Shown one piece after another: positions 1-64,000 of a stretch of 64,000 nucleotides of DNA (its first letter is position 1; every line of letters begins with the position of its first letter). The translations under genes and the position numbers were made by a program. Location of the stretch: contig NZ_LVYV01000009.1 in NCBI RefSeq assembly GCF_001618955.1, positions 1-64,000 on the forward strand, read 5' to 3'. The DNA is from Tardiphaga robiniae. Its GTDB lineage: Bacteria > Pseudomonadota > Alphaproteobacteria > Rhizobiales > Xanthobacteraceae. Under the pieces are notes generated by a model. That model saw nothing but the letters and a program-made list of their open reading frames with translations. It made no database searches and was not told the DNA's origin.

Positions 1-1
1 C

Positions 2-100
2 AAGGTCGCACTCATCGCCGTTGCCCGAAAGCTCCTCATCACCGCCAACGCGCTCGTCAAAGCCAACAAACACTATGACGGAGAGACCCAGCCTCATTGA
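2..100 (+). CDS. C-terminal fragment of IS110-type transposase (runs off left edge)
   Basis: Frame 2 is open from the window edge to TGA at 98-100 and encodes 32 residues beginning KVALIAVARKLLITANALVK. This basic helix with its ARKLL core resembles the extreme C-terminus of IS110-family (DEDD, Transposase_20) enzymes. The catalytic part lies outside the window, so the family call rests on this short tail. A half REP palindrome starts about 40 bp downstream, which fits the known preference of several IS110-family elements for REP targets. Whether the element is complete cannot be judged here. Confidence 0.6.
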   Translation, partial: KVALIAVARKLLITANALVKANKHYDGETQPH

Positions 101-143
101 CACACAAGACAGTCGCCGGGTTCGCGTCCGGCAAGTGCCGGCC

Positions 144-160
144 GCGCCCCGGAATGACAG
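144..160. repeat. Half REP palindrome next to the transposase tail
   Basis: The string GCGCCCCGGAATGACAG matches the right arm of the REP element at 54583-54688 (which ends CGTCCCGGAATGACAG). The matching left arm is not seen between the transposase stop and this point, so the palindrome looks interrupted by the insertion element. Confidence 0.55.
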
Positions 161-193
161 CGTGGGCGGCCCAAACATTTTTTCCTATTCTCC

Positions 194-221
194 TTGACAA
201 CATCCCCATCAGGTTTATATT
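194..221 (+). promoter_or_regulatory. Sigma70-like promoter in front of a non-coding repeat
   Basis: TTGACA (194-199), a 16-bp spacer and TATATT (216-221) form a near-consensus pair in an otherwise GC-rich stretch. No open reading frame with a ribosome binding site follows closely, so a non-coding transcript is the simplest product. Confidence 0.5.
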
Positions 222-227
222 CCCCGT

Positions 228-668
228 CGTCCTGCCCCACCGAGAGGGGCGATCGCGATCGTCACGTTCGCGGGGTGGGATGCGGTGGACGCCGGAGATG
301 CGGCGTCGCGCGGTTTGGGGGGTGACGTCTGTCTTCGGGCAGGACGGATCTGCGCCAGCACTGCCACTGGCAAGGAGACGGCCGGCCTTCGGATGGAAAG
401 ACCCTCTGGACAGTGTGACGGACGACCAAGTCAAAACGCGTTCGGCCCAGTCGCTTGAGGCTCCCTTCCCATCGCCTTGGGACTTTAATTCGGTGATCGG
501 ATCGTTCGCTGAGGCAAGTGCAAGCAACCGAAAAAACACCGCATGCGGAACGCCGGGCAATCGCTCGTGCTTCCGAAAGTCCTGATGCATTATCCTTGCG
601 GAAGACCGCATCAGCATCAGGCCCAAGGGTGCATCGGGCACCCGGCGTTCCGCACGCCCTCTTGATTG
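228..668 (+). repeat. Candidate structured intergenic repeat / possible non-coding RNA
   Basis: About 440 bp with several local dyads that ends in a long inverted repeat (541-557 with 641-657) followed by CGCCCTCTTGATTGAGGG. From memory, the layout (GC-rich body, an arm carrying a CGCCGGG core, the complementary arm, then CGCCCTCTT) resembles an abundant, poorly described intergenic repeat in Bradyrhizobium-type genomes that is often mis-annotated as short hypothetical proteins. The upstream promoter suggests that it is transcribed. No function is known to me. Confidence 0.4.
541..657. repeat. Inverted repeat, 17-bp arms with one mismatch
   Basis: Arm 541-557 (GCATGCGGAACGCCGGG) is complementary to 641-657 (CCCGGCGTTCCGCACGC) apart from one base. 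A nested pair, CCTGATGC (581-588) and GCATCAGG (614-621), could form an inner hairpin, so the whole would fold as a branched stem. Confidence 0.75.
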
Positions 669-785
669 AGGGTGGGAAGGAATGCTCATAGCTCGGACGC
701 TTCGGCGCCGCGAGACTGCGAAATCGTGCCTGATTGGCAATCTCCGGCCGCCTGCGTTAACAAGCGACAAGCAATGGAGCACTGC

Positions 786-2189
786 ATGAACGATCTCTGG
801 CGCCTGTCGGCAACTGACCTCTCCGCACTCATTCGCGACCGCAAGGTGTCCGCCAGGGAGGCGACGGTGGCTGGCCTCGCGCGGCTCGATGCAGTGAACC
901 CGTCCATCAACGCGGTGGTCGACCATCGCCCCGAAGAGGCGCTGGCACGGGCGGATGCGGTCGATGCCGCCATCGCTGGTGGAGAGGATGTCGGTCCGCT
1001 CGGTGGCGTGCCGATCACGGTCAAGGTGAATATCGATTACGCGACCTATCCCACCTCGAACGGCGTGAAGATCCAGAACGAGATCATCGCGACGACCAAC
1101 AGCCCGGTGATCGACAATCTGCTGAAGGCCGGCGCCGTCATCATCGGCCGCACCAATTGCCCGGCATTTTCCTATCGCTGGTTCACCACCAATCAGCTCT
1201 ATGGCGATACCAAGAACCCGCGCGATCCCTCGCTGACGCCGGGCGGTTCATCCGGCGGCGCGGGCAGCGCGGTTGCGGCCGGTATCGGACACATCGCCCA
1301 TGGCACCGATATCGCGGGCTCGATTCGCTATCCTGCCTATGCCTGCGGCGTGCACGGTCTGCGTCCGACCGTCGGTCGCATCGCCGCCTATAATCAGGCG
1401 CTGCCCGAGCGCATCATCTCCGGCCAGATCACCGCGGTGTCCGGTCCTCTGGCGCGCACCATCAACGATGTGCGCCTCGGCCTCGCCGCGATGTCGCAGC
1501 CCGATGCACGCGATCCCTGGTGGGTGCCGGCACCGCTTGAAGGCCCGCCACGCGCGAAGCGCGCCGCCATGTGCCTGCGGCCCGATGGTCTCGCCATCAC
1601 CGCCGATGTGGAAGCTGCCGTGCGCGATGCCGGCAAGCGACTGGAGCGGGCAGGGTGGATTGTCGAGGAAGTCGAGAACACGCCGGCGCTGCGCGAGGCC
1701 GCCGCGCTGCAGACGCAGATCTGGTTCGGCGATGGCTATCAGGGCATGCTCGATGCCGCCGAGCGCGAGGGCGATCCCGCGGCGCTGGTCTGCCTGCGCG
1801 GCCAGAAGGACAAGCTCGTCGATTTCGACAAGGGCGGCCTGTCACGCCCGCTGGTGCGACGTTCGACCTTCGTGCGCGACTGGGAGATGTTCCTGCAGAT
1901 CTACAGCGTGGTGTTGATGCCGATGTCCGGCGAACTGCCATTCCCGGATCATCTGGATATGCAGGGCCAGGAATCGTTCGATCGCGTCTGGGCCGCGCAG
2001 ATGCCGCAGATCGGCATTCCCTTCATGGGCCTGCCGGCGCTGAGCGTTGCCACGGGCCTTGTCGGCCGTGCGCCGACCGGCGTGCAGGTCGTCGCCGGCC
2101 GCTACCGCGAGGACCTGTGTCTGCTGGCCGGCGAAGCCATCGAGGCCGGCGGTACCCCGCCGATGCCTTGCGACCCCGTGACGGCCTGA
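786..2189 (+). CDS. Amidase signature family hydrolase
   Basis: Predicted 467-residue cytoplasmic amidase that would hydrolyse a carboxamide to acid and ammonia; the substrate is unknown. The amidase-signature triad is complete: Lys80 (PITVKVN), cis-Ser155 in the GGSSGG loop and nucleophile Ser179 (DIAGSIR). The 75 and 24 residue spacings equal those of fatty acid amide hydrolase. Start 786 was chosen because GGAG sits 6 bp upstream; ATG 774 and TTG 666 are in frame, but 666 would place 40 odd residues inside a repeat. A glutathione peroxidase gene follows after 15 bp in the same direction. It lies 5' of the anthranilate-type region, so a role in releasing an aromatic acid from an amide is possible but only an inference. 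Confidence 0.85.
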   Translation: MNDLWRLSATDLSALIRDRKVSAREATVAGLARLDAVNPSINAVVDHRPEEALARADAVDAAIAGGEDVGPLGGVPITVKVNIDYATYPTSNGVKIQNEIIATTNSPVIDNLLKAGAVIIGRTNCPAFSYRWFTTNQLYGDTKNPRDPSLTPGGSSGGAGSAVAAGIGHIAHGTDIAGSIRYPAYACGVHGLRPTVGRIAAYNQALPERIISGQITAVSGPLARTINDVRLGLAAMSQPDARDPWWVPAPLEGPPRAKRAAMCLRPDGLAITADVEAAVRDAGKRLERAGWIVEEVENTPALREAAALQTQIWFGDGYQGMLDAAEREGDPAALVCLRGQKDKLVDFDKGGLSRPLVRRSTFVRDWEMFLQIYSVVLMPMSGELPFPDHLDMQGQESFDRVWAAQMPQIGIPFMGLPALSVATGLVGRAPTGVQVVAGRYREDLCLLAGEAIEAGGTPPMPCDPVTA

Positions 2190-2204
2190 GAAGGGATTAG
2201 TTCG

Positions 2205-2681
2205 ATGACTGGCATCTCCGATTTCTCTGCGTATGCGCTGTCCGGTGAACCGGTCGCGCTGAAGCAGTTTGAAGGAAAGGTGCTGCTGATCGTCAATACC
2301 GCCAGCGCCTGCGGGTTCACGCCCCAATATGCCGGGCTGGAAAAACTGCAGCAGGATTTAGCGCCGCGCGGATTTTCGGTGCTGGGCTTTCCCTGCAATC
2401 AGTTCGGCGCGCAGGAGCCCGGCGATGCGAAAGCGATCGAGAGCTTCTGCGAGACCAATTATCACGTCACCTTCCCACTGTTTGAGAAGATCGACGTGAA
2501 TGGCGCTGACGCCCATCCATTGTATAATTACCTGAAATCTGAAAAGTCCGGATTGCTGGGTTCGGGAATCAAATGGAATTTCACCAAATTCCTGATCGAC
2601 CGTTCCGGACGGGTCGTCGAGCGTTTTGCGCCGACCACCAAACCTGAATCACTGCGAGAGAAAATCGAGGCGCTGCTATGA
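2205..2681 (+). CDS. Glutathione peroxidase family protein (Cys type)
   Basis: 158-residue peroxidase that would reduce hydrogen or organic peroxides with thioredoxin or glutathione. The peroxidatic residue is Cys36 in NTASACGFT (selenocysteine in animal enzymes), supported by Gln70 (FGAQEPG) and Trp124/Asn125 (KWNFTKF), the usual tetrad. Cys82 lies about where thioredoxin-dependent members carry their resolving Cys. No signal peptide is seen, so it is cytoplasmic. The stop overlaps the start of the next gene (ATGA), indicating translational coupling with the DUF3297 gene. Length is normal for bacterial BtuE/Gpx proteins. Confidence 0.93.
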   Translation: MTGISDFSAYALSGEPVALKQFEGKVLLIVNTASACGFTPQYAGLEKLQQDLAPRGFSVLGFPCNQFGAQEPGDAKAIESFCETNYHVTFPLFEKIDVNGADAHPLYNYLKSEKSGLLGSGIKWNFTKFLIDRSGRVVERFAPTTKPESLREKIEALL

Positions 2682-2932
2682 CCGATAACACCAATGCATC
2701 AGCCGATCTGCCCGATCGCCTGTCCACCGATCCGCGAAGCCCGTTCTACAATGCCGAAGTGCTGCAGCGCGATGTCGGCATTCGCTTCAAGGGCGCCGAG
2801 AAGACCAATGTCGAAGAATATTGCGTCAGCGAAGGCTGGGTGAAGGTGCCCGCCGGGGCGGCAAAGGACCGGTACGGCAATCCGCTGCTGATCAAGCTGT
2901 CGGGGCCTGTGGAGCCGTATTTCCGCGACTAG
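2678..2932 (+). CDS. DUF3297 family protein
   Basis: 84-residue acidic protein that I recognise as the DUF3297 family, small conserved proteobacterial proteins of unknown function. Features seen are an N-terminal PDRLSTDPRSPFYN stretch, a central GIRFKG and the C-terminal NPLLIKLSGPVEPY. It starts 4 bp inside the glutathione peroxidase stop (ATGA), so both are probably made from one mRNA and might share a stress context. No cysteines suggest direct redox chemistry apart from one Cys in EEYCVSEGW. Confidence 0.85.
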   Translation: MTDNTNASADLPDRLSTDPRSPFYNAEVLQRDVGIRFKGAEKTNVEEYCVSEGWVKVPAGAAKDRYGNPLLIKLSGPVEPYFRD

Positions 2933-3019
2933 ACGCACCAAAGCGCCGAAAGCCCTGCTGCGGGAAGCTGACCTGTTCGCAGCAGGCGCTGACTAGCAAA
3001 AAGGCGTTGCCCGCATAAA

Positions 3020-3033
3020 TTTGAAGCTTAAAG
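3020..3033 (+). promoter_or_regulatory. Regulon site A (palindrome overlapping promoter of the SsuBC-like ABC operon)
   Basis: TTTGAAGCTTAAAG fits the window consensus YTTKARGNYTAAAA in 13 of 14 positions (final G for A). It overlaps a promoter: TTGCCC (3007-3012), 16-bp spacer, TAAAGT (3029-3034). The same TTG-N16-TAAARY layout with the same palindrome is found before 11658, 18209 and 29032. The start codon lies 75 bp downstream (96 bp if ATG 3130 is used). Confidence 0.6.
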
Positions 3034-3108
3034 TAATTGCAGTTTCCGGCTAGGCTGCGTCCGTCAGCATGATGGACACAGTCGGGCCGTCGTGATTGCA
3101 ATGCGTGC

Positions 3109-3975
3109 ATGGCAAATGAAGGACCGGGAATGCAGGTGGTGTCGCTACGTTCGGACGCTCACGCCGAGTCGGACCCTCTGTCCGGCCGCAAACCCGCTTC
3201 AGCCATGATCGAGATCGAGCACGTCTCGCAGCGCTTCCAGACCTCCGGCAAGCAAAGCCATCTGGCGCTGTCGGATATCAACCTCACCATCGAAGACGGC
3301 GCCTTCGTCTCGATCCTCGGCCCGTCGGGCTGCGGCAAGTCGACCTTGCTCTATATCGTCGGTGGCTTCGTGCAGCCCACCGATGGCGTTGCCAAGGTGA
3401 AGGGCAAGGCGATCACGGGACCGGGTCCCGATCGCGGTCCGGTGTTTCAGGAATTCGCGCTGTTTCCGTGGAAGAACGTGCTCGGCAATGTCATGTATGG
3501 CCTGCGCCAGCAGGGCGTGAAGAAGGCTGAAGCGGAAGCGCGCGGCCGCAAGCTCCTGGAAATGGTCGGCCTCAAGGGCTACGAGAATTTCTATCCGAAA
3601 GAACTCTCCGGCGGCATGAAGCAGCGCGTCGCCATCGCGCGCACGCTGGCCTATGATCCCGCCGTGCTGCTGATGGACGAGCCATTCGGCGCACTTGATG
3701 CGCATACCCGCACACGGCTGCAGAACGACCTGCTCGACATCTGGGATCGCCAGCGCAAGACCGTGCTGTTCGTCACGCATTCGGTCGAGGAAGCGGTCTA
3801 TCTGTCCGACAAGGTGATCGTGATGTCGCGATCACCGGGCTCGATCAAGGAGATCGTCGATATCGATCTGCCGCGGCCGCGCAAGCGCGCCGATCTCTTG
3901 CTCGATGCGCGTTTCCAGAAATACATCGTCGATATCGAGAAGATGATCGACGACGGCGGCAAGGACGATCTGTGA
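3109..3975 (+). CDS. ABC transporter ATP-binding protein, SsuB/TauB/NrtD type
   Basis: 288-residue ATPase of a nitrate/sulfonate/taurine-type importer. Walker A GPSGCGKS is at 71-78, the signature LSGGM at 166-170 and Walker B ending MDEP near 189-192, with the switch His in FVTHS. A tail after about residue 245 (RPRKRADLL) is typical of this subgroup. The first 33 residues are not part of the ABC fold; ATG 3130 has a better ribosome site (AAGGA) and is an alternative start. It overlaps the permease gene by 4 bp (ATGA). Its promoter carries regulon site A, so it probably imports a substrate or relative of the downstream aromatic pathway. Confidence 0.9.
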   Translation: MANEGPGMQVVSLRSDAHAESDPLSGRKPASAMIEIEHVSQRFQTSGKQSHLALSDINLTIEDGAFVSILGPSGCGKSTLLYIVGGFVQPTDGVAKVKGKAITGPGPDRGPVFQEFALFPWKNVLGNVMYGLRQQGVKKAEAEARGRKLLEMVGLKGYENFYPKELSGGMKQRVAIARTLAYDPAVLLMDEPFGALDAHTRTRLQNDLLDIWDRQRKTVLFVTHSVEEAVYLSDKVIVMSRSPGSIKEIVDIDLPRPRKRADLLLDARFQKYIVDIEKMIDDGGKDDL

Positions 3976-4757
3976 TGACTGCGCGCGGCGTGCTGAAGAC
4001 ATTGTCGCCGCTGTTCGCCTGCATCGGCTTGCTGTGTGTCTGGCAGGTTGCGTCGTTGCGGCTCGATACCGAAAGCTTTCCGACCGCGCTGGAGGCGATC
4101 AAGGCCATTCCATCGATTCTCGGGGACAAGGGATCGTTGCTGAACATCCTCGACTCCATCCGTCGTATGGCTATCGGCCTCGTGCTCGCGGTGATGTTTT
4201 CAATCCCGCTCGGTCTGCTGATGGGGCGCATCAAGGCCGTGGCGTCGTTCTTCAATCCGCTGATGATGATCATCTATCCGGTGCCAAAAGCAGCGCTGAT
4301 GCCCATCATCATGCTGTGGATGGGCGTTGGCGACGTCTCCAAGATCCTCGTCATCTTCCTCGGCGTCAGCCTGCCGATCATCTATCATGCCTTCCAGGGC
4401 TCCAAGGCCGTCGAAGAAAAGATGCTGTGGTCGGGGGCGGCGATGGGCATGTCGGCGCCAATGCGCATGCTCCGCATCGTGCTGCCCGCAGCGCTGCCTG
4501 AAATTCTCACCGGCTGCCGCACCGGTCTGGTGCTGGCATTGATCACGATGATCACCTCGGAGATGATCGCGCGCCAGTCCGGTGCCGGCAACATCCTGTT
4601 CAACTCGCTCGACATGGCGCAATACGATACGGTGTTTGCGATGATCCTGATCATCGGCGCCATGGGCATCGTGTTCGATGCGGCGTTCGAGAAGCTTCGC
4701 CTGTCGCTGGTACGCTGGTCGCAGCCGCGCGACGACATGCCTCTCAGCTTTACGTGA
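3972..4757 (+). CDS. ABC transporter permease, SsuC/TauC type
   Basis: 261-residue inner-membrane permease with about six hydrophobic segments and the BPD_transp_1 coupling loop around residues 150-185 (EEKMLWSGAAMGMSAPMRM, then AALPEI). It belongs to the sulfonate/taurine/nitrate permease family. It is coupled to the ATPase gene by a 4-bp overlap and is followed 7 bp later by a second, different permease, so the importer probably works as a permease heterodimer. No periplasmic binding protein gene is nearby. Confidence 0.88.
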   Translation: MMTARGVLKTLSPLFACIGLLCVWQVASLRLDTESFPTALEAIKAIPSILGDKGSLLNILDSIRRMAIGLVLAVMFSIPLGLLMGRIKAVASFFNPLMMIIYPVPKAALMPIIMLWMGVGDVSKILVIFLGVSLPIIYHAFQGSKAVEEKMLWSGAAMGMSAPMRMLRIVLPAALPEILTGCRTGLVLALITMITSEMIARQSGAGNILFNSLDMAQYDTVFAMILIIGAMGIVFDAAFEKLRLSLVRWSQPRDDMPLSFT

Positions 4758-4764
4758 GCGCAAC

Positions 4765-5529
4765 ATGAACCAGGAACGCATCAATTCGGTTCTGCTGGGC
4801 ATCACGCCGATCGTGCTGTTCATCGCGCTGTGGCAGTCGCTGATCTCCTTCGGCTTCGCACCGACGAGCTTGTTGCCGCCGCCGGGCGCGGTGTTTGGAA
4901 AGCTCGCGAAGGACTTCTTCAACGGCGACTTTCTGCACGACATCGCCGCGACGCTGATCCGGCTGTTCGCCGGCTTCGGCATCGCCGTGGTCGTCGGCGT
5001 GTTCATTGGCCTTGCGGCGGCGGTGAGCCCGGCGGTCAATGCCGTGGTCAAGCCGCTGGTGCGGGTGCTGGCGCCGATCCCGAAGATCGCGCTCTATCCC
5101 GCGCTGTTGCTGATCCTCGGCTTCGATCACGCGTCCAAGATCACGCTGGTGACTGCCGACGCGCTGTTTCCGATCCTGCTGTCGACCTATTACGGCGCGT
5201 CGATGGTTGAGCAGAAGCTGATCTGGTCGGCCATGGCGGCGGGCACGCCGCGCTGGCAGATCCTGTTCAAGGTCGTGCTGCCGGCCGCGATGCCGTCGAT
5301 CCTCACCGGCTGCCGCATCGGCCTCGTGATCTCCTGCATCGTGGTGTTCCTCGCCGAGATGATCACCTCGACCGACGGCCTCGGTCACATGCTGGTGCAG
5401 GCCGCGCGCACGTTCCAGACCGTGGACATGTTTGTGCCGCTGATCATGATCTCGATGCTCGGCCTGATCCTGAACAGCCTGCTGCACTGGCTGCGCAGCT
5501 ATCTGCTGAGGGGCTTCCCGGAAGTATGA
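4765..5529 (+). CDS. Second ABC transporter permease, SsuC/TauC type
   Basis: 254-residue permease with N-terminal and central membrane segments and the family coupling loop (EQKLIWSAMAAGTPRW then AAMPSILTG). Start ATG 4765 gives MNQERINSVLL; an in-frame upstream ATG at 4678 lies inside the previous gene and gives an Arg-rich extension, so it was rejected. It is the last gene of the ABC operon and is followed by a REP palindrome. It pairs with the permease upstream. Confidence 0.88.
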   Translation: MNQERINSVLLGITPIVLFIALWQSLISFGFAPTSLLPPPGAVFGKLAKDFFNGDFLHDIAATLIRLFAGFGIAVVVGVFIGLAAAVSPAVNAVVKPLVRVLAPIPKIALYPALLLILGFDHASKITLVTADALFPILLSTYYGASMVEQKLIWSAMAAGTPRWQILFKVVLPAAMPSILTGCRIGLVISCIVVFLAEMITSTDGLGHMLVQAARTFQTVDMFVPLIMISMLGLILNSLLHWLRSYLLRGFPEV

Positions 5530-5579
5530 AGTATAGAGGCAGCTCTGCCGCTATTACTCGCTAGCCTTTATAACTAAAA

Positions 5580-5669
5580 CTCGTCATGGCCGGGCTTGAC
5601 CCGGCCATCCAACTGTCTTCGGCATTTGCGGCAAAGATGGCTGCCCGGGTCAAGCCCGGGCATGACGAG
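5580..5669. repeat. REP-type palindrome (class 1)
   Basis: The arms CTCGTCATGGCCGGGC... and ...GCCCGGGCATGACGAG are nearly complementary, and each arm contains its own short palindrome around CGGGCTTGACCCGG. The element lies between the convergent ends of the ABC operon and the minus-strand catabolic operon. A close relative is at 17988-18071. Such elements are common between genes in Bradyrhizobium-type genomes and may also act as transcript end points. Confidence 0.8.
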
Positions 5670-5687
5670 AGAGTAGAGCGCGGTGCC

Positions 5688-6671
5688 TCAAAGCACCGGC
5701 GGCTTCTGCAACTGGAAGTGCTTCAGCAAATCCACAAACGCCGATAGCCGACCCTCGCGATAGGCATCGACATCGAGCCCCTCGTAATTGAGAAAGCCTT
5801 CGCCGGTCTTCAGGCCGATCTTGCCCTCGGCCATGTTGCGGCCGACGATCTCCGGCGATGCATAGCGATCGTTGTTCAACGCGCCGGTCAGATACTTGCT
5901 GGCGTAGTACAGAATATCGCCGCCGCCCCAATCGACGAATTCGAGCAGGCCCAGCACTGCGAAGCGGAATCCAAAACCGTACTTGATCGCCTTGTCGATA
6001 TCCTCGGGGCTCGCAACGCCTTCCTCGACCATGCGCGCGGCTTCGTTCATGGCCATCGCCTGGATACGCGGTACGATATAGCCGGGCGTCGCGGCGCAAA
6101 CCACCGGCACCTTGCCGATGCCTTCGAGCATCTCCTTCACCCGCGCGGTGATTGCCGGATCGGTCTTGGCACCGGGCGAGATCTCGACCAGCGGCACGAG
6201 ATAGGCCGGGTTGAGCCAATGCGCGTTGAGAAAACGCTCTGGATGCTCGACGGCGCCGGAGATGTCGTCGACGAGAATGGTCGATGTAGTCGAAGCGATG
6301 ATCGGCGAGGGGCCGGCAAGCTTCGATGCACGTGCCAGCGCATCGCACTTCTGGTCGAGCACCTCAGGCACGCCCTCGAAAATAATCGCCGAGCTGCTCA
6401 GCGCGGCGCCGGCGCCTGCTTCCGGCACGACGCTGACGCGCGACACCAGCGTCTCGATGTCGGCCTCGGTGAGCAGGCCGAAGCGCGCCATGCTGGCGAA
6501 GGTCTTGCGGATCTCGCCAAGTGCTTCGGCTTCCAGCGCCTTGAACTTGTCGGCCTCGCGCGCCTTGAAATCAACGATGGCGACATTGTGCCCTGCATAG
6601 GCAAAAGCAACAGCAATGCCGCGGCCCATGCGACCTGCGCCGAGACAGGCGATGGCGGGACGGGCGCTCAT
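5688..6671 (-). CDS. 3-hydroxyacyl-CoA dehydrogenase family protein
   Basis: 327-residue NAD-dependent dehydrogenase of the 3-hydroxyacyl-CoA dehydrogenase / lambda-crystallin family. The Rossmann motif GAGRMGRG is at 11-18, with acidic Asp34 at the end of the second strand (NAD preference). The catalytic His151 and Asn154 are seen in AHWLNP, followed by the C-terminal helical domain. Its expected role is to oxidise a 3-hydroxyacyl-CoA formed after ring hydration. It is the last gene of a minus-strand operon (hydrolase, acyl-CoA dehydrogenase-like, CoA ligase, opine-type dehydrogenase, this gene) and overlaps the preceding gene by ATGA. Confidence 0.88.
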   Translation of the reverse strand: MSARPAIACLGAGRMGRGIAVAFAYAGHNVAIVDFKAREADKFKALEAEALGEIRKTFASMARFGLLTEADIETLVSRVSVVPEAGAGAALSSSAIIFEGVPEVLDQKCDALARASKLAGPSPIIASTTSTILVDDISGAVEHPERFLNAHWLNPAYLVPLVEISPGAKTDPAITARVKEMLEGIGKVPVVCAATPGYIVPRIQAMAMNEAARMVEEGVASPEDIDKAIKYGFGFRFAVLGLLEFVDWGGGDILYYASKYLTGALNNDRYASPEIVGRNMAEGKIGLKTGEGFLNYEGLDVDAYREGRLSAFVDLLKHFQLQKPPVL

Positions 6672-7762
6672 GCGGCAAAGCCTTCGCGCAGCAGCTTCAG
6701 CAAGCCGTCGCGATCCAGCTTGCCGAAGCCGAGGCTCTCGAGCGTGCGGCCACCTTGCAGGAAGTTCTCTCCGCAGATCGCGCCGCCAATGGCGAGGAAC
6801 GCCTTGACCAGCGGGGTCTCGACGCCGGCGAGCTGAGCGCAGGACAGGAAAAACGACAGGCCGGTGCGCAGATCCTCGCGCATGTAGCGATGCTCGGTGA
6901 GCACGATGTGCTCGCGCCAGTCGCCGCTGTCGGTGAGGCGATCATGCGAGCCGCGGCCATACATCCACTCTTCGCCTTCCTTGGCGTAGTGATCTGCCAG
7001 CGGGAAATGCGCGCCATTGTAGCCGAAGGCCTCGCGGATCGCGATGCGCTCGGCGTCGAGCTGGTCGGTGACGCGGCGGATCGCGGGCTGCGTGCCTTCC
7101 TTGTGGATGTCCCATGTCGGGAAATGCTCAAGCGGGCCGGCATTCATCACGATCAGCGGCGGATGGATGATCGGCCCGGCATTCATCAGTGCGCCCGACA
7201 GCGCATCGCCGCACGGTTCGATGACGCCGGGGAAGGCCTTGTCGATCACCTTGCAGGCATAGTCGGACATCGACAGCGGGAACACGCCGGTCGGTAGCCG
7301 CTTGGCGCGGATGGTGATCGCGACCTCAAACGGGCCATGCTTGCGCGCCAGCCAGGGCAGCGTGCCGGTCTCGGCGAAGGCGACCTTGGCAGTGTTGCCG
7401 GCGTCATGCGCAGCCTTGGCAAAAATCATCGAGCCGAAGGTGGCCGGCGGCAGATAGACGACCTGGCCGTCCGCAAGATGCGGCGCGATCCGCTTGGCGA
7501 TATCGGGCTGCGCAAAGGCGGGCGCCGGGCAGAGGATCAACTCGACGTCCTTGATCGCTTCCGTAATGTCCGCCGTTACCAGCGTCAATTGCGTATTGTG
7601 CGTGCCCTGCGCATTCTTGACCTTGATGCGTGAGCCAGCCTTGTTGTGTTCAGCGACAGCCTCGGCATCGCGCCGCCACAGGCGGACGTCATGGCCCTGC
7701 AGTGCGAAATCACCCGCGGCCGCGAACGAACCGTTGCCGCCACCCAATACTGCGATCTTCAA
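6668..7762 (-). CDS. NAD(P)-dependent octopine/nopaline dehydrogenase family protein
   Basis: 364-residue protein with an N-terminal dinucleotide fold (GGGNGSFAAAGD at 7-18) and a C-terminal all-helical domain of the opine dehydrogenase type (conserved NAGPIIHPPL and NGAHFP stretches). Family members reductively join an amino acid to a 2-oxo acid or run the reverse reaction; the substrate here is unknown. The start is an unusual TTG at 7762: it lies 3' of GGAGAG and shares bases with the ligase stop (TTGA), so translation is tightly coupled. Placing an opine-type enzyme between a CoA ligase and a hydroxyacyl-CoA dehydrogenase is unusual. An imine or enamine formed from an amino-substituted ring is a conceivable substrate (inference). 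Confidence 0.82.
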   Translation of the reverse strand: MKIAVLGGGNGSFAAAGDFALQGHDVRLWRRDAEAVAEHNKAGSRIKVKNAQGTHNTQLTLVTADITEAIKDVELILCPAPAFAQPDIAKRIAPHLADGQVVYLPPATFGSMIFAKAAHDAGNTAKVAFAETGTLPWLARKHGPFEVAITIRAKRLPTGVFPLSMSDYACKVIDKAFPGVIEPCGDALSGALMNAGPIIHPPLIVMNAGPLEHFPTWDIHKEGTQPAIRRVTDQLDAERIAIREAFGYNGAHFPLADHYAKEGEEWMYGRGSHDRLTDSGDWREHIVLTEHRYMREDLRTGLSFFLSCAQLAGVETPLVKAFLAIGGAICGENFLQGGRTLESLGFGKLDRDGLLKLLREGFAA

Positions 7763-9297
7763 TTGGTCTCTCCGTCGCTCGGCGTTGCCGCCTGAACCTG
7801 CTTCAGTTTGAAATGCTGCACCTTGCCGAGCGCGGTGCGCGGCAGGTCTGTGACGAACACGATGTCGCGCGGCTGCTTGTAGCGCGCGAGCTGCGTCAGG
7901 ACATGCGCCTTCAACGCTTCGGCGCTCACGCTGCAGTTCGGCCGCAGCAGCACATAGGCGACGGGCACTTCCTGCCATTTGGGATCGGGAACGCCGACGA
8001 CGCCGCAATCGGCGACATCGGGATGCTCGAGCAACACGCGTTCGACTTCGGCGGGATAGACGTTCTCGCCGCCGGAAATGATCATGTTCTTCTTGCGGTC
8101 GTGGACCCAGAAGTAGCCGTCATCGTCTCGGGTGCCGATATCGCCGGTGCGATACCAGCCGTCATGCAGCGCCTCCCGCGTTGCCGCTTCGTTGCCCCAG
8201 TATTCGTAGAACACGTTGGGGCCGCGCACGGCGATCTCACCGGTCGCCTTGGCGGGAAGTTCATTGCCGTTGTCGTCGATGATCATGGCTTCGCAGCACA
8301 GGCCGGGCAAACCCGTCGATCCCGCGCGCGCGAGATCACCGCCGAGCCGCGTATAGACCGAGATCGGGCAAGTCTCGGTCGAGCCATAGACCTGCAGCAC
8401 GGGAATGCCGCGCGCCGTCAGGCGCTCGATCAGATGCGGTGGCACAATGCTGGAGCCGGTGGACACGGCCTTGAGGCAGGACACGTCGGTCGCAGCCCAG
8501 CCGGGATGCTCGCTCATCGCCTGAATGATCGCGGGTACCCAAACGGTCAGGGTGGGTCGCTCCCGCGTGATCGCTTCCAGCGTGGAGTCGGGCGTGAAGC
8601 GCGCATGGATTGTCACGGTGGCGCCGTGATGCAGGGCCGGCGTGGTCTGGATGTTCAGGCCGCCCACGTGGAAGAACGGCAACACGGTCAGCACATGATC
8701 GTTCGACGTGAGGCCATGCATGTGCTGGCTCATCACGCCGTTCCACAGCAGCGCTTCCTGACGCAGCACGGCGCCTTTGGGGCGGCCTGTGGTGCCCGAC
8801 GTATAGACGATCAGCAGCGGGCAGGAGAGGTCGGTATGTGGATTGCGGCCGTCGCCGGAGGCGCACGACAGCAGGGTATCGAAGGTCTGGCCGGGCGCAT
8901 CAGGTGTGAAGTCGAGCGCGACCACGCGGGTGTCCGGCAGCTCTTTCGCAAGCGACGGAAGGATCGCCACAAAGCCTTCTTCCAGCACCAGCACCTTCAC
9001 GGAGGCGTCGGAGAGGATGAACAATTGCTCGGCGACTGCGAGCCGCCAGTTCAACGGCACCATGATCGCGCCGAGCCTGGCGCAGGCATAGAGCAGAACC
9101 AGATAGTCGGGCCGGTTCATGCTCAGGATCGCGACGCGATCGCCGCGACCAACGCCGCATTCCGCCTTCAGTGCCTTCGCGGTCGCCTCGATCCGCGTAT
9201 TGAACGCGGCATAGCTGAGCGTCGCCCCCTCGAAATGAATCGCGGGCTTGTCCGGCGTGAACGCGGCATTGCGTGCGATGAGGCTGGAGAGATCCAC
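7759..9297 (-). CDS. Class I acyl-CoA ligase (AMP-binding)
   Basis: 512-residue adenylate-forming ligase that would convert a carboxylic acid, ATP and CoA to acyl-CoA, AMP and PPi. Core motifs are the P-loop YTSGTTGRPKG, YGSTETCP, YRTGDIG, the hinge RKKNMIISGGENVYP and the C-terminal catalytic Lys in ALGKVQ. It resembles cyclohexanecarboxylate / medium-chain acid ligases rather than the benzoate group, unlike the ligase at 29032. The start is GTG 9297, two bases after the stop of the upstream acyl-CoA dehydrogenase-like gene, and it overlaps the downstream gene through TTGA. It may activate a ring-opened or alicyclic acid in the same pathway. Confidence 0.88.
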   Translation of the reverse strand: MDLSSLIARNAAFTPDKPAIHFEGATLSYAAFNTRIEATAKALKAECGVGRGDRVAILSMNRPDYLVLLYACARLGAIMVPLNWRLAVAEQLFILSDASVKVLVLEEGFVAILPSLAKELPDTRVVALDFTPDAPGQTFDTLLSCASGDGRNPHTDLSCPLLIVYTSGTTGRPKGAVLRQEALLWNGVMSQHMHGLTSNDHVLTVLPFFHVGGLNIQTTPALHHGATVTIHARFTPDSTLEAITRERPTLTVWVPAIIQAMSEHPGWAATDVSCLKAVSTGSSIVPPHLIERLTARGIPVLQVYGSTETCPISVYTRLGGDLARAGSTGLPGLCCEAMIIDDNGNELPAKATGEIAVRGPNVFYEYWGNEAATREALHDGWYRTGDIGTRDDDGYFWVHDRKKNMIISGGENVYPAEVERVLLEHPDVADCGVVGVPDPKWQEVPVAYVLLRPNCSVSAEALKAHVLTQLARYKQPRDIVFVTDLPRTALGKVQHFKLKQVQAATPSDGETN

Positions 9298-9299
9298 GA

Positions 9300-10583
9300 T
9301 TACTCGTCTTTCTCACCGGCCTCGTAGAGTGCTTCGCGGCCGATGCGGTCGAGGCAGAGTTCGGCCGTCCAGGGCAGCATCAGCGCGCCGCAGCGGCTGT
9401 CGCGATAGATGCGCTCCAGCGGCAGCGTTTTCAGCATGGCCTGACCGCCGCAGGTGCGGATTGCCAGTGCCGCCAGTTCGTTGGCGCCTTCCATTGCGGT
9501 GTATTGGGCGGCGTAGGCGCGCAGCACCTGCTCCTTCGACGGATTGGCGCAGGCCTCGGTCACGGCCTGGAACCAGGTCGACTTGAGCTGCTCGAGCTTG
9601 ATCTGCATCTGCGCCACGGCGATCTGCTTGGTCGGATACATCCGGCGCTTGACTGGCGGCATGCCCGGGATTTCGCCGCGGAGATACTTCACGGTGAAAT
9701 CATACGATGCCTGCGCGAGACCAACATAAGTCGGCGACAGCGTCAGGAACATGTGCGGCCAGCGCATCGCGGCCTGGAAGTAGACGCCGCGCGGCATCAG
9801 CGCTGCATCTTCCGGCACAAAGACGTCCTTGAAGATCAGCGTACGCGAAACGGTGCCGCGCATGCCGAGCGGATCCCAGTCGCCGACGACGGAGACGCCT
9901 TCGGACTTGGCGGAAATCGCCAGATACAGCGTGTTGCGGCGCGAAGCCTTCTCGCCCTCAGCGACCTCGGTGCAGAGCACGCCGTAGTAATCGGCGAAGC
10001 CCGACAGCGACGCGAAGATCTTCTTGCCATTGACGATCCAGCCACCTTTGACGGGCCTGGCTTCGGTGCCGAATGCAACGCCGCCTGCGGCCGCTGCGCC
10101 GCCTTCCGAGAACGGCTGCGAATAGATCGCGCCGTCTTCGACGATGCGCTTGTAGTGGATGGCGCGGCGGCGGTGCTGTTCAGCGCGCATCTGGTCATCC
10201 ATGTCGAGGTCGTCGGCCAGCGGGCCGGACCACAGCGTCGAGCACACATGCATGTTCCAGGTCAGCGCGGTGGCGCCGCAATAGCGGCCGATTTCGGCAG
10301 CAGCGAGCGAATAGGTCTGATAGCCGGCGCCCGACCCGCCGTTGGCTTTCGGGATCGAGATGCCCAGCAGACCCGCCTTGTGCAGGTCCTTGTAGTTCTC
10401 CAGCGGGAAGGTGGCCTCGGTATCCCACTTCGCTGCGCGGCCGGCGAAATTGGCCTGGGCCAGTTCGCGCGCCTTGGTGATCAGCCCGGCCTGTTCTTCA
10501 TCGAGGCGATAGGCCTTCGGATCGAACATCGGCTTGTCGAGAACGATGCTGTCGAGGTCGGGCTTGCTGGCAGGCTTGTTCAT
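9300..10583 (-). CDS. Acyl-CoA dehydrogenase-fold flavoprotein lacking the usual catalytic Glu
   Basis: 427-residue protein of the acyl-CoA dehydrogenase superfamily: N-terminal helical domain (GLLGISIPKANGGSG), middle beta domain (GWIVNGKKIFASLSG), C-terminal helices ending RTCGGQAM and LERIYRDSRCG. The segment that normally reads YEGTxE near the C-terminus, which holds the base of short/medium-chain enzymes, reads ALMLPWTAEL here. The alternative Glu position of isovaleryl-CoA type enzymes reads RWPHMF. It may therefore be a hydroxylase or other flavin enzyme of this fold rather than a true dehydrogenase. It overlaps the upstream hydrolase gene by ATGA. Confidence 0.85.
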   Translation of the reverse strand: MNKPASKPDLDSIVLDKPMFDPKAYRLDEEQAGLITKARELAQANFAGRAAKWDTEATFPLENYKDLHKAGLLGISIPKANGGSGAGYQTYSLAAAEIGRYCGATALTWNMHVCSTLWSGPLADDLDMDDQMRAEQHRRRAIHYKRIVEDGAIYSQPFSEGGAAAAGGVAFGTEARPVKGGWIVNGKKIFASLSGFADYYGVLCTEVAEGEKASRRNTLYLAISAKSEGVSVVGDWDPLGMRGTVSRTLIFKDVFVPEDAALMPRGVYFQAAMRWPHMFLTLSPTYVGLAQASYDFTVKYLRGEIPGMPPVKRRMYPTKQIAVAQMQIKLEQLKSTWFQAVTEACANPSKEQVLRAYAAQYTAMEGANELAALAIRTCGGQAMLKTLPLERIYRDSRCGALMLPWTAELCLDRIGREALYEAGEKDE

Positions 10584-11407
10584 GATGATGACCCCGAAAG
10601 GTTGTGGCTGGTTTTGAGGAAGTCGGCGAGTACTTCGTTGAATTCGTGCGGACGTTCGAAACTGGCGAGATGGCCGACGCCCTCGAGTTCGACATAGGTC
10701 GACCCGGGCACGAGGCCCGCCATCTTTGCCATCGTCTTTGCCGGCGCGTTGTTGTCTTTCGAACCGGATAGGACTAAAGTCTGTATTTTGATGTTCGCGA
10801 TGTTCTTGCGCAGATCGAAGCCGATCATCGCCTTCATCGAGGCGCGGTAGGTGTCGGGCTTCACAGACGCCATGCAGTCGCGTGCGAGTTCAAGGCCGGC
10901 AGGATCCGGATTGTCGCCGATCAGGCCTGCCACCAGCTTCGGCGCCATCGACACCATGGTCTCGCCACGGTCGAGCGGGCCAAGCCGGGCGTCGATGAAA
11001 TTCTTCTGCCATTCGCCGTCGGAGCTGCCAAAGGCCGAGGTGGTCTGCGCCAGCACGATGGCGCCGGCGAGATCGGGATAGTCCACCATTAGCCGCTGCA
11101 CGATCATGCCGCCGATGGAGTGGCCGACCAGCACCGGTTTCCTGGCTCCAATCTGCGCGAGGAAATCCTTCAGGGCTTCGGCGAAGGCCGGGATGCTGGG
11201 CGTCTCAAGTTGCTTCGAACCGCCATAGCCCGGCGAGTCCCAGCCGATGGCGTAGTAGCGGTCGCCGAACGCCTCGATCTGGTTACGCCAGCCGCGGCCG
11301 GCGCCACCGATCCCGTGCAAAAACACCAGTGGCGTTGCTGCGGAATCGCCTTTGGCTTCAAAGCCGAAGCGGCCGTCCTTCGTCGTCAGGGCTGCAGAAT
11401 TTGGCAT
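10580..11407 (-). CDS. Alpha/beta hydrolase (enol-lactonase / C-C hydrolase-like)
   Basis: 275-residue alpha/beta hydrolase: oxyanion HGIGG at 31-35, nucleophile Ser97 in GHSIGG, a probable acid Asp in SGSKDNNAP, and the catalytic His in EGVGHLASF. Length and layout fit 3-oxoadipate enol-lactonase-like or ring-cleavage C-C hydrolases. Start ATG 11407 has AGGAGG about 7 bp upstream; an open extension to 11659 crosses the divergent promoter region and was rejected. It is the first gene of the minus-strand catabolic operon and probably opens or trims a ring-derived intermediate. Confidence 0.86.
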   Translation of the reverse strand: MPNSAALTTKDGRFGFEAKGDSAATPLVFLHGIGGAGRGWRNQIEAFGDRYYAIGWDSPGYGGSKQLETPSIPAFAEALKDFLAQIGARKPVLVGHSIGGMIVQRLMVDYPDLAGAIVLAQTTSAFGSSDGEWQKNFIDARLGPLDRGETMVSMAPKLVAGLIGDNPDPAGLELARDCMASVKPDTYRASMKAMIGFDLRKNIANIKIQTLVLSGSKDNNAPAKTMAKMAGLVPGSTYVELEGVGHLASFERPHEFNEVLADFLKTSHNLSGSSS

Positions 11408-11473
11408 GCATAGGCCTCCTGTGCTGTCGGACAAGGTGATCCTAGCATGTCCGAGATATATGAAAAGCGATAG

Positions 11474-11487
11474 TTTTAGACTTAAAG
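11474..11487 (-). promoter_or_regulatory. Regulon site B (toward the minus-strand catabolic operon)
   Basis: Read on the minus strand, CTTTAAGTCTAAAA is a full match to the consensus YTTKARGNYTAAAA. It lies 67 bp upstream of the hydrolase start. No good TTG -35 box is visible at a 16-bp spacing on this strand, so the promoter assignment is weaker than for sites A, C, E and F. Confidence 0.55.
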
Positions 11488-11608
11488 GGTTGTGGATTGC
11501 CTCATCCGGAGGCACGTCGTTGTTAGAGGTTGGGTCTCCGGGTGATGGATCCTGCGCCTGCCGCTTGGCGATGTTGTGATGTTCGGCCATCGCCCTTGTC
11601 CGAAACTT

Positions 11609-11622
11609 CTTTAGGTTTAAAA
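11609..11622 (+). promoter_or_regulatory. Regulon site C (promoter of the acyl-CoA dehydrogenase gene)
   Basis: CTTTAGGTTTAAAA is a full consensus match. The promoter read here is TTGTCC (11596-11601), 16-bp spacer, TAAAAC (11618-11623), 34 bp before the start codon at 11658. Together with site B it forms a divergent control region of about 250 bp. Confidence 0.62.
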
Positions 11623-11657
11623 CAATGTCGATTGCCGATGCATCGAGGGAGGAAGCC

Positions 11658-12830
11658 ATGTCCGATCAGTCATTTTTGTCCTGGCCGTTTTTCGAGGACC
11701 ATCACCGCGAGCTGGCCACGAGTCTGTCGCGCTGGGCCAAAACGACGCTGCCCGGTCTGGTCGATCACCATGACGTCGATGGTTCCTGCAAGCGTCTGGT
11801 GAAGGCGCTGGGTGACGGCGGATGGTTGCGCGCGGCGGTGCCGGCAAGCCATGGCGGAATGTATCCGACATTCGACGTGCGCTCGCTATGTCTGATTCGC
11901 GAGACACTGGCCTATGAGACTGGTCTTGCCGACTTCGCCTTCGCGATGCAGGGACTTGGCACCGGGCCGATCAGCCTGTTCGGTTCGGAAGCATTGAAGT
12001 CGCGCTATCTGCCGCGCGTCGCCAGCGGTGAAGCCATTGCAGCTTTCGCATTGTCAGAGCCCGATGCGGGTTCGGATGTCGCTGCGATGACGACAACGGC
12101 GGTGCCTGATGGTCCGGATCATGTCCGCATCAATGGCCTCAAGACCTGGATCTCGAATGGCGGCATTGCCGACCAGTATGTCGTTTTCCTGCGCACCGGC
12201 GAATCCGGCGCGCGTGGCATCAGCGCCTTTGTGGTCGATGCGGACACGCCGGGCTTCACGATCGCGGAGCGGATCGATGTGATCGCGCCGCATCCGCTGG
12301 CGACGTTGAAATTCGAGGATTGCCGTGTGCCCGTGGCGAACCGCATCGGCAAGGACGGCGAGGGCTTCAAGGTGGCGATGGCGACGCTCGATGTGTTCCG
12401 CTCGACCGTCGGTGCGGCCGCGCTGGGTTTCGCGCGTCGCGCGCTTGACGAAGCACTGCATCGCTCGGTCACGCGAAAAATGTTTGGCCATACGCTCGGC
12501 GATCTGCAACTGACGCAGGCTGGACTTGCCGAGATGGCGACCTCGATCGATGCGTCGGCGCTGCTGGTCTATCGCTCGGCCTGGACCAAGGATCAAGGCG
12601 CAGCGCGCATCACCCGCGAAGCCGCCATGGCCAAGATGTTCGCGACCGAAGCGGCACAGACAGTGATCGACCGCGCGGTTCAAATCTTCGGCGGCATGGG
12701 CGTGCAGTCGGGCGTCAAGGTCGAGGAGCTCTATCGCGAGATTCGCGCGCTGCGCATCTATGAAGGCGCAACCGAAGTCCAGAAGGTCATCATCGGTCGC
12801 GAGCTCATCAAGGCCGCGCAGACCAATTGA
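11658..12830 (+). CDS. Acyl-CoA dehydrogenase
   Basis: 390-residue FAD-dependent acyl-CoA dehydrogenase expected to make an alpha,beta-unsaturated acyl-CoA. It contains [12 protein letters not shown] for FAD binding, a [10 protein letters not shown] loop, and near the C-terminus RIYEGATEV with catalytic Glu at about 369, so it is the conventional partner to the Glu-less paralogue at 9300. ATG 11658 is preceded by GGAGG 5 bp upstream; an in-frame ATG at 11625 lies too close to the putative -10 and is less likely. It is a single gene under regulon site C, with a hairpin terminator directly after the stop. Confidence 0.9.
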
Positions 12831-12837
12831 GCGGAAA

Positions 12838-12861
12838 AGGCGAGCCGATCACGGCTCGCCT
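12838..12861. terminator. Hairpin between convergent genes
   Basis: Stem AGGCGAGCCG (12838-12847), loop ATCA, stem CGGCTCGCCT (12852-12861). It lies between the convergent stops at 12830 and 12868 and could end transcription from both sides, though there is no strong T run. Confidence 0.6.
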
Positions 12862-12867
12862 CACATT

Positions 12868-14370
12868 TCACGCGGCTGTCGCGTCCGCTTTGTAGTTCGG
12901 CGCGGAGGCGAGAAATCTGGCATAGGCGTCGGCATCCGGCGGCGTGAATTTCTCGACCAGCGCGCCGCGCCGTTTGCTGGTGGCGCCCATGTCGTCGAGC
13001 AATTCGTCGAAATGCTTGAAGTGATAGGGCGCCACACACAGTCCGCCATAGACACCGGCCGCCGGACGCTCAACGCGCTTGAAGTGCAGTATCCTGTCCA
13101 TATCCTGATGCATCTCGGCAGGCGTTGGCTGTTTCGCCAGCTTGCCGTCGGCATAGCGCACCAGCCAGTTGGCGGCCATTTCCGCCGTCAGTACCGAGCA
13201 GAAGCTGGAGTTGAAGCCGACGAAACCCATGTCCGCCAGATCCGGATTGGCGATCACGCGATACAGCCGATACTGCCCGTCCGACTGAATCAGCTTGTCG
13301 CGATATTCCTGCGGCAGGAACGGTACGCCGAGCTTGAAGCCGATCGCGAGAACCGCGACATCGGCCTCGACGCGCTGGCCGCCTGACATCATGATGGTCT
13401 TGCCATCGTAATGATCGAAGGTGCCGCGGATAGCCTTGATGCGTCCGTCGGCAATCATCGGGAAGAAGTTCGGCGTGGCGATCGGCACCGAGCAGTTGAT
13501 ACCGTCCTCGATGCGGCCTTCAGGTACCATGTCGCATTTCTTCAGCTTGAGCTGGGTCTTCAACATCGCCTCCAACCCGCGCCAATTGGCCCAGATGAAC
13601 GGCTTGGCGATGGCGTGATTGAGCCGCGAGAGCGCACTCAGGCCCCAGCCCCGAAACATCTCTTCCTGCGCTCGGATATAGAGGATGCGCTTGAAGTTGA
13701 TGAGGCCGCCGATGAAATAGGGAATGCGCCAGACAGGCTCGCGATAGACAAAGGTAACGGCGCTGGCGCCGGCATTGACCGAATGCGCGGCGATATCAGT
13801 GGCCGATTTCGATCCGCCGAGCACCACGACCTTCTTGCCTTTGACGATGGATGAATCCGTGTGCTCCGCCGAATGCAGGATGATACCGCCGGCGGCCTTG
13901 AACTTGTCTTCGCCGGGATGATGCAATTCCTTGCGCTCGTTGAATTGCCCGGTACACACCGCGGCGAAATCGAATGTTTCCTGCGCGGTGTTGCCAGCAG
14001 CATCGCGTGTCTCAAGTGTCCAGCCGGGGAGGCCATCTTCGCGGCGTTTCATGCTCACGACGGTCGTGTTGAAACGCATCAGCGGAATCAGATTATGATC
14101 GCGTGCATAGTCTGTGAGATAGGCATGGACCTGCGGCCCCTTCGGCCATTCCGGATAGCTGGCCGGCATCGGCTTGTCGGTGAAGCGATAGAGTTCCTTG
14201 GGGCTCTGGGTCTGCACCTCTGGATAGGAGCGCGCCGGCTCCCAGACGCCGCCGAGGTCGCCGCTGCGTTCCAGGACCGTTACCTTGTGACCGCGTGCAG
14301 CAAAAGATTTAGCGGCGGCAAGGCCGGCGATGCCGGCGCCGATGACGCAAACATTCTTCTGTTTGACCAT
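12868..14370 (-). CDS. FAD-dependent monooxygenase of the flavin-containing monooxygenase (FMO) type
   Basis: 500-residue class B flavoprotein. The FAD motif GAGIAGLAAAK is at 11-21, LERSGDLGGVW follows the second strand, and the second nucleotide-binding motif is GGSKSATDIA. The segment GGIILHSAEHTDSS sits where FMO/Baeyer-Villiger enzymes carry the FxGxxxHxxx(Y/F) fingerprint but is not a perfect match. Family members insert oxygen at N, S or carbonyl carbon using NADPH. It is convergent with the acyl-CoA dehydrogenase gene and lies with a cupin gene upstream in the same direction (114 bp gap). A consensus regulon site is not seen in front of it. Confidence 0.84.
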   Translation of the reverse strand: MVKQKNVCVIGAGIAGLAAAKSFAARGHKVTVLERSGDLGGVWEPARSYPEVQTQSPKELYRFTDKPMPASYPEWPKGPQVHAYLTDYARDHNLIPLMRFNTTVVSMKRREDGLPGWTLETRDAAGNTAQETFDFAAVCTGQFNERKELHHPGEDKFKAAGGIILHSAEHTDSSIVKGKKVVVLGGSKSATDIAAHSVNAGASAVTFVYREPVWRIPYFIGGLINFKRILYIRAQEEMFRGWGLSALSRLNHAIAKPFIWANWRGLEAMLKTQLKLKKCDMVPEGRIEDGINCSVPIATPNFFPMIADGRIKAIRGTFDHYDGKTIMMSGGQRVEADVAVLAIGFKLGVPFLPQEYRDKLIQSDGQYRLYRVIANPDLADMGFVGFNSSFCSVLTAEMAANWLVRYADGKLAKQPTPAEMHQDMDRILHFKRVERPAAGVYGGLCVAPYHFKHFDELLDDMGATSKRRGALVEKFTPPDADAYARFLASAPNYKADATAA

Positions 14371-14484
14371 GGCTTATCTCCTGTTTGAATGCAGCGACGG
14401 GTCGCGGGCGCGCGGGTTCCCGCGCGCAGGCACTGGCCTGCGCGGAACGTCCGCGATGTGTGACGTTAGGTCCGGTCGCCGAAG

Positions 14485-14934
14485 CTAGTCGTTGGCTTCC
14501 GGCGGCAGGAAGTTTACTTCATGCTCGGCAGAGACGCGGACGATGGCTTCGATATCGCTCATATTGTGCAGTTGCTTGAACAGGGCTTCGAGCTTCTGCG
14601 TCGGCGAGACCCAGAACAGTGCGCGGGCAGGTTTGTCCGACTTGTTGAAATAGCCATGCGGAATGCCGCGGGGCAGGCGGACCAGGTCGCCGGCATGGGC
14701 GCGGACCCACTGGCCGTCCAGCTTGAGGTCGAGCACGCCTTCCTGCACCAGGATGAATTCTTCCTGGGTCGGATGGATATGCACCGGCACGAACTGGCCG
14801 GGATCGCTGTTGGTCTCGAAGGCAAAGGTGGAGTCGGTCACGGCCTTTGGAAAATAGACCTGCCCGAGAATATTCCACGTGGTGCCCCCATATCCGGTGC
14901 CGTTCTGGGTGATGCCTTTTTCAAGTGCCGCCAT
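14485..14934 (-). CDS. Cupin-domain protein (paralogue of the one at 22043)
   Basis: 149-residue single-domain cupin. The first cupin motif is HIHPTQEEF with metal-binding His and Glu; the second is GDLVRLPRGIPHGYF with the last metal His. A C-terminal helix (LFKQLHNMSDIEAI) follows. Such proteins are dioxygenases, isomerases or non-enzymatic binding proteins; the activity is unknown. ATG 14934 gives MAALEKGITQNG with GGGAG upstream; upstream extension to 15021 has no ribosome site. The two cupins share TWNILGQ, IHP, DLVRL and RGIPHG and flank the core pathway genes, implying related roles. Confidence 0.8.
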   Translation of the reverse strand: MAALEKGITQNGTGYGGTTWNILGQVYFPKAVTDSTFAFETNSDPGQFVPVHIHPTQEEFILVQEGVLDLKLDGQWVRAHAGDLVRLPRGIPHGYFNKSDKPARALFWVSPTQKLEALFKQLHNMSDIEAIVRVSAEHEVNFLPPEAND

Positions 14935-15066
14935 GGTCCTGCTCCCTTGGGTTTCACGTCCGCAAGGATGCTGCGTGACCTCGGGGCCTGTCTCTAGCCG
15001 TTGAACGAATCCGCTATCCAAACGACGAAATAATTACCGGTAGGGGGAGGGGCGCAGGCGCGTTGC

Positions 15067-15116
15067 GCTGCACACTCATCTTTGGAAGACGCTGGCCTGC
15101 GCATTCGTTGTGCAGC
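15067..15116. repeat. Short inverted repeat between cupin and AraC genes
   Basis: GCTGCACA (15067-15074) and TGTGCAGC (15109-15116) are perfect 8-bp arms 34 bp apart in the 268-bp divergent gap. An AraC-type operator is possible, but nothing in the sequence proves it. Confidence 0.35.
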
Positions 15117-15169
15117 ACGGCAATATTTACAGCGGGGCGCCGACTATGCGGCGTGACGGGACATGGATA

Positions 15170-15183
15170 GTCTAGGCTTCAAA
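15170..15183 (+). promoter_or_regulatory. Weak regulon-like site H before the AraC gene
   Basis: GTCTAGGCTTCAAA matches YTTKARGNYTAAAA at 11 of 14 positions and is located 19 bp before the AraC start. It shares the CTTCAAA end with the reverse strand of site A. It may be a degenerate member of the set or chance. Confidence 0.3.
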
Positions 15184-15202
15184 TAACGCAGGCGATCGGA
15201 CC

Positions 15203-16231
15203 ATGGTGTTGGACGCAGCCGTATCAGGGAATGCCCAGCCGGTCCGCGCCGCAAGGCTTGCGGCATTCTCTCGCGTTTTCACCAGGGATATCGACGAGGC
15301 TGCCGACTCGATCGGGCGCATCTTCTGTCCGCATGCGCTGGATCCCTTGCAGCGCTCATGGCCGGATTTTCATGCGCTCCACAATTGCGCGGCGTTCGAT
15401 GGCTTCTCGGTAAACTACGTCTCCTATGGCGGTTCGGTATCGATCGACCCCGGCTGTCTCGACCGCTTCTTCCTGTTGCAGATCCCGCTGCATGGCGGTG
15501 CCCGGATCAGTACCGGCGGCCGGACGATCGAGGTCTCGGCAGGGCGTTCCGCGTCCTTGCTCTCGCCGACAATGCCTACAAAGATGGTCTGGCAGGACGA
15601 TTGCGCAAAATTGATCCTGCTGGTTGAACGACGGCTCGTCGAGGAGCGCGCGGCGGCGCTGGCGGAGAGATCCGGAGCGGTCATTGAGTTTGATCCGGAG
15701 GTCGATCTCAATACGCCGTTCGGTCTCGCGATCCGGTCCCAGATCGAATATCTCGTCGATCTCGCGGAGCATCGTGGGCCGGGGCAGCGGATCTCGCCAA
15801 TGATGGCGGCGACCCTGCGTGACTCCGTGATTGGACTGTTGCTGACCGGTCAGCGACATACGCTCACCGACACCATCGATCGCTCCCTCGCGCGCCTTGG
15901 TCCGCTGCCTTCAGTGCTGAGAAAGGCACGGGACTATCTTGAGGCTCATGCCACTGATTCGCTCGATCTCGATCGGCTCGCTCGCGCAGCTGGCATCGGG
16001 ATACGTTCGCTGCAGCTCGGCTTCCAGAAGCATTTCGGCATGTCGATTTCCGATGCGCTGCTGGATATCCGGCTGACGCATTTGAATGCACGGCTGCTGC
16101 GGGCTGTGCCGGGCGAGCGTGTCATCGATATGGCGTTCGATCTCGGCTTCACCCATCCGAGCCGGATGGCCAGCTTCTACCGCGCCCGTTACGGCGAGAG
16201 CCCGTCGGATACGCTCCGCCGTAGCCGCTAG
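15203..16231 (+). CDS. AraC-family transcriptional regulator
   Basis: 342-residue regulator with an N-terminal cupin-like ligand domain (about 20-210, AraC_binding_2 type as in the XylS/FeaR group) and a C-terminal double HTH (about 235-340), with LDRLARAAGIGIRSLQLGFQ as the first HTH and VIDMAFDLGFTHPSRMASFY as the second. Proteins of this group typically activate aromatic or amine catabolic genes. It sits between the divergent cupin/FMO genes and the SDR-hydratase genes, so it may add a second layer of control to the pathway. ATG 15203 is taken as the start. Confidence 0.88.
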   Translation: MVLDAAVSGNAQPVRAARLAAFSRVFTRDIDEAADSIGRIFCPHALDPLQRSWPDFHALHNCAAFDGFSVNYVSYGGSVSIDPGCLDRFFLLQIPLHGGARISTGGRTIEVSAGRSASLLSPTMPTKMVWQDDCAKLILLVERRLVEERAAALAERSGAVIEFDPEVDLNTPFGLAIRSQIEYLVDLAEHRGPGQRISPMMAATLRDSVIGLLLTGQRHTLTDTIDRSLARLGPLPSVLRKARDYLEAHATDSLDLDRLARAAGIGIRSLQLGFQKHFGMSISDALLDIRLTHLNARLLRAVPGERVIDMAFDLGFTHPSRMASFYRARYGESPSDTLRRSR

Positions 16232-16260
16232 CAGCATGGCCTGCCTGTTTCTTGCAAAAG

Positions 16261-16274
16261 CTTGAAGTCTAAAA
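16261..16274 (+). promoter_or_regulatory. Regulon site D (before the SDR-hydratase operon)
   Basis: CTTGAAGTCTAAAA is a full match to the consensus and ends 43 bp before the SDR start. A -10 TAAAAT (16270-16275) is plausible; the -35 at 16 bp (TTTCTT) is poor. Confidence 0.58.
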
Positions 16275-16317
16275 TAATATCCAGACAGGCTCATGGAGAG
16301 CCTGCGGAAGGTGACGC

Positions 16318-17079
16318 ATGTCCGGACTGTCTCGCTCCTCCCACGCTTTGGTGACCGGCGGTGGCCGCGGTATCGGCCGCGCCATTGCGGCATCCCTGGT
16401 GCAGGCCGGTGCGACCGTCACCATCATGGGCCGCAATCTTGCAGTGCTGAACGAGGTCGTTGCGGCGGGTGACGCGCATTATGCTGTTGCCGCCGATGTG
16501 TCCGATCAGACCGCGCTGAATGCTGCGATCGCCGATGCTGGGAAGCGCCAGCCGATCGATATTCTCGTGGCCAATGCAGGCGCCGCAGAATCCGCGCCCT
16601 TTATGAAATCCGATGCAGCGCTGTTCCAGCGCATGATGGACGTCAATTTCATGGGTGTCGTCTATGCGACGCAGGCTGTGCTACCCGAAATGGTCAAGCG
16701 CAAGAGTGGCCGCATCGTTGCTGTTGCTTCGACGGCTGGCCTCAAGGGCTATGGCTATGTGAGCGCCTATAGCGCTGCGAAGCACGCCGTTATTGGAATC
16801 GTGCGCTCGGTGGCGCTGGAAGTCGCCAAGAGCGGCGTCACCGTGAATGCGGTCTGCCCAGGCTTTACCGAAACCGATCTGCTCGAAGGCAGCATCGACA
16901 ACATCATGAGCAAGACCGGCCGCACGCGCGAACAAGCTGTTGCCGAATTGGCCAAGCATAATCCGCAGGGGCGTCTGGTGACGCCCGGCGAAGTCGCCGA
17001 TGCGGTCCTGTGGCTGTGCGGCGCTGGTGCCGGTTCCATCACAGGACAGAGCATCGCCGTCGCTGGCGGCGAAGTCTGA
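16318..17079 (+). CDS. Short-chain dehydrogenase/reductase
   Basis: 253-residue classical SDR. The cofactor motif TGGGRGIG is at 13-20, NAG at 86-88, catalytic Ser138, and Tyr151-x3-Lys155 in YSAAK. An Arg/Asn pair after the second strand (MGRN) hints at NADP. The family includes 3-oxoacyl reductases and 3-hydroxyacyl-CoA dehydrogenases, so oxidation of a ring-derived hydroxyacyl-CoA is the likely job here. It is first in an operon with the enoyl-CoA hydratase gene (44-bp gap), under regulon site D. Confidence 0.88.
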
Positions 17080-17123
17080 TCGAACCGCAACAACAAGAAC
17101 CGAACTGTCTTCAGGGAGCCAAC

Positions 17124-17975
17124 ATGTCTGTCATGGTCAAGAACAAGGTCGCCAATCCCGTCACGTTGCCGCTGGCCGAGTTCAAGCCTGAGCATTTCCT
17201 GCTGGTGGTGGCCGATGGCATCGCGACGGTGACGCTGAACCGGCCCGAGCGCAAGAATCCGCTGACCTTCCAGAGCTACCGCGAGCTGACCGATTTCTTC
17301 CGCGCCTGTGCGATGGATGACGACGTCAAGGTCGTGGTCGTCACCGGCGCCGGCGGCAACTTCTCGTCGGGCGGCGACGTGTTCGAAATCATTGGCCCGT
17401 TGATTGAGATGAACACCAAGGATCTCACGGCCTTCACGCGCATGACCGGCGATCTGGTCAAGGCGATGCGTGCCTGCCCGCAGCCGATCGTGGCGGCCGT
17501 GGAAGGCATCTGCGCCGGTGCCGGCGCGATCATGGCGATGGCCTCCGACATGCGTCTGGCTGCGACCGGCACCAAGGTCGGATTCCTGTTCAACAAAGTG
17601 GGGCTGGCCGGCTGCGACATGGGCGCTTGCGCAATCCTGCCGCGCATCATCGGCCAGTCCCGTGCGTCGGAGCTGCTCTATACCGGCCGCTTCATGACGG
17701 CCGAGGAGGGCGAGCGCTGGGGCTTCTTCAGCCGCATCGTCGCGCCTGCAGAGGTGCTGAGCCAGTCACAGACACTGGCGAAACAGATTTCCGAGGGGCC
17801 GACCTATGCCAACACCATGACCAAGCGCATGCTGTCGATGGAATGGGCGATGTCGGTGGAAGAGGCGATTGAAGCCGAGGCGGTGGCGCAGGCGCTGTGC
17901 ATGACCACGGAGGATTTCGCCCGCGCGTTCCACGCCTTCGCGAACAAGCAGAAGCCGAAGTTCGAGGGTAATTGA
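17124..17975 (+). CDS. Enoyl-CoA hydratase/isomerase (crotonase) family protein
   Basis: 283-residue crotonase. The oxyanion-hole segments are visible: [10 protein letters not shown] and the [19 protein letters not shown] helix. Expected to hydrate a cyclic or linear enoyl-CoA in the aminobenzoyl-CoA route; the AbmB/C-like step in Azoarcus is the closest known parallel. Start ATG 17124 has AGGGAG 6 bp upstream; upstream in-frame codons lie inside the SDR gene. The active-site segment that normally carries the second Glu reads [13 protein letters not shown], as in several crotonases acting on aromatic acyl-CoAs. Confidence 0.88.
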
Positions 17976-17987
17976 GACACACGCACC

Positions 17988-18071
17988 GTCATGCCCGGGC
18001 TTGACCCGGGCATCCATCTTTGGCGGCAATGCGGGTGGTAAGATGGATGGCCGGGTCGGCCCGGCCATGAC
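17988..18071. repeat. REP-type palindrome (class 1)
   Basis: Arms GTCATGCCCGGGCTTGACCC and GGTCGGCCCGGCCATGAC are near-complementary, with a nested CATCCATCTT / AAGATGGATG pair. It follows the hydratase stop by 12 bp and separates it from the monooxygenase/reductase promoter (site E). Same class as 5580-5669. Confidence 0.8.
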
Positions 18072-18161
18072 AGAGTTTCAACAGGTCGCCTCGCGCCGAT
18101 TGACAATTTGATGTGCATCAAAGCTGCCGAATTGCCGGTTTGTCAGGCTTGCCAGGAATTG

Positions 18162-18175
18162 TTTTAGGTTTAAAA
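18162..18175 (+). promoter_or_regulatory. Regulon site E (promoter of the monooxygenase/reductase gene)
   Basis: TTTTAGGTTTAAAA is a full consensus match overlapping the promoter TTGCCA (18149-18154), 16-bp spacer, TAAAAT (18171-18176). The start codon is 33 bp beyond the -10. Confidence 0.65.
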
Positions 18176-18208
18176 TATCTCCATCCAGGCACGACTGCGG
18201 AGGCTGTC

Positions 18209-20560
18209 ATGAAGATCGCGATTATCGGTGGCGGGCCGGCGGGCCTCTATTCTGCGATCCTGCTGAAGAAGCAGCGGCCGCAGGCAGAGATCACGGTTTA
18301 TGAGCGCAACCGTCCTGACGACACCTTCGGCTTCGGTGTGGTGTTCTCCGACGCCACCCTCGATAATTTCGAGAAATACGATCTTCCGAGCTATCAGCGC
18401 ATCACCCAGGAATTCGCTTACTGGGACGATATCGCCGTGCACTTCCGCGGCACTGTCCATCGCGTCGGCGGCAACGGCTTCTGCGGCTGTTCGCGCCGCA
18501 CGCTGCTGATGATCCTGCAGGACCGGGCTCGCGAACTCGGTGTTCATCTGCTGTTCGAAGTCGATATCACCGACGAAGCACGTTTCGCCGATGCCGATCT
18601 GATCGTGCTGGCTGACGGCATCAACAGCCACTTCCGCAACAAGTATATCGAACACTTCGCGCCCGAAGTAGATTTGCGCTCGAACAAGTTCACCTGGATG
18701 GGTTCAACCAAGCCGCTCGATGCTTTCACCTTCCTGTTCCAGGAAACCGAGTGGGGGCCGTTCATTGCGCACGCCTATCAGTATGAGGCTGGCCGCTCGA
18801 CCTGGATCTTCGAGACCGATCCGGAGACCTTCAAGCGCGCCGGCCTCGAAGGCCTCGGCGAGCAGGAATCCGCTGATCGCATGCACGATATCTTCAAGGG
18901 CTTCCTTGGCGACCACAAGCTGTTGATCAACCGCTCGATGTGGCGCAATTTTCCGATGATCCGCAACAAGCGCTGGGTCAAGGACAACATGGTGCTGCTT
19001 GGCGACGCCAAGGCGACCGCGCATTTCTCTATCGGTTCGGGCACCAAGCTGGCCATGGAAGATGCCATCGCACTGTATGATGCAATGGCGAAGGCACCGA
19101 CCGTCGAGGCCGCGCTGCATGACTATGAACACGGTCGCCGCGAGGAGGTCGAGAAGATCCAGCATTCGGCGGACGTGTCGCTGGTCTGGTTCGAGCACGT
19201 GGATCGCTTTTGGGACTTTGACCCCGTGCAGTTCGCTTTCGGCGTCATGACCCGTGCCAAGGCGATTACCTACGATAACCTGACGCTGCGCGCGCCGGAC
19301 TTCGTCAAGGAAGTCGACAAGTCGTTTGCGCAGAAGGTGCAGGCGCAGGGCTTCGACGTCGATGTCGATAAGCCGGAAGTGCCGATGTTCCAGCCGTTCA
19401 AGATGCGGGATATGGTGCTTGCCAATCGCGCCGTAGTGTCGCCGATGTGCATGTATTCGGCGGAAGAGGGTGTGCCGAACGATTTCCATCTGGTGCATTA
19501 TGGCTCGCGTGCCATTGGCGGCGCCGGTCTCGTCTTCACCGAAATGGTCTGCGTCGGCCGTGACGCACGCATCACCCCCGGCTGTGCTGGTCTGTGGACC
19601 GACGAGCAGGAAGCGCAATGGAAACGCATCGTCGATTTTGTGCATAGCACGTCGGCTGCGAAGATCTGTCTGCAGCTCGGCCATGCCGGTCGCAAGGGTG
19701 CGACCAAGCTGATGTGGGACGGCATGGACCGCCCGCTCGCCGATGGCGCTTGGGACATCGTGTCGGCGTCGCCGCTGCCGTATTATCCGGATAGTCAGGT
19801 GCCCGCAGAGATCGACCGTGCGGCCATGGATCGCGTCAAGGCAGAGTTCGTGGCCGCCACGATCCGCGGCGAGCGCTGTGGCTTCGACATGCTCGAGATG
19901 CACACGGCGCACGGCTATCTACTGGCGAGTTTCCTGTCGCCGCTGACCAACAAGCGCACCGATGAATATGGTGGCTCCCTTGAGAACCGGCTGCGCTTCC
20001 CCCTCGAAGTGTTCGAGGCCATGCGTGCGGCCTGGCCGGCGCATAAGCCGATGTCGGTTCGCTTCTCGGCGACCGATTGGGCCGAAGGTGGCAACACCGG
20101 CGACGACGCGGTGCAGATTGCCCGCGCCTTCGCCGAGGCTGGCGTCGATCTCGCCGATATCTCGACAGGGCAAACCGTCAAGGAGTCACGGCCGATCTAC
20201 GGCCGTATGTTCCAGACGCCGTTCTCGGATCAGGTCCGCAACGAGGCGCGCGTCGCCACCATGTGCGTCGGCAACATCACGTCAGCGGATCAGGTCAACA
20301 CGATCCTGGCCGCCGGCCGCGCGGATCTCGTCGCGCTCGGCCGTCCGCACCTGACTGACCCGTCCTTCACCATCAAGGCGGCGGCCTGGTATGGTGCAAA
20401 GGACGCCTATTGCCCGCCACAATATATGCCCGGCAAGGACCAGATTTTCCGCAACAGCGTCAGGGACAAGCAGGATTTCGAAGACCTGAAAATTAAGGCT
20501 AAGCCGAAGACCCGCGCCGAGATGCGGGCGGAGGCCGCTAAGCCACTTGCAGCTGAATGA
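18209..20560 (+). CDS. 2-aminobenzoyl-CoA monooxygenase/reductase (salicylyl-CoA 5-hydroxylase type, bifunctional)
   Basis: 783-residue fusion. Residues 1 to about 380 are an aromatic-ring flavin monooxygenase (FAD motif GGGPAG at 7-12, [16 protein letters not shown] as the FAD ribityl motif). From about 393 an old-yellow-enzyme-like flavin reductase follows ([18 protein letters not shown], catalytic [25 protein letters not shown]). This architecture is known from Azoarcus evansii, where it hydroxylates and then reduces 2-aminobenzoyl-CoA to a non-aromatic cyclohexenone-CoA. Genome pipelines name homologues salicylyl-CoA 5-hydroxylase/oxidoreductase, so salicylyl-CoA is the alternative substrate. 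ATG 18209 follows GGAGG. This is the key enzyme of the region and lies alone under regulon site E. Confidence 0.9.
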
Positions 20561-20588
20561 CTGGGCATGCGAGTTTATTGATCACAAT

Positions 20589-20671
20589 CGTAGGATGGGT
20601 AGAGCGAAGCGAAACCCATGACTGCGGCGCGTATCGTTGATGGGTTTCGCAAGGGCTCTACCCATCCTACG
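20589..20671. repeat. Dispersed palindrome (class 2, GTAGGATGGGT type)
   Basis: Perfect 17-bp outer arms CGTAGGATGGGTAGAGC (20589-20605) and GCTCTACCCATCCTACG (20655-20671), with inner arms GCGAAACCCA (20609-20618) and TGGGTTTCGC (20641-20650). It is unrelated in sequence to the class 1 elements. From memory this type is scattered in many proteobacterial genomes. It sits between two genes of the same direction and could act as an mRNA end or processing signal. Confidence 0.8.
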
Positions 20672-20697
20672 GCATTGTATCGAGTGGAGTTGAGCTG

Positions 20698-21948
20698 ATG
20701 AAAGCAATCATCGTGGGTGGCGGCGTTGGCGGTTTGACCACCGCCTTGATGCTGCGGGCGCGGGGCATCAATTGCGAACTCTACGAACAGGCTGACTCAA
20801 TCCGCGAACTCGGCGTTGGCATCAACACGCTGCCACACGCGATCCGCGAACTCGCTGGTCTCGGTCTGCTCGATCGGCTCGATGCGGTGGCGATCCGCAC
20901 CGATGAGCTGCATTATTTCAACCGTCACGGGCAGGAAGTCTGGCGCGAGAAGCGCGGCTTTGGCGCCGGCCACGACGTGCCGCAATTCTCGATCCATCGC
21001 GGCCGTCTGCAGAGCGCGATTCATCGCGCGGTGGAAGAGCGTCTTGGCACCGAGGCGATTCATACCGGTCGTCGGCTCGGTTACTTCACGCAGGATGAAG
21101 GTGGCGTCACCGCTTATTTCTTCGATCGCAATAACAATCACGTCGAGACCGCGCGCGGCGACATCCTGGTCGGCGCCGACGGCATCCACTCCAAGGTCCG
21201 CAGCACGCTGTTCCCGAATGAAGGACATCCGGTCTGGAATGGCCTGATGCTATGGCGCGGTGCGCGCGACTGGCCGGCTTTCCTCACCGGCAATTCCATG
21301 ATCGTTGCTGGCGGTCTCCACGCCAAGGTCGTGGTCTATCCGATCGCCGAAGGTGAGACGCCGGGCAATCGGCTGACCAACTGGGCCGTGCTGGTGAAGA
21401 CCGGCGAGGGTGGCACGCTGCCTCCGCGCCGCGAGGACTGGTCACGTCCCGGCAAGCGCGAAGAACTGATGCCGCATGTGGCGCGTTTCAATGTGCCTCA
21501 TATCGATGTGCCGGCGCTGATCACGGCGACGCCGGAATTCTGGGAATATCCCTGCTGCGACCGCGATCCGCTGCCGTATTGGTCCGGCGGCCGTGTCACG
21601 CTGCTTGGCGACGCCGCGCATCCGATGTATCCGGTCGGCTCCAACGGCGCCTCGCAGGCGATCCTCGATGCGCGCGCGCTGGCTGACTCGCTGGCTCATG
21701 CCGAACATCCGCGCCAGGCGCTGATGGCCTATGAGCGCAAGCGCCTGCCGATGACGGCCGAGATCGTGCGCTCCAATCGTCGCGGTGGCCCGGAGGGCGT
21801 GATCGATGCGGTCGAGCAGATCGCGCCGGATGGTTTCGACAATGTCGAGAACGTTCTGAGCTACGCGCAGCGTGAAGCGATTGTGAAGGGCTATGCGCAC
21901 AAGGCTGGCTTTGCTGCGCAGCCCGGGCTAGCGGTGGTGAACGGCTGA
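20698..21948 (+). CDS. FAD-dependent aromatic-ring monooxygenase (PhzS / hydroxybenzoate hydroxylase type)
   Basis: 416-residue class A flavoprotein monooxygenase: GGGVGGLTTALML near the N-terminus, GADGIHSKVRS (the DG motif) and LLGDAAHPMYPVGSNGASQ (the GD motif). It would hydroxylate an aromatic or heteroaromatic ring with NAD(P)H and oxygen. It lies 137 bp after the monooxygenase/reductase gene in the same direction but beyond a palindrome, and no regulon site is seen directly before it. It could feed the pathway, for example by hydroxylating a precursor, but the substrate is unknown. Confidence 0.86.
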   Translation: MKAIIVGGGVGGLTTALMLRARGINCELYEQADSIRELGVGINTLPHAIRELAGLGLLDRLDAVAIRTDELHYFNRHGQEVWREKRGFGAGHDVPQFSIHRGRLQSAIHRAVEERLGTEAIHTGRRLGYFTQDEGGVTAYFFDRNNNHVETARGDILVGADGIHSKVRSTLFPNEGHPVWNGLMLWRGARDWPAFLTGNSMIVAGGLHAKVVVYPIAEGETPGNRLTNWAVLVKTGEGGTLPPRREDWSRPGKREELMPHVARFNVPHIDVPALITATPEFWEYPCCDRDPLPYWSGGRVTLLGDAAHPMYPVGSNGASQAILDARALADSLAHAEHPRQALMAYERKRLPMTAEIVRSNRRGGPEGVIDAVEQIAPDGFDNVENVLSYAQREAIVKGYAHKAGFAAQPGLAVVNG

Positions 21949-21981
21949 TCCAACCGCTACATGCGCGATCAAGTTGATACG

Positions 21982-22010
21982 AAAATGGCCGGGCAGAGCC
22001 CGGCCATTTT
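21982..22010. terminator. Bidirectional intrinsic terminator
   Basis: A 13-bp stem AAAATGGCCGGGC (21982-21994) and GCCCGGCCATTTT (21998-22010) with a 3-base loop lies between the convergent stops at 21948 and 22043. The A and T ends serve both strands. Confidence 0.8.
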
Positions 22011-22042
22011 GCGTCGATGTCTGTAGCTAATAGCGCCGCGCC

Positions 22043-22498
22043 TTACGCGCCGGGAGGCGGCGGCAGGAAATGGATGTTGTATTCGGCGGCGAGCGCCACA
22101 ACGTCCTCGGGCTTCTGCTCTTTCATGTTGTGGATCGCCCAGAACAGATCATAGAGCCGGCGGCTTGGCGAGACCCAGAACAGCACCTTGGCGTTCTGAT
22201 CGGACTTGTTGAAGATGCCGTGCGGAATGCCGCGCTGCAGGCGCACGAGATCGCCCGGCGTGGCCGAAGTTTCGGAGCCGCCGAGGAAGAAGTCGAGCTT
22301 GCCTTCGAGGATGTAGAGATACTCATCCTGGTCGGGATGGATGTGCGGCGGCACGAAGGTGCCGGGCGGGAAAGTGGCGTGCCACGAGAACGAATCCTCG
22401 CTGCAGTTCTTCGGCACATAGGTCTGGCCGAGGATGTTCCAGGTGATGCCCTGCATGCCTTCATTGGCGCGGGTGATGCCGGCGATCTCGGTCTTCAT
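22043..22498 (-). CDS. Cupin-domain protein (paralogue of the one at 14485)
   Basis: 151-residue single cupin. Metal motif PHIHPDQDEYLYILEG and second motif GDLVRLQRGIPHGIF; the tail ends HFLPPPPGA. It closely follows the sequence pattern of the 14485 cupin, including TWNILGQ near the N-terminus and VLFWVSP after the second motif. The activity is unknown; cupins of this size include quercetinase-like dioxygenases and lyases. It lies downstream of the liv-type operon's opposite end, 60 bp from livF, in the same direction but upstream of no other gene, so it is probably transcribed with the transporter operon or from its own promoter. Confidence 0.8.
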   Translation of the reverse strand: MKTEIAGITRANEGMQGITWNILGQTYVPKNCSEDSFSWHATFPPGTFVPPHIHPDQDEYLYILEGKLDFFLGGSETSATPGDLVRLQRGIPHGIFNKSDQNAKVLFWVSPSRRLYDLFWAIHNMKEQKPEDVVALAAEYNIHFLPPPPGA

Positions 22499-22558
22499 GG
22501 TTGGTCCTTCCTTGGGTCACGCATTACGACGCATCGGGTGGTACTCGAAAACAGTTGA

Positions 22559-23256
22559 TCAAACGTGGAGGAAACGGTCCTTCACGGTGGAGTCGCTCTT
22601 CAGTTGCTCGGATGTGCCGGTCCACACCACGCGGCCCTTTTCGATCACCACGTGGCGATCGGCGAAGCCGGCCAGCGCATCGACATTCTTGTCGATCACG
22701 AGAATGGACTGATGCTCGGCTTTGAGCTTCTTCAGGCAATTCCAGATTTCGAGGCGAATGAGCGGCGCGAGGCCTTCGGTGGCCTCATCGAGAATGAGCA
22801 GTTTCGGATTGGTCATCAGCGCCCGGCCGACCGCTAGCATTTGTTGCTCGCCGCCCGACAATTGCGTGCCGAGATTGCTGCGGCGTTCCTTGAGACGCGG
22901 AAACAGCTCGTAGATTTTGTCCAGCGTCCAGCGCGCCGGCGGATGGCGCACGGCGGCCGTGGCGATCAGGTTCTCTTCCACGGTGAGCGTCGGGAAGATC
23001 TGGCGACCTTCCGGCACGAGGCCAATGCCCGCCTGGGCGATACGATAGGACGGCAAACCGGTCATCGGCTTGTCGTCGAAGGTGACGGTGCCACCGGTGG
23101 GATGGATCAGGCCCATGATGGCGTTGATGGTGGTCGTCTTGCCCATGCCGTTGCGACCGAGCAGGGTAACGACTTCACCGGCATTGATGGTGAGCGAGAT
23201 ATCGAACAGCACCTTGGCCGCGCCATAGGCGGCCTGGAGATTTGAGACTGAGAGCA

Positions 23257-23257
<1 letters not shown>
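22559..23257 (-). CDS. Branched-chain-type ABC transporter ATP-binding protein (LivF type)
   Basis: 232-residue ATPase, the shorter of the two in Liv-type importers. Walker A GRNGMGKT, signature LSGGEQQ, Walker B LLILDEATEGL. It is coupled to the LivG-type gene by a TGATG overlap. The operon order from the promoter is binding protein, LivH, LivM, LivG, LivF. Liv-type systems next to aromatic acid CoA ligases commonly import aromatic acids rather than amino acids, so anthranilate or a related acid is the inferred cargo. Confidence 0.9.
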
Positions 23258-24005
<748 letters not shown>

Positions 24006-24009
<4 letters not shown>

Positions 24010-24995
24010 GACTTGCTCCCGAACAGGCCGGTGATGCCGCCGCGAGCATAGAGCACAACGAGGATCAGGATGGGTCCAAAAATCAAAGCCCAGTTCTCGG
24101 TGTAATGCGACAGGATATCCGCCAGCAGGCTGAATACGGCCGCGCCGATGATTGCGCCATGCAGCGAGCCGAGGCCGCCAAGGACCAGCACGAAAATCAG
24201 GTCGCCCGAGCGCTGCCAGGCCGTATAGGCCGGGCTGACGAATTCGGTCTGGTTGGCGAGCAGAAAGCCCGACACGCCGGCGATCATACCGGCGATAACA
24301 TAGGCCGTGAGCTGATAGCGATAGGGCGCAAAGCCGATCGCTTCCATCCGTACCGGGTTCTCACGGATGCCGCGCAGTACCCGGCCGAAGCGCGACGCAA
24401 CGATGGCACGCAGCAATAGATAAGCGCCGAGCAGCACGCCGAAGGCGACGTAATACATCGCCACGTCGTTCTTCATGAACTTTGAGCCGAAGAACATGCT
24501 GCGCGACGCCAGCGTCAGGCCGTCGTCCCCGCCATAGGCGGCCAGCGAGGTGCCGAGGAAGAACAGCATCTGGCCGAACGCCAGCGTGATCATGATGAAA
24601 TAGACGCCCTTGGTCCGCAGCGATATCGCGCCCGTGAAAAAAGCGAAGATGAGCGAGACACTAAGCGCAACCGCGAGCTGGATGAAGCCATCGGTGATTC
24701 CATGGCTGGCAAGGATCGCGACGCTATAGGCGCCGAGGCCGACATAGGCGGCATGGCCGAACGAGATCATTGCGCCGTAGCCGATCAGCAGATCGAGCGA
24801 CATGGCGGCGAGCGCCAGGATCATGATGCGCGTGACCAGCGCCAGGATGAAGCTCTGCGATCCCCACAGCACCGAGAGCGGCACAAGGGCGAAGATCGCG
24901 AAAACGATTAGCGGCAGCAGATAGGCGCGGTTGGCACGCCGAGGCGTTGCGAGGGCCGGCGAAGCGTGGGCGTCGAGGTCGACGAGATTGTTCAT
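24006..24995 (-). CDS. Branched-chain-type ABC transporter permease (LivM type)
   Basis: 329-residue inner-membrane permease with about eight to ten hydrophobic segments; the motif GYGAMISFGHAAYVGLGAY is typical of LivM. A hydrophilic N-terminus of about 22 residues precedes the first segment. It forms the translocation pore with the LivH-type subunit, whose stop lies 12 bp upstream. Confidence 0.9.
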
Positions 24996-25007
24996 GGTCT
25001 GCTCCCG

Positions 25008-25928
25008 TTACTGCTTGGACGGGAACAGGCCGGATGGCCGGAAGAACAGCACCGCAGCCATCAGGATATAGATCAGCATCGGCGCAATGGCGCGGCCGGT
25101 CTGGCTGGCCGCCGAGGGATCGAGCAGCAGCTTGAGCAGCGTGGGCGCAAAGAAACGTCCGAGCGTATCAACGAGACCGATCAGCAGGGCGGCGATGAAG
25201 GCGCCGCGGATCGAGCCGATGCCGCCGATGACGATCACCACGAAAGCAAGAATGAGCACGTTGTCACCCATGCCGGGCTCGACCGAGAGGATCGGTGCGA
25301 CCATGGCGCCGGCGAAGCCCGCGAGCATGGCGCCGACGCCGAACACGATGGTGAACAGCAGGCGAATGTTGACTCCGAGCGCGGAGACCATAGCAGCGTT
25401 GCTGGCGCCGGCACGCACGAGCATGCCGAGCTTGGTCTTGTTGACGACGAGATAGAGCGCGAGGCCGACAGCAAGACCGACGGCGATGATGACGAGACGC
25501 CACACCGGATAGAGCATGCCGTCGGTGATCTCGATCGCGCCCGACAGTGCATCGGGAATTGCGACGTTCAGCGGCGCGGCGCCCCAGACATACTTGACGG
25601 CCTGATTCAGGAAGATGATGACGCCAAAGGTTGCAAGCACCTGATCCAGATGGTCGCGATCATATAGATGTCGAAAGATCAGGACCTCCAGTACGAGCCC
25701 AAAGATCAGTGCGGCGGGCAGTGCCAGCGCGAGGCCGGCGACGAAACTGCCGGTCATGGCGGTGAAGGCGGCGACCAGATAGGCGCCGACCATGTACTGC
25801 ACGCCATGCGCAAGATTGATGAAGTCCATGACGCCGAACACCAGCGTCAGGCCGGCGGCGATCAGGAACAGGATCAATCCAAACTGCAGGCCGTTCAGGA
25901 TCTGGACGAGGGCAAGCGTGAGGGTCAT
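25008..25928 (-). CDS. Branched-chain-type ABC transporter permease (LivH type)
   Basis: 306-residue permease; the N-terminal LNGLQFGLILFLIAAGLTL and MDFINLAHG segments are characteristic of LivH. About eight membrane segments follow. It is separated from the binding-protein gene by 102 bp that hold a stable hairpin, an arrangement that commonly lowers permease expression relative to the binding protein. Confidence 0.9.
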   Translation of the reverse strand: MTLTLALVQILNGLQFGLILFLIAAGLTLVFGVMDFINLAHGVQYMVGAYLVAAFTAMTGSFVAGLALALPAALIFGLVLEVLIFRHLYDRDHLDQVLATFGVIIFLNQAVKYVWGAAPLNVAIPDALSGAIEITDGMLYPVWRLVIIAVGLAVGLALYLVVNKTKLGMLVRAGASNAAMVSALGVNIRLLFTIVFGVGAMLAGFAGAMVAPILSVEPGMGDNVLILAFVVIVIGGIGSIRGAFIAALLIGLVDTLGRFFAPTLLKLLLDPSAASQTGRAIAPMLIYILMAAVLFFRPSGLFPSKQ

Positions 25929-25973
25929 CAGATAACTTGGTTTCTATACTGAGATAAACACGGGCAGATAAAA

Positions 25974-26010
25974 CACCGGGCCGTCCCGCCTTCGCGGCAA
26001 CGGCCCGGTG
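25974..26010 (-). terminator. Hairpin between binding-protein and permease genes (attenuator-like)
   Basis: Stem CACCGGGCCGT (25974-25984) and ACGGCCCGGTG (26000-26010) enclose a smaller CCGC-CTTC-GCGG hairpin. It begins 21 bp after the binding-protein stop. It lacks a T run on the minus strand, so partial termination or protection of the upstream mRNA is more likely than full termination. Confidence 0.65.
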
Positions 26011-26030
26011 ATGACTGATCGCCAGGGCGA

Positions 26031-27206
26031 TTACTGCGCGGCGCAGTCCTTGGCGTAGCGATCGCCGTAGTTCGAGAACACCTTCTCGACGATCTCGGTC
26101 TGGAACTTGCCGTCAGCGCGCTTGGCGACCTTGGTCAGGAAGAAGTCCTGAACGGGATAGCCGTTGTTGCTGAACTTGAAGCTGCCGCGGATCGACGGGA
26201 AGTCGGCCTTCTTCATAGCCGCGGCCACCTTGGCCTTGTCCGAGAGATCACCCTTCACGGCAACAACGGCGCTGTTGATCAGCATCGCTGCGTCATAGGA
26301 CTGGAAGGCGTAGGTCGCCGGCACGCTGTTATAGGCCTTCTCGTATTCCGCGACGAACTTCTTGTTCTGTGCGGTGTCGAGGGTGGGTGCCCAGTTCGAG
26401 CCACCGAACATGCCGATCGCGGCGTCCTGCTGAGCCGGCAGCGTCGATTCATCGACGGTGAAGGTCGACAGGAACGGGATGCGGTCGAGCAGGCCGGCCT
26501 GCTTGTACTGCTTGACGAGGTTCACGCCCATGCCGCCGGGCATGAAGGTGAGAACAGCGTCAGGCTTCATCGATGCGATCTTGGAGAGCTCAGCCTGGAA
26601 ATCCAGCGTGCCGAGCGGGATGAAAGACTCTTCGAGAATCTCGCCCTTGAAGTCCATCTTCACGCCGGCGACGAAGTCCTTGCCGGCCTGATAGTTCGGG
26701 GTCATCAGGTAGATCTTCTTGTAGCCGCGCTTCTGGGCGACGTTACCGAGTATCTGGTGGATCTGGTCGTTCTGATACGATGTCACATAGAAGTACGGAT
26801 TGCACTCCTTGCCGGCGTAGCTCGACGGGCCGGCATTCGGCGAGATCAGGAAGGTCTTGTTCTCGGTGACCGGCTTGTGGATCGCGCCCAGGATGTTGGA
26901 AAAGATCGGGCCGACCACGAAGTCGACCTTGTCGCGCTCCAGAAGGCCTTTGACCTTAGTGACAGCGACGTCGGGCTTGAGTTCGTCATCGATGACGATG
27001 ACCTCGACGTCCTTGCCGCCCATCTTGCCGCCGAGATCCTTGACCGCGAGATTGAAGCCGTCGCGGGCCTGCTGGCCGAGCACGGCACCGGCGCCCGACA
27101 GCGACACGATCACGCCGACCTTGATCTTTTCCTGCGCCATGGCCGGGATGGCCGAAACGCTCATCATCAGGGCGGCCAAACCGGCCAATTTGAGAGACTG
27201 CTTCAT
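26031..27206 (-). CDS. Branched-chain-type ABC transporter substrate-binding protein
   Basis: 391-residue periplasmic binding protein (Peripla_BP_6, type I fold). Signal peptide 1-24 with cleavage at AMA-QEK. The segment VGVIVSLSGAGAVLGQQ and the FNLAVKDLGG helix are typical of the family. ATG 27206 follows GGAGGAGAAG; an extension to 27254 has no ribosome site. First gene of the importer operon, with regulon site G 169 bp upstream. Paralogues of a different subgroup are at 39040 and 40432. Aromatic acid binding is inferred from context. Confidence 0.88.
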   Translation of the reverse strand: MKQSLKLAGLAALMMSVSAIPAMAQEKIKVGVIVSLSGAGAVLGQQARDGFNLAVKDLGGKMGGKDVEVIVIDDELKPDVAVTKVKGLLERDKVDFVVGPIFSNILGAIHKPVTENKTFLISPNAGPSSYAGKECNPYFYVTSYQNDQIHQILGNVAQKRGYKKIYLMTPNYQAGKDFVAGVKMDFKGEILEESFIPLGTLDFQAELSKIASMKPDAVLTFMPGGMGVNLVKQYKQAGLLDRIPFLSTFTVDESTLPAQQDAAIGMFGGSNWAPTLDTAQNKKFVAEYEKAYNSVPATYAFQSYDAAMLINSAVVAVKGDLSDKAKVAAAMKKADFPSIRGSFKFSNNGYPVQDFFLTKVAKRADGKFQTEIVEKVFSNYGDRYAKDCAAQ

Positions 27207-27545
27207 TAACTTCTCCTCCACTCGGCCGCGACAGGCAGCCGAAAAACGTGCCAACCCAGAATTCTGTTCTTTTGCCTAGATTATGCTCACGACGGGCGCA
27301 GCCGCAAGCAATGTAAATGACTTCCAGGCGTCAGAAATCAGCCGAATACGCTATGCAAACCGTAGGCCAATTTATTTGAACCTTAAAGAAATATTCAAAA
27401 TCGACGGCGGTCAAGTCTGCGGCGTTTTGGCTTGCGGTCGGACGGAAATTCCTTGAAGGTCAAAGGATCGGTATGGGGCGGTACGAGATTGTGGATTGCC
27501 GGTCTCTCGGCCGCCGCAGGAGCTTCAAGCAGGTAAGATTGCATC
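27207..27545. other. 339-bp divergent intergenic region, importer operon / MarR gene
   Basis: It holds one regulon site (G, 27375-27388) in an AT-rich stretch. No other dyad, RNA gene or open frame of note is seen. The half close to the MarR gene is GC-rich and has no copy of the motif. Confidence 0.6.
27375..27388 (-). promoter_or_regulatory. Regulon site G (toward the Liv-type importer)
   Basis: Read on the minus strand, CTTTAAGGTTCAAA matches the consensus at 13 of 14 positions (C for A at position 11). It lies 169 bp upstream of the binding-protein start, so a long leader or a second promoter is implied. Confidence 0.5.
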
Positions 27546-28052
27546 ATGATTCTCGATTCCGAGACCAAGGCCGTCGAACTTCCCGATGATCACGGCGATG
27601 AGCTGCGCCTGTGGCTCCGGCTCCTGACCTGTACGACGTTGATCGAGGGTGAAGTCCGCAGCCGCTTGCGCGAACGCTTCGATGTCACGCTCCCGCGCTT
27701 CGATCTGATGGCCCAGCTCGACAAAGTGCCCGACGGTATGACCCTGTCGGATGTCTCGAAGCGGATGATGGTGTCGAACGGCAACGTGACCGGCCTGGTC
27801 GAGCGTCTTGTCGAATCCGGCCACGTCGATCGCCGCACCTCCGACACCGATCGTCGGGTGCAGGTGATCCGGCTCACCAAACTCGGCCGCGCCGAGTTCC
27901 GCAAGATGGCCGAAGAACACGAGACCTGGATCGCCGAAATCTTCAGCGATCTGGCGCCGAAGGATGTCCGCGAGCTGATGCGTTTGCTGGCCAAGACCAA
28001 GGCTTCCGCGCAGAAGGCGGCGCAAAAGGCAGCGAACGGAAAAGCGCCGTAA
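27546..28052 (+). CDS. MarR-family transcriptional regulator
   Basis: 168-residue MarR protein: N-terminal dimer helix, winged HTH at about 60-115 (MTLSDVSKRMMVSNGNVTGL then RRTSDTDRRVQVIRLT wing), C-terminal dimer helix with a Lys/Ala-rich tail. MarR proteins in CoA-dependent aromatic pathways (BadR, CouR, HcaR types) usually repress and are released by an aromatic acyl-CoA or acid. It sits at the centre of the genes sharing the palindromic motif and is therefore the first candidate to bind it. It appears to be translated with the arylformamidase-like gene 10 bp downstream. Confidence 0.9.
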   Translation: MILDSETKAVELPDDHGDELRLWLRLLTCTTLIEGEVRSRLRERFDVTLPRFDLMAQLDKVPDGMTLSDVSKRMMVSNGNVTGLVERLVESGHVDRRTSDTDRRVQVIRLTKLGRAEFRKMAEEHETWIAEIFSDLAPKDVRELMRLLAKTKASAQKAAQKAANGKAP

Positions 28053-28062
28053 ACGCGACGCG

Positions 28063-28881
28063 GTGAGTGCAGTGATCGATCTCGAAGCCGAATACAACAA
28101 TCGCGCAAAAGTCCCGGAAAGCTCTGTGCTGATCGCTGGCTGGGCACAGGACGCCAAAGCCTATCGCTACAGCTTCCAGGGCAAGCGCGTTATTCCCTAT
28201 GGCACCGGTGCGCGCCACAACATCGATTACTTTCCGGCCGGGGGGGAAGGTCCGATCGTCGTCTTCATTCATGGTGGCTATTGGCAGGCGCTGGACGCCT
28301 CGTTCTTCAGCCATCTGGCGCGGGGGCTGAATAGCCATGGCATCAGCGTGGCGATCCCCAGCTACGATTTGTGTCCGAACGTCTCGGTCGGCGACATCAT
28401 TGTGCAGATGCGTGCGGCGACCCGCGAACTGGCAAAGCTTGGTCGGCGGCTTGTCGTGTCGGGGCATTCCGCGGGCGGTCATCTCGCCGCCTGCATGCTG
28501 GCGACGGATTGGCGCGCGCTCGATTCCGCGCTGCCGCAGGACCTGATTGTTGGTGCTTATGCGATCTCCGGCCTGTTCGATCTGGGGCCGCTGGTGCCGA
28601 CGTCGATCAACAATGCATTGCATTTGAACGATGCCGGCGCTCGTGGGGTGAGTCCGCTTTACTGGCCTGCGCCATTGCGTGGCTGTCTCGATGCGGTCGT
28701 CGGCGGCGATGAGGGCGCCGAGTACTTCCGGCAGAGCCAAAGTATCGTCGATGCCTGGGGTGCCCATATTCCCACGCGCTTCGAGGCGCTTCCCGGCGCA
28801 AATCATTTTACCGCCGTCGCGCCGATGTCCGATCCGCAGTCCGCCATGGTGCTGCGTCTGAAGGCGCTGGCCACGCTTTAG
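28063..28881 (+). CDS. Alpha/beta hydrolase, arylformamidase (kynurenine formamidase)-like
   Basis: 272-residue alpha/beta hydrolase. Oxyanion motif HGGYW at 70-74 and nucleophile Ser136 in GHSAGGH; catalytic His near the end in GANHFTAV. HGGYW, then YDLCP about 30 residues on, then GHSAG matches the layout of animal-type kynurenine formamidases. That reaction turns N-formylkynurenine into kynurenine, one step from anthranilate, so the gene may feed the anthranilate route from a tryptophan-derived or N-formyl precursor. The start is GTG 28063, 10 bp after the MarR stop. Alternative: a general carboxylesterase. Confidence 0.78.
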   Translation: MSAVIDLEAEYNNRAKVPESSVLIAGWAQDAKAYRYSFQGKRVIPYGTGARHNIDYFPAGGEGPIVVFIHGGYWQALDASFFSHLARGLNSHGISVAIPSYDLCPNVSVGDIIVQMRAATRELAKLGRRLVVSGHSAGGHLAACMLATDWRALDSALPQDLIVGAYAISGLFDLGPLVPTSINNALHLNDAGARGVSPLYWPAPLRGCLDAVVGGDEGAEYFRQSQSIVDAWGAHIPTRFEALPGANHFTAVAPMSDPQSAMVLRLKALATL

Positions 28882-28968
28882 GCGCGGTTGCCTAAACAAA
28901 CTGCGCAAATCGACGTTGTCAGCCGAAAATTTCGGCGTGCCGCAGGACTCCGTAGTTGCGGAAAACTG

Positions 28969-28982
28969 TTTTAAGTCTAAAA
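28969..28982 (+). promoter_or_regulatory. Regulon site F (promoter of the CoA ligase-RidA operon)
   Basis: TTTTAAGTCTAAAA is a full consensus match overlapping the promoter TTGCGG (28956-28961), 16-bp spacer, TAAAAT (28978-28983), 49 bp before the ligase start. Confidence 0.65.
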
Positions 28983-29031
28983 TGATATTAGGATGACGTT
29001 GCCGGGCATCTGACGTGACGGGAGCATTGCA

Positions 29032-30693
29032 ATGGCCGCTGATACTCAGCTGACAAAGCCTTATACGGCGCATGTTGATACGTTTGCGCGGGACAATATG
29101 CCCCCGCCGGAACAGCTGCCGGAGTTTTTGTTCACCCGGCCCGAATTTCATTATCCGCCGCGCATCAACTGCGTGGTGCCGTTTCTCGATCGCTGGGTCG
29201 CCGAGGGGCGCGGCGATGCGCCGTGCATGATCGGCCTGAACGAGAGCTACACCTATCGCGAGCTCTATGAGCTTGTGAACAAGATCTCCAACGTGCTGGT
29301 CAACAAGCTCGGCCTTGTCACCGGCGGCCGCGTGCTGCTGCGGTCGGCCAATAATCCGATGATGGTTGCGACCTATCTCGCGATCATCAAGGCCGGCGGC
29401 GTTTGCGTGTCGACCATGCCGCTGCTGCGCGCCAAGGAACTGTCTTATCCGCTGCAGAAGGCGAAGATCTCGCTGGCGCTGTGCGACAGCAAGCTGTCCG
29501 ACGAGATGGAGAAGGCCAAGGCGGTTTCGCCTGAACTCAAGCGCGTTGTCTATTGGGGCGCGGGCGAGGCCGAACTCGACAAGATGATCGCCGAGGCCGG
29601 CCCGGAATTCACCGCCGTCGATACTGCCTCGGATGATATCTGCCTGATCGCCTTCACTTCGGGCACGACGGGCGATCCGAAGGGCACCATGCATTTCCAT
29701 CGCGACATGCTCGCGGTGTGCGACGGCTTTGCACGCAACGTGCTGCGTGCCAGCCCGGAAGATCGCTTCATCGGTTCGGCGCCACTGGCCTTCACGTTCG
29801 GTTTCGGCGGCGTACTGTTCCCGCTGCATATTGGCGCGTCCTTCGTGGTGCTCGAGAAGGCCGGCCCGGAAGAGCTGCCGTTGGCCGTTGCCAAGCACAA
29901 GGTCACGGTCTGCTTCACCGCACCAACTGCCTATCGCGCCATCCTCGGCAAGATTGATCAGTACGATCTTTCGACGCTCCGCAAATGCGTGTCGGCCGGC
30001 GAAACGTTGCCGAAGGGCACCTATGATGCATGGCTGAAGGCGACCGGCATCAAGCTGATGGACGGCATCGGCGGCACCGAAATGCTGCATATCTTCATCT
30101 GTGCCATCGAAGAGGAGATTCGTCCGGGCTCGACCGGCAAGCCGGTGCCCGGCTATGTCGCCAGGATCATCGACGACGAAGGCAACGAAGTGGCACCCGG
30201 CACGTTAGGCCGTCTCGCCGTGAAGGGCCCGACCGGCTGCAAGTATCTTGCTGATCCGCGTCAGCTTAAATTTGTGCAGAACGGCTGGAATATCACCGGC
30301 GACACCTTCCTGATGGATGAGGACGGCTACTTCTGGTACCAGTCGCGCTCGGACGACATGATCGTGTCGGCGGGTTACAATATCGCTGGCCCCGATGTCG
30401 AAGCGGCTTTGCTCACCCATGAAGCAGTTGTCGATTGTGGCGTGGTCGGTTGCCCCGATGCCGATCGCGGCATGATCGTGAAGGCTTATGTCGTTCTGGC
30501 TCCCGGTCAGGCGGGGAGCGACGCGCTGGCGACCGAGCTTCAGAACCACGTGAAGCGCGAGATCGCGCCTTACAAATATCCGCGCGCCATCGAATTCGTG
30601 ACGCAACTGCCCAAGACCGAGACCGGCAAGCTGAAGCGCTTTGCGCTTCGCCAGCAGGCCGCGGCGGGCGCGTCACCGACCGTTGCCGCATAA
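29032..30693 (+). CDS. 2-aminobenzoate-CoA ligase (benzoate-CoA ligase family)
   Basis: 553-residue adenylate-forming ligase. The N-terminus HVDTFARDNMPP and PEFLF are characteristic of the 2-aminobenzoate-CoA ligase group. Motifs: P-loop FTSGTTGDPKGTMHFH, GGTEMLH, hinge RSDDMIVSAGYNI, catalytic Lys in ETGKLKRF. It would activate anthranilate with ATP and CoA, giving the substrate of the monooxygenase/reductase at 18209. This corresponds to AbmG of Azoarcus evansii by role. It is first in an operon with a RidA-like gene and stands under regulon site F. Benzoate or salicylate as substrate cannot be excluded from sequence alone. Confidence 0.88.
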   Translation: MAADTQLTKPYTAHVDTFARDNMPPPEQLPEFLFTRPEFHYPPRINCVVPFLDRWVAEGRGDAPCMIGLNESYTYRELYELVNKISNVLVNKLGLVTGGRVLLRSANNPMMVATYLAIIKAGGVCVSTMPLLRAKELSYPLQKAKISLALCDSKLSDEMEKAKAVSPELKRVVYWGAGEAELDKMIAEAGPEFTAVDTASDDICLIAFTSGTTGDPKGTMHFHRDMLAVCDGFARNVLRASPEDRFIGSAPLAFTFGFGGVLFPLHIGASFVVLEKAGPEELPLAVAKHKVTVCFTAPTAYRAILGKIDQYDLSTLRKCVSAGETLPKGTYDAWLKATGIKLMDGIGGTEMLHIFICAIEEEIRPGSTGKPVPGYVARIIDDEGNEVAPGTLGRLAVKGPTGCKYLADPRQLKFVQNGWNITGDTFLMDEDGYFWYQSRSDDMIVSAGYNIAGPDVEAALLTHEAVVDCGVVGCPDADRGMIVKAYVVLAPGQAGSDALATELQNHVKREIAPYKYPRAIEFVTQLPKTETGKLKRFALRQQAAAGASPTVAA

Positions 30694-30726
30694 GTTTGAA
30701 GAACTGTTTTCAGGGAGGATTGCCCG

Positions 30727-31185
30727 GTGAATGCACCTAAGGGCCCGACATTGACCGTGGTGCCAAACGCAAAGGGCGATGCCGTATCGTCTGCGTCACG
30801 CGTGCTGCAGCCGAGCGGATGGCCGATGCCCAAGGGCTACGCCAATGGCATGACTGCCGATGGCCGCATCGTCGTTACCGGTGGCGTGATCGGCTGGGAC
30901 GCCGAGGAGAAGTTGAAGCCGGATTTCGTGTCGCAGGTTCGTCAGGCACTGCAGAACATTTCCGAGATCCTCGCGGAAGGTGGCGCGAAGCCCGAGCATC
31001 TCGTGCGGCTGACCTGGTATGTCGTCGATATGGAAGAATATCTCGGCAATCTGAAAGCGCTCGGTCAGGCCTATCGCGAGATACTTGGTGCACACTATCC
31101 GGCCATGGCGCTGGTGCAGGTCGTGCGTCTGGTTGAACTCGCTGCGCGCGTCGAGATCGAGGCGACTGCGGTGGTGCCGCGCTAA
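30727..31185 (+). CDS. RidA (YjgF/YER057c/UK114) family protein
   Basis: 152-residue Rid-family protein, GTG start with GGAGG upstream, 33 bp after the ligase gene. The core has the family's VTGGVIGWD and WYVVDMEEY patterns. In imine-hydrolysing RidA a catalytic Arg lies in a PAR segment; here the equivalent reads PAMALVQV, so the Arg is absent and deaminase activity is doubtful. Many catabolic Rid subgroups lack it too. The ring product of the monooxygenase/reductase is an enamine, so binding or hydrolysing that group remains an attractive idea. About 25 N-terminal residues precede the domain. Confidence 0.86.
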   Translation: MNAPKGPTLTVVPNAKGDAVSSASRVLQPSGWPMPKGYANGMTADGRIVVTGGVIGWDAEEKLKPDFVSQVRQALQNISEILAEGGAKPEHLVRLTWYVVDMEEYLGNLKALGQAYREILGAHYPAMALVQVVRLVELAARVEIEATAVVPR

Positions 31186-31191
31186 GCGGCG

Positions 31192-32001
31192 CTACTTAGC
31201 CTCGATAAACTCCGTCGGGCTCTTGCCCGTCACTTGCCGGAATGCGTGGGAAAACGCGGAGAAGCTTGCATAGCCCAAATCGGCAGCGAGCTGCTTCACC
31301 GACGCGTTGCGGTTCATCGACAGTCGTTCGATCGCCTCTGCGATCCGCGCGCGTTGACACCAGCTCTTGAAGCTCAATTGCGTCTCTGCCGAAAAAAGCC
31401 GCGATAGTGTACGTGCAGACGTGCCGACGGTGCGCGCCAATGTTTCGATCTCGTAAGTCTGCGTCGGATCGGCCAGCACCATCTCCGCCGCGCGTCGGCA
31501 GCGCGGCTCTTGCGGCAGCGGCATGAAGGTGGCTGGATCGCCAGCCTGATGCAGTTCGAGCATGGCAATCTCGATCAACAGCTGATTGCGCGCGACGTCA
31601 TCGCGCCCATCGAATAGCGCCAGGATCGACTCGTGCAACAGGCGCGACACGCGAACCACGAACTCCGCTGCGAGATCGCCATTGCGTCGGTCCCGCGCCA
31701 GCCAGTCGACGTTGAAATACAACGAGCGCATCTCGATGTCGGCCAGAACGTCGATGGCGTGGGGCAGGTGGGCCGGCACCCAGACCGCGCGGTCCGGTGG
31801 CACCAACCAGCGGCCCTTTGGAGTCGTGACCTGCATAGTGCCCGCAGCGGCGAACACGAGTTGCGCCTCGCGATGGGCATGGGTGTCCAGCCGGATGCCC
31901 TTGCGGTAGCGCGTCGCCAGGATGTGGACGCCATCGATCGCCGGGCGCCGGCGCTCGGATAAGTCCACGATTGGCGGTTCGGCGACATTCATTGGCAACA
32001 T
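31192..32001 (-). CDS. AraC-family transcriptional regulator
   Basis: 269-residue regulator with an N-terminal cupin (HAHREAQLVFAAAGTM) and a C-terminal AraC HTH (IETLARTVGTSARTLSRLF, then VKQLAADLGYASFSAFSHAF). The layout, with a cupin around 20-110 and a divergent MFS gene 54 bp away, resembles NimR/NimT of E. coli, in which the regulator controls an efflux pump; the resemblance is in arrangement and family only. Its stop converges with the RidA gene's after 6 bp. Start M at 32001 has no clear ribosome site; M4 at 31992 is an alternative. Confidence 0.85.
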   Translation of the reverse strand: MLPMNVAEPPIVDLSERRRPAIDGVHILATRYRKGIRLDTHAHREAQLVFAAAGTMQVTTPKGRWLVPPDRAVWVPAHLPHAIDVLADIEMRSLYFNVDWLARDRRNGDLAAEFVVRVSRLLHESILALFDGRDDVARNQLLIEIAMLELHQAGDPATFMPLPQEPRCRRAAEMVLADPTQTYEIETLARTVGTSARTLSRLFSAETQLSFKSWCQRARIAEAIERLSMNRNASVKQLAADLGYASFSAFSHAFRQVTGKSPTEFIEAK

Positions 32002-32055
32002 CCCGTTAGAGCAAGCTCATATAACGACATTCCAAGATTGCCAAGGAATCGATTC

Positions 32056-33234
32056 ATGAACGTCCCCAGCCGGGTCATCACCCTCGTCAATGTCGCCCAT
32101 TTCATCGACCATTACGCGATGCTGATCTTTGCGGCAGCGGTGCTCGTGATGGGTCCGGCCATGAATATGACCTATACCGAGCTGCTGCCCTATGCGACGC
32201 CGGGCTTCATGGCGTTTGGCGCCGGCTCGTTGGTGACCGGTTGGCTCGGGGACCGCTGGAGCCGTCGCCATATGATGGTGATCTTCTTCTACGGCATCGG
32301 TCTGTCGATGATGGCTGTCGGCCTGGTGCAGACGCCTTTGCAGCTTGGTGCGGCGCTGTTCTCGGTTGGCCTGTTCGCGTCGATCTATCATCCGGTCGGT
32401 ACGGCGATGATCGTCTCCTATGCCGACAAGCTCGGCAGCGCGATGGGCATTAACGGCGTGTTCGGCAATTTCGGCGTGGCATCTTCCGCACTGATCACCG
32501 GCGTACTCGGTCAGTTCCTCGGCTGGCGCTGGGCCTTCATCATTCCCGGCCTCGTCACTGTTGCAGCTGGTGTTGTCTTCATGCGCGAGGTCGCGCATGA
32601 AGATCGCTCGGGATTCAAACAGGCCGCGGCGCAAGCGCGCGTCGCGAAGTCCGACATGTGGCGTGTGATCCTTGCTCTGTTGGTCACGGTGGTCGCGATC
32701 TCCACCGTCTTCAACGCCATCACCGTCGCGCTGCCAAAACTGTTTGCCGAGCGCTTGTCCGAATTGACGGACAGCCCGGCATTGCTCGGCATCATTGCCG
32801 CCTGCGTTTACGTCTTCGGCGCGGCAACCCAGTACAACATCGGCAAGCTGATCGATAAGCACTCGCTGAAGGCGGTGAGCGTTCCGTTGTCGCTGGTGCT
32901 CGCGCCGTTCCTGTATTTCGCAGCGTCGCAGTCAAACGTTTCACTGATTGTCGTCGCGATCGGCATTATCATTGGTCTGTTCGGGCAGATCACCGTCAAT
33001 GAGGCGATCGTTGGCAAGTATACAAGCGAGGAGTGGCGGTCGCGCGCTTATGCCGTGCGCTACTTCGTCGGCTTCACCGCAGCAGGTGCTTCAGTCGGCC
33101 TCGTCGCATGGTTGTACGAGCAGGGTGGCTTCATCATGATGTTGCACGCTTTTGCCGCCTTGTCGGCGCTGGTGATCGTCGCCGCATTGATTTTGCCGCG
33201 GGAGTTGCCGCCAGCAAAAGCGCCTGTGGCGTAA
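32056..33234 (+). CDS. MFS transporter (probable efflux)
   Basis: 392-residue major facilitator with about twelve membrane segments and the conserved GDRWSRRH loop between helices 2 and 3. The N-terminus NVAHFIDHYAMLIF recalls the fosmidomycin-resistance-like subgroup. ATG 32056 has AAGGA 8 bp upstream. It is divergent from the AraC gene, which probably regulates it. Substrate unknown. Confidence 0.85.
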   Translation: MNVPSRVITLVNVAHFIDHYAMLIFAAAVLVMGPAMNMTYTELLPYATPGFMAFGAGSLVTGWLGDRWSRRHMMVIFFYGIGLSMMAVGLVQTPLQLGAALFSVGLFASIYHPVGTAMIVSYADKLGSAMGINGVFGNFGVASSALITGVLGQFLGWRWAFIIPGLVTVAAGVVFMREVAHEDRSGFKQAAAQARVAKSDMWRVILALLVTVVAISTVFNAITVALPKLFAERLSELTDSPALLGIIAACVYVFGAATQYNIGKLIDKHSLKAVSVPLSLVLAPFLYFAASQSNVSLIVVAIGIIIGLFGQITVNEAIVGKYTSEEWRSRAYAVRYFVGFTAAGASVGLVAWLYEQGGFIMMLHAFAALSALVIVAALILPRELPPAKAPVA

Positions 33235-33473
33235 ACCTCTCGCTTTCCACTGGCGAGCAGCGCGGGACCGGTCTAGTCAGGCGGTGGCAATGCCATTCGC
33301 CTCCTGAACGGCGGCAGGCGAAAGTGGCATTTCGCGCACATCATCATCGCGATCGCAGATTTCCGAATGGTCTCGGGAATTGTCTGGTGTCTGTGGTGTT
33401 GCATGATGGGTGCTGCTTTTTGACTCTGACGACCGAGACGCGAGCCGCCGGAACCGTTTTGCTGGATACGTCC

Positions 33474-34571
33474 GTGAACTTTGAAGTGCTCGTCGACGAA
33501 ATTTATGAAGCCGGGATTCTGCCGGAGCGTTGGCCACAGGTATTCGACCGGCTTGCGGAGATTGCGGATGCGGAAGGTTCGCTGATTTTTGCGGCGGCGC
33601 CGGGCACGCCGCGCTGGATGTCATCGGAAAAGATTCGCGAACGAATTGATCGCTGGACGAAGGGGCCCTTCGCTCACAACAACCCGCGCGCTGAGCGATT
33701 GATTCCGAACACCGAGCCGCGATTTTTGACTGATCTTGATCGTTTCACGGTGGAAGAGCTCGATAATGAGAGCTTTTATCGGGATTTGCTGCGGCCCGGA
33801 GGGCTCGGATGGTGCGTTGGCACCTCGATCAGATCGCCGTCAGGAGACATGCTTGTCTTGTCGGTTGAGAAGGCGTTTGCGAAAGGGCCAGTTCCTCGGG
33901 CGATTGCGGAGCAATTCGACCAGCTTCGGCCGCATCTGGCGCGGGCTGCTGTATTGGCCGGGCGCCTCGGTTTCGAACGCGCGCGTACCGCTGTCGCGAC
34001 GATGGAGATGATCGGGCTGCCCGCTGCAGCGCTAACGCAGGCGGGACGGGTGGTCGCAACCAATCCCGGTTTCCTTGCCAGCACGGCTACGGTCAGCGTG
34101 GGCGCGCAGGATCAGGTGCAATTCAGCTATCCGACCGCCAACACGCTATTCCTGGAGGCGCTCGCCAAGCCTGTGTCTCTGGCCAAGACGGGCCGATCCA
34201 TTCCCATCGCAGGTACTGACAAGAGCCCGCCTTTGATCGCGCATGTGCTGCCGCTCCGTCTGGCTGGCCTGGATGTTTTTGCGGGCGCTGTCTCGATCCT
34301 GTTCCTGACGCCGATCACTCAGCAGCGCAGCCCGGGTCCGGAGCTTTTGCAGGCTCTGTTCGATTTGACGCCGGCCGAAGCGCGGATCACCAGCCTCCTG
34401 ATTGATGGCAACTCAGTCGACTCCATCTCGAAAATGCAGAGCGTCAGTCTGAATACCGTGCGGACTCAGCTGAAATCCGTCTTCATGAAAACTGGCGTTG
34501 ATCGGCAGGTGGACCTGGTTCGGCTTCTGGGCCAGCCGCGAGTTCAATTGATCCCGGATCGGGACGCCTGA
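33474..34571 (+). CDS. LuxR-type HTH transcriptional regulator
   Basis: About 365 residues with a C-terminal LuxR/GerE helix-turn-helix (LTPAEARITSLLIDGNSVDS then LNTVRTQLKSVFMKTGV) and an N-terminal region of about 280 residues without a domain I can name. Start GTG 33474 was chosen because VNFEVLVDEIYEAG looks like the N-terminus of similar Bradyrhizobium regulators; an upstream in-frame TTG at 33420 would add 18 residues, and neither has a strong ribosome site. The gene is alone, followed by a hairpin. Confidence 0.78.
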   Translation: MNFEVLVDEIYEAGILPERWPQVFDRLAEIADAEGSLIFAAAPGTPRWMSSEKIRERIDRWTKGPFAHNNPRAERLIPNTEPRFLTDLDRFTVEELDNESFYRDLLRPGGLGWCVGTSIRSPSGDMLVLSVEKAFAKGPVPRAIAEQFDQLRPHLARAAVLAGRLGFERARTAVATMEMIGLPAAALTQAGRVVATNPGFLASTATVSVGAQDQVQFSYPTANTLFLEALAKPVSLAKTGRSIPIAGTDKSPPLIAHVLPLRLAGLDVFAGAVSILFLTPITQQRSPGPELLQALFDLTPAEARITSLLIDGNSVDSISKMQSVSLNTVRTQLKSVFMKTGVDRQVDLVRLLGQPRVQLIPDRDA

Positions 34572-34584
34572 AAAATCCACGAAA

Positions 34585-34608
34585 AAGGCCGGCACGATGG
34601 CCGGCCTT
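34585..34608 (+). terminator. Hairpin after LuxR-type gene
   Basis: Stem AAGGCCGGC (34585-34593), loop ACGATG, stem GCCGGCCTT (34600-34608), 14 bp after the stop. There is no T run downstream. The next 190 bp to the depolymerase end hold nothing recognisable. Confidence 0.6.
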
Positions 34609-34799
34609 GATGCGTAGTATGTCCCGTGAAAATCGTGCAGTCGTCAATACACGGTCCGCCGAAGCGGTAATAGGAAACCGCTGTCATGTTGCTGACGCGG
34701 CCGCTAAACGATTCCCCGGTATCGACGTAGGTTATTCCTGCGACATCCGCGTCACCAATTTGGGTGAAGCGCCCGACTATTTGTATACAACGCAGGGTT

Positions 34800-36023
34800 T
34801 CAGGAATTCACGTGAACAAAATCACGCAGCAGCGGGTAGATCTCGTTGTTCCAGCGGCGTCCGCTGAATACACCGTAATGGCCTACACCGGCCTGCATGT
34901 GATGGACTTTGCGATAGGCTCGCACGCCGGTGCATAAATCCTGGGCTGCCAGAGTCTGGCCGATCGAGCAGATATCATCCTTCTCGCCCTCGACCGTCAT
35001 CAGCCCCATGCGTTTGATCGATGCGCAGTTCACGGTCCGGCCCTTGTAGGTCAGCTTGCCCTGCGGCAACAGATGCTCCTGGAACACGTCGCGGATGGTG
35101 TCGATATAGAACTCTCCCGGCAGATCCATCACGGCGAAATATTCGTCGTAGAACGTCTTGATGACTTCCGCCTTCTCGGTCTCGCCCTTGGCGAGATGGT
35201 CGGCGAGATCGACATGTGACTTGATGTGCCGCTCGAGATTCATCGAGACGAATGCAGTCAACTGAATGAAGCCGGGATAGACTTGCCGGAACGCGCCTTT
35301 GCACTGGAACGGCACGTAGTTGATCATGTTCTCTTCGAACCACTTCAACGGTTTGCTCTTGGCGAACTCGTTGACCTTGGTCGGCTGAATGCGTGTATCG
35401 ATCGGGCCCGCCATCAGTGTCAGGCTTGCCGGGCGCGCCGGGTGATTGTCCTCCGACATGATGGCAGCTGCGGCCAGCGCTGACACGGACGGCTGGCAAA
35501 TCGCGACCATGTGCGAACGCGGACCGAGCTCATTCATGAATGTGATCAGGTGCTCGGTATATTCGTCGAGGCCGAACTTGCCCTGATTGAGCGGTATGTC
35601 GCGCGGGTTGTGCCAGTCTGTGATATAGACGTCATGATCCTGCAGCAGGGTCTTCACGGTGCCGCGCAGCAGCGTCGCGAAGTGGCCGGACATCGGCGCC
35701 ACCAGCAGCATGCGGGGCTGTTCCGGCGCATTCTCTTTCTTGAAGTGTAGCAGCGATCCGAATGGCGTCTTGAAGGTGACTTCTTCCGTCACCTCGTGCT
35801 CGTCGTTGCCGACCATCACCTTGCCGATATCGAATTCGGGCCGATGATAGGTGAGGGCGGAGCGTGAGATCAGCTCAAGTGCTGCCGCGAGGCGGCCGAA
35901 CGGTTTCTCGGACGTGCCGGCCGGGACGAGATTGAGGTACTTCAATGCGGCAGATGCACCGGTGCGCCAAGGTGCTGTCAGATCCATGTGATTCTGGTAG
36001 GCCTGATACATCATTGACATCAT
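34800..36023 (-). CDS. phaZ: Intracellular polyhydroxyalkanoate depolymerase
   Basis: 407-residue intracellular PHB depolymerase (PHB_depo_C family) that mobilises granule polymer to hydroxyacid oligomers. The nucleophile is Cys176 in VAICQPSVSA, matching the catalytic Cys of the Ralstonia PhaZ1 type. The C-terminal His is in GVGHYGVFSGRRW, and the N-terminus MYQAYQNHMDL is typical. No signal peptide. The gene is alone, flanked by regulators and a divergent GST gene (180-bp gap). It is not obviously linked to the aromatic region. Confidence 0.92.
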   Translation of the reverse strand: MMSMMYQAYQNHMDLTAPWRTGASAALKYLNLVPAGTSEKPFGRLAAALELISRSALTYHRPEFDIGKVMVGNDEHEVTEEVTFKTPFGSLLHFKKENAPEQPRMLLVAPMSGHFATLLRGTVKTLLQDHDVYITDWHNPRDIPLNQGKFGLDEYTEHLITFMNELGPRSHMVAICQPSVSALAAAAIMSEDNHPARPASLTLMAGPIDTRIQPTKVNEFAKSKPLKWFEENMINYVPFQCKGAFRQVYPGFIQLTAFVSMNLERHIKSHVDLADHLAKGETEKAEVIKTFYDEYFAVMDLPGEFYIDTIRDVFQEHLLPQGKLTYKGRTVNCASIKRMGLMTVEGEKDDICSIGQTLAAQDLCTGVRAYRKVHHMQAGVGHYGVFSGRRWNNEIYPLLRDFVHVNS

Positions 36024-36203
36024 CCGGAGCTATCCCTGCTTTGTTGCTATGCAATATTGAAGCCAGAGAAGAGTCAATTCGTCTGGAAAACTGGCATGTG
36101 GTTTGCTGAATAAAATTAAAGCAGCACAAGCAATGGGCAGCCGGGAACCGGTTACCCCGAGGGCTGACGGGCTGCCTGGGTTCGGGCGTAAGGGGGATAA
36201 GTC

Positions 36204-36857
36204 ATGGCCAACGCAACACTCACCATCAGCAGCAAGAACTACTCGTCGTGGTCATTGCGAGGGTGGCTGCTGACAAAATTCTCAGGCCTTGAGTTCGACG
36301 AAGTCGTTACGGCGCCGGACGATGCCTCCGCCAAGGCCGAGATCCTGTTGCTGTCCTCATCGATCCTGGTGCCCTGCCTGCGCCATGAAGGGGCGGTGGT
36401 CTGGGATACGCTGGCAATCGCCGAATATCTCAACGAGATCATGCCGGAAGCCAAGCTACTGCCGGCGGACCGCATCCTGCGGGCGCATTGCCGCTCGATT
36501 TCGGGCGAAATCCACTCCGGCTTCACGACATTGCGGGCGTCGTTGCCGGTCAACATCAAGGGGCATTTTCCGAACTTCAAGGTGTGGTCGCGGGCACAGG
36601 CCGACATCGACCGGATCTGTACGATCTGGCGCGAGTGTCTGTCGAAGTCCGGCGGCCCTTTCCTGTTCGGCGCCCGCAGCATGGCGGACGCCATGTATGC
36701 GCCGGTGGTGACGCGCTTCGCGACCTATGACGTCAAGCTCGATCCGCAGCTATCAGCCTATGCCAGCACCATAATGAACCTGCCCGAAATGCAGGAATGG
36801 ATTGCCGCGGCCAGGCAGGAGCCTACCGATATCGAAGAGCTCGAGGTTGAGTACTGA
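36204..36857 (+). CDS. Glutathione S-transferase family protein
   Basis: 217-residue GST: N-terminal thioredoxin-like domain with KNYSSWSLRGWLL (catalytic Ser/Tyr region) and VPCLRHEGAVVWDTLAIAEYL (glutathione-binding Pro and the E/D-S/T turn, here WDT), C-terminal helical domain from about 90. The substrate is unknown. Start ATG 36204 is preceded by GGGGGATAA. Divergent from phaZ. Confidence 0.9.
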   Translation: MANATLTISSKNYSSWSLRGWLLTKFSGLEFDEVVTAPDDASAKAEILLLSSSILVPCLRHEGAVVWDTLAIAEYLNEIMPEAKLLPADRILRAHCRSISGEIHSGFTTLRASLPVNIKGHFPNFKVWSRAQADIDRICTIWRECLSKSGGPFLFGARSMADAMYAPVVTRFATYDVKLDPQLSAYASTIMNLPEMQEWIAAARQEPTDIEELEVEY

Positions 36858-37131
36858 TTGATAGTTCGGCAATGCCGCGCCGGCTTACGGATCGGGCAGG
36901 GCGTGCTCAACTTGTATCCAGAATTTGTAGCGCTCGCCCGGGGATTTGTGCAGTTTGGCCGCCAGATCATCTGCTAACGAGCGCGATTGGTATCAAAACG
37001 CCTTTGACGCCAGCTGGCGCGATTTTCGCATAGCAGCAATTTCTCGCGAGCCGCATTGCGTTGGCTGCCGATCGGTTGTGCGCCAATCACAGTTCGGTCC
37101 CCGGGTGTTTTTAAACACGTTGGAGGATCCC

Positions 37132-38270
37132 ATGAATGTACATGCTGCGATCGACCTCAAATGGCCTGGGCTTAAGCACCCGAACGGCGACCCTCTCCGC
37201 CTGAATCATGGGGATTTCGTAGCGATCGATCGGCACAAGGACACGACATACGAGGCGACCTATCGCCCGCAGGCACTTTATAGCCGCGCCAATGAGGGCT
37301 TTCACGCCAACAACGAAACCTTCCTCCTCCATGAGGTCGCGACCAATCTGCCGATTTATCGCGAAGACACCGGCCCTACCGACTTCCATCTGCATCTTCC
37401 ACCAGGCGGCTTCCAGCTCGTGCTGGTCACGTCTGGCATGTTCACCTTCGATTACGATGGGCGCTTCTACAATGTCGGCCCTGGCGCAGTGATGCTGCAA
37501 AGCGCGATCGTGCATCGTCAGCTGTTCTACACCTGGTCGGGATTGTCTACCGAGGAGAACCTGAAGACGCCGCAGACGGTGGTGCCCGATCCCCTCTCCA
37601 TGGGCTACTCCGGCAAATTTCTCGAAGCCTTCGTAACCGATCCGACGACCTTCCCGAACCCGACAATCGTGGGTCCGGATCAGATCAACGAAGCCGAGAC
37701 GCCACGCGTGGCCTGGACCCTGCTCTGCATGATCGCCCCGACGATGCAGGCTTCTGGCTTCAGGATCCGCTGGCGCTGGATGCGCTCTTCAAGCTGCTGG
37801 CTGATGACACCATCAAGTCGGCGGCGCCCGTCTATGTGCGCGATATTGGCATCGAGGCTCCGAGCGGTCATCTTGTCACCGGTCACATCATCGCAACCGA
37901 TCCGCATGGCAAGTCCCTCTTGCCGAAGAGCTCCTCGGCGGCCGTGGATGCCGCCTCTTTCGCGAAAGGTGAGGTTGTCATCTATCGCGTCATTCGCGGC
38001 AAGGCCGAATTCAGGGATAGTGCCGGAAAGACGTTCGAACTTGCGGCCGGTGACGTGGTGACGGCGGGCAAGAATTCGACCAGCCTCATCGGGATGGGCG
38101 AAAATACGCAAGTCCTCCGACTGGGCCTTCTGAAGGGCATGGAGCAGCTTCGCAGTTGGACGCCGACCCAGCGCGATGAAATCGACGGCCTGGCGGCCAA
38201 GATCATTACACAGAAGGATATCCGTCCCCTGCGAACCGAGGGCAAGCCTGTCGGCTATCTGTACGCGTAA
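37132..38270 (+). pseudogene. Two-cupin protein gene broken by a one-base frameshift
   Basis: ATG 37132 (GGAGG upstream) opens a frame that reads as a cupin protein (HLHLPPGGFQLVLVTSG, GPGAVMLQ) up to about EAETPRVAWT near 37715, then turns Arg-rich. The frame continues meaningfully one base over: DDAGFWLQDPLALDALF, ADDTIKSAAPVYVRDIGIE, then a second domain (AKGEVVIYRVIRGKAEF, ELAAGDVVTAG) to TAA at 38270. Restoring one base near 37718-37735 gives 379 residues. Either a recent inactivating deletion, a sequencing error, or a -1 shift; no slippery heptamer is evident. Confidence 0.72.
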
Positions 38271-38319
38271 TCGCCGGTCGGCGCAGTGCACCGCCGCCCC
38301 CTAAGCAGGCAAACGGCTA

Positions 38320-38529
38320 TCACGCTGTACGTGGCAGCCGCCATCCGACCACGCGTGCCTCGACCATGCTGCCCGTCTCGGCATTGCGCCATTCGCCATC
38401 TGTGAAGACGCAAGGAAAGGGGAGCTGATAGGTGCCGCTGTGGTCCTCGCACAACACTTGCACCGCCTGATCAGGCTCAGGATCACCCTGGCCATCGAAT
38501 TCGGCCAGCCGTCGTTCACGCGTCGCCAT
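38320..38529 (-). CDS. Small conserved-looking hypothetical protein
   Basis: 69 residues, MATRERRLAEFDGQG through VEARVVGWRLP. It has a compact arrangement with LCEDHSGTYQLPFPC and GEWRNAETG, consistent with a small beta-rich fold. I recall similar small proteins in Bradyrhizobium-type genomes, but no function. Opposite strand to both neighbours, with no other gene overlapping in a credible frame. Confidence 0.6.
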   Translation of the reverse strand: MATRERRLAEFDGQGDPEPDQAVQVLCEDHSGTYQLPFPCVFTDGEWRNAETGSMVEARVVGWRLPRTA

Positions 38530-38646
38530 GAGGTGCTCCGGTCAAGGAACGGGCGGGCATCTTCTTCGTTCCCATCACACCTGGTTGACAGCCGGGCGCC
38601 AGCACCGCTTGGTCTTGGCGGCATGACGGACATGATGGGGACAACG

Positions 38647-39027
38647 ATGCGCCGCCGAACAATCCTTGCGATGACATTGGTGACCATTTTGGGCGCCGCC
38701 AAGGCGCAGGCGCAGGATGTGCCGGGAATCGAGATCTGCACGGTCGAAAAGACCATGGAGCGCCGCACCAGCTGCCTGCAAAGCAACGTCAATTTCCTGC
38801 AGCAGACGCTGGGCAAGCTGCGGCTTGATCAGCAACAGCGGCTGGATGCGGCCAATCGGCAGGTCGAGGCGCTGAAGGCTACCGTCGTTGCCCTGCAGAA
38901 AACCGTGGAGGAGCTGCAGGCGGCGCAGAAGAAGCCGGTGTCGGCTGCGAAGGAAGCTCCGGCCGCCGCGAAAGACGCGCCGGCGGCCAAGGATGCGCCA
39001 GCGCCTGCCAAGGATGCGGCGAAGTAG
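38647..39027 (+). CDS. Secreted coiled-coil protein with Ala/Lys/Pro-rich tail
   Basis: 126 residues. Signal peptide 1-22 (MRRRTILAMT, cleavage at AQA-QDV). A Cys pair follows (ICTVEKTMERRTSCLQ), then a heptad-like helix (about 45-90, LGKLRLDQQQRLDAANRQV) and an unstructured tail rich in AAKDAPA repeats. ATG 38647 has GGGGA upstream; in-frame ATGs at 38623, 38632 and 38635 are alternatives. Probably periplasmic; function unknown. Confidence 0.65.
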   Translation: MRRRTILAMTLVTILGAAKAQAQDVPGIEICTVEKTMERRTSCLQSNVNFLQQTLGKLRLDQQQRLDAANRQVEALKATVVALQKTVEELQAAQKKPVSAAKEAPAAAKDAPAAKDAPAPAKDAAK

Positions 39028-39039
39028 GGTGCTCTCGTC

Positions 39040-40257
39040 CTACTCGCTGCTCAGCACGGGTCCGAACAGTTCCCAGCGTTCGCCCTTGAAACGCATCATC
39101 TGCAACTGCTGCAGCGGGCTGTAGTCGGTTGGGCTGGTCTTGACGCGGGTACCGGGCAGGAAGATGCCGACCTCATAATCGAGGCTCGTGGCCTGCTTCA
39201 TCACATTCTCCCGCGTGAGCGTGTCACCGCAACGTTCAAGGATATGCGCCAGCGTGCGCGCGATGCCGAAGCCGTACAGCGTGTAGATGTCGTTCTTGTC
39301 GCCGTCGGGATAATACTTGTCCATGAACGCGAGCCATTCCTTGATGGTCGGATCGTCCTTCCACTGCGGATCGGTCGGGTCTTTCATATAGGCCGCGCTG
39401 ATCACGCCCTGCGCATTGTCGAAGCCTGCCGGCTTGATCACCGAGCCGACCGATTGCGACACGTTGACCAGCATCTGCACCGGCTTCCAGTTCAGCTCGG
39501 CCACCTTCTTGATCGCCTGCGCGGCAAACTTGGGCGAGGCAATGTTCAGGAACACGTCGGGGTTGGCGGTCCTGATCTGGACGATCTGCGAATCCACTGT
39601 CGGCGAACTGGTCTCGAAGCTCGCCTGTACCGTGATCATCTTGTCGGCCTTGTCGCCGAGCCCTTCGCGCACGCCGCTGAAATAGTCCTTCCCCATGTCG
39701 TCGTTCTGGAACAGTACGCCGATCCTGGCATCGGGATGGTTCTTCAGGATCCACGCCGCCCAGATACGCCCCTCATTGTGGTAGCTGGGCGACCAGCCCA
39801 TGGTCCACGGGAAGTGCTTTGGGTCGGCCCATTTCGAGGCGCCGGACGATACGAAGAGATGCGGCACCTTCTTGATGTTCATGTATTTCTGGATCGCGGA
39901 ATTCGTCGCCGTCCCCAGCGGATTGAACAGCAGCAACACTTCGTCGCTCTCGACCAGCTTGCGCGCCTGTTCCACTGTCTTCGGCGGCGAGTAGGCATCA
40001 TCATAGCTGATGAAATTGATCTTGCGGCCATTGATGCCGCCCTGATCGTTCAGCATCCTGAAATACGCCGCTTCGGATTTTCCGATCGAGGCATAGGACG
40101 ATGCCGGCCCGCTATAGGGCATGATATTGCCGACCTTGATCTCGGTGTCGCTGGCACCCGGATCGTATTTCTTCTGCGCGTGGGATGGCGTAGCGAGCGA
40201 GCCGAACATGAGCGCGGAAAGTGCGAGAGTCATCCCGCGGGGCAATGTCCTGAGCAT
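39040..40257 (-). CDS. Orphan ABC substrate-binding protein, copy 1
   Basis: 405-residue type I periplasmic binding protein (Peripla_BP_6). Signal peptide 1-27 with SHA-QKKYD cleavage. GNIMPYSGPASSYASIGK, SYDDAYSPPKTVEQARKLVE and the C-terminal LQQLQMMRFKGERWELFGP define a distinct subgroup shared with the next gene. ATG 40257 follows GAGGA; extension to 40275 is possible. No permease or ATPase is adjacent. It lies tandem with copy 2 (174-bp gap), which suggests duplication. It could serve the Liv-type system at 22559-25928 in trans or one outside the window. Confidence 0.88.
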   Translation of the reverse strand: MLRTLPRGMTLALSALMFGSLATPSHAQKKYDPGASDTEIKVGNIMPYSGPASSYASIGKSEAAYFRMLNDQGGINGRKINFISYDDAYSPPKTVEQARKLVESDEVLLLFNPLGTATNSAIQKYMNIKKVPHLFVSSGASKWADPKHFPWTMGWSPSYHNEGRIWAAWILKNHPDARIGVLFQNDDMGKDYFSGVREGLGDKADKMITVQASFETSSPTVDSQIVQIRTANPDVFLNIASPKFAAQAIKKVAELNWKPVQMLVNVSQSVGSVIKPAGFDNAQGVISAAYMKDPTDPQWKDDPTIKEWLAFMDKYYPDGDKNDIYTLYGFGIARTLAHILERCGDTLTRENVMKQATSLDYEVGIFLPGTRVKTSPTDYSPLQQLQMMRFKGERWELFGPVLSSE

Positions 40258-40431
40258 CGTTTCCTCTGACGTCATTTATTTCCGCAGTGCGGTCTATCCA
40301 AATGGACGACCAATCGCTGCAGCTTGCGTCGAGTATGCACGAATGAGGAGAGGGGGCCAGCAACGAGAGCGCGTGGCTCAGCACGCGTGCGTCCCCTCTG
40401 GCTCAAGAGAGGGGACGCCGGAGCGTATCGC

Positions 40432-41658
40432 TTACGAGTTCTTCTCGCCGGACATCAGCGGACCGAACAGTTCCCAGCTTTCGCCCTTGAAGCGCTGCAT
40501 CTGAAGCTGCTCCAGCGGGCTGAAGTCGGTCGAGCTGGTCTTGATCTTGGTACCCGGCAGATAGATGCCAATCTCCATGTTCAGGCTCGCCGCCTGCTTC
40601 ATGATGTTTTCACGCGTGAGGTCGTCGCCGCATTGCTTGAGCACCTGGACGATGCCCTGCGAGACGCCGTAGCCGAACACGGTGGCGCCGTCTTCCTTGT
40701 CGCCCTCGGGATAATACTTGTCCATGAAGGCCGACCATTCCAGCATGCCGGGATCGTTCTTCCATGTCGGATCCTTGGGATCCTTCATATAGGCCGCGCT
40801 GAGCACGTCCTGCGAGTTGGCATAGCCCGCAGGCTTCATCACGCTGCCGACAGATGCCGAGACATTGGTGACGATATGAACGGGCTTCCAGCCCATTTCG
40901 CCGATCTTCTTGATCGCCTGCGCAGCGAATTTTGGCGTGGCGATGTTGATGAAGACATCCGGATTGGCTGCCTTGATCTGCACGATCTGTGAATCCACCG
41001 TCGGTGAAGCAGTCTCGTAGGGCACCTCAGAGACGATGTAGTCCTTGGCCTTGTCACCAAAGCCCTCATGGAGTCCGATGATGTAATCCTTGCCGAAGTC
41101 GTCATTGGCATAGAGCACGCCGACTTTCTTGCCGGGATGATTTTTCATGATGTATTGCGCGTAGATGCGCGCCTCGGCCTGGTAGCTCGGCTGCCAGCCC
41201 ATGGTCCATGGGAAGTTCTTCGGATCGGCCCATTTCGCGGCGCCCGTCGAGACGAACAGTTGCGGCACCTTCTTGGTGTTCATGTATTTCTGGATCGCCG
41301 TATTTCCCGGCGTGCCGAGCGGGTTCATGATGAACAGCACTTCGTCATTCTCGACCAGCTTGCGCGCCTGCTCCACCGTCTTCGGCGGGCTGTAGCCGTC
41401 GTCATAGCTGATAAAAGTGATCTTGCGGCCGTTGATGCCGCCCTTCTCGTTGATCATCTTGAAATAGGCGGCCTCGGTCTTGCCGATCGTTGCGTAGGAG
41501 GACGCCGGGCCGCTATACGGCATGATGTTGCCGATCTTGATCTCGGTATCGGTGGCGCCAGTATCATATTTCTTCTGCGCGTGGCTCGTGGTGGACGTAA
41601 GCGCTGCGACAACGCCGGCGAGCAAAGTTGCTCGCAGAACTTTCCAGTCATGCTGCAT
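40432..41658 (-). CDS. Orphan ABC substrate-binding protein, copy 2
   Basis: 408-residue paralogue of copy 1, colinear throughout: signal peptide 1-27 ending SHA-QKKYD, GNIMPYSGPASSYATIGK, YDDGYSPPKTVEQARKLVE, C-terminal LEQLQMQRFKGESWELFGP. ATG 41658 has GGAGGA 9 bp upstream. Differences concentrate in ligand-cleft segments (for example FQNDDMGKDYFSGV in copy 1 against YANDDFGKDYIIGL), so ligands may differ. Followed by copy 1, preceded by the convergently placed hydratase gene's stop. Confidence 0.88.
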   Translation of the reverse strand: MQHDWKVLRATLLAGVVAALTSTTSHAQKKYDTGATDTEIKIGNIMPYSGPASSYATIGKTEAAYFKMINEKGGINGRKITFISYDDGYSPPKTVEQARKLVENDEVLFIMNPLGTPGNTAIQKYMNTKKVPQLFVSTGAAKWADPKNFPWTMGWQPSYQAEARIYAQYIMKNHPGKKVGVLYANDDFGKDYIIGLHEGFGDKAKDYIVSEVPYETASPTVDSQIVQIKAANPDVFINIATPKFAAQAIKKIGEMGWKPVHIVTNVSASVGSVMKPAGYANSQDVLSAAYMKDPKDPTWKNDPGMLEWSAFMDKYYPEGDKEDGATVFGYGVSQGIVQVLKQCGDDLTRENIMKQAASLNMEIGIYLPGTKIKTSSTDFSPLEQLQMQRFKGESWELFGPLMSGEKNS

Positions 41659-41831
41659 GGTCAAGTGTCCTCCCTATGCTTCGATCAACCGTCTCGGCCT
41701 GTCTGTGCAGGCTGTTGTGATGCGGCTCGAATGCCGGGAGTATGCACCAAGCCTCGAAGTTGGAAAGCTGACTTAATCAGCAAAGCGTGACGCGGCGCAC
41801 AACGCCGCGTCGGTGTGTTTGTGCGTTGCGC

Positions 41832-42659
41832 TCACTTGCCGGTGAATTTCGCCGGGCGCTTCTCGAGAAACGACGCCATGCCTTCGCGGAAATCCGCTGT
41901 GCGAAACAGCGGCAGCAATTGCAGGAACACGTGATGGACGTGGTCGCCAAAGCTCTCGGACAGACCTGAGCGCATCATGCGTTTGGCAGCCTGCACTGCG
42001 AGCGGCGCATTGGCGGCAATCTCGGCCGCCACTGCATTGGCGCGCGTCATCAATTCCGCATCATCAACCACCTCGTTGGCAAGGCCCATTTCGAGGCTTT
42101 CGCGCGCCGACAGTGTGCGGCCTGTGAAGATCAGCTCGGCTGCCTTGGCCCAGCCAATCATGCGCGGCAGAAACCAGGTGCCGCCGGATTCAGGCACCAC
42201 GCCACGTTTCACGAAGGCCGCGGCGAATTTGGCACTCTCCGCCATGATGCGCATGTCGCAGCCGAGCGCGACGTCCATGCCATAGCCGGCGGCGGCACCA
42301 TTCATGGCGCATATGGTCGGCTTCTCCATGTTGAACATCACGATCGGGGGCGCGGTCTTGAGATCGAGCGTGGTGCGGCTGTTGTTGGCGTCATTGGTGG
42401 AGCCGATGCCGGTGCCCTTGGTGGCGCTAGCCATGTCCAGCCCGGCGCAGAAGGCGCGGCCGGTGGCCGTCAGGATCACCACGCGGACTTCGGGATCAGC
42501 GTCCGCTTTCAGGAACAGTTCGCTGAGCTGCGACAGCATCTCGCGTGAGATCGTGTTCAACCGTTGCGGGCGATTGAGCGTGACGGTCGCGATGCCATGG
42601 GCGACAGAGTAGAGCACTTCGTCATCGGCTTCAGGCGCAACTGCGGTGTCGGTCGGCAT
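41832..42659 (-). CDS. Enoyl-CoA hydratase/isomerase family protein
   Basis: 275-residue crotonase. [18 protein letters not shown] at the N-terminus, oxyanion segments FCAGLDMAS and AAGYGMDVALGCDMRI, and PESGGTWFLPRMIG with the catalytic Glu, so this is a conventional enoyl-CoA hydratase candidate. ATG 42659 chosen; the extension to 42782 crosses the divergent promoter region. Divergent from the SMP-30 gene (179-bp gap). Its metabolic partner is unclear. Confidence 0.9.
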   Translation of the reverse strand: MPTDTAVAPEADDEVLYSVAHGIATVTLNRPQRLNTISREMLSQLSELFLKADADPEVRVVILTATGRAFCAGLDMASATKGTGIGSTNDANNSRTTLDLKTAPPIVMFNMEKPTICAMNGAAAGYGMDVALGCDMRIMAESAKFAAAFVKRGVVPESGGTWFLPRMIGWAKAAELIFTGRTLSARESLEMGLANEVVDDAELMTRANAVAAEIAANAPLAVQAAKRMMRSGLSESFGDHVHHVFLQLLPLFRTADFREGMASFLEKRPAKFTGK

Positions 42660-42838
42660 CGGGCTTCCTCGGATTTTTGTGTTTTCGTTGTCCGCAGCTA
42701 AAGCTGAATGGAAATTCCACGCAAGTGGCCATGCATTTGCGCGGCTTGGCAGCGCAGGACATGTTTGCTCTACTTCGGCCACGCTGCGTCACCCGCCGAA
42801 GGTGCGATAACAAACCAAGAAAATGTCAGGGAGTTTCC

Positions 42839-43774
42839 ATGTCCAGCCCCAATATCCGCGTCCTCGCCACCGATCTCGCATTCCCCGAAGGCCCGGTGGT
42901 GATGCCGGACGGGTCCGTCATTCTGGTTGAAATCCGTGCGCAGCAGTTGACGCGAGTCTGGCCCGATGGCCGCAAGGAAGTGGTCGCGAAAATTCCCGGC
43001 GGCCCGAATGGCGCTGCGCTCGGTCCGGACGGCAAGATGTATCTCTGCAACAATGGAGGTTTCAGCTGGGCGGCATCGCGCGGCGCCATCATGCCCGGTG
43101 CGCCGGAGCCGCATGAATATATCGGCGGCTCGATCCAGCGCGTGGACCTCTCTAACGGCAAGGTCGAAACCCTGTTCGACAAATGCGGTGCGCATCCGCT
43201 GAAGGGGCCGAACGATCTGGTGTTCGACAAGCAGGGTGGGCTCTGGTTCACCGATCTCGGCAAACGCCGGCACCGCGATATGGATGTCGGCGCGTTCTAT
43301 TACATGAAGCCGGGTGCCACCGAAGTCGTCGAAGGGCATTTCGGCATGTTGCCGGCCAATGGCATCGGCCTGTCGCCGGACGAGAAGACCGTCTATGTGG
43401 CCGAGACGCCGACGGCGCGGTTGTGGGCCTTCGACGTCGGCGCGCCGGGCGAAGTGAAGCCGAGCGAGGTGATCTATCGCGGCGAGCGCGGCCGTCCCAT
43501 CGCGGGCCTTGGCGGCTATCAGATGTTCGATTCTCTCGCGGTTGAAGCCTCCGGCAACGTCTGCGTCGCAACGCTGGTCAGCGGCTGCATCTCGGTGATT
43601 GCGCCGGATGGAAAATTGGTGGAACAGATACAAACTGGCGACCGCGTCACCACGAATATCGCATTCGGCGGCCCCGAGCTGAAGACGGCCTATATCACGC
43701 TGTCAGGCAAGGGCGAGCTGATCGCGATGGACTGGCCGCGCGGTGGCTTGCCGCTCAATTTCTTGAACAAGTAG
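42839..43774 (+). CDS. SMP-30/gluconolactonase family protein
   Basis: 311-residue six-bladed beta-propeller lactonase. Metal-binding Glu18 in LAFPEGPVV; Asn in GPNDLVF and NGIGLSPDE and Asp in the fourth blade fit the family's calcium or zinc site. Expected to open a sugar or aromatic-derived lactone in the cytoplasm. ATG 42839 follows CAGGGAG. Followed by a small Rhizobiales-type palindrome. Confidence 0.9.
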   Translation: MSSPNIRVLATDLAFPEGPVVMPDGSVILVEIRAQQLTRVWPDGRKEVVAKIPGGPNGAALGPDGKMYLCNNGGFSWAASRGAIMPGAPEPHEYIGGSIQRVDLSNGKVETLFDKCGAHPLKGPNDLVFDKQGGLWFTDLGKRRHRDMDVGAFYYMKPGATEVVEGHFGMLPANGIGLSPDEKTVYVAETPTARLWAFDVGAPGEVKPSEVIYRGERGRPIAGLGGYQMFDSLAVEASGNVCVATLVSGCISVIAPDGKLVEQIQTGDRVTTNIAFGGPELKTAYITLSGKGELIAMDWPRGGLPLNFLNK

Positions 43775-43779
43775 CCCGA

Positions 43780-43823
43780 GCGCGATCAGCAAAAGTGGAA
43801 GCCGGTTTTGCGTCCGATCGCGC
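43780..43823. repeat. Small dispersed palindrome (class 3)
   Basis: GCGCGATC (43780-43787) pairs with GATCGCGC (43816-43823), and inside it GCAAAA (43789-43794) with TTTTGC (43806-43811). The core AAAAGTGGAAGCCGGTTTTG resembles a small palindrome scattered through Rhizobiales genomes. It lies directly after the SMP-30 stop and could act as a transcript end. Confidence 0.7.
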
Positions 43824-43844
43824 GTCTAGAACGAAGGAAGACCG

Positions 43845-44438
43845 ATGCCGTGGCTTGAACCCGTTACGCTCTCTGGCCCTCACGCCCGGCTCGAACCTCT
43901 TGCCAAAGATCACTGCGATGGCCTGATCGAGGCCGCCAAGTCAGGCGACCTTTCGAAGATCTGGTACACCGCGATCCCGACGCCGGAAAAGATGAGCGCC
44001 GAGATTGACCGTCGGCTCGCTCTGCAGGCATCAGGCGCGATGCTGCCATTCACGGTGAAGGATGCCGACGGCAAGATCGCTGGCATGACGACCTATATGA
44101 ATGTCGATGCCGCCAACCGCCGGGTCGAGATCGGCTCGACCTGGTATGGCAAGTGGGTGCAGCGCACCGCGCTCAATACCCAGTGCAAGCTCCTGCTGTT
44201 GCAGCATGCTTTCGAAAAGCTGGATTGCATCGCGGTGGAATTCCGCACGCATTTCTTCAACCACCAGTCCCGTCGTGCCATCGAGCGGCTCGGCGCCAAG
44301 CAGGACGGCATCCTGCGCAATCATCAGATCGCGCCGAACGGCACGCTGCGCGACACGGTTGTCTATAGTATCTTGCCCGGCGAATGGCCGACGGTGAAGG
44401 CGCATCTGACCTATCAGCTGGACGAGAAGCCGCGCTGA
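43845..44438 (+). CDS. GNAT-family N-acetyltransferase (RimJ/RimL type)
   Basis: 197-residue acetyltransferase with the GNAT core: beta strand TVKDADGKIAGMTTYMN, then RRVEIGSTWYGKWVQRTALN (the acetyl-CoA loop region) and HFFNHQSRRAIERLGAKQDGI, typical of RimJ/RimL-like proteins. The substrate is unknown: ribosomal protein N-terminus, antibiotic or metabolite. Converges with the TetR gene (3 bp between stops). Confidence 0.88.
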   Translation: MPWLEPVTLSGPHARLEPLAKDHCDGLIEAAKSGDLSKIWYTAIPTPEKMSAEIDRRLALQASGAMLPFTVKDADGKIAGMTTYMNVDAANRRVEIGSTWYGKWVQRTALNTQCKLLLLQHAFEKLDCIAVEFRTHFFNHQSRRAIERLGAKQDGILRNHQIAPNGTLRDTVVYSILPGEWPTVKAHLTYQLDEKPR

Positions 44439-44441
44439 CGA

Positions 44442-45020
44442 TCAGACGGCGGTGCGTCGCTTGCGGGCTGGCAGATAAATCCGGTCAATCAGGCGATTGC
44501 AATAATCGGGTGTCGGTATCTGTTCGCTGAATAGCGCGCGATAGATGATCGGCGCCACCACATGGTCAATCACCTCGTCGATGTCGAAGGGCGTCTCGCC
44601 GCGCGCTTTGGCGCGTGCGTTAAGGGTGGTGAGGTGATCGCAGGTGAAGCCCGCGCAGGCGCTGGGCAGTCCCTCCTTCAGTGCCGACAACACGTCCCGC
44701 ATCAAGGCCTGGCCGACTGGGGACGACATCTCTTCGGCATATTGCTCGATGAAGGCGCGCAGATCGGTTTCGACCGCACCAGTGTCGTCGGGATCTGCGA
44801 TCGGCCGCAGCCGCGCCACGGCGACGTCGGCGAGCAGCGCGGAGAGATCGCCCCAGCGCCGATAGATGGTCGACGGCGTCACGCCAGCCTCGGCAGCGAT
44901 TTGCGGCACGGTGATCTGGTTTCGGGTGGAAAGAGCCCCCAATTTGCGGACAGCATCATGCACGGCGCTCTGTATCCGCGCGCTGCGTCCACCGATCCGG
45001 ACCCGTTCCTTCACCGTCAC
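44442..45020 (-). CDS. TetR-family repressor
   Basis: 192-residue TetR protein. HTH near residues 35-60 (TVPQIAAEAGVTPSTIYRRW), C-terminal ligand domain (TetR_C type). GTG 45020 is preferred because GGGAG lies 6 bp upstream; GTG 45041 is an alternative. It is divergent from an MFS gene, with a 25-bp dyad at 45061-45085 in the gap, so it very likely represses that transporter and itself. Confidence 0.88.
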   Translation of the reverse strand: MTVKERVRIGGRSARIQSAVHDAVRKLGALSTRNQITVPQIAAEAGVTPSTIYRRWGDLSALLADVAVARLRPIADPDDTGAVETDLRAFIEQYAEEMSSPVGQALMRDVLSALKEGLPSACAGFTCDHLTTLNARAKARGETPFDIDEVIDHVVAPIIYRALFSEQIPTPDYCNRLIDRIYLPARKRRTAV

Positions 45021-45060
45021 ATCGTTCTCCCACGGTCGCACCTGTGCGAAAACTGAGATC

Positions 45061-45085
45061 CTTAACGCAAAATATTTGCATTAAG
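45061..45085. promoter_or_regulatory. 25-bp dyad, probable TetR operator
   Basis: CTTAACGCAAAA, T, ATTTGCATTAAG: 12-bp half-sites with two mismatches. A further half-site, TAATGCAA (45107-45114), lies closer to the MFS start. Length and symmetry are typical of TetR operators. Confidence 0.7.
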
Positions 45086-45138
45086 CTCTCGGGCGACCTA
45101 GATGCCTAATGCAATTACTTAGCTTTTAGGAACGAGCC

Positions 45139-46362
45139 ATGCAAGGCAGCGCCGAAAAGACGTGTGTTTCCAATGCTCAAGCATCACCCGCCAGAGCCGG
45201 TTGGGTGTTGAAGCCATCGGCCATGACGGCATTCAGTTTTGCCGGGGCCGCGCTGGTCGCGGCCAGCAGCAGCGCGGTGACGCCGCTGTACCGGCTCTAC
45301 CAGCAGTCGATGCATCTCTCGCCGCTGATGATCACGCTGGTATTCGCGGTCTATGCGATCAGCCTGCTGGTGGCGTTGCTGACGGTCGGCGGCCTGTCCG
45401 ATTATATCGGACGCCGTCCGGTCATTCTCGGCGGTCTGCTGCTCAATGCCATCGCGATGGTGCTGTTCTCCTATGCCAGTGATGTCGGGCAATTGATCCT
45501 CGCGCGTGCCGTGCAGGGCCTGTGCGTCGGCACGGCGACAACGGCATTGGGCGCTGCGATCCTCGATACTGACCGCAAGCGCGGACCGCTCCTCAACAGC
45601 GTGACCGCCTTTCTTGGCCTGATGGTCGGCGCGCTTGGCGCGGCGGCGCTCGTCACCTTCGCGCCCGATCCGCTGCATCTGGTCTATGAGGTTCTATTCG
45701 CGCTGACGGCCGTGATGATCGTGCTGCTGTTCGTGATGCCCGAGACCGTGTCGCGCAAATCGGGCGCGCTGGCCTCGCTGCGGCCGCATGTGCGCGTGCC
45801 CAGCCAATCGCGCGCCGCGCTGCTGCGCGTTGCACCGGCCACCGTCGCCACATGGGCGTTGGGCGGCTTCTCTCTGTCCTTGATGCCCACGGTGGTCGCA
45901 ACAACGATGGGCGTCTCCGCGCCTTGGGTCGGCGGCGTCGTGGTCGCGACCCTGATGCTCGCTGCAGCACTGACCGTGGCCGCCCTTCGGCAGCTTCCGG
46001 CGCAGCGGTTGCTGGTGATTGGCACGGCCGCACTGTCGCTGGGCGTCCTCGTCTCGCTGCTCGGCATCTGGCAGCACAGCGTTGCGATGCTGTTTGCCGG
46101 TTCGGTGATCGCAGGTTTCGGCTTCGGCGCGTCCTTCGCCGGCTCGCTGAGCACGCTGCTGCCGACCGCCGAGGCGCATCAGCGCGCCGGTTTGCTGGCG
46201 GCGTTCTATGTGTTGTCCTATCTGGCCTTCAGCCTGCCAGCACTCGCTGCAGGTGTGGCTGTGCCGTATGCCGGACTGGCCGTCGTGGCCTATGTCTATG
46301 GCGCCGTGGTCATCCTGCTCGCGATCATGTCGATGATTGCGTCGCTGCGCGGTGAACGCTGA
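45139..46362 (+). CDS. MFS efflux transporter
   Basis: 407-residue major facilitator of the drug:H+ antiporter type, about twelve membrane segments. GLSDYIGRRPVILGG is the helix 2-3 motif; GLCVGTATTALGAAILD suggests the antiporter motif region. ATG 45139 gives a 30-residue N-terminus before the first segment. Controlled by the divergent TetR gene. Substrate unknown. Confidence 0.86.
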   Translation: MQGSAEKTCVSNAQASPARAGWVLKPSAMTAFSFAGAALVAASSSAVTPLYRLYQQSMHLSPLMITLVFAVYAISLLVALLTVGGLSDYIGRRPVILGGLLLNAIAMVLFSYASDVGQLILARAVQGLCVGTATTALGAAILDTDRKRGPLLNSVTAFLGLMVGALGAAALVTFAPDPLHLVYEVLFALTAVMIVLLFVMPETVSRKSGALASLRPHVRVPSQSRAALLRVAPATVATWALGGFSLSLMPTVVATTMGVSAPWVGGVVVATLMLAAALTVAALRQLPAQRLLVIGTAALSLGVLVSLLGIWQHSVAMLFAGSVIAGFGFGASFAGSLSTLLPTAEAHQRAGLLAAFYVLSYLAFSLPALAAGVAVPYAGLAVVAYVYGAVVILLAIMSMIASLRGER

Positions 46363-46365
46363 CGG

Positions 46366-47343
46366 TCAGACAGCGTCCGGCTGATACAACGTATCCACCG
46401 TCACCGTGCCGACGACGCGCGAGACGCAGGGACAAATCTTCGTGTTGCCGCTCTTTTGGTGATCGCTGAAGAACACGTCGCGATGATCGATTTCGCCGTC
46501 GATGGCGAGGACATCGATGGCGCAGACCCCGCATTCGCCGCGTTGACAGTCGGACATCACTTCGTGTCCGGCATCGTTCAGCGCATCGAGCATCGAGCGG
46601 TTCTGCGGCACCACGATCTCGGTACCGGAGCCTTTCAGTCGCACGCGGAATTCCGCTGTTGGCAACAGGCCGCTTGACCCAAAGGTCTCGTAGCGCAGGT
46701 CGGCCGGCGCACGGCCTGCGCTGTTCCAGGCGTGTCGCGCGGCTTCCAGCATCCGCATCGGCCCGCACATGATCGCGATGGCGTCGGTGGGGAGGGCGGA
46801 AAATGTGGCATCGAGGTCCAGTCGCGCAGCTTCATCGCTGGCGTGAACGTCCAGTCGTTCGCCCAGCAGCTCACCCATCTCGTCGAGATATGCGGCGTCC
46901 TGGCGGGACCGGACTGCATAATGCAGACGCACGTCGACAGATCGCTTGCGCAGCGCATGCGCAATGCCGGTGATTGGCGTGATGCCGATGCCGCCGGCGA
47001 TCAGGCAATAGGTCTTGCGGGCCCAGTCGATATCGAACAGCGACGATGGGCTGGAGATTTCCAGCCGGCCACCGGGTTGCAATGCCCACATCGCCTGCGA
47101 GCCGCCGCGGCTATCTGGGGCCAGCCGTACAGCGATGCGTAGCGTGTCGATCGCGCGTTCACCGACCAGCGAATAGGATCGCGTTTGCGGTTGCCCGTCG
47201 ATCAGGAGGTTGACGTTGATATGGCTGCCCGGCGGATAGGACATCGGCGGCGCATCCGGTCGCAACGTGATCTCGCGGATACCCGATGTCACATCGCGAA
47301 TGGCATCGACGCTGCACCACATCCAGTGTTCTGCGAAACGCAT
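46366..47343 (-). CDS. vanB: Vanillate O-demethylase reductase subunit (PDR/VanB family)
   Basis: 325-residue phthalate-dioxygenase-reductase type protein: FMN/FAD domain with RSYSL at 55-59, NAD domain with GGIGITP at 117-123, C-terminal plant-type [2Fe-2S] with Cys266, Cys271, Cys274 and a distal Cys at 304 or 306. It passes electrons from NADH to the Rieske oxygenase VanA. It is the last gene of vanA, GntR regulator, vanB. Confidence 0.85.
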   Translation of the reverse strand: MRFAEHWMWCSVDAIRDVTSGIREITLRPDAPPMSYPPGSHINVNLLIDGQPQTRSYSLVGERAIDTLRIAVRLAPDSRGGSQAMWALQPGGRLEISSPSSLFDIDWARKTYCLIAGGIGITPITGIAHALRKRSVDVRLHYAVRSRQDAAYLDEMGELLGERLDVHASDEAARLDLDATFSALPTDAIAIMCGPMRMLEAARHAWNSAGRAPADLRYETFGSSGLLPTAEFRVRLKGSGTEIVVPQNRSMLDALNDAGHEVMSDCQRGECGVCAIDVLAIDGEIDHRDVFFSDHQKSGNTKICPCVSRVVGTVTVDTLYQPDAV

Positions 47344-47358
47344 AAGGGTTCTCCCGGA

Positions 47359-48114
47359 TCAGTCGGTGGGCGCAGACGTCAGCAGTGCCAGCGCCGGCAG
47401 TAAGTCGAGATGCGTGCGGTTGCGCAAAGCGAGCCGCAGATTGCGTACGGCGAGCCGCGCATGTTCGCGCATCACGGCTTCGGCGCGCGCGCCTTCGCGA
47501 TTCTCGATGGCGTCGACGACGATGCGGTGATGTTCTTGGCCGATCAGCAGGATGTTGTGCGCTTCCGGCAGCGCTGACTGCGCCATCACGAAGGCGCTGG
47601 GCGAGGCAAAGGGCATCGCCGAAACACGATCTATCTGCCGGATCACCGGCGCGCTGCCGGAGAGATCGGTCAGCAGCGCATGGAAACGGGCGTTCATGGT
47701 GACATAGGCGGAGAAGGCTTCCACCGAGATCGGATCCTGCCGCACCAGTTGATCCAGATCCGACAGACATTCTTTCAGTGGTTCGAGGTTGCGGGCGCTG
47801 GCGCCGCGCTCCGCAGCGAAGCGGGCGGCGAGGCCTTCCAGCGTGCCGCGCAGTTCGATCGAGTCGAGAATGTCGCGCTCGGAAAACGCCTTCACCATGA
47901 AGCCGCCGGACGGGATCGCCTGCAACAGGCCCTCGTCCTCCAGGCGCACCAGCGCGAGGCGCACCGGCGTGCGCGACACACTGGTAATCTCCACGGCCTG
48001 CAGCTCGCTGATGCGTTCGCCCGGGCGCAGCGTGCCGGACAGGATCATGTCGCGCAGTGCCAACTGCGCACGCACGGTCTGCGAGACGGAGCGTTCGGTA
48101 TCGCGTTCGCTCAT
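47359..48114 (-). CDS. GntR-family (FCD) regulator of the van operon
   Basis: 251-residue regulator with an N-terminal GntR wHTH (GERISELQAVEITSVSRTPVR region) and a C-terminal FCD ligand domain of about 150 residues. It lies between vanA and vanB with gaps of 4 and 15 bp, so it is co-transcribed with them and probably autoregulated. TGTATAC palindromes upstream of vanA fit the known operator type of FCD regulators. A VanR role is inferred from position. Confidence 0.86.
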   Translation of the reverse strand: MSERDTERSVSQTVRAQLALRDMILSGTLRPGERISELQAVEITSVSRTPVRLALVRLEDEGLLQAIPSGGFMVKAFSERDILDSIELRGTLEGLAARFAAERGASARNLEPLKECLSDLDQLVRQDPISVEAFSAYVTMNARFHALLTDLSGSAPVIRQIDRVSAMPFASPSAFVMAQSALPEAHNILLIGQEHHRIVVDAIENREGARAEAVMREHARLAVRNLRLALRNRTHLDLLPALALLTSAPTD

Positions 48115-48118
48115 GATT

Positions 48119-49168
48119 TTACTCTGCCGCCTGGAGTTTGGGTGGCGTGCTTTCCTTCGCCACCATGCGGTCGATCACCCGTCGGCACCACATCGCGCCG
48201 GCATCGATGTTGAGATTGTAGAAGACGCGGTCGGGATTCTCGTTCATCGCCTTCTGCTGTGCTTCGAGAATGATCTCGTCCTCGCGGAAAATACCCGCGA
48301 CGCCTTCGCGGATTTCCGTGGTGATCTTCTGCTCGGTGATGCGGTGGTTGCGCACAAAGGCCCAGAAATAGTGGCAGGTGGTCTCGGTTTCCGGCGTCAT
48401 GGTGTTGAGCACGAAGCCGTTGACGCCCTGCGAGCGATCGCCTTCCGGCGCGCCGGTTCCTGCCGGTGCGACGCCGACGTCGATATTCACCGTGCTCGGC
48501 GCCTGGAAGTGGATGATCTGCCAGCGATCGACGGGGCCGGGCTTGCGCAACTGCGCGGCCCAGAATGGCGGCGCTTCGATGCCCTTCATCCAGCGCGTCA
48601 CGGTGACGGTCTTGTCGCCATGGGTGACATCGAAAGGAGATTCAGCGACGTCGTCCTGACCGATGCTGGAGCCGTGCACGAAGGTCTCGTGGGTGAGATC
48701 CATCAGATTGTCGACCACGAGGCGGTAGTCGCACTTCGCGTGAATCGTCTTGCCGTCGCCGGCCCATTCCGGATCGTCATTCCAGTGCATGTCCGGCACT
48801 AGTGCCGGATCTGCCAGCGCCGGGTCGCCCATCCACAGCCAGATGAAGCGATGCCGCTCGACCACGGGATAGGAGCGCACGCAGGCGGAGGGATTGATGG
48901 TCTCCTGCGAGGGCATAAAGGTGCAGCGGCCCTGCGCATTGTATTTCAGACCGTGATAGCCGCAGACAACCGTATCGCCCTCGAGACGTCCCTTGGAGAG
49001 CGGCACCAGTCGGTGCCAGCAGGCATCCTCCAGCGCGCTAACGCCGCCATCGGAGCGTCGGTAGATCACCACATGCTTGCCGCAGATCGTGCGTGGGAAA
49101 AGCTGGTGCTTGATGTCGGCATCCCAGGCGGCGGCGTACCAGGCGTTCAACGGGAATGAAGCGGGCAT
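48119..49168 (-). CDS. vanA: Vanillate O-demethylase oxygenase subunit (Rieske type)
   Basis: 349-residue Rieske non-haem iron oxygenase. Rieske ligands Cys50-x-His52 and Cys69-x2-His72; catalytic iron region NLMDLTHETFVH with His160 and His165. Sequence pattern (NTWY-like N-terminus, CDYRLVVDNLMDLTHETFVH, SSIGQ, PPFW) is that of VanA. It would demethylate vanillate to protocatechuate. First gene of the van operon, 30 bp downstream of a perfect CTGTATACAG palindrome. A related methoxybenzoate or isovanillate as substrate cannot be excluded. Confidence 0.86.
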   Translation of the reverse strand: MPASFPLNAWYAAAWDADIKHQLFPRTICGKHVVIYRRSDGGVSALEDACWHRLVPLSKGRLEGDTVVCGYHGLKYNAQGRCTFMPSQETINPSACVRSYPVVERHRFIWLWMGDPALADPALVPDMHWNDDPEWAGDGKTIHAKCDYRLVVDNLMDLTHETFVHGSSIGQDDVAESPFDVTHGDKTVTVTRWMKGIEAPPFWAAQLRKPGPVDRWQIIHFQAPSTVNIDVGVAPAGTGAPEGDRSQGVNGFVLNTMTPETETTCHYFWAFVRNHRITEQKITTEIREGVAGIFREDEIILEAQQKAMNENPDRVFYNLNIDAGAMWCRRVIDRMVAKESTPPKLQAAE

Positions 49169-49202
49169 CGTATTCCTCCGTGGCGCGGTTCTTGGATCCT
49201 GC

Positions 49203-49212
49203 CTGTATACAG
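49203..49212 (-). promoter_or_regulatory. TGTATAC operator 1 (perfect palindrome before vanA)
   Basis: CTGTATACAG, 34 bp upstream of the vanA start. Perfect 10-bp dyad, of the form bound by FCD-type GntR regulators. Confidence 0.65.
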
Positions 49213-49265
49213 ATTTGGCGTTTGAAGGGACGATATCTCAATAAAGTGGGGATGAAAACCGATTT

Positions 49266-49275
49266 ATGTATACTT
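49266..49275 (-). promoter_or_regulatory. TGTATAC operator 2
   Basis: ATGTATACTT, 54 bp further upstream than operator 1, in an AT-rich stretch that probably holds the promoter. Three identical TGTATAC cores lie within 150 bp. Confidence 0.5.
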
Positions 49276-49306
49276 AATTTGGCAAATACTTGCAAAATAG
49301 GTATTA

Positions 49307-49332
49307 AAAAACCGCCCCTAAGGGCGGTTTTT
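49307..49332. terminator. Bidirectional intrinsic terminator between moxR and van operon
   Basis: Stem AAAAACCGCCC (49307-49317), loop CTAA, stem GGGCGGTTTTT (49322-49332). It lies 29 bp downstream of the moxR stop and insulates the van promoter from it. Confidence 0.85.
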
Positions 49333-49340
49333 CGTGAAGG

Positions 49341-49350
49341 CTGTATACCT
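49341..49350. promoter_or_regulatory. TGTATAC site 3
   Basis: CTGTATACCT lies between the terminator and the end of moxR. It may be a distal binding site of the van regulator or chance. Confidence 0.35.
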
Positions 49351-49360
49351 CGATGGTGGA

Positions 49361-50203
49361 TCAGACTTCCCGTCTGTTCAAAAACGCCAGCCGCTCGAAC
49401 AGGTGCACGTCCTGCTCGTTCTTCAACAGCGCACCATGCAGCGGCGGGATTAGCTTGCGCGGGTCGCGCTCCCGCAGCATCTCCGGTGACATGTCCTCAT
49501 TCACCAGCAGCTTCAGCCAGTCGAGCAGTTCCGACGTCGACGGCTTCTTCTTGAGGCCAGGCACGTCGCGTACCTCGAAGAAAATACGCATCGCTTCGGC
49601 GACGAGGCGATGCTTGATGCCGGGGAAGTGGACCTCGACGATCTGGTTCATGGTGTCGATGTCGGGGAACTTGATGTAGTGGAAGAAACAACGGCGCAGG
49701 AAGGCGTCGGGTAATTCCTTCTCGTTGTTCGATGTGATCATCACGATCGGGCGCTTTGCCGCCTTGATGGTCTCGCCGGTCTCGTAGACATGGAACTCCA
49801 TGCGGTCGAGCTCGAGCAGAAGGTCGTTCGGGAATTCGATGTCAGCCTTGTCGATTTCGTCGATCAGCAGCACCGGTCGCTCTGCATGGGTGAAAGCTTC
49901 CCACAGTTTGCCGCGCTTGATGTAGTTGCCGATATCTGAAACGCGGGGATCGCCGAGCTGGCTGTCGCGCAGGCGCGAGACGGCATCGTATTCGTAGAGG
50001 CCCTGCTGTGCCTTTGTGGTCGACTTGATGTGCCAGGTCAGCAGCGGTGCGCCCAGCGCCTTGGCGACTTCTTCGGCCAGTACGGTCTTGCCGGTGCCCG
50101 GCTCGCCCTTCACCAGCAGCGGGCGTTCGAGCACGATGGCGGCATTGACCGCGACCTTGAGATCATCGGTCGCGACATAGTTTTCGGTGCCGGTAAACTT
50201 CAT
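49361..50203 (-). CDS. MoxR-family AAA+ ATPase
   Basis: 280-residue MoxR-type ATPase. Walker A GEPGTGKT, Walker B LLIDEIDKAD, sensor ITSNNEKELPDAFLRRC. MoxR proteins remodel partners together with VWA proteins; the matching VWA gene is found at 52979 but on the other strand, with two genes between. Followed by the intrinsic terminator at 49307-49332. Confidence 0.92.
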   Translation of the reverse strand: MKFTGTENYVATDDLKVAVNAAIVLERPLLVKGEPGTGKTVLAEEVAKALGAPLLTWHIKSTTKAQQGLYEYDAVSRLRDSQLGDPRVSDIGNYIKRGKLWEAFTHAERPVLLIDEIDKADIEFPNDLLLELDRMEFHVYETGETIKAAKRPIVMITSNNEKELPDAFLRRCFFHYIKFPDIDTMNQIVEVHFPGIKHRLVAEAMRIFFEVRDVPGLKKKPSTSELLDWLKLLVNEDMSPEMLRERDPRKLIPPLHGALLKNEQDVHLFERLAFLNRREV

Positions 50204-50297
50204 GGAGACTTTGCCTTGTTCTTCTTGTCGCGCGGACGCGCGCAGCCGAAAATGATGGGAATCGCGGTAGGCGATCGCAGAGTGAGGGGATGCGACG

Positions 50298-50540
50298 TTA
50301 GCGCCGGATCAGCGACAGGATGACGAGCACGATCACCGCGCCGATGGTGGCGTTGATGATGTCGCGGATCGCCCCGACGCCAAGGCTCACACCCAGGCGC
50401 GGCAGCAGCCAGCCAGCGACCAGTGCGCCGATGATGCCGATCACGATATTGCCGAGCAGGCCGAAGCCGGCGCCACGAACGATCAACCCGGCCAACCAGC
50501 CGGCAATGGCACCGATCAGCAATGCTGCGAGAATTCCCAT
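50298..50540 (-). CDS. GlsB/YeaQ/YmgE family membrane protein
   Basis: 80-residue, Gly-rich, three hydrophobic segments, beginning MGILAALLIGAIAGWLAGL. Recognisable transglycosylase-associated/GlsB family of small inner-membrane stress proteins. Monocistronic between moxR and the cyclase. Confidence 0.9.
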   Translation of the reverse strand: MGILAALLIGAIAGWLAGLIVRGAGFGLLGNIVIGIIGALVAGWLLPRLGVSLGVGAIRDIINATIGAVIVLVILSLIRR

Positions 50541-50757
50541 GGATCAATCCTTCGCGGGCGACATCAAGTGACGCGCCATTCCTGTTGTGATCATCAGCCG
50601 TCGGCCAATTTGGCCAGCCGGCACGTTTCCGGGCGAAGTTTAATTGAATTATTGGTCAGGTCCAGCCACCATTCCGGGCACTTCGCGGGACCTTTTGCGA
50701 TGACGAAGAACATATCATGGCGGGGAAAAGCCGGGCGGTCTGGCGGCAATTGGCGGA

Positions 50758-52674
50758 TCAGCCGTTGTGCGAAAAGCCCGCGCTGAAATATTCGCGTTTC
50801 AGCGCCGAATTGGCGACAACGCAATCTCGACCACGTCGTTTGGCCTCGTAAAGCGCCAGATCGGCCTCGCCGACCAGGGCGGCTTCGTTCGAGGTCAGGC
50901 TGTTCCGGCTGGCAACGCCGACGCTGATCGACAGGTGGCCACGGGTTGATGCCATATTTGGAATCTCCAATGCCCTGACCCGAAGGCGCAGGGCTTCCGC
51001 GATAGTGATCGCATCGGCCTCGGATACGTCCGGCAAAATGATGGCGAACTCCTCGCCACCATAGCGTGCGGACAATGCCGGCGTATTGATCGTGGCGTCG
51101 GCGATGACGGCCGCGACGCGTTTCAGGCATTCGTCGCCGGCCTGGTGGCCGTTGCTGTCATTATAGCCCTTGAAGTTGTCGACATCGATCAGCAGCACCG
51201 ACATCTGCTCATGCTGCTCATAAACGCGGCGCATAAAGCCGTCGAGCGTGCGCCGGTTTGCCAGTCCCGTCAGCCCGTCGGTGGTCGCGAGTTCGGCGAG
51301 TTTGGAATTCAGCGCGGTCAACTCGTCCTGCATCCTCTTGCGCAAGGTGACGTCGCGCAGCACGCCGACAATCTCGACCTTTTCGCGATCCGTCGCGCGC
51401 ATGGCCAGCTTGAAGTTTACTTCTACCCACGCCAGTGACTTGTCGTGGCGATAGGTCCTGAAGATCACCGTGCGGTTTGCGGTGAGATCTGTAAGCTGCG
51501 CGCTGGCAGCCTTCACGGTTTCGACATCGTCCGGATGCACCAGTTCAAAGCAGGACCGCCCGAGCAGCTCGTTCGGACTGTGTCCCAGGACGAGTTCGAC
51601 CGAGTGCGAGACGAAGACGATGTTCCCGAAGCGATCGAGCAGAATGATGACATCAGCGATGTTGTCGGCAAGCAAGCGATAGTGGGACTCGCGCTCGCGG
51701 AGCGCGTGTTCCATGTTGAGCCGGAAGCGAAACTGGGTCGATAGCAGGGCGGCGAGGAGGATCACGGTGCAGAGCAGGACTGAAGCAACGATAACGTCGG
51801 AGAGCAGATTGCTCTTCCATATCGCCAGCACCTGATCTTCCGGAATCGCGACCGTGACGATCAGCGGATACTGCGTGGTTTGCTCGTAGCTGAAATATTT
51901 GGTGATGCCGTCGAACGGCGAATCGATCTTGTAGAAGCCTGCCAGACTCTGTTTCAGACGGGTCTGAATGAGCTGAGTTCCGGAGAGGTCCTTCCCAACT
52001 TCCATCGATGGCCAGTGAATCAGCAGTATGCCGTCGCTTCGGATCAGGCTGATGCCGCCGCTCTCGCCGATCTGGAATGTTTTGTAGAAATCGCTGAAGT
52101 ACTGGTTGTCGATTGCGCCCGTCAGCACACCTTTGAAGGTGCCGTCGGGCCCGTCGATCCGCTTCGACAGGATGATTGACGTGCGGCCGGTTAGCCGCGA
52201 CGTGATGGGAGCGTTGATTCTGATATTGGAGTCGATGTGATCGCGATGATAGGTGAAATAGTCGCGGTCGGAATTATTGTGCGTTGGCGTTTCCGGCAAC
52301 GAGGAATAACGCCAGTTCCCCAGCGTATCGAATACACCGATTTCGCGGAGCTGTGGCAGTGCATTCGCCGTATTGGCCAGAAACGTGTTGAAGCGATCCG
52401 GCTGCGGGTTTTGGTACTTCAGCAGATCAGCCATCCCGCTCATGGCGATATCGATGGCCTGTATCGAGCGCGAAGCATGTTCGACCAGCGAATGTGCGAG
52501 GTTTCGACTATCGGTCTCGCTTTGCGCCAGCACGGCTTGGCGGGCATCGAGCGCCTTCCAGACGACAAGCCCGAGCACGCACGCACTCATCGCCAGCACG
52601 AACAGCGTGACGATCACACCCGGCGCGGAGAGTCGGCTCGGCGAACTGCTGGTCGGTGTCGTGGGCACGGTCAT
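50758..52674 (-). CDS. Membrane diguanylate cyclase (dCache-PAS-GGDEF)
   Basis: 638-residue protein: membrane segment at about 20-45, periplasmic dCache-like sensor up to about 290, second membrane segment (VASVLLCTVILLAALL), PAS domain (DVIILLDRFGNIVFVSHSVE), C-terminal GGDEF domain with GGEEF at 539-543. It would make cyclic di-GMP from two GTP in response to an outside ligand. The allosteric I-site RxxD upstream of GGEEF is replaced (NTPA), so product inhibition is unlikely. Single gene, divergent from the VWA gene. Confidence 0.9.
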   Translation of the reverse strand: MTVPTTPTSSSPSRLSAPGVIVTLFVLAMSACVLGLVVWKALDARQAVLAQSETDSRNLAHSLVEHASRSIQAIDIAMSGMADLLKYQNPQPDRFNTFLANTANALPQLREIGVFDTLGNWRYSSLPETPTHNNSDRDYFTYHRDHIDSNIRINAPITSRLTGRTSIILSKRIDGPDGTFKGVLTGAIDNQYFSDFYKTFQIGESGGISLIRSDGILLIHWPSMEVGKDLSGTQLIQTRLKQSLAGFYKIDSPFDGITKYFSYEQTTQYPLIVTVAIPEDQVLAIWKSNLLSDVIVASVLLCTVILLAALLSTQFRFRLNMEHALRERESHYRLLADNIADVIILLDRFGNIVFVSHSVELVLGHSPNELLGRSCFELVHPDDVETVKAASAQLTDLTANRTVIFRTYRHDKSLAWVEVNFKLAMRATDREKVEIVGVLRDVTLRKRMQDELTALNSKLAELATTDGLTGLANRRTLDGFMRRVYEQHEQMSVLLIDVDNFKGYNDSNGHQAGDECLKRVAAVIADATINTPALSARYGGEEFAIILPDVSEADAITIAEALRLRVRALEIPNMASTRGHLSISVGVASRNSLTSNEAALVGEADLALYEAKRRGRDCVVANSALKREYFSAGFSHNG

Positions 52675-52978
52675 TCGGTTCTATGTTGACTGCAAAACAG
52701 GCCATCACCATGGCCGTCGTTGCTTTCACGATAGCTAAGAATGCCCGCTGATGGCGGGACACCGCGTTGCGTGGTTACTGACGCCGGAATTGTTGAAACA
52801 AATACCTGCAATCTGACAAACGATTGCTTGACCATGCCGCGGAGCGGAATTCGCCCCGGTTTGACTGACAAATCTCGCTTATTTCGGATGTGCGCCGCGA
52901 TGGCGAGCCACGGAGCTGTGTAGGCTTCTACCACATCCGGCCCTTGACGGACGCGGGTGGTCGGGCAATCTGTCAATC
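52675..52978. other. 304-bp divergent intergenic region
   Basis: Contains the promoters of the cyclase and VWA genes. No distinctive repeat or RNA gene was seen. Confidence 0.5.
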
Positions 52979-54160
52979 ATGTTCTTGCAATTCTTCACAT
53001 CGCTGCGCGATGCGCAGGTCCCGGTGACCCTGCGCGAATATCTCACGCTGATGGAGGCGCTCGACGCCGACCTCGCTGATCAGTCGGTGGAGAATTTCTA
53101 TTATTTGTCCCGTGCAGCGCTGGTGAAGGACGAGCGCAATCTCGACAAGTTCGATCGGGTGTTCGGCACGGTCTTCAAGGGGCTTGAGAGCCTGCTCGAC
53201 GCTATGGAAAAGGCAGAGATTCCCGCCGAGTGGCTGAAGAAACTCGCCGAGAAATATCTTACCGAGGAAGAGAAGAAGCAGATCGAGGCCATGGGCTGGG
53301 ACAAGCTCATGGAAACCCTGCGGAAGCGCCTTGAAGAGCAGAAGGAACGTCATCAGGGCGGCAACAAATGGATCGGCACCGCCGGGACCTCACCGTTTGG
53401 CGCCGAAGGCTACAATCCCGAAGGCATCCGTATCGGGCAGGAGAAAAGCCGTCACCGGCGCGCGGTGAAGGTCTGGGACAAGCGCGAGTTCAAGGATCTC
53501 GATGGCAATGTCGAACTTGGAATCCGCAATATCAAGGTGGCGCTGCGCCGTCTGCGCAAGTTTGCCCGCACCGGTGCGCCGGATGAACTCGATCTCGACA
53601 CCACGATTCGGGAGACCGCCAATCACGGCTATCTCGACGTCCACATGCGGCCGGAACGGCGCAACGCGGTCAAGGTGCTGGTGTTCTTCGATATCGGCGG
53701 ATCCATGGATTCGCATATCGAGCAGGTCGAGGAACTGTTTTCGGCGGCGAAGAGCGAATTCAAGCACATGGAGTATTTCTACTTCCACAACTGTCTCTAT
53801 GAAGGCGTGTGGAAGCAGAACAAACGCCGCTTCACGGACCGCACGCCGACCTGGGACGTGCTGCACAAATATGCCCATGACTACAAGATAGTGTTCGTCG
53901 GCGACGCCTCGATGTCGCCTTACGAAATCATGGTGCCCGGCGGTTCGGTCGAGCATGTGAACGAAGAGTCCGGCTCGGTCTGGCTGGAGCGCATCACGCA
54001 GACCTATCCGAATGCGGTGTGGCTCAATCCTGTCGCCAAGCGGCACTGGGACTACTCGGAGTCCACGACCATCATTCGGCGGCTATTCTCGGAACGGATG
54101 TATCCGCTGACGATTGAAGGTCTCGAAGGTGCAATGAAGGAACTGGTGCGGAAAGCATGA
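52979..54160 (+). CDS. VWA-domain (CoxE-like) protein
   Basis: 393-residue cytoplasmic protein with a C-terminal von Willebrand A domain. The metal site begins VFFDIGGSMDS: Asp238, Gly240, Ser242, that is D-x-G-x-S rather than the usual D-x-S-x-S. It works in other bacteria with MoxR ATPases; the partner here is probably the moxR product at 49361. Followed by a rhodanese gene overlapping by 4 bp (ATGA). Confidence 0.88.
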   Translation: MFLQFFTSLRDAQVPVTLREYLTLMEALDADLADQSVENFYYLSRAALVKDERNLDKFDRVFGTVFKGLESLLDAMEKAEIPAEWLKKLAEKYLTEEEKKQIEAMGWDKLMETLRKRLEEQKERHQGGNKWIGTAGTSPFGAEGYNPEGIRIGQEKSRHRRAVKVWDKREFKDLDGNVELGIRNIKVALRRLRKFARTGAPDELDLDTTIRETANHGYLDVHMRPERRNAVKVLVFFDIGGSMDSHIEQVEELFSAAKSEFKHMEYFYFHNCLYEGVWKQNKRRFTDRTPTWDVLHKYAHDYKIVFVGDASMSPYEIMVPGGSVEHVNEESGSVWLERITQTYPNAVWLNPVAKRHWDYSESTTIIRRLFSERMYPLTIEGLEGAMKELVRKA

Positions 54161-54570
54161 CGCAGACGATTACCCGCGGCTACAAGGCACTGCTCGACGA
54201 AGCCAACGCGCAGATCGAGACCATGAGCGTCGAGGACGTAATGAAAGCGGCGGAAAGCCCGGATGTGGTTATCGTCGATATCCGCGATCCCCGCGAGATC
54301 GAACGCGAAGGCAAGATCCCCGGCTCGTTCTCCTGCACCCGCGGCATGCTGGAATTCTGGATCGATCCGGAAAGTCCCTACGGCAAGCCAATCTTCCAGG
54401 AAGACAAGAAGTTCATCTTCCATTGCGCCAGTGGCTGGCGCTCGGCGCTGGCAGCGAAGACGGCGGCCGATATGGGCCTGAAGCCGGTGGCGCATCTGGG
54501 CGGCGGCTTCACCGCCTGGCGCAATGCGGGCGGCGCGGTCGAAAAGGTCGAGCCGAAGGCGTCGAAGTAG
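54157..54570 (+). CDS. Rhodanese-like sulfurtransferase
   Basis: 137-residue single-domain rhodanese. Active-site Cys90 in FHCASGWRSA; DIRDPREIEREGKIPGS is the CH2A-like motif. Overlaps the VWA gene (ATGA), so they are co-expressed; a sulfur-related function for the pair is only an inference. Followed by a REP element and by sseA, a second rhodanese-type protein. Confidence 0.9.
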   Translation: MTQTITRGYKALLDEANAQIETMSVEDVMKAAESPDVVIVDIRDPREIEREGKIPGSFSCTRGMLEFWIDPESPYGKPIFQEDKKFIFHCASGWRSALAAKTAADMGLKPVAHLGGGFTAWRNAGGAVEKVEPKASK

Positions 54571-54582
54571 TCGATATTTGTC

Positions 54583-54688
54583 GTCATTCCGGGGCGCGCG
54601 TAGCGATAGCTACGGGCGAACCCGGAATCTGGAGATAGCTTAACACCGCGAGATTCTGGGTCCGCGCAAGAGCGCGTCCCGGAATGAC
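54583..54688. repeat. REP-type palindrome (class 4, double hairpin)
   Basis: Outer arms GTCATTCCGGGGCGCGC and GCGCGTCCCGGAATGAC; inner arms ACCCGGAATCT and AGATTCTGGGT. The same right arm is found as the half REP at 144-160. The palindrome lies directly before the sseA start (54705), and its end is 16 bp upstream of the ATG, so it may influence sseA translation. Confidence 0.78.
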
Positions 54689-54704
54689 AGAAGAAAGAAG
54701 CAGC

Positions 54705-55562
54705 ATGACGTCCAGCACCGATCCTCTCGTCTCCACCGAATGGCTCGCCGCGCATCTCGGCGATCCCAAAGTGAAGGTCATCGATGCGTCGTTCAAGATG
54801 CCCGGCGTGCTGCCGCTGCCGGTCGATGATTATCTGGCGGCACACATTCCCGGCGCTGTGTTCTTCGATGTCGATGCGGTCTCCGATCACTCCGTGCCGT
54901 TGCCGCATATGTATCCGGATGCTGACCAGTTCGCGCGCGACATCGCCGCGCTCGGCATTTCCTCTGATGATACGGTCGTCGTCTATGATGCGGGTGGCTG
55001 GGTCGCGTCGCCGCGGGCGTGGTGGATGTTCCTCTCTTACGGCCACGCCAATGTGAAGGTGCTCGATGGCGGGCTGAAGAAGTGGAAGGCCGAAGGCCGG
55101 GCGACGGAAACCGGAAAGTCGTCACCGAAGCCTGGCACTTTCAGCGCCACGCTCGACAAGTCGTATATCCGCAGCAAGGCGCAGGTCGTTGCCAATCTGG
55201 ATTCGCGCAAAGAGCAATTGATCGACGCGCGTGCCGCCAATCGCTTCGAGGGAAGTGTCCCTGAACCGCGTGCGGGCATTCGCTCCGGTCACATCCCCGC
55301 CAGCCGCAACCTGCCTTACAACGTGCTGTTCGACGCTGCGACCGGCACGATGAAGCCGCTCGAAGAGTTGCGCCAAGCCTTCACCGGCACGGGGCTCGAT
55401 CTCGACAAGCCCATCGTCACTACATGTGGCTCGGGCGTATCTGCGGCGGTGTTGACGTTGGCGCTTTATCGTCTCGGCGTGCGCGGTTCAGCGCTCTATG
55501 ACGGCTCGTGGTCGGAATGGGGGCAGCCCGACGGTCCGCCCGTCGCGACCGGACCGGCGTAA
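54705..55562 (+). CDS. sseA: 3-mercaptopyruvate sulfurtransferase
   Basis: 285-residue two-domain rhodanese. Active-site Cys241 in TTCGSGVSA; the CGSGVxA loop marks mercaptopyruvate sulfurtransferases, as opposed to CRKGV thiosulfate enzymes. The enzyme takes sulfur from 3-mercaptopyruvate. ATG 54705 has GAAAGAAG upstream; extension to 54684 runs into the REP element. Confidence 0.9.
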   Translation: MTSSTDPLVSTEWLAAHLGDPKVKVIDASFKMPGVLPLPVDDYLAAHIPGAVFFDVDAVSDHSVPLPHMYPDADQFARDIAALGISSDDTVVVYDAGGWVASPRAWWMFLSYGHANVKVLDGGLKKWKAEGRATETGKSSPKPGTFSATLDKSYIRSKAQVVANLDSRKEQLIDARAANRFEGSVPEPRAGIRSGHIPASRNLPYNVLFDAATGTMKPLEELRQAFTGTGLDLDKPIVTTCGSGVSAAVLTLALYRLGVRGSALYDGSWSEWGQPDGPPVATGPA

Positions 55563-55574
55563 CCGGGGTCGAGG

Positions 55575-56369
55575 TCAGCGCGCGACCGGCAATCCGAACG
55601 GGTCGGTTGGCTGTGGTGCAGCGGCCGCCATAGGCCTGGCGGCCACACGCCGCTTTTTGACGACGATGCGCTTCTTCACGATCTTCTTGGCGGGCTCTGC
55701 AGCAGGCTTCGCTTTTGGTAACGGAACCGACTCGGTATCGATGGGCGGTCCGCCCAGCATCGCAATTTTCGTCGAAGACAATCTTGCGTCATCGTAGGTC
55801 AGCGTCGCCGTCGGCTGTGGCCCCGCTGCTACCTCTGCTGCGGCGGCCGATGCTGGAACGGCGGCAGATTCGAGAGGAGGGGCAGCAACTGGTTCGACGG
55901 AGGTTGCTGGTGCGATGGCAACCGTCGTTAGAGGTTCCCGCTCTTCGATCTTCGTCGCTTCCGACTTCGTTGCAACTTCAGGCTTCGGCGTCGCCGCCAC
56001 CGGGGCAGTAATCTCGACAGCCGGTGCGGCCAGCGTCGACAGGGGCGCGGCGGTCTCGGGCAATGCGATCTTTTCCGGCTCCGCAGGAGCCGCGTTGGGG
56101 GGCACTTGTTCTGCCGCCGATGTTACGGAGACTGCTGGCGGCGCGAGAGTCTCAGGGGTGGGAGCTGGTGCCTCGACGCGCAGCATGGCCAATGTCGGCG
56201 GAGCTTCGACGGGCGGTTGCGCAAAGACGGTCTGCGGCGCGCGCCTGGTCGGAATGGTCGCGAATTCCTGATGGGCAGAGCGCAGCAGGGCTGCGGCACC
56301 AAGGCCGAAGACCACCAACGAGACTGTGAGCAGGATGGCTGCGAACAGAAATCGGAAACCCGGAAGCAT
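55575..56369 (-). CDS. Membrane-anchored Ala/Pro-rich hypothetical protein
   Basis: 264 residues: one N-terminal membrane helix (about 8-30), then a long low-complexity region of A, P, V and E with no visible domain, and a basic C-terminal stretch KKIVKKRIVVKKRRV. It resembles stalk or TonB/FtsN-like anchored proteins in composition only. Convergent with sseA (12 bp between stops). Function not recognised. Confidence 0.6.
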   Translation of the reverse strand: MLPGFRFLFAAILLTVSLVVFGLGAAALLRSAHQEFATIPTRRAPQTVFAQPPVEAPPTLAMLRVEAPAPTPETLAPPAVSVTSAAEQVPPNAAPAEPEKIALPETAAPLSTLAAPAVEITAPVAATPKPEVATKSEATKIEEREPLTTVAIAPATSVEPVAAPPLESAAVPASAAAAEVAAGPQPTATLTYDDARLSSTKIAMLGGPPIDTESVPLPKAKPAAEPAKKIVKKRIVVKKRRVAARPMAAAAPQPTDPFGLPVAR

Positions 56370-56727
56370 GAATGGCAGTTCCGCCTTCGGACAGACCGTG
56401 GAAGGCTTTCGAACGATGGGAACGCGGTGACAACACTGGGAGCTGCCCGTTCCGCAGAATCGGCTGCCGCCAAAGCGTCGCGAATCAGGACCATTTCAGG
56501 ATAATGCACGGCCTCAGGAACCGTTTGTTAAAAAGTGAGATGCACAACTGAGGACGCATTCCTGAGCAGTGATTTCAGCGGAGGTGAGGCAAGATAGCCA
56601 CGCCGGCGTGTGATCTCGCGAATATGACCGAAATGGGAAGCTTTTTTCCGGAATTGTCTTGAATGCGCCGCTATCCTGCGCGATCTCACAGCATGTTCCG
56701 GTTTTTGCTTGAGCTTATACAAGGGCG
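56370..56727. other. 358-bp divergent intergenic region
   Basis: Separates the Ala/Pro-rich protein gene from the L,D-transpeptidase gene. No clear promoter pair or palindrome was seen beyond short AT-rich stretches. Confidence 0.5.
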
Positions 56728-57906
56728 ATGATGATCAAGCGTGTTTTGACGACATTGGCGACCGTGGCTCTCGGTAGCGTCGCGGGTCATTCGCTTGCGG
56801 TGGCGCAGGGCTATCCTGTGGGCACGCCAAGCGGCTATTCGATCCCGGCCGACCCAAACTACCCCCCGGGCGGCTATCCGGCCAATTCGCGCGCCGATCG
56901 CGCGCTGGACGCCATGCCGGATTTTGATGCGCTCGACGAAGATGACGCGCCGCCCTCTCGCGGTGGCCGGCCGATAACGGGGCTGTCCGCGCCCGGAATT
57001 GCGCCTCAGAGCCCGGTGATGTCTCCGGATGATCCGCGCTATGGTCGCCCTGCTGGTGCTGCCCCGGTTTATTCCGATCGCGCCATGCCGCAGGGCCCGG
57101 TGATGTCGCCCGACGACCCGCGTTACGGTCGCCCGATGGCGCCGCCCGCGGTGGTCTATTCGAACCGTGGCAACGGCGATGGCGCAGTGCGTCCGCCTGA
57201 AGGCATGGGCGGGCAGGGTGCCCCTGTGACCGGCTCGGTGCAAGGACAGGGTCTGGGCGCCAATGGCAGCTCCGTGATGGTGGCTTCGCTGCCTCCGGAA
57301 GATCAGCCGGAAACCGGTCCTGCGCAGTTGCCGCCGCAGTTCCGCCGGCAGGAAGTGAATTTCGTGACGAAGGAGCCCGCGGGCACCATCGTCGTCGATA
57401 CGCCGAACTACTATTTGTATTATGTGCTCGGCAACAATCGCGCGATGCGCTATGGCGTCCGTGTCGGTCGCGACGGCTTCACCTGGAACGGTGTGCAGAA
57501 AATCACCCGCAAGGCGGAATGGCCGGATTGGCATCCACCGACCGAGATGATCGAGCGCCAGCCCTATCTGCCGCGCTTTATGGCCGGCGGCGAAGGTAAC
57601 CCGCTCGGCGCCCGCGCCATGTATCTCGGTTCGACGGTCTATCGTATTCACGGCACCAACCAGCCGTCGACGATCGGCAAGTCCGTGTCGTCTGGCTGCT
57701 TCGGCATGCTCAATGACGACATCTCGGATCTGTTCGAACGCACCAAGGTTGGCACCCGCGTGGTGGTGATGCCGGGCAAGGCTCCGGCGACCACGGCTTC
57801 GGCTCAGCCGGTCCCCGGTCCGAGCGCAAATGCCGCTCCCGCGCCGCTCCCCGGCACCCAGCCGACATCGGTTCAGCCGCTGCCGGCTCCGGTCAGCATT
57901 CGCTGA
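56728..57906 (+). CDS. L,D-transpeptidase (YkuD family)
   Basis: 392-residue exported enzyme. Signal peptide 1-26 (cleavage at AVA-QGY). Pro-rich region to about 215 with two copies of a VMSPDDPRYGRP repeat, then the catalytic domain (about 220-355) with the motif HGTN, then SSGCFGML; catalytic Cys324. It would form 3-3 crosslinks in peptidoglycan or attach proteins. Pro/Ala-rich tail after 355. Starts ATG 56728 or 56731. Followed by a strong terminator. Confidence 0.9.
   Translation: MMIKRVLTTLATVALGSVAGHSLAVAQGYPVGTPSGYSIPADPNYPPGGYPANSRADRALDAMPDFDALDEDDAPPSRGGRPITGLSAPGIAPQSPVMSPDDPRYGRPAGAAPVYSDRAMPQGPVMSPDDPRYGRPMAPPAVVYSNRGNGDGAVRPPEGMGGQGAPVTGSVQGQGLGANGSSVMVASLPPEDQPETGPAQLPPQFRRQEVNFVTKEPAGTIVVDTPNYYLYYVLGNNRAMRYGVRVGRDGFTWNGVQKITRKAEWPDWHPPTEMIERQPYLPRFMAGGEGNPLGARAMYLGSTVYRIHGTNQPSTIGKSVSSGCFGMLNDDISDLFERTKVGTRVVVMPGKAPATTASAQPVPGPSANAAPAPLPGTQPTSVQPLPAPVSIR
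57010..57136 (+). repeat. In-frame repeat in the transpeptidase gene
   Basis: Two copies of about 42 bp (57010-57051 and 57094-57136) encode PVMSPDDPRYGRP twice. The copies differ mainly at synonymous positions, so the repeat is old and retained at protein level. Confidence 0.7.
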
Positions 57907-57926
57907 TTGCGGTCAACTGATTTCAG

Positions 57927-57965
57927 GAAAACGGGCGCCGTGTGGATCACACGGCGCCCGTTTTC
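57927..57965. terminator. Strong intrinsic terminator
   Basis: 17-bp perfect stem GAAAACGGGCGCCGTGT (57927-57943) and ACACGGCGCCCGTTTTC (57949-57965), loop GGATC, T-rich after the stem. It lies between convergent stops at 57906 and 57988. Confidence 0.9.
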
Positions 57966-57987
57966 TTTTGTGCTGTGAAAGCTGTTG

Positions 57988-58959
57988 TCAGTTGAGCTTG
58001 CGGACGGGCGCGCTGTTCAACCAGCCGCCGATGTCCTCGATCATCTCCGCATAGATCCGCTTGTAGTTTTCCGCTGTGACGTAACCGAGATGCGGCGTGA
58101 TCACGACGTTGTCGAGCTTGCGCAGCGGGCTGTCGAGCGGCAGCGGTTCGTGGGAATAGGTGTCGACACCTGCACCGGCAATTTTCCCGGCCTGCAAGGT
58201 CTCGAGCAGTGCGACTTCATCCACGATCGGGCCGCGTGCTGTGTTGATGAGATAGGCGGTTGGTTTCATGCGTGCGAGATCCGCCCGTGACACCAATCCG
58301 CGCGAGCGATCACTCAGCACGAGGTGGATCGTAATGATGTCGGCCTGGGCGAACAGTTCTTCCTTGGTCGCGTAGGTCACGCCGGCTTTTTCGCAGGCCT
58401 CGGGTGTGAGATTGGTGCTCCAGGCAATCGTCTTCATGCCCAGCGCGCGGGCAATGCCGGCGACCTGACTTCCGAGCTTGCCGAGGCCAATGATCCCCAG
58501 TGTCTTGCCTTCGATATCCTCGCCGATCGTCACCTGCCAGGGCTTGCCGGCCTTCATGCGTGCGTTTTCAAAGCCGATCTTGCGGGTCAGTTCCAGCATC
58601 AGGCCGATGGTCAGGCCGGCCGTCGGATTGCCCACCATCGCGGTACCGCAGACGGTTATGCCACGAGCCTTCGCAGCCTCGAAATCGATCGCGGCATTGC
58701 GCATGCCCGAGGTGATCAGCAGCTTGAGTTTCGGCAGCGCCTCGAACATCGCGCGCGGAAATGGCGTCCGCTCGCGCATGGCGCAGATGATCTCGAAATC
58801 CTTCAGCGCTGTGGCTGCCTCGTCTGCCGACGCGAATGGCTTGTCGAAGACCGTGACCTCGATGCGATCGTCAAGCACGCTCCAGTCGCCGAGTCTCAAG
58901 GCCACGTTCTGATAGTCGTCGAGAATTGCACAGCGCAGCCGCGTCATGGGATCGTCCAT
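57988..58959 (-). CDS. D-2-hydroxyacid dehydrogenase family protein
   Basis: 323-residue NAD-dependent dehydrogenase of the D-isomer 2-hydroxyacid family: Rossmann IIGLGKLGSQ, NTARGPIVDE with catalytic Arg-type segment, SHEPLP with Glu and TPHLGYVT with the catalytic His. Substrate unknown; phosphoglycerate or hydroxypyruvate-like acids are usual. M at 58947 is an alternative start. Confidence 0.88.
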   Translation of the reverse strand: MDDPMTRLRCAILDDYQNVALRLGDWSVLDDRIEVTVFDKPFASADEAATALKDFEIICAMRERTPFPRAMFEALPKLKLLITSGMRNAAIDFEAAKARGITVCGTAMVGNPTAGLTIGLMLELTRKIGFENARMKAGKPWQVTIGEDIEGKTLGIIGLGKLGSQVAGIARALGMKTIAWSTNLTPEACEKAGVTYATKEELFAQADIITIHLVLSDRSRGLVSRADLARMKPTAYLINTARGPIVDEVALLETLQAGKIAGAGVDTYSHEPLPLDSPLRKLDNVVITPHLGYVTAENYKRIYAEMIEDIGGWLNSAPVRKLN

Positions 58960-59040
58960 CCGGTGTGGTGATGACGGCAGAAGGCCATCAATGATCGCCC
59001 ATGGTGCCGCGCCCTAGGTGAGTGCGCAAGGCACAGCGGA

Positions 59041-59325
59041 TCACGGTATGTTGGTGTTAGTAGGTTCGCGCACCTTGCCCGGCGTGGTGCGAACCCGATC
59101 GTCCTCGTCTCTGAGCCTCTTGTCGATATTCGTCTTCAGCCGTCTGCCCAGCCGCGTCCTCGTCAACAACAGAAGCCCGCCAGCCGCGACGAGCAAGCAG
59201 ACGGATGCAACGGCAAGATTGCTTTCGTCAAATTTGATGGGACGGCTGGCGTTCGGATCGAACAGACGGAACCCGATCGCGATAAAGACTGCGCCGCCAA
59301 TCAGGGTATAGAGGATCTTGTCCAT
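59041..59325 (-). CDS. Small membrane protein
   Basis: 94 residues from ATG 59325 (MDKILYTLIGG). Two hydrophobic segments, one at the N-terminus and one around 40-60, then a basic tail (RLGRRLKTNIDKRLRDEDD). Function unknown. Extension to 59370 has no strong ribosome site. Confidence 0.6.
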   Translation of the reverse strand: MDKILYTLIGGAVFIAIGFRLFDPNASRPIKFDESNLAVASVCLLVAAGGLLLLTRTRLGRRLKTNIDKRLRDEDDRVRTTPGKVREPTNTNIP

Positions 59326-59433
59326 TGATCGCTCGCATCTGGCCGGACAGGTCGCAATGGCTTGCGCCATGAAGACATTCGCTCAAGATACGGCTGCGGG
59401 GACCCGTTGTCACTAGGATCAGAGAGGCCTTGT

Positions 59434-59625
59434 TCAGTCGCGCCCGTTATCCTTGGCGCGACAGGCGGGGCCTGGGCCGCGCATGTAATGCTGCTCGGGC
59501 CGGTAAGGATCGAAGGCGGCGACGAAGAACAGCTGCCAGAACGTCCGGATTTCGTGGAGTAGGCCTGGGCGCGCCGCGCGGGTTTCGGCGGCGGCTGGAG
59601 AGGGGACTGATGTAATGATCGCCAT
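59434..59625 (-). CDS. Small hypothetical protein
   Basis: 63 residues with an amphipathic centre HEIRTFWQLFFVAAFDPYRPEQ and a Cys near the end. It has a protein-like middle but no family I can name. Low confidence because it is short and opposite to a T-rich leader. Confidence 0.42.
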   Translation of the reverse strand: MAIITSVPSPAAAETRAARPGLLHEIRTFWQLFFVAAFDPYRPEQHYMRGPGPACRAKDNGRD

Positions 59626-59856
59626 GACGAGGCTCCGCCTGTCTGCCCGCGACTTCAGTCGCGAGGGGCATGATTGATCGCCCTGGGAGCACTCTTGGCG
59701 GAAGTCGTTAAAAAGCGGTTTTAATTGTCATAATGGCTGCCTCGAAGAAGTGCAGAGTTACCAAATCCTTAAGACCCCCGGTTGCCCTTTCAGGGCCACG
59801 CCGCTACATCAGCGACAACCCATTTTTCACGCCCGCGACGGTTTTCAAGGATCACG

Positions 59857-61506
59857 ATGGCTCGCCAATTCGTCTACTTCATGCAGGGTCTGACCAAGGC
59901 CTATCCGACCCGCAAGGTGCTGGATAACGTCCATTTGTCGTTCTACCCGGACGCCAAGATCGGCGTGCTCGGTGTCAACGGCGCCGGTAAGTCGACGCTG
60001 CTCAAGATCATGGCGGGCCTCGACAAGGAATACACCGGCGAGGCCTGGGTCGCGCAGGGCGCGCGCGTCGGCTACCTCGAACAGGAACCGCAGCTCGACG
60101 CGTCTTTGAACGTCCGCGAGAACGTCATGCTTGGCGTCGCCAAGCAGAAGGCGATTCTCGATCGCTACAACGAGCTGGCGATGAACTATTCGGAAGAGAC
60201 CGCCGACGAGATGACCAAGCTGCAGGACGAGATCGAGGCGCAAGGCCTCTGGGATCTCGACAGCAAGGTCGACCAGGCGATGGACGCGCTGCGTTGTCCG
60301 CCTGATGATGCCGACGTCACCAAGCTCTCCGGTGGCGAACGCCGCCGCGTCGCGCTCTGCAAGCTGCTGCTCGATGCACCCGAGCTGCTGTTGCTCGACG
60401 AACCGACCAACCATCTCGATGCTGAATCCGTGTCGTGGCTCGAAGGCCATCTGCGCAACTATCCTGGCGCGATCCTGATCGTGACCCATGACCGCTATTT
60501 CCTCGACAACGTGACGTCGTGGATTCTCGAACTGGATCGCGGCCGCGGCATTCCCTACGAGGGCAACTACTCGTCCTGGCTGGTGCAGAAGCAGAAACGC
60601 CTCGCGCAGGAAGGCCGCGAGGACGCAGCCCATCAGAAGACGCTGGAACGCGAGCAGGAATGGATCGCCTCGTCGCCCAAGGCACGTCAGGCCAAGTCGA
60701 AGGCGCGCTACCAGCGTTATGACGAGCTGCTCAAGAAGGCCAGCGAGAAGCAGACCCAAGGTGCGCAGATCACCATTCCGGTGGCCGAGCGCCTCGGCGA
60801 CAACGTCGTCGACTTCGAAGGTCTCACCAAGGCCTATGGTGATCGCGTGCTGATCGACGATCTGACCTTCAAGCTGCCGCCCGGCGGTATCATCGGCGTC
60901 ATCGGCGCCAACGGCGCCGGCAAGACGACGCTCTTCAAAATGATCACCGGCCAGGAGAAGCCCGATAGCGGCACGATCACCGTCGGTGAGACCGTTCATC
61001 TCGGTTATGTCGATCAGTCGCGCGATGCGCTCGACGGCAAGAAGACCGTCTGGGAGGAAATCTCGGGCAATAACGAACTGATCCTGCTCGGCAAGAAGGA
61101 AGTCAATTCGCGCGGCTACTGCTCGTCGTTCAACTTCAAGGGCGGCGATCAGCAGAAGAAAGTCGGCGCATTGTCGGGCGGTGAACGCAACCGCGTGCAT
61201 CTCGCCAAGATGCTGAAGTCCGGCGCCAACGTCCTGCTGCTCGACGAGCCGACCAATGACCTCGACGTCGACACGCTACGTGCGCTGGAAGAGGCGCTGG
61301 AAGACTTCGCCGGTTGCGCCGTGATCATCAGCCATGACCGCTGGTTCCTCGACCGTATCGCGACCCATATGCTCGCTTTCGAAGGCGACAGCCATGTCGA
61401 ATGGTTTGAAGGCAACTTCCAGGACTACGAGAAGGACAAGATGCGTCGTCTCGGGCAGGATTCGATCATCCCGCATCGCGTGAAATACCAGAAACTGACG
61501 CGCTGA
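59857..61506 (+). CDS. ettA: Energy-dependent translational throttle protein EttA (ABC-F)
   Basis: 549-residue ABC-F protein with two ABC domains and no membrane segment. Walker A GVNGAGKS and GANGAGKT; signatures LSGGERRR and LSGGERNR. The N-terminus [16 protein letters not shown] and the linker ([10 protein letters not shown]) are typical of EttA. It gates ribosome entry into elongation in response to energy state. ATG 59857 gives the usual N-terminus; upstream extension to 59782 is non-homologous in look. Confidence 0.95.
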
Positions 61507-61519
61507 GGAGAACTCTAAA

Positions 61520-62290
61520 ATGGCCGACTGGAGCGCGCAGCAGTATCTGAAGTTCGAGGACGAGCGAACCAGGCCGGCACGGGATCTGCTCGCGCAGATT
61601 CCGCTTCTCGATGCCCGCAAGGTTGTCGACATCGGCTGCGGGCCTGGCAACTCGACGGCGCTTCTGGTCAATCGCTGGCCGCAAGCGTCGGTCATCGGTG
61701 TTGATACGTCGGCCGATATGTTGCGACAGGCGCGGGAACGTCTGCCCGCGCAGACGTTCATCGAGGCCAATATCGCCCATTGGGTGGCGCCGGCCGGCTC
61801 CGATGTCTTGTTTGCCAATGCCGTGTTTCAGTGGGTGCCGGATCACATCAAGCAGCTGAAGCGTCTGGTCGGTGCTTTGCCTCCGGGCGGCGTGTTGGCC
61901 GTGCAGATGCCGGACAATCTCGACGAACCCTCGCATATCCTGATGCGCGAGGTCGCCTATCTCGAGCCGTGGCGCGCGCAGCTCTCGAAGGCTGCGGAGC
62001 TGCGTGACTCATTGCCGAAACCCGGGGCCTATTACGATGCGCTGCGGCCGCTGTGTTCCCGCGTCGAGATCTGGCACACCGTCTACAATCATGCGTTGGC
62101 CGATGCCACTGCGATCGTGGAATGGGTGAAGGGCACCGGGCTGCGCCCGTTCGTCGATCCGCTGGAGCCGCCGGAGCGCAAGGCTTACATCGCTGAGTAT
62201 ACCGCGCGCATCGCCGCCAGCTATCTGCCGCAGGCGGATGGCAAGGTTCTGCTGAAATTTCCGCGGATCTTCATTGTCGCTGTCAAATAG
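61520..62290 (+). CDS. tam: Trans-aconitate 2-methyltransferase-like protein
   Basis: 256-residue SAM-dependent methyltransferase. Motif [13 protein letters not shown], motif II-like [11 protein letters not shown]; the beginning [22 protein letters not shown] is characteristic of Tam. It methylates trans-aconitate and related by-products. 13 bp after ettA. Confidence 0.9.
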
Positions 62291-62397
62291 CTGATGCGGC
62301 CAGTTGCCGCGCATGCACGACATCATCGCGTCCAGAACGCGCCGCTATAAGATCGGCGCTTTCATTGCATTCCGATTCGACCCATAGCGAGCCCCCC

Positions 62398-63021
62398 ATG
62401 TCCATGACGCCCGAAACGCCATTGCCACCCAGAGGAAAAGGCGGGGCGATGCGGCCGATTCCTGCGCTGATCTTTGGCTCGCGCTGGCTGCAGCTGCCGC
62501 TCTATATCGGCCTGATCGTGGCGCAGTGCGTCTATGTCGTGCTGTTCCTGAAGGAACTCTGGCACCTCATCGCGCACTCGTTCGATTTCAGCGAGCAGCA
62601 GATCATGCTGGTTGTGCTGGGCCTGATCGACGTGGTGATGATCTCCAACCTGCTGGTGATGGTGATTGTTGGCGGCTACGAGACCTTCGTGTCGCGGCTC
62701 AACCTGCAGGGCCATCCGGACGAGCCTGAATGGCTGAGCCACGTCAACGCAAGCGTGCTCAAAATCAAGCTTGCCATGGCGATCATCGGCATCTCCTCGA
62801 TCCATCTGCTGCGTACCTTCATCGAGGCCGGCGCGCTGGGCTCGTCCCGCGCCGGCAACTACACAGAGACCGGCGTGATGTGGCAGACTATCATCCATAC
62901 GGTGTTCATCCTTTCGGCAGTGGGCATCGCCTATGTCGATCGGTTGTCGAACCTTGCCACGGAAGAAGCGCGGCGGCAGGGCGCCCACGAACTGGCCGGT
63001 GGCCATGGCAAGCATCATTGA
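62398..63021 (+). CDS. UPF0114 family membrane protein (YqhA-like)
   Basis: 207-residue inner-membrane protein of UPF0114 (TIGR00645). Four hydrophobic segments; LQLPLYIGLIVAQ and ISNLLVMVIVGGYETFVS are typical. ATG 62398 chosen over an upstream codon at 62365. Its stop overlaps the next gene's TTG start (TTGA). Confidence 0.9.
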   Translation: MSMTPETPLPPRGKGGAMRPIPALIFGSRWLQLPLYIGLIVAQCVYVVLFLKELWHLIAHSFDFSEQQIMLVVLGLIDVVMISNLLVMVIVGGYETFVSRLNLQGHPDEPEWLSHVNASVLKIKLAMAIIGISSIHLLRTFIEAGALGSSRAGNYTETGVMWQTIIHTVFILSAVGIAYVDRLSNLATEEARRQGAHELAGGHGKHH

Positions 63022-64000
63022 GGGCGACGGTCCGTATTCTGAAATATGCACTGCTGGCGCTATTTCTGTCGGGCAGCGCCTCGGTTGCCCGCGCCGCCGA
63101 CGCGGGTTTCACCAGCTTCATCGCCTCGCTCTGGCCCGAAGCCCAGCGGGCCGGCGTCTCGCGCAAAACCTTCGATGAGGCCACACGCGGGCTCGAGCCG
63201 GACTACAAGCTGCCCGATTTGCTGTTGCCCGGCCGTCCTGCCACCGGTGCGCCGTCGCAAGCCGAATTCGTCCAGGTGCCTACCGACTATGTGAAGGAAG
63301 CCAGTATCATCCGGCTGGCCGGCGAAGGGCAACGGCTGCTGCTGAAGCACCGCGCGACACTCACTGCGATCGAACAGCGCTTCGGCGTGCCGGCGACGAT
63401 CATCCTGGCGATCTGGGGGCGCGAGACCGACTACGGCCGCCATGCGCTGCCTTATGATGGCATTCGCGTGCTGGCGACGCAGGCTTATGTCGGCCGCCGC
63501 AAGGACCAGTATCGCGGCGAGTTCATCGCAGCATTGAAGCTGATCGAGAGTGGCGACGTGACGCGCAAGGATCTGCGCGTGTCTTGGGGCGGTGCGACGG
63601 GGTTCACGCAATTCCTGCCGTCGGAACTGGGCAAGCACGGCGTCGATTTCGACGGCGATGGCCGTGTCGATATCTGGAAATCAATCCCGGATGCGCTGGC
63701 ATCCGCGGCGCAGCAACTCACCAACAAAGGTTGGCAACGCGGTCTGCGTTGGGCCTATGAAGTGCGCGCGCCGGCCAATGCCGACTGCACCATGGGTGTT
63801 CCGGAAGTCACCCGGCCGATTGGGGAGTGGATTCGTGCCGGCTTCATTCCGGTCCGTGGCGAGAAGCTCAGCGCGGCGGAGCAGGCGCAGCCGGCATCGC
63901 TGCTGCAGCCGGAGGGCATCTATGGTCCGGCTTTCCTGACGACAAAGAACTATTTTGTCATCAAGGAATATAATTTCTCTGATCTCTATGTGTTGTTCGT
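63018..64000 (+). CDS. Lytic murein transglycosylase, MltB type (3' end beyond window)
   Basis: TTG at 63018 (overlapping the previous stop as TTGA) starts an open frame that reaches the window end (327 codons). Signal peptide of about 26 residues ending VARA-ADAG. The catalytic Glu136 is in LAIWGRETDYG, followed by GATGFTQFLPSE and DFDGDGRVDIW, all typical of MltB. It would cleave glycan strands to 1,6-anhydromuropeptides. The C-terminus is not seen. No ATG is available in this frame upstream of the domain. Confidence 0.85.
   Translation, partial: MRATVRILKYALLALFLSGSASVARAADAGFTSFIASLWPEAQRAGVSRKTFDEATRGLEPDYKLPDLLLPGRPATGAPSQAEFVQVPTDYVKEASIIRLAGEGQRLLLKHRATLTAIEQRFGVPATIILAIWGRETDYGRHALPYDGIRVLATQAYVGRRKDQYRGEFIAALKLIESGDVTRKDLRVSWGGATGFTQFLPSELGKHGVDFDGDGRVDIWKSIPDALASAAQQLTNKGWQRGLRWAYEVRAPANADCTMGVPEVTRPIGEWIRAGFIPVRGEKLSAAEQAQPASLLQPEGIYGPAFLTTKNYFVIKEYNFSDLYVLF

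What the first reader, a model, noticed from the sequence alone, without database searches (positions are those of the whole stretch)
3020..28982. One palindromic motif shared by seven promoters/upstream regions across 26 kb: a probable MarR regulon for aminobenzoyl-CoA catabolism
The 14-mers at 3020, 11474(-), 11609, 16261, 18162, 28969 and 27375(-) read in the direction of transcription as YTTKARGNYTAAAA, an imperfect palindrome (TTTARR-YYTAAA). Sites B-F match at every position and A and G at 13 of 14. Four of them (A, C, E, F) sit at the same place in a TTG-N16-TAAARY promoter, so a bound protein would block RNA polymerase. The genes controlled are both importers, both CoA-pathway operons, the monooxygenase/reductase and the ligase. 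The MarR gene at 27546 is the only MarR in the region. Its own promoter shows no copy, so it may be unregulated or use another route. The -10 bases are partly shared with any promoter; the left half (YTTKARG) is what argues for an operator.
Basis: partly seen in the sequence, partly recalled or inferred. Interest (0 to 1): 0.82.

Follow-up and report, generated by a model that had tools for sequence, protein, structure and literature searches.

The report
MarR repressor regulon for anthranilate catabolism
A soil bacterium's genes for taking up and breaking down an aromatic amine acid (probably anthranilate, via its coenzyme A ester) share one palindromic DNA switch, very probably bound by the MarR-type regulator encoded among them, and the same regulator-and-switch pair recurs in related bacteria; the kind of system is familiar, but I found no description of this one.

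Summary
Five 14-mers match exactly and two at 13 of 14; window shuffles give 0.00 exact and 0.13 at one mismatch or fewer. In the 6.36 Mb genome, 5 of the 7 exact places lie in this cluster.

A 24-bp palindrome, about AATTaTTTTAAGCTTAAAATaATT, sits before operon heads and almost never before internal genes in 80 relatives. In 198 family genomes, 32 of 32 with a close MarR have the exact 14-mer, against 15 of 96 with no MarR match. Of 289 Alphaproteobacteria, 47 have both the MarR and the monooxygenase/reductase, 5 and 6 only one. Operators persist where the cluster is rearranged, where the AraC gene is missing, and in 3 of 3 examined loci with acmR on another contig than marR.

Corrections: marR does have a copy nearby, weak but conserved (27452). 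Site D lies in its own promoter's spacer. B is the weakest site. A and G are not significant by the 14-mer alone.

Most likely a repressor released by a pathway CoA ester; binding and ligand are untested. New member of a known kind.

The parts
3015..3038 (+). Operator A (core 3020-3033), upstream of the ABC importer genes 3109-5529
   Evidence: 13/14 to the 14-mer; 35.0 bits; 8 of 8 same-genus loci holding ssuB with its upstream DNA; 1 mismatch to the 24-mer, one of five genome places with 2 or fewer
11469..11492 (-). Operator B (core 11474-11487), upstream of abh-acd2-lig2-ocd-hadh; weakest of the seven
   Evidence: exact 14-mer but 19.1 bits; 10 of 10 same-genus loci at 13.5-23.1 bits
11604..11627 (+). 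Operator C (core 11609-11622), upstream of acyl-CoA dehydrogenase acd1
   Evidence: exact 14-mer; 29.8 bits; 10 of 10 same-genus loci
16256..16279 (+). Operator D (core 16261-16274), in the spacer of TTGCAA-N17-TAATAT upstream of sdr-ech
   Evidence: exact; 29.0 bits; 10 of 10 same-genus loci; TTG at the same offset in 42 of 42 distinct sdr promoters with a site
18157..18180 (+). Operator E (core 18162-18175), upstream of the monooxygenase/reductase acmR
   Evidence: exact; 35.8 bits; 10 of 10 same-genus loci; 54 of 58 relatives at <=1 mismatch
27370..27393 (-). Operator G (core 27375-27388), divergent sbp/marR intergenic region
   Evidence: 13/14; 30.4 bits; at -170 to -175 of marR in 15 of 15 Tardiphaga-type loci read, the window included
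27447..27470 (+).
   Evidence: 12.4 bits, eighth-best hit in 64 kb; at -93 to -98, 6.7-17.3 bits, in 15 of 15 Tardiphaga-type loci read, the window included (3 of 18 listed loci were read in the wrong orientation and dropped)
28964..28987 (+). Operator F (core 28969-28982), upstream of ligase lig1
   Evidence: exact; 31.2 bits; 77 of 78 relatives at <=1 mismatch
15165..15188 (-). Possible weak operator upstream of araC (core 15170-15183)
   Evidence: 7.2 bits in the window, no better than the best hit in the reversed window, 7.4; araC has an upstream site in 8 of 9 relatives
27546..28052 (+). marR: candidate repressor, 168 aa
   Evidence: PF12802 48.4 bits (cut-off 27), PF01047 37.3 (cut-off 24.6); model mean pLDDT 89.3, MarR fold; tblastn of it finds no second MarR in the window (next E 0.72)
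18209..20560 (+). acmR: bifunctional CoA-ester monooxygenase/OYE reductase (start set by profile alignment)
   Evidence: NF006101 1126 bits, cut-off 1078
29032..30693 (+). lig1: aryl-CoA ligase, probably anthranilate-CoA ligase
   Evidence: best solved relative 4wv3, anthranilate-CoA ligase, E 5.4e-98; next benzoate-CoA ligase, 8.8e-71
30727..31185 (+). ridA-like protein
   Evidence: PF01042
16318..17975 (+). sdr and ech
   Evidence: PF00106, PF00378
11658..12830 (+). acd1 acyl-CoA dehydrogenase (start chosen after a GGGAGG)
   Evidence: PF00441
5688..11419 (-). abh, acd2, lig2, ocd, hadh: CoA-pathway genes read leftwards (abh start approximate)
3109..5529 (+). ABC importer: ATPase and two permeases
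22559..27254 (-). Liv-type ABC importer with its binding protein sbp (26031-27254)
15203..16231 (+). araC: rival regulator, possibly a target
   Evidence: PF14525, PF12833; 22 of 198 family genomes

Best explanation
The seven sites plus a weak eighth near marR are operators of one regulon controlled by the MarR protein at 27546. A MarR dimer binds a 24-bp palindrome, about AATTaTTTTAAGCTTAAAATaATT, lying between or overlapping the -35 and -10 elements, and so keeps RNA polymerase off the importers, the aryl-CoA ligase, the bifunctional monooxygenase/reductase and the ring-degrading CoA operons. A pathway metabolite, most likely 2-aminobenzoyl-CoA or a downstream CoA ester, releases it. marR is probably autoregulated. 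Shown by computation: the operator, its place at operon heads, its conservation, and the co-occurrence of MarR, acmR and operator. Inferred: that this MarR binds it, repression rather than activation, the ligand, autoregulation, and 2-aminobenzoyl-CoA (not salicylyl-CoA) as substrate.
For: Window and genome counts. In the best 80 of 258 confirmed MarR-orthologue loci (1.50 Mb): 394 matches at <=1 mismatch, both strands counted, against 10 in the reversed sequence. Site within 250 bp upstream (<=1 mismatch; a shared divergent region counts for both neighbours): lig1 77/78, acmR 54/58, abh 23/25, sdr 42/59, sbp 57/73, marR 61/80, araC 8/9, acd1 1/1; against 0 for ech 60, ridA 76, cupin 74, orf28063 40, acd2 24, orf32017 9, fmo 8, araC2 8, lig2 8, livF, livG, livM and livH 8 each, ocd 5, hadh 1, orf33033 1, and 1/72 for fadmo. 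198 family genomes: exact 14-mer in 32 of 32 with MarR >=83% identical, 23 of 39 at 60-71%, 13 of 31 at 39-58%, 15 of 96 with no match at E<=1e-20. Class: of 289 genomes 47 have both MarR and acmR, 5 MarR only, 6 acmR only, Fisher p 1.6e-41. Operator above 15 bits upstream of acmR in 32 of 35 loci (MarR about 60-71%) and 25 of 29 (39-58%), reversed control 0 of 64 (64 of 65 fetched loci scored). Three of three examined acmR genes on another contig than marR keep the operator, at 23.9-32.8 bits. Recognition-helix stretch VSNGNVTGLVER identical in 89 of 140 relatives. Spacer position in predicted promoters. Best structural matches include MarR-family proteins solved with operator DNA.
Against: No binding, expression or ligand data. 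The loci were found through MarR, so presence of MarR there is by selection; genomes of the different sets overlap and are related, so p-values overstate. In the class, 12 of 26 MarR-positive acmR loci pass 20 bits, 3 lie between 8 and 17, and 11 score below 6. G131 has acmR and a 13.3-bit site before it but no MarR match (85% complete). G159, without a MarR match, has 4 exact matches and cluster genes (94% complete). sdr lacks a site in 17 of 59 relatives. In the 39-58% group no perfect 10-bp palindrome is in more than 2 of 29 regions. The reversed control gave 5 hits at abh and 6 at sdr. TTG spacing is not uniform before acmR (23, 17 and 15 of 57 at three offsets) and not seen at a common offset before abh. 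One MarR paralogue with a different helix (L254) has a 21.1-bit palindrome nearby. araC is present in 20 of the 32 genomes with a close MarR.
Confidence: 0.87

Rival explanations
1. The motif is the operator of the AraC-family regulator at 15203 (or of another regulator encoded in the cluster).
For: araC lies in the cluster just before site D, a copy precedes araC itself in 8 of 9 relatives, and araC is in 20 of the 32 family genomes with a close MarR.
Against: araC is in 22 of 198 family genomes (E<=1e-60), acmR in 100 (E<=1e-150) and MarR in 102 (E<=1e-20). G155 has no araC match, and in its locus L265 sites stand at all five heads held. A 24-bp symmetric dyad suits a symmetric dimer.
Confidence: 0.04
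2. The MarR protein binds these sites as an activator (as recalled for BadR of Rhodopseudomonas palustris, no call), or acts both ways.
For: MarR activators of aromatic catabolism exist (recalled).
Against: The sites lie in the spacer or over the -10 of the predicted promoters, where a bound protein would block polymerase.
Confidence: 0.07
3. The motif is only a shared core-promoter signature (-10 and flanking AT-rich DNA), not an operator.
For: Four sites share a TTG-N16-TAAARY layout, and the right half overlaps the -10.
Against: Only 2 of 7 exact copies lie elsewhere in the genome; the outer AATT arms are conserved as a dyad that was not imposed; in sdr promoters the motif is in the spacer; the number of copies follows MarR.
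Confidence: 0.02

Closest known systems
CouR of Rhodococcus jostii RHA1 (abstract and passages of PMC4737184 seen)
   Same: MarR-type repressor of a CoA-ester catabolic cluster; inverted-repeat operator overlapping promoter elements; released by a pathway CoA ester
   Different: p-hydroxycinnamate pathway; ligand proven there, only inferred here; I did not compare the two sequences
IadR (MarR_73) and IadR2 (MarR_50) of the Variovorax auxin locus (section 7, outline and passages of PMC9613470 seen)
   Same: MarR repressor of an aromatic catabolic locus; the iad pathway ends in anthranilate, the presumed substrate here
   Different: IadR (7kfo) is a distant relative (E 6.6e-6) and binds indole-3-acetic acid; the paper identified no DNA site or ligand for IadR2
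3boq, MarR protein of Silicibacter pomeroyi
   Same: closest solved sequence (E 2.4e-22), same fold
   Different: no function or operator given in the calls

Membership tests
MarR family of transcriptional regulators | MarR winged-helix DNA-binding domain above curated cut-off | tested here: met
   PF12802 48.4 vs 27 and PF01047 37.3 vs 24.6 bits
MarR family of transcriptional regulators | MarR fold | tested here: met
   monomer model mean pLDDT 89.3; Foldseek matches such as 8ylg, 6jbx and 3boq are MarR proteins
MarR family of transcriptional regulators | Works as a dimer | not tested
   only a monomer was modelled
MarR family of transcriptional regulators | Binds a palindromic operator near its target promoters | tested here: inconclusive
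   palindrome at operon heads and co-occurrence with MarR; binding itself not testable here
CoA-thioester-responsive MarR repressors (CouR kind) | Released by an aryl-CoA ester and not by the free acid | not testable with these tools
   no ligand data; inferred from gene content
2-aminobenzoyl-CoA (abm) pathway | Bifunctional monooxygenase/OYE reductase | tested here: met
   NF006101 above cut-off; that model is named for salicylyl-CoA, so the substrate is not settled
2-aminobenzoyl-CoA (abm) pathway | Anthranilate-CoA ligase | tested here: inconclusive
   closest solved relative is an anthranilate-CoA ligase, 4wv3; activity not testable here

The most novel reading that the evidence does not exclude
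This MarR is the dedicated 2-aminobenzoyl-CoA sensor of Alphaproteobacteria: one repressor-operator pair, kept down to about 40-45% protein identity, follows the pathway through rearrangement, unlinking and replacement of the monooxygenase by a variant 51-53% identical, so that regulator and operator are kept while enzymes and importers are exchanged.
Probability: 0.5. Interest if true: 0.55.

Novelty: new member of a known kind. Interest (0 to 1): 0.42.

Why it matters
It gives a concrete regulator and operator, recurring through the class, for aerobic CoA-dependent anthranilate breakdown; judging from the listings and passages I saw, no paper in the searched library describes one. It links breakdown products of auxin or tryptophan in soil and root bacteria to a testable switch, and offers a candidate biosensor for an aryl-CoA ester. 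The operator also gives a way to find further pathway genes and importers by sequence.

Tried and rejected
Backward pattern as a null: it has a higher background (1.30 per genome) than the forward pattern (0.23) in the 96 genomes without a MarR match, so those genomes are the better null. Two exact 14-mers elsewhere (contig C12) score 16.5 and 16.7 bits, below all seven window sites (19.1-35.8) though above the marR copy (12.4); one lies between two genes that I take, from the translations and by recall, for tripartite-tricarboxylate receptors; probably chance. AraC as the binder: rejected. The open frame called orf14521 was a control gene (0 of 13) but is probably not a gene (a cupin-like gene lies on the other strand in relatives); it is left out of the counts. 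Dropped rows: L028, L029 and L033 (wrong orientation); one of 65 loci (script filter), L245 (acmR cut off by the contig end) and L247 (no acmR match in the piece fetched) say nothing. The list of places was capped; its per-genome counts were not. A structure was predicted for the fold only. Literature: eight searches; one search matched 25,534 papers and showed 10; only open-licence PMC papers are held.
Full report
Observation. The seven 14-mers are present as described: five exact, two at 13 of 14. Shuffles of the window give 0.00 exact and 0.13 at one mismatch or fewer. In the whole 6.36 Mb genome there are seven exact places, five of them in this cluster; the pattern read backwards has four matches. 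At one mismatch the 14-mer alone is not specific (35 matches, backward control 62), so sites A and G needed other evidence.

Extended operator. I collected 223 unique 26-mers around hits (one mismatch or fewer) in 73 Bradyrhizobium-type and related loci (L063-L135), leaving out the seven loci nearest the window, and made a symmetric matrix. After a one-base-shifted shadow of site G comes 15170 before araC (7.2), no better than the best hit in the reversed window (7.4). A 24-mer pattern, picked after trying three variants on the window, has five genome places with two mismatches or fewer, all in the window, and nine with three, one of them in the window (site C); the backward control has seven places. 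B falls outside it. The two exact 14-mers outside the cluster reach 16.5 and 16.7 bits.

Position. In the best 80 of 258 loci found by MarR homology, sites stand before first genes of operons and almost never before internal genes (one of 72 for fadmo). A shared divergent region counts for both its genes. In the same count the reversed control gave 5 hits at abh, 6 at sdr and none elsewhere at one mismatch. For lig1, TTG lies 13 bases before the site in 76 of 76 distinct promoters; for sdr the motif lies in the spacer of TTGCAA-N17-TATATC, with TTG in place in 42 of 42; before acmR the spacing varies (23, 17 and 15 of 57 at three offsets), and before abh no common offset was seen. In the window the same reading holds for D (TTGCAA-N17-TAATAT). 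In ten other genomes of the genus, B, C, D and E are kept in 10 of 10 loci (B at 13.5 to 23.1 bits), and A in the 8 of 8 that hold ssuB with its upstream DNA.

marR itself. There is a degenerate one at 27452-27465, 94 bp before the ATG. It is at -93 to -98 in 15 of 15 Tardiphaga-type loci that could be read, at 6.7 to 17.3 bits; one of these is the window itself, and L030 and L057 appear to be one contig. In Bradyrhizobium the marR-proximal copies are closer to consensus, such as TTTGAAGCTCAAAA. Autoregulation is therefore likely, not shown.

Which regulator. In 198 family genomes, exact 14-mers occur in 32 of 32 genomes with a MarR at least 83% identical (139 matches), 23 of 39 at 60-71%, 13 of 31 at 39-58%, and 15 of 96 without a MarR match (22 matches). 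Four of those 22 are in G159, which has cluster genes but no MarR match (94% complete). MarR homologues occur in 102, acmR homologues in 100 and the AraC in 22 of the 198, each at its own threshold; the AraC is in 20 of the 32 genomes with a close MarR. Of 84 MarR matches at 71% identity or less, 60 lie within 5 kb of an acmR homologue. Upstream of acmR the operator passes 15 bits in 32 of 35 loci with MarR at about 60-71% and 25 of 29 at 39-58%; the reversed control passes in 0 of 64 (one of 65 fetched loci was dropped by the script).

Class level. Of 289 Alphaproteobacteria, the window's genome included, 47 have both MarR and acmR, 5 only MarR, 6 only acmR. Loci were fetched for 30 of the 56 acmR matches. 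Of the 26 with MarR in the genome (window included), 12 pass 20 bits, 3 lie between 8 and 17, and 11 fall below 6; in 3 of these 11 a ligase gene precedes acmR. The 4 without MarR score -19.4 at best. Whole-locus scans of four MarR-less loci, three of them from the same genomes, gave -6.4 at best. Of the six MarR-less genomes, G261 was not examined. In the family, G131 has acmR and a 13.3-bit site before it, but no MarR match (85% complete).

Separation tests. In three of three genomes examined for this, acmR lies on another contig than marR and still carries the operator, at 32.8, 30.1 and 23.9 bits; the assemblies are drafts, so true distances are unknown. In 17 Bradyrhizobium loci the acmR is a variant 51-53% identical, under operators such as TTTTAAGTATAAAA. 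The helix stretch is VSNGNVTGLVER in 89 of 140 relatives, with graded variants in the rest. Ten paralogues fetched from places away from a full acmR differ from it, and nine of them lack an operator nearby; the tenth (L254) has a 21.1-bit palindrome.

Pathway. The ligase's closest solved relative is an anthranilate-CoA ligase. The monooxygenase/reductase passes the NCBI model named for salicylyl-CoA 5-hydroxylase, a family that, by recall, also takes in 2-aminobenzoyl-CoA monooxygenase/reductase. A RidA-like gene and beta-oxidation-type genes fit 2-aminobenzoyl-CoA better, but the substrate is inferred. PMC3534580 (passages) reports anthranilate degradation through these CoA intermediates in Arthrobacter, and PMC2842291 (one passage) names the genes abm.

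Mechanism and standing. Operators over the promoter spacer point to repression. By analogy with CouR (PMC4737184, abstract and passages), release by a pathway CoA ester is most likely; this is not tested. Eight literature searches, judged from listings and from passages of four papers, showed no description of this regulator or palindrome in the open-licence library. The system is a new member of a known kind.

Noticed in passing
L089, L098, L099, L102, L105, L107, L109-L111, L113, L115-L120, L122: In these 17 Bradyrhizobium loci acmR, sdr and ech are variants about 51-62% identical to the window's, under the same type of operator; looks like enzyme exchange beneath a kept switch.
   Followed up: partly
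L265:5686 and L266:2608: Two same-genus loci carry a further operator-like site (TTTGAAGCATGAAA, 22.8 and 21.6 bits) at places where no window gene matched; possible extra regulon members.
   Followed up: no
window 14485-15021 (-): In same-genus relatives a gene about 50% identical to the cupin at 22043 lies on the strand opposite the open frame 14521-14997 (+), which is probably not a gene.
   Followed up: partly
window 22559-25928: The Liv-type permease and ATPase genes were matched in 8 of 80 relatives' loci (L056-L062, L121); in many of the others sbp stands next to the cupin gene.
   Followed up: no
L006 (C12:155995): Exact 14-mer between two genes that I take, by recall, for tripartite-tricarboxylate receptors; 16.5 bits, probably chance.
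   Followed up: partly
L254:1571: A MarR paralogue with a different recognition helix has a 21.1-bit palindrome, AAGTTTAGACTTAAAC, nearby.
   Followed up: no
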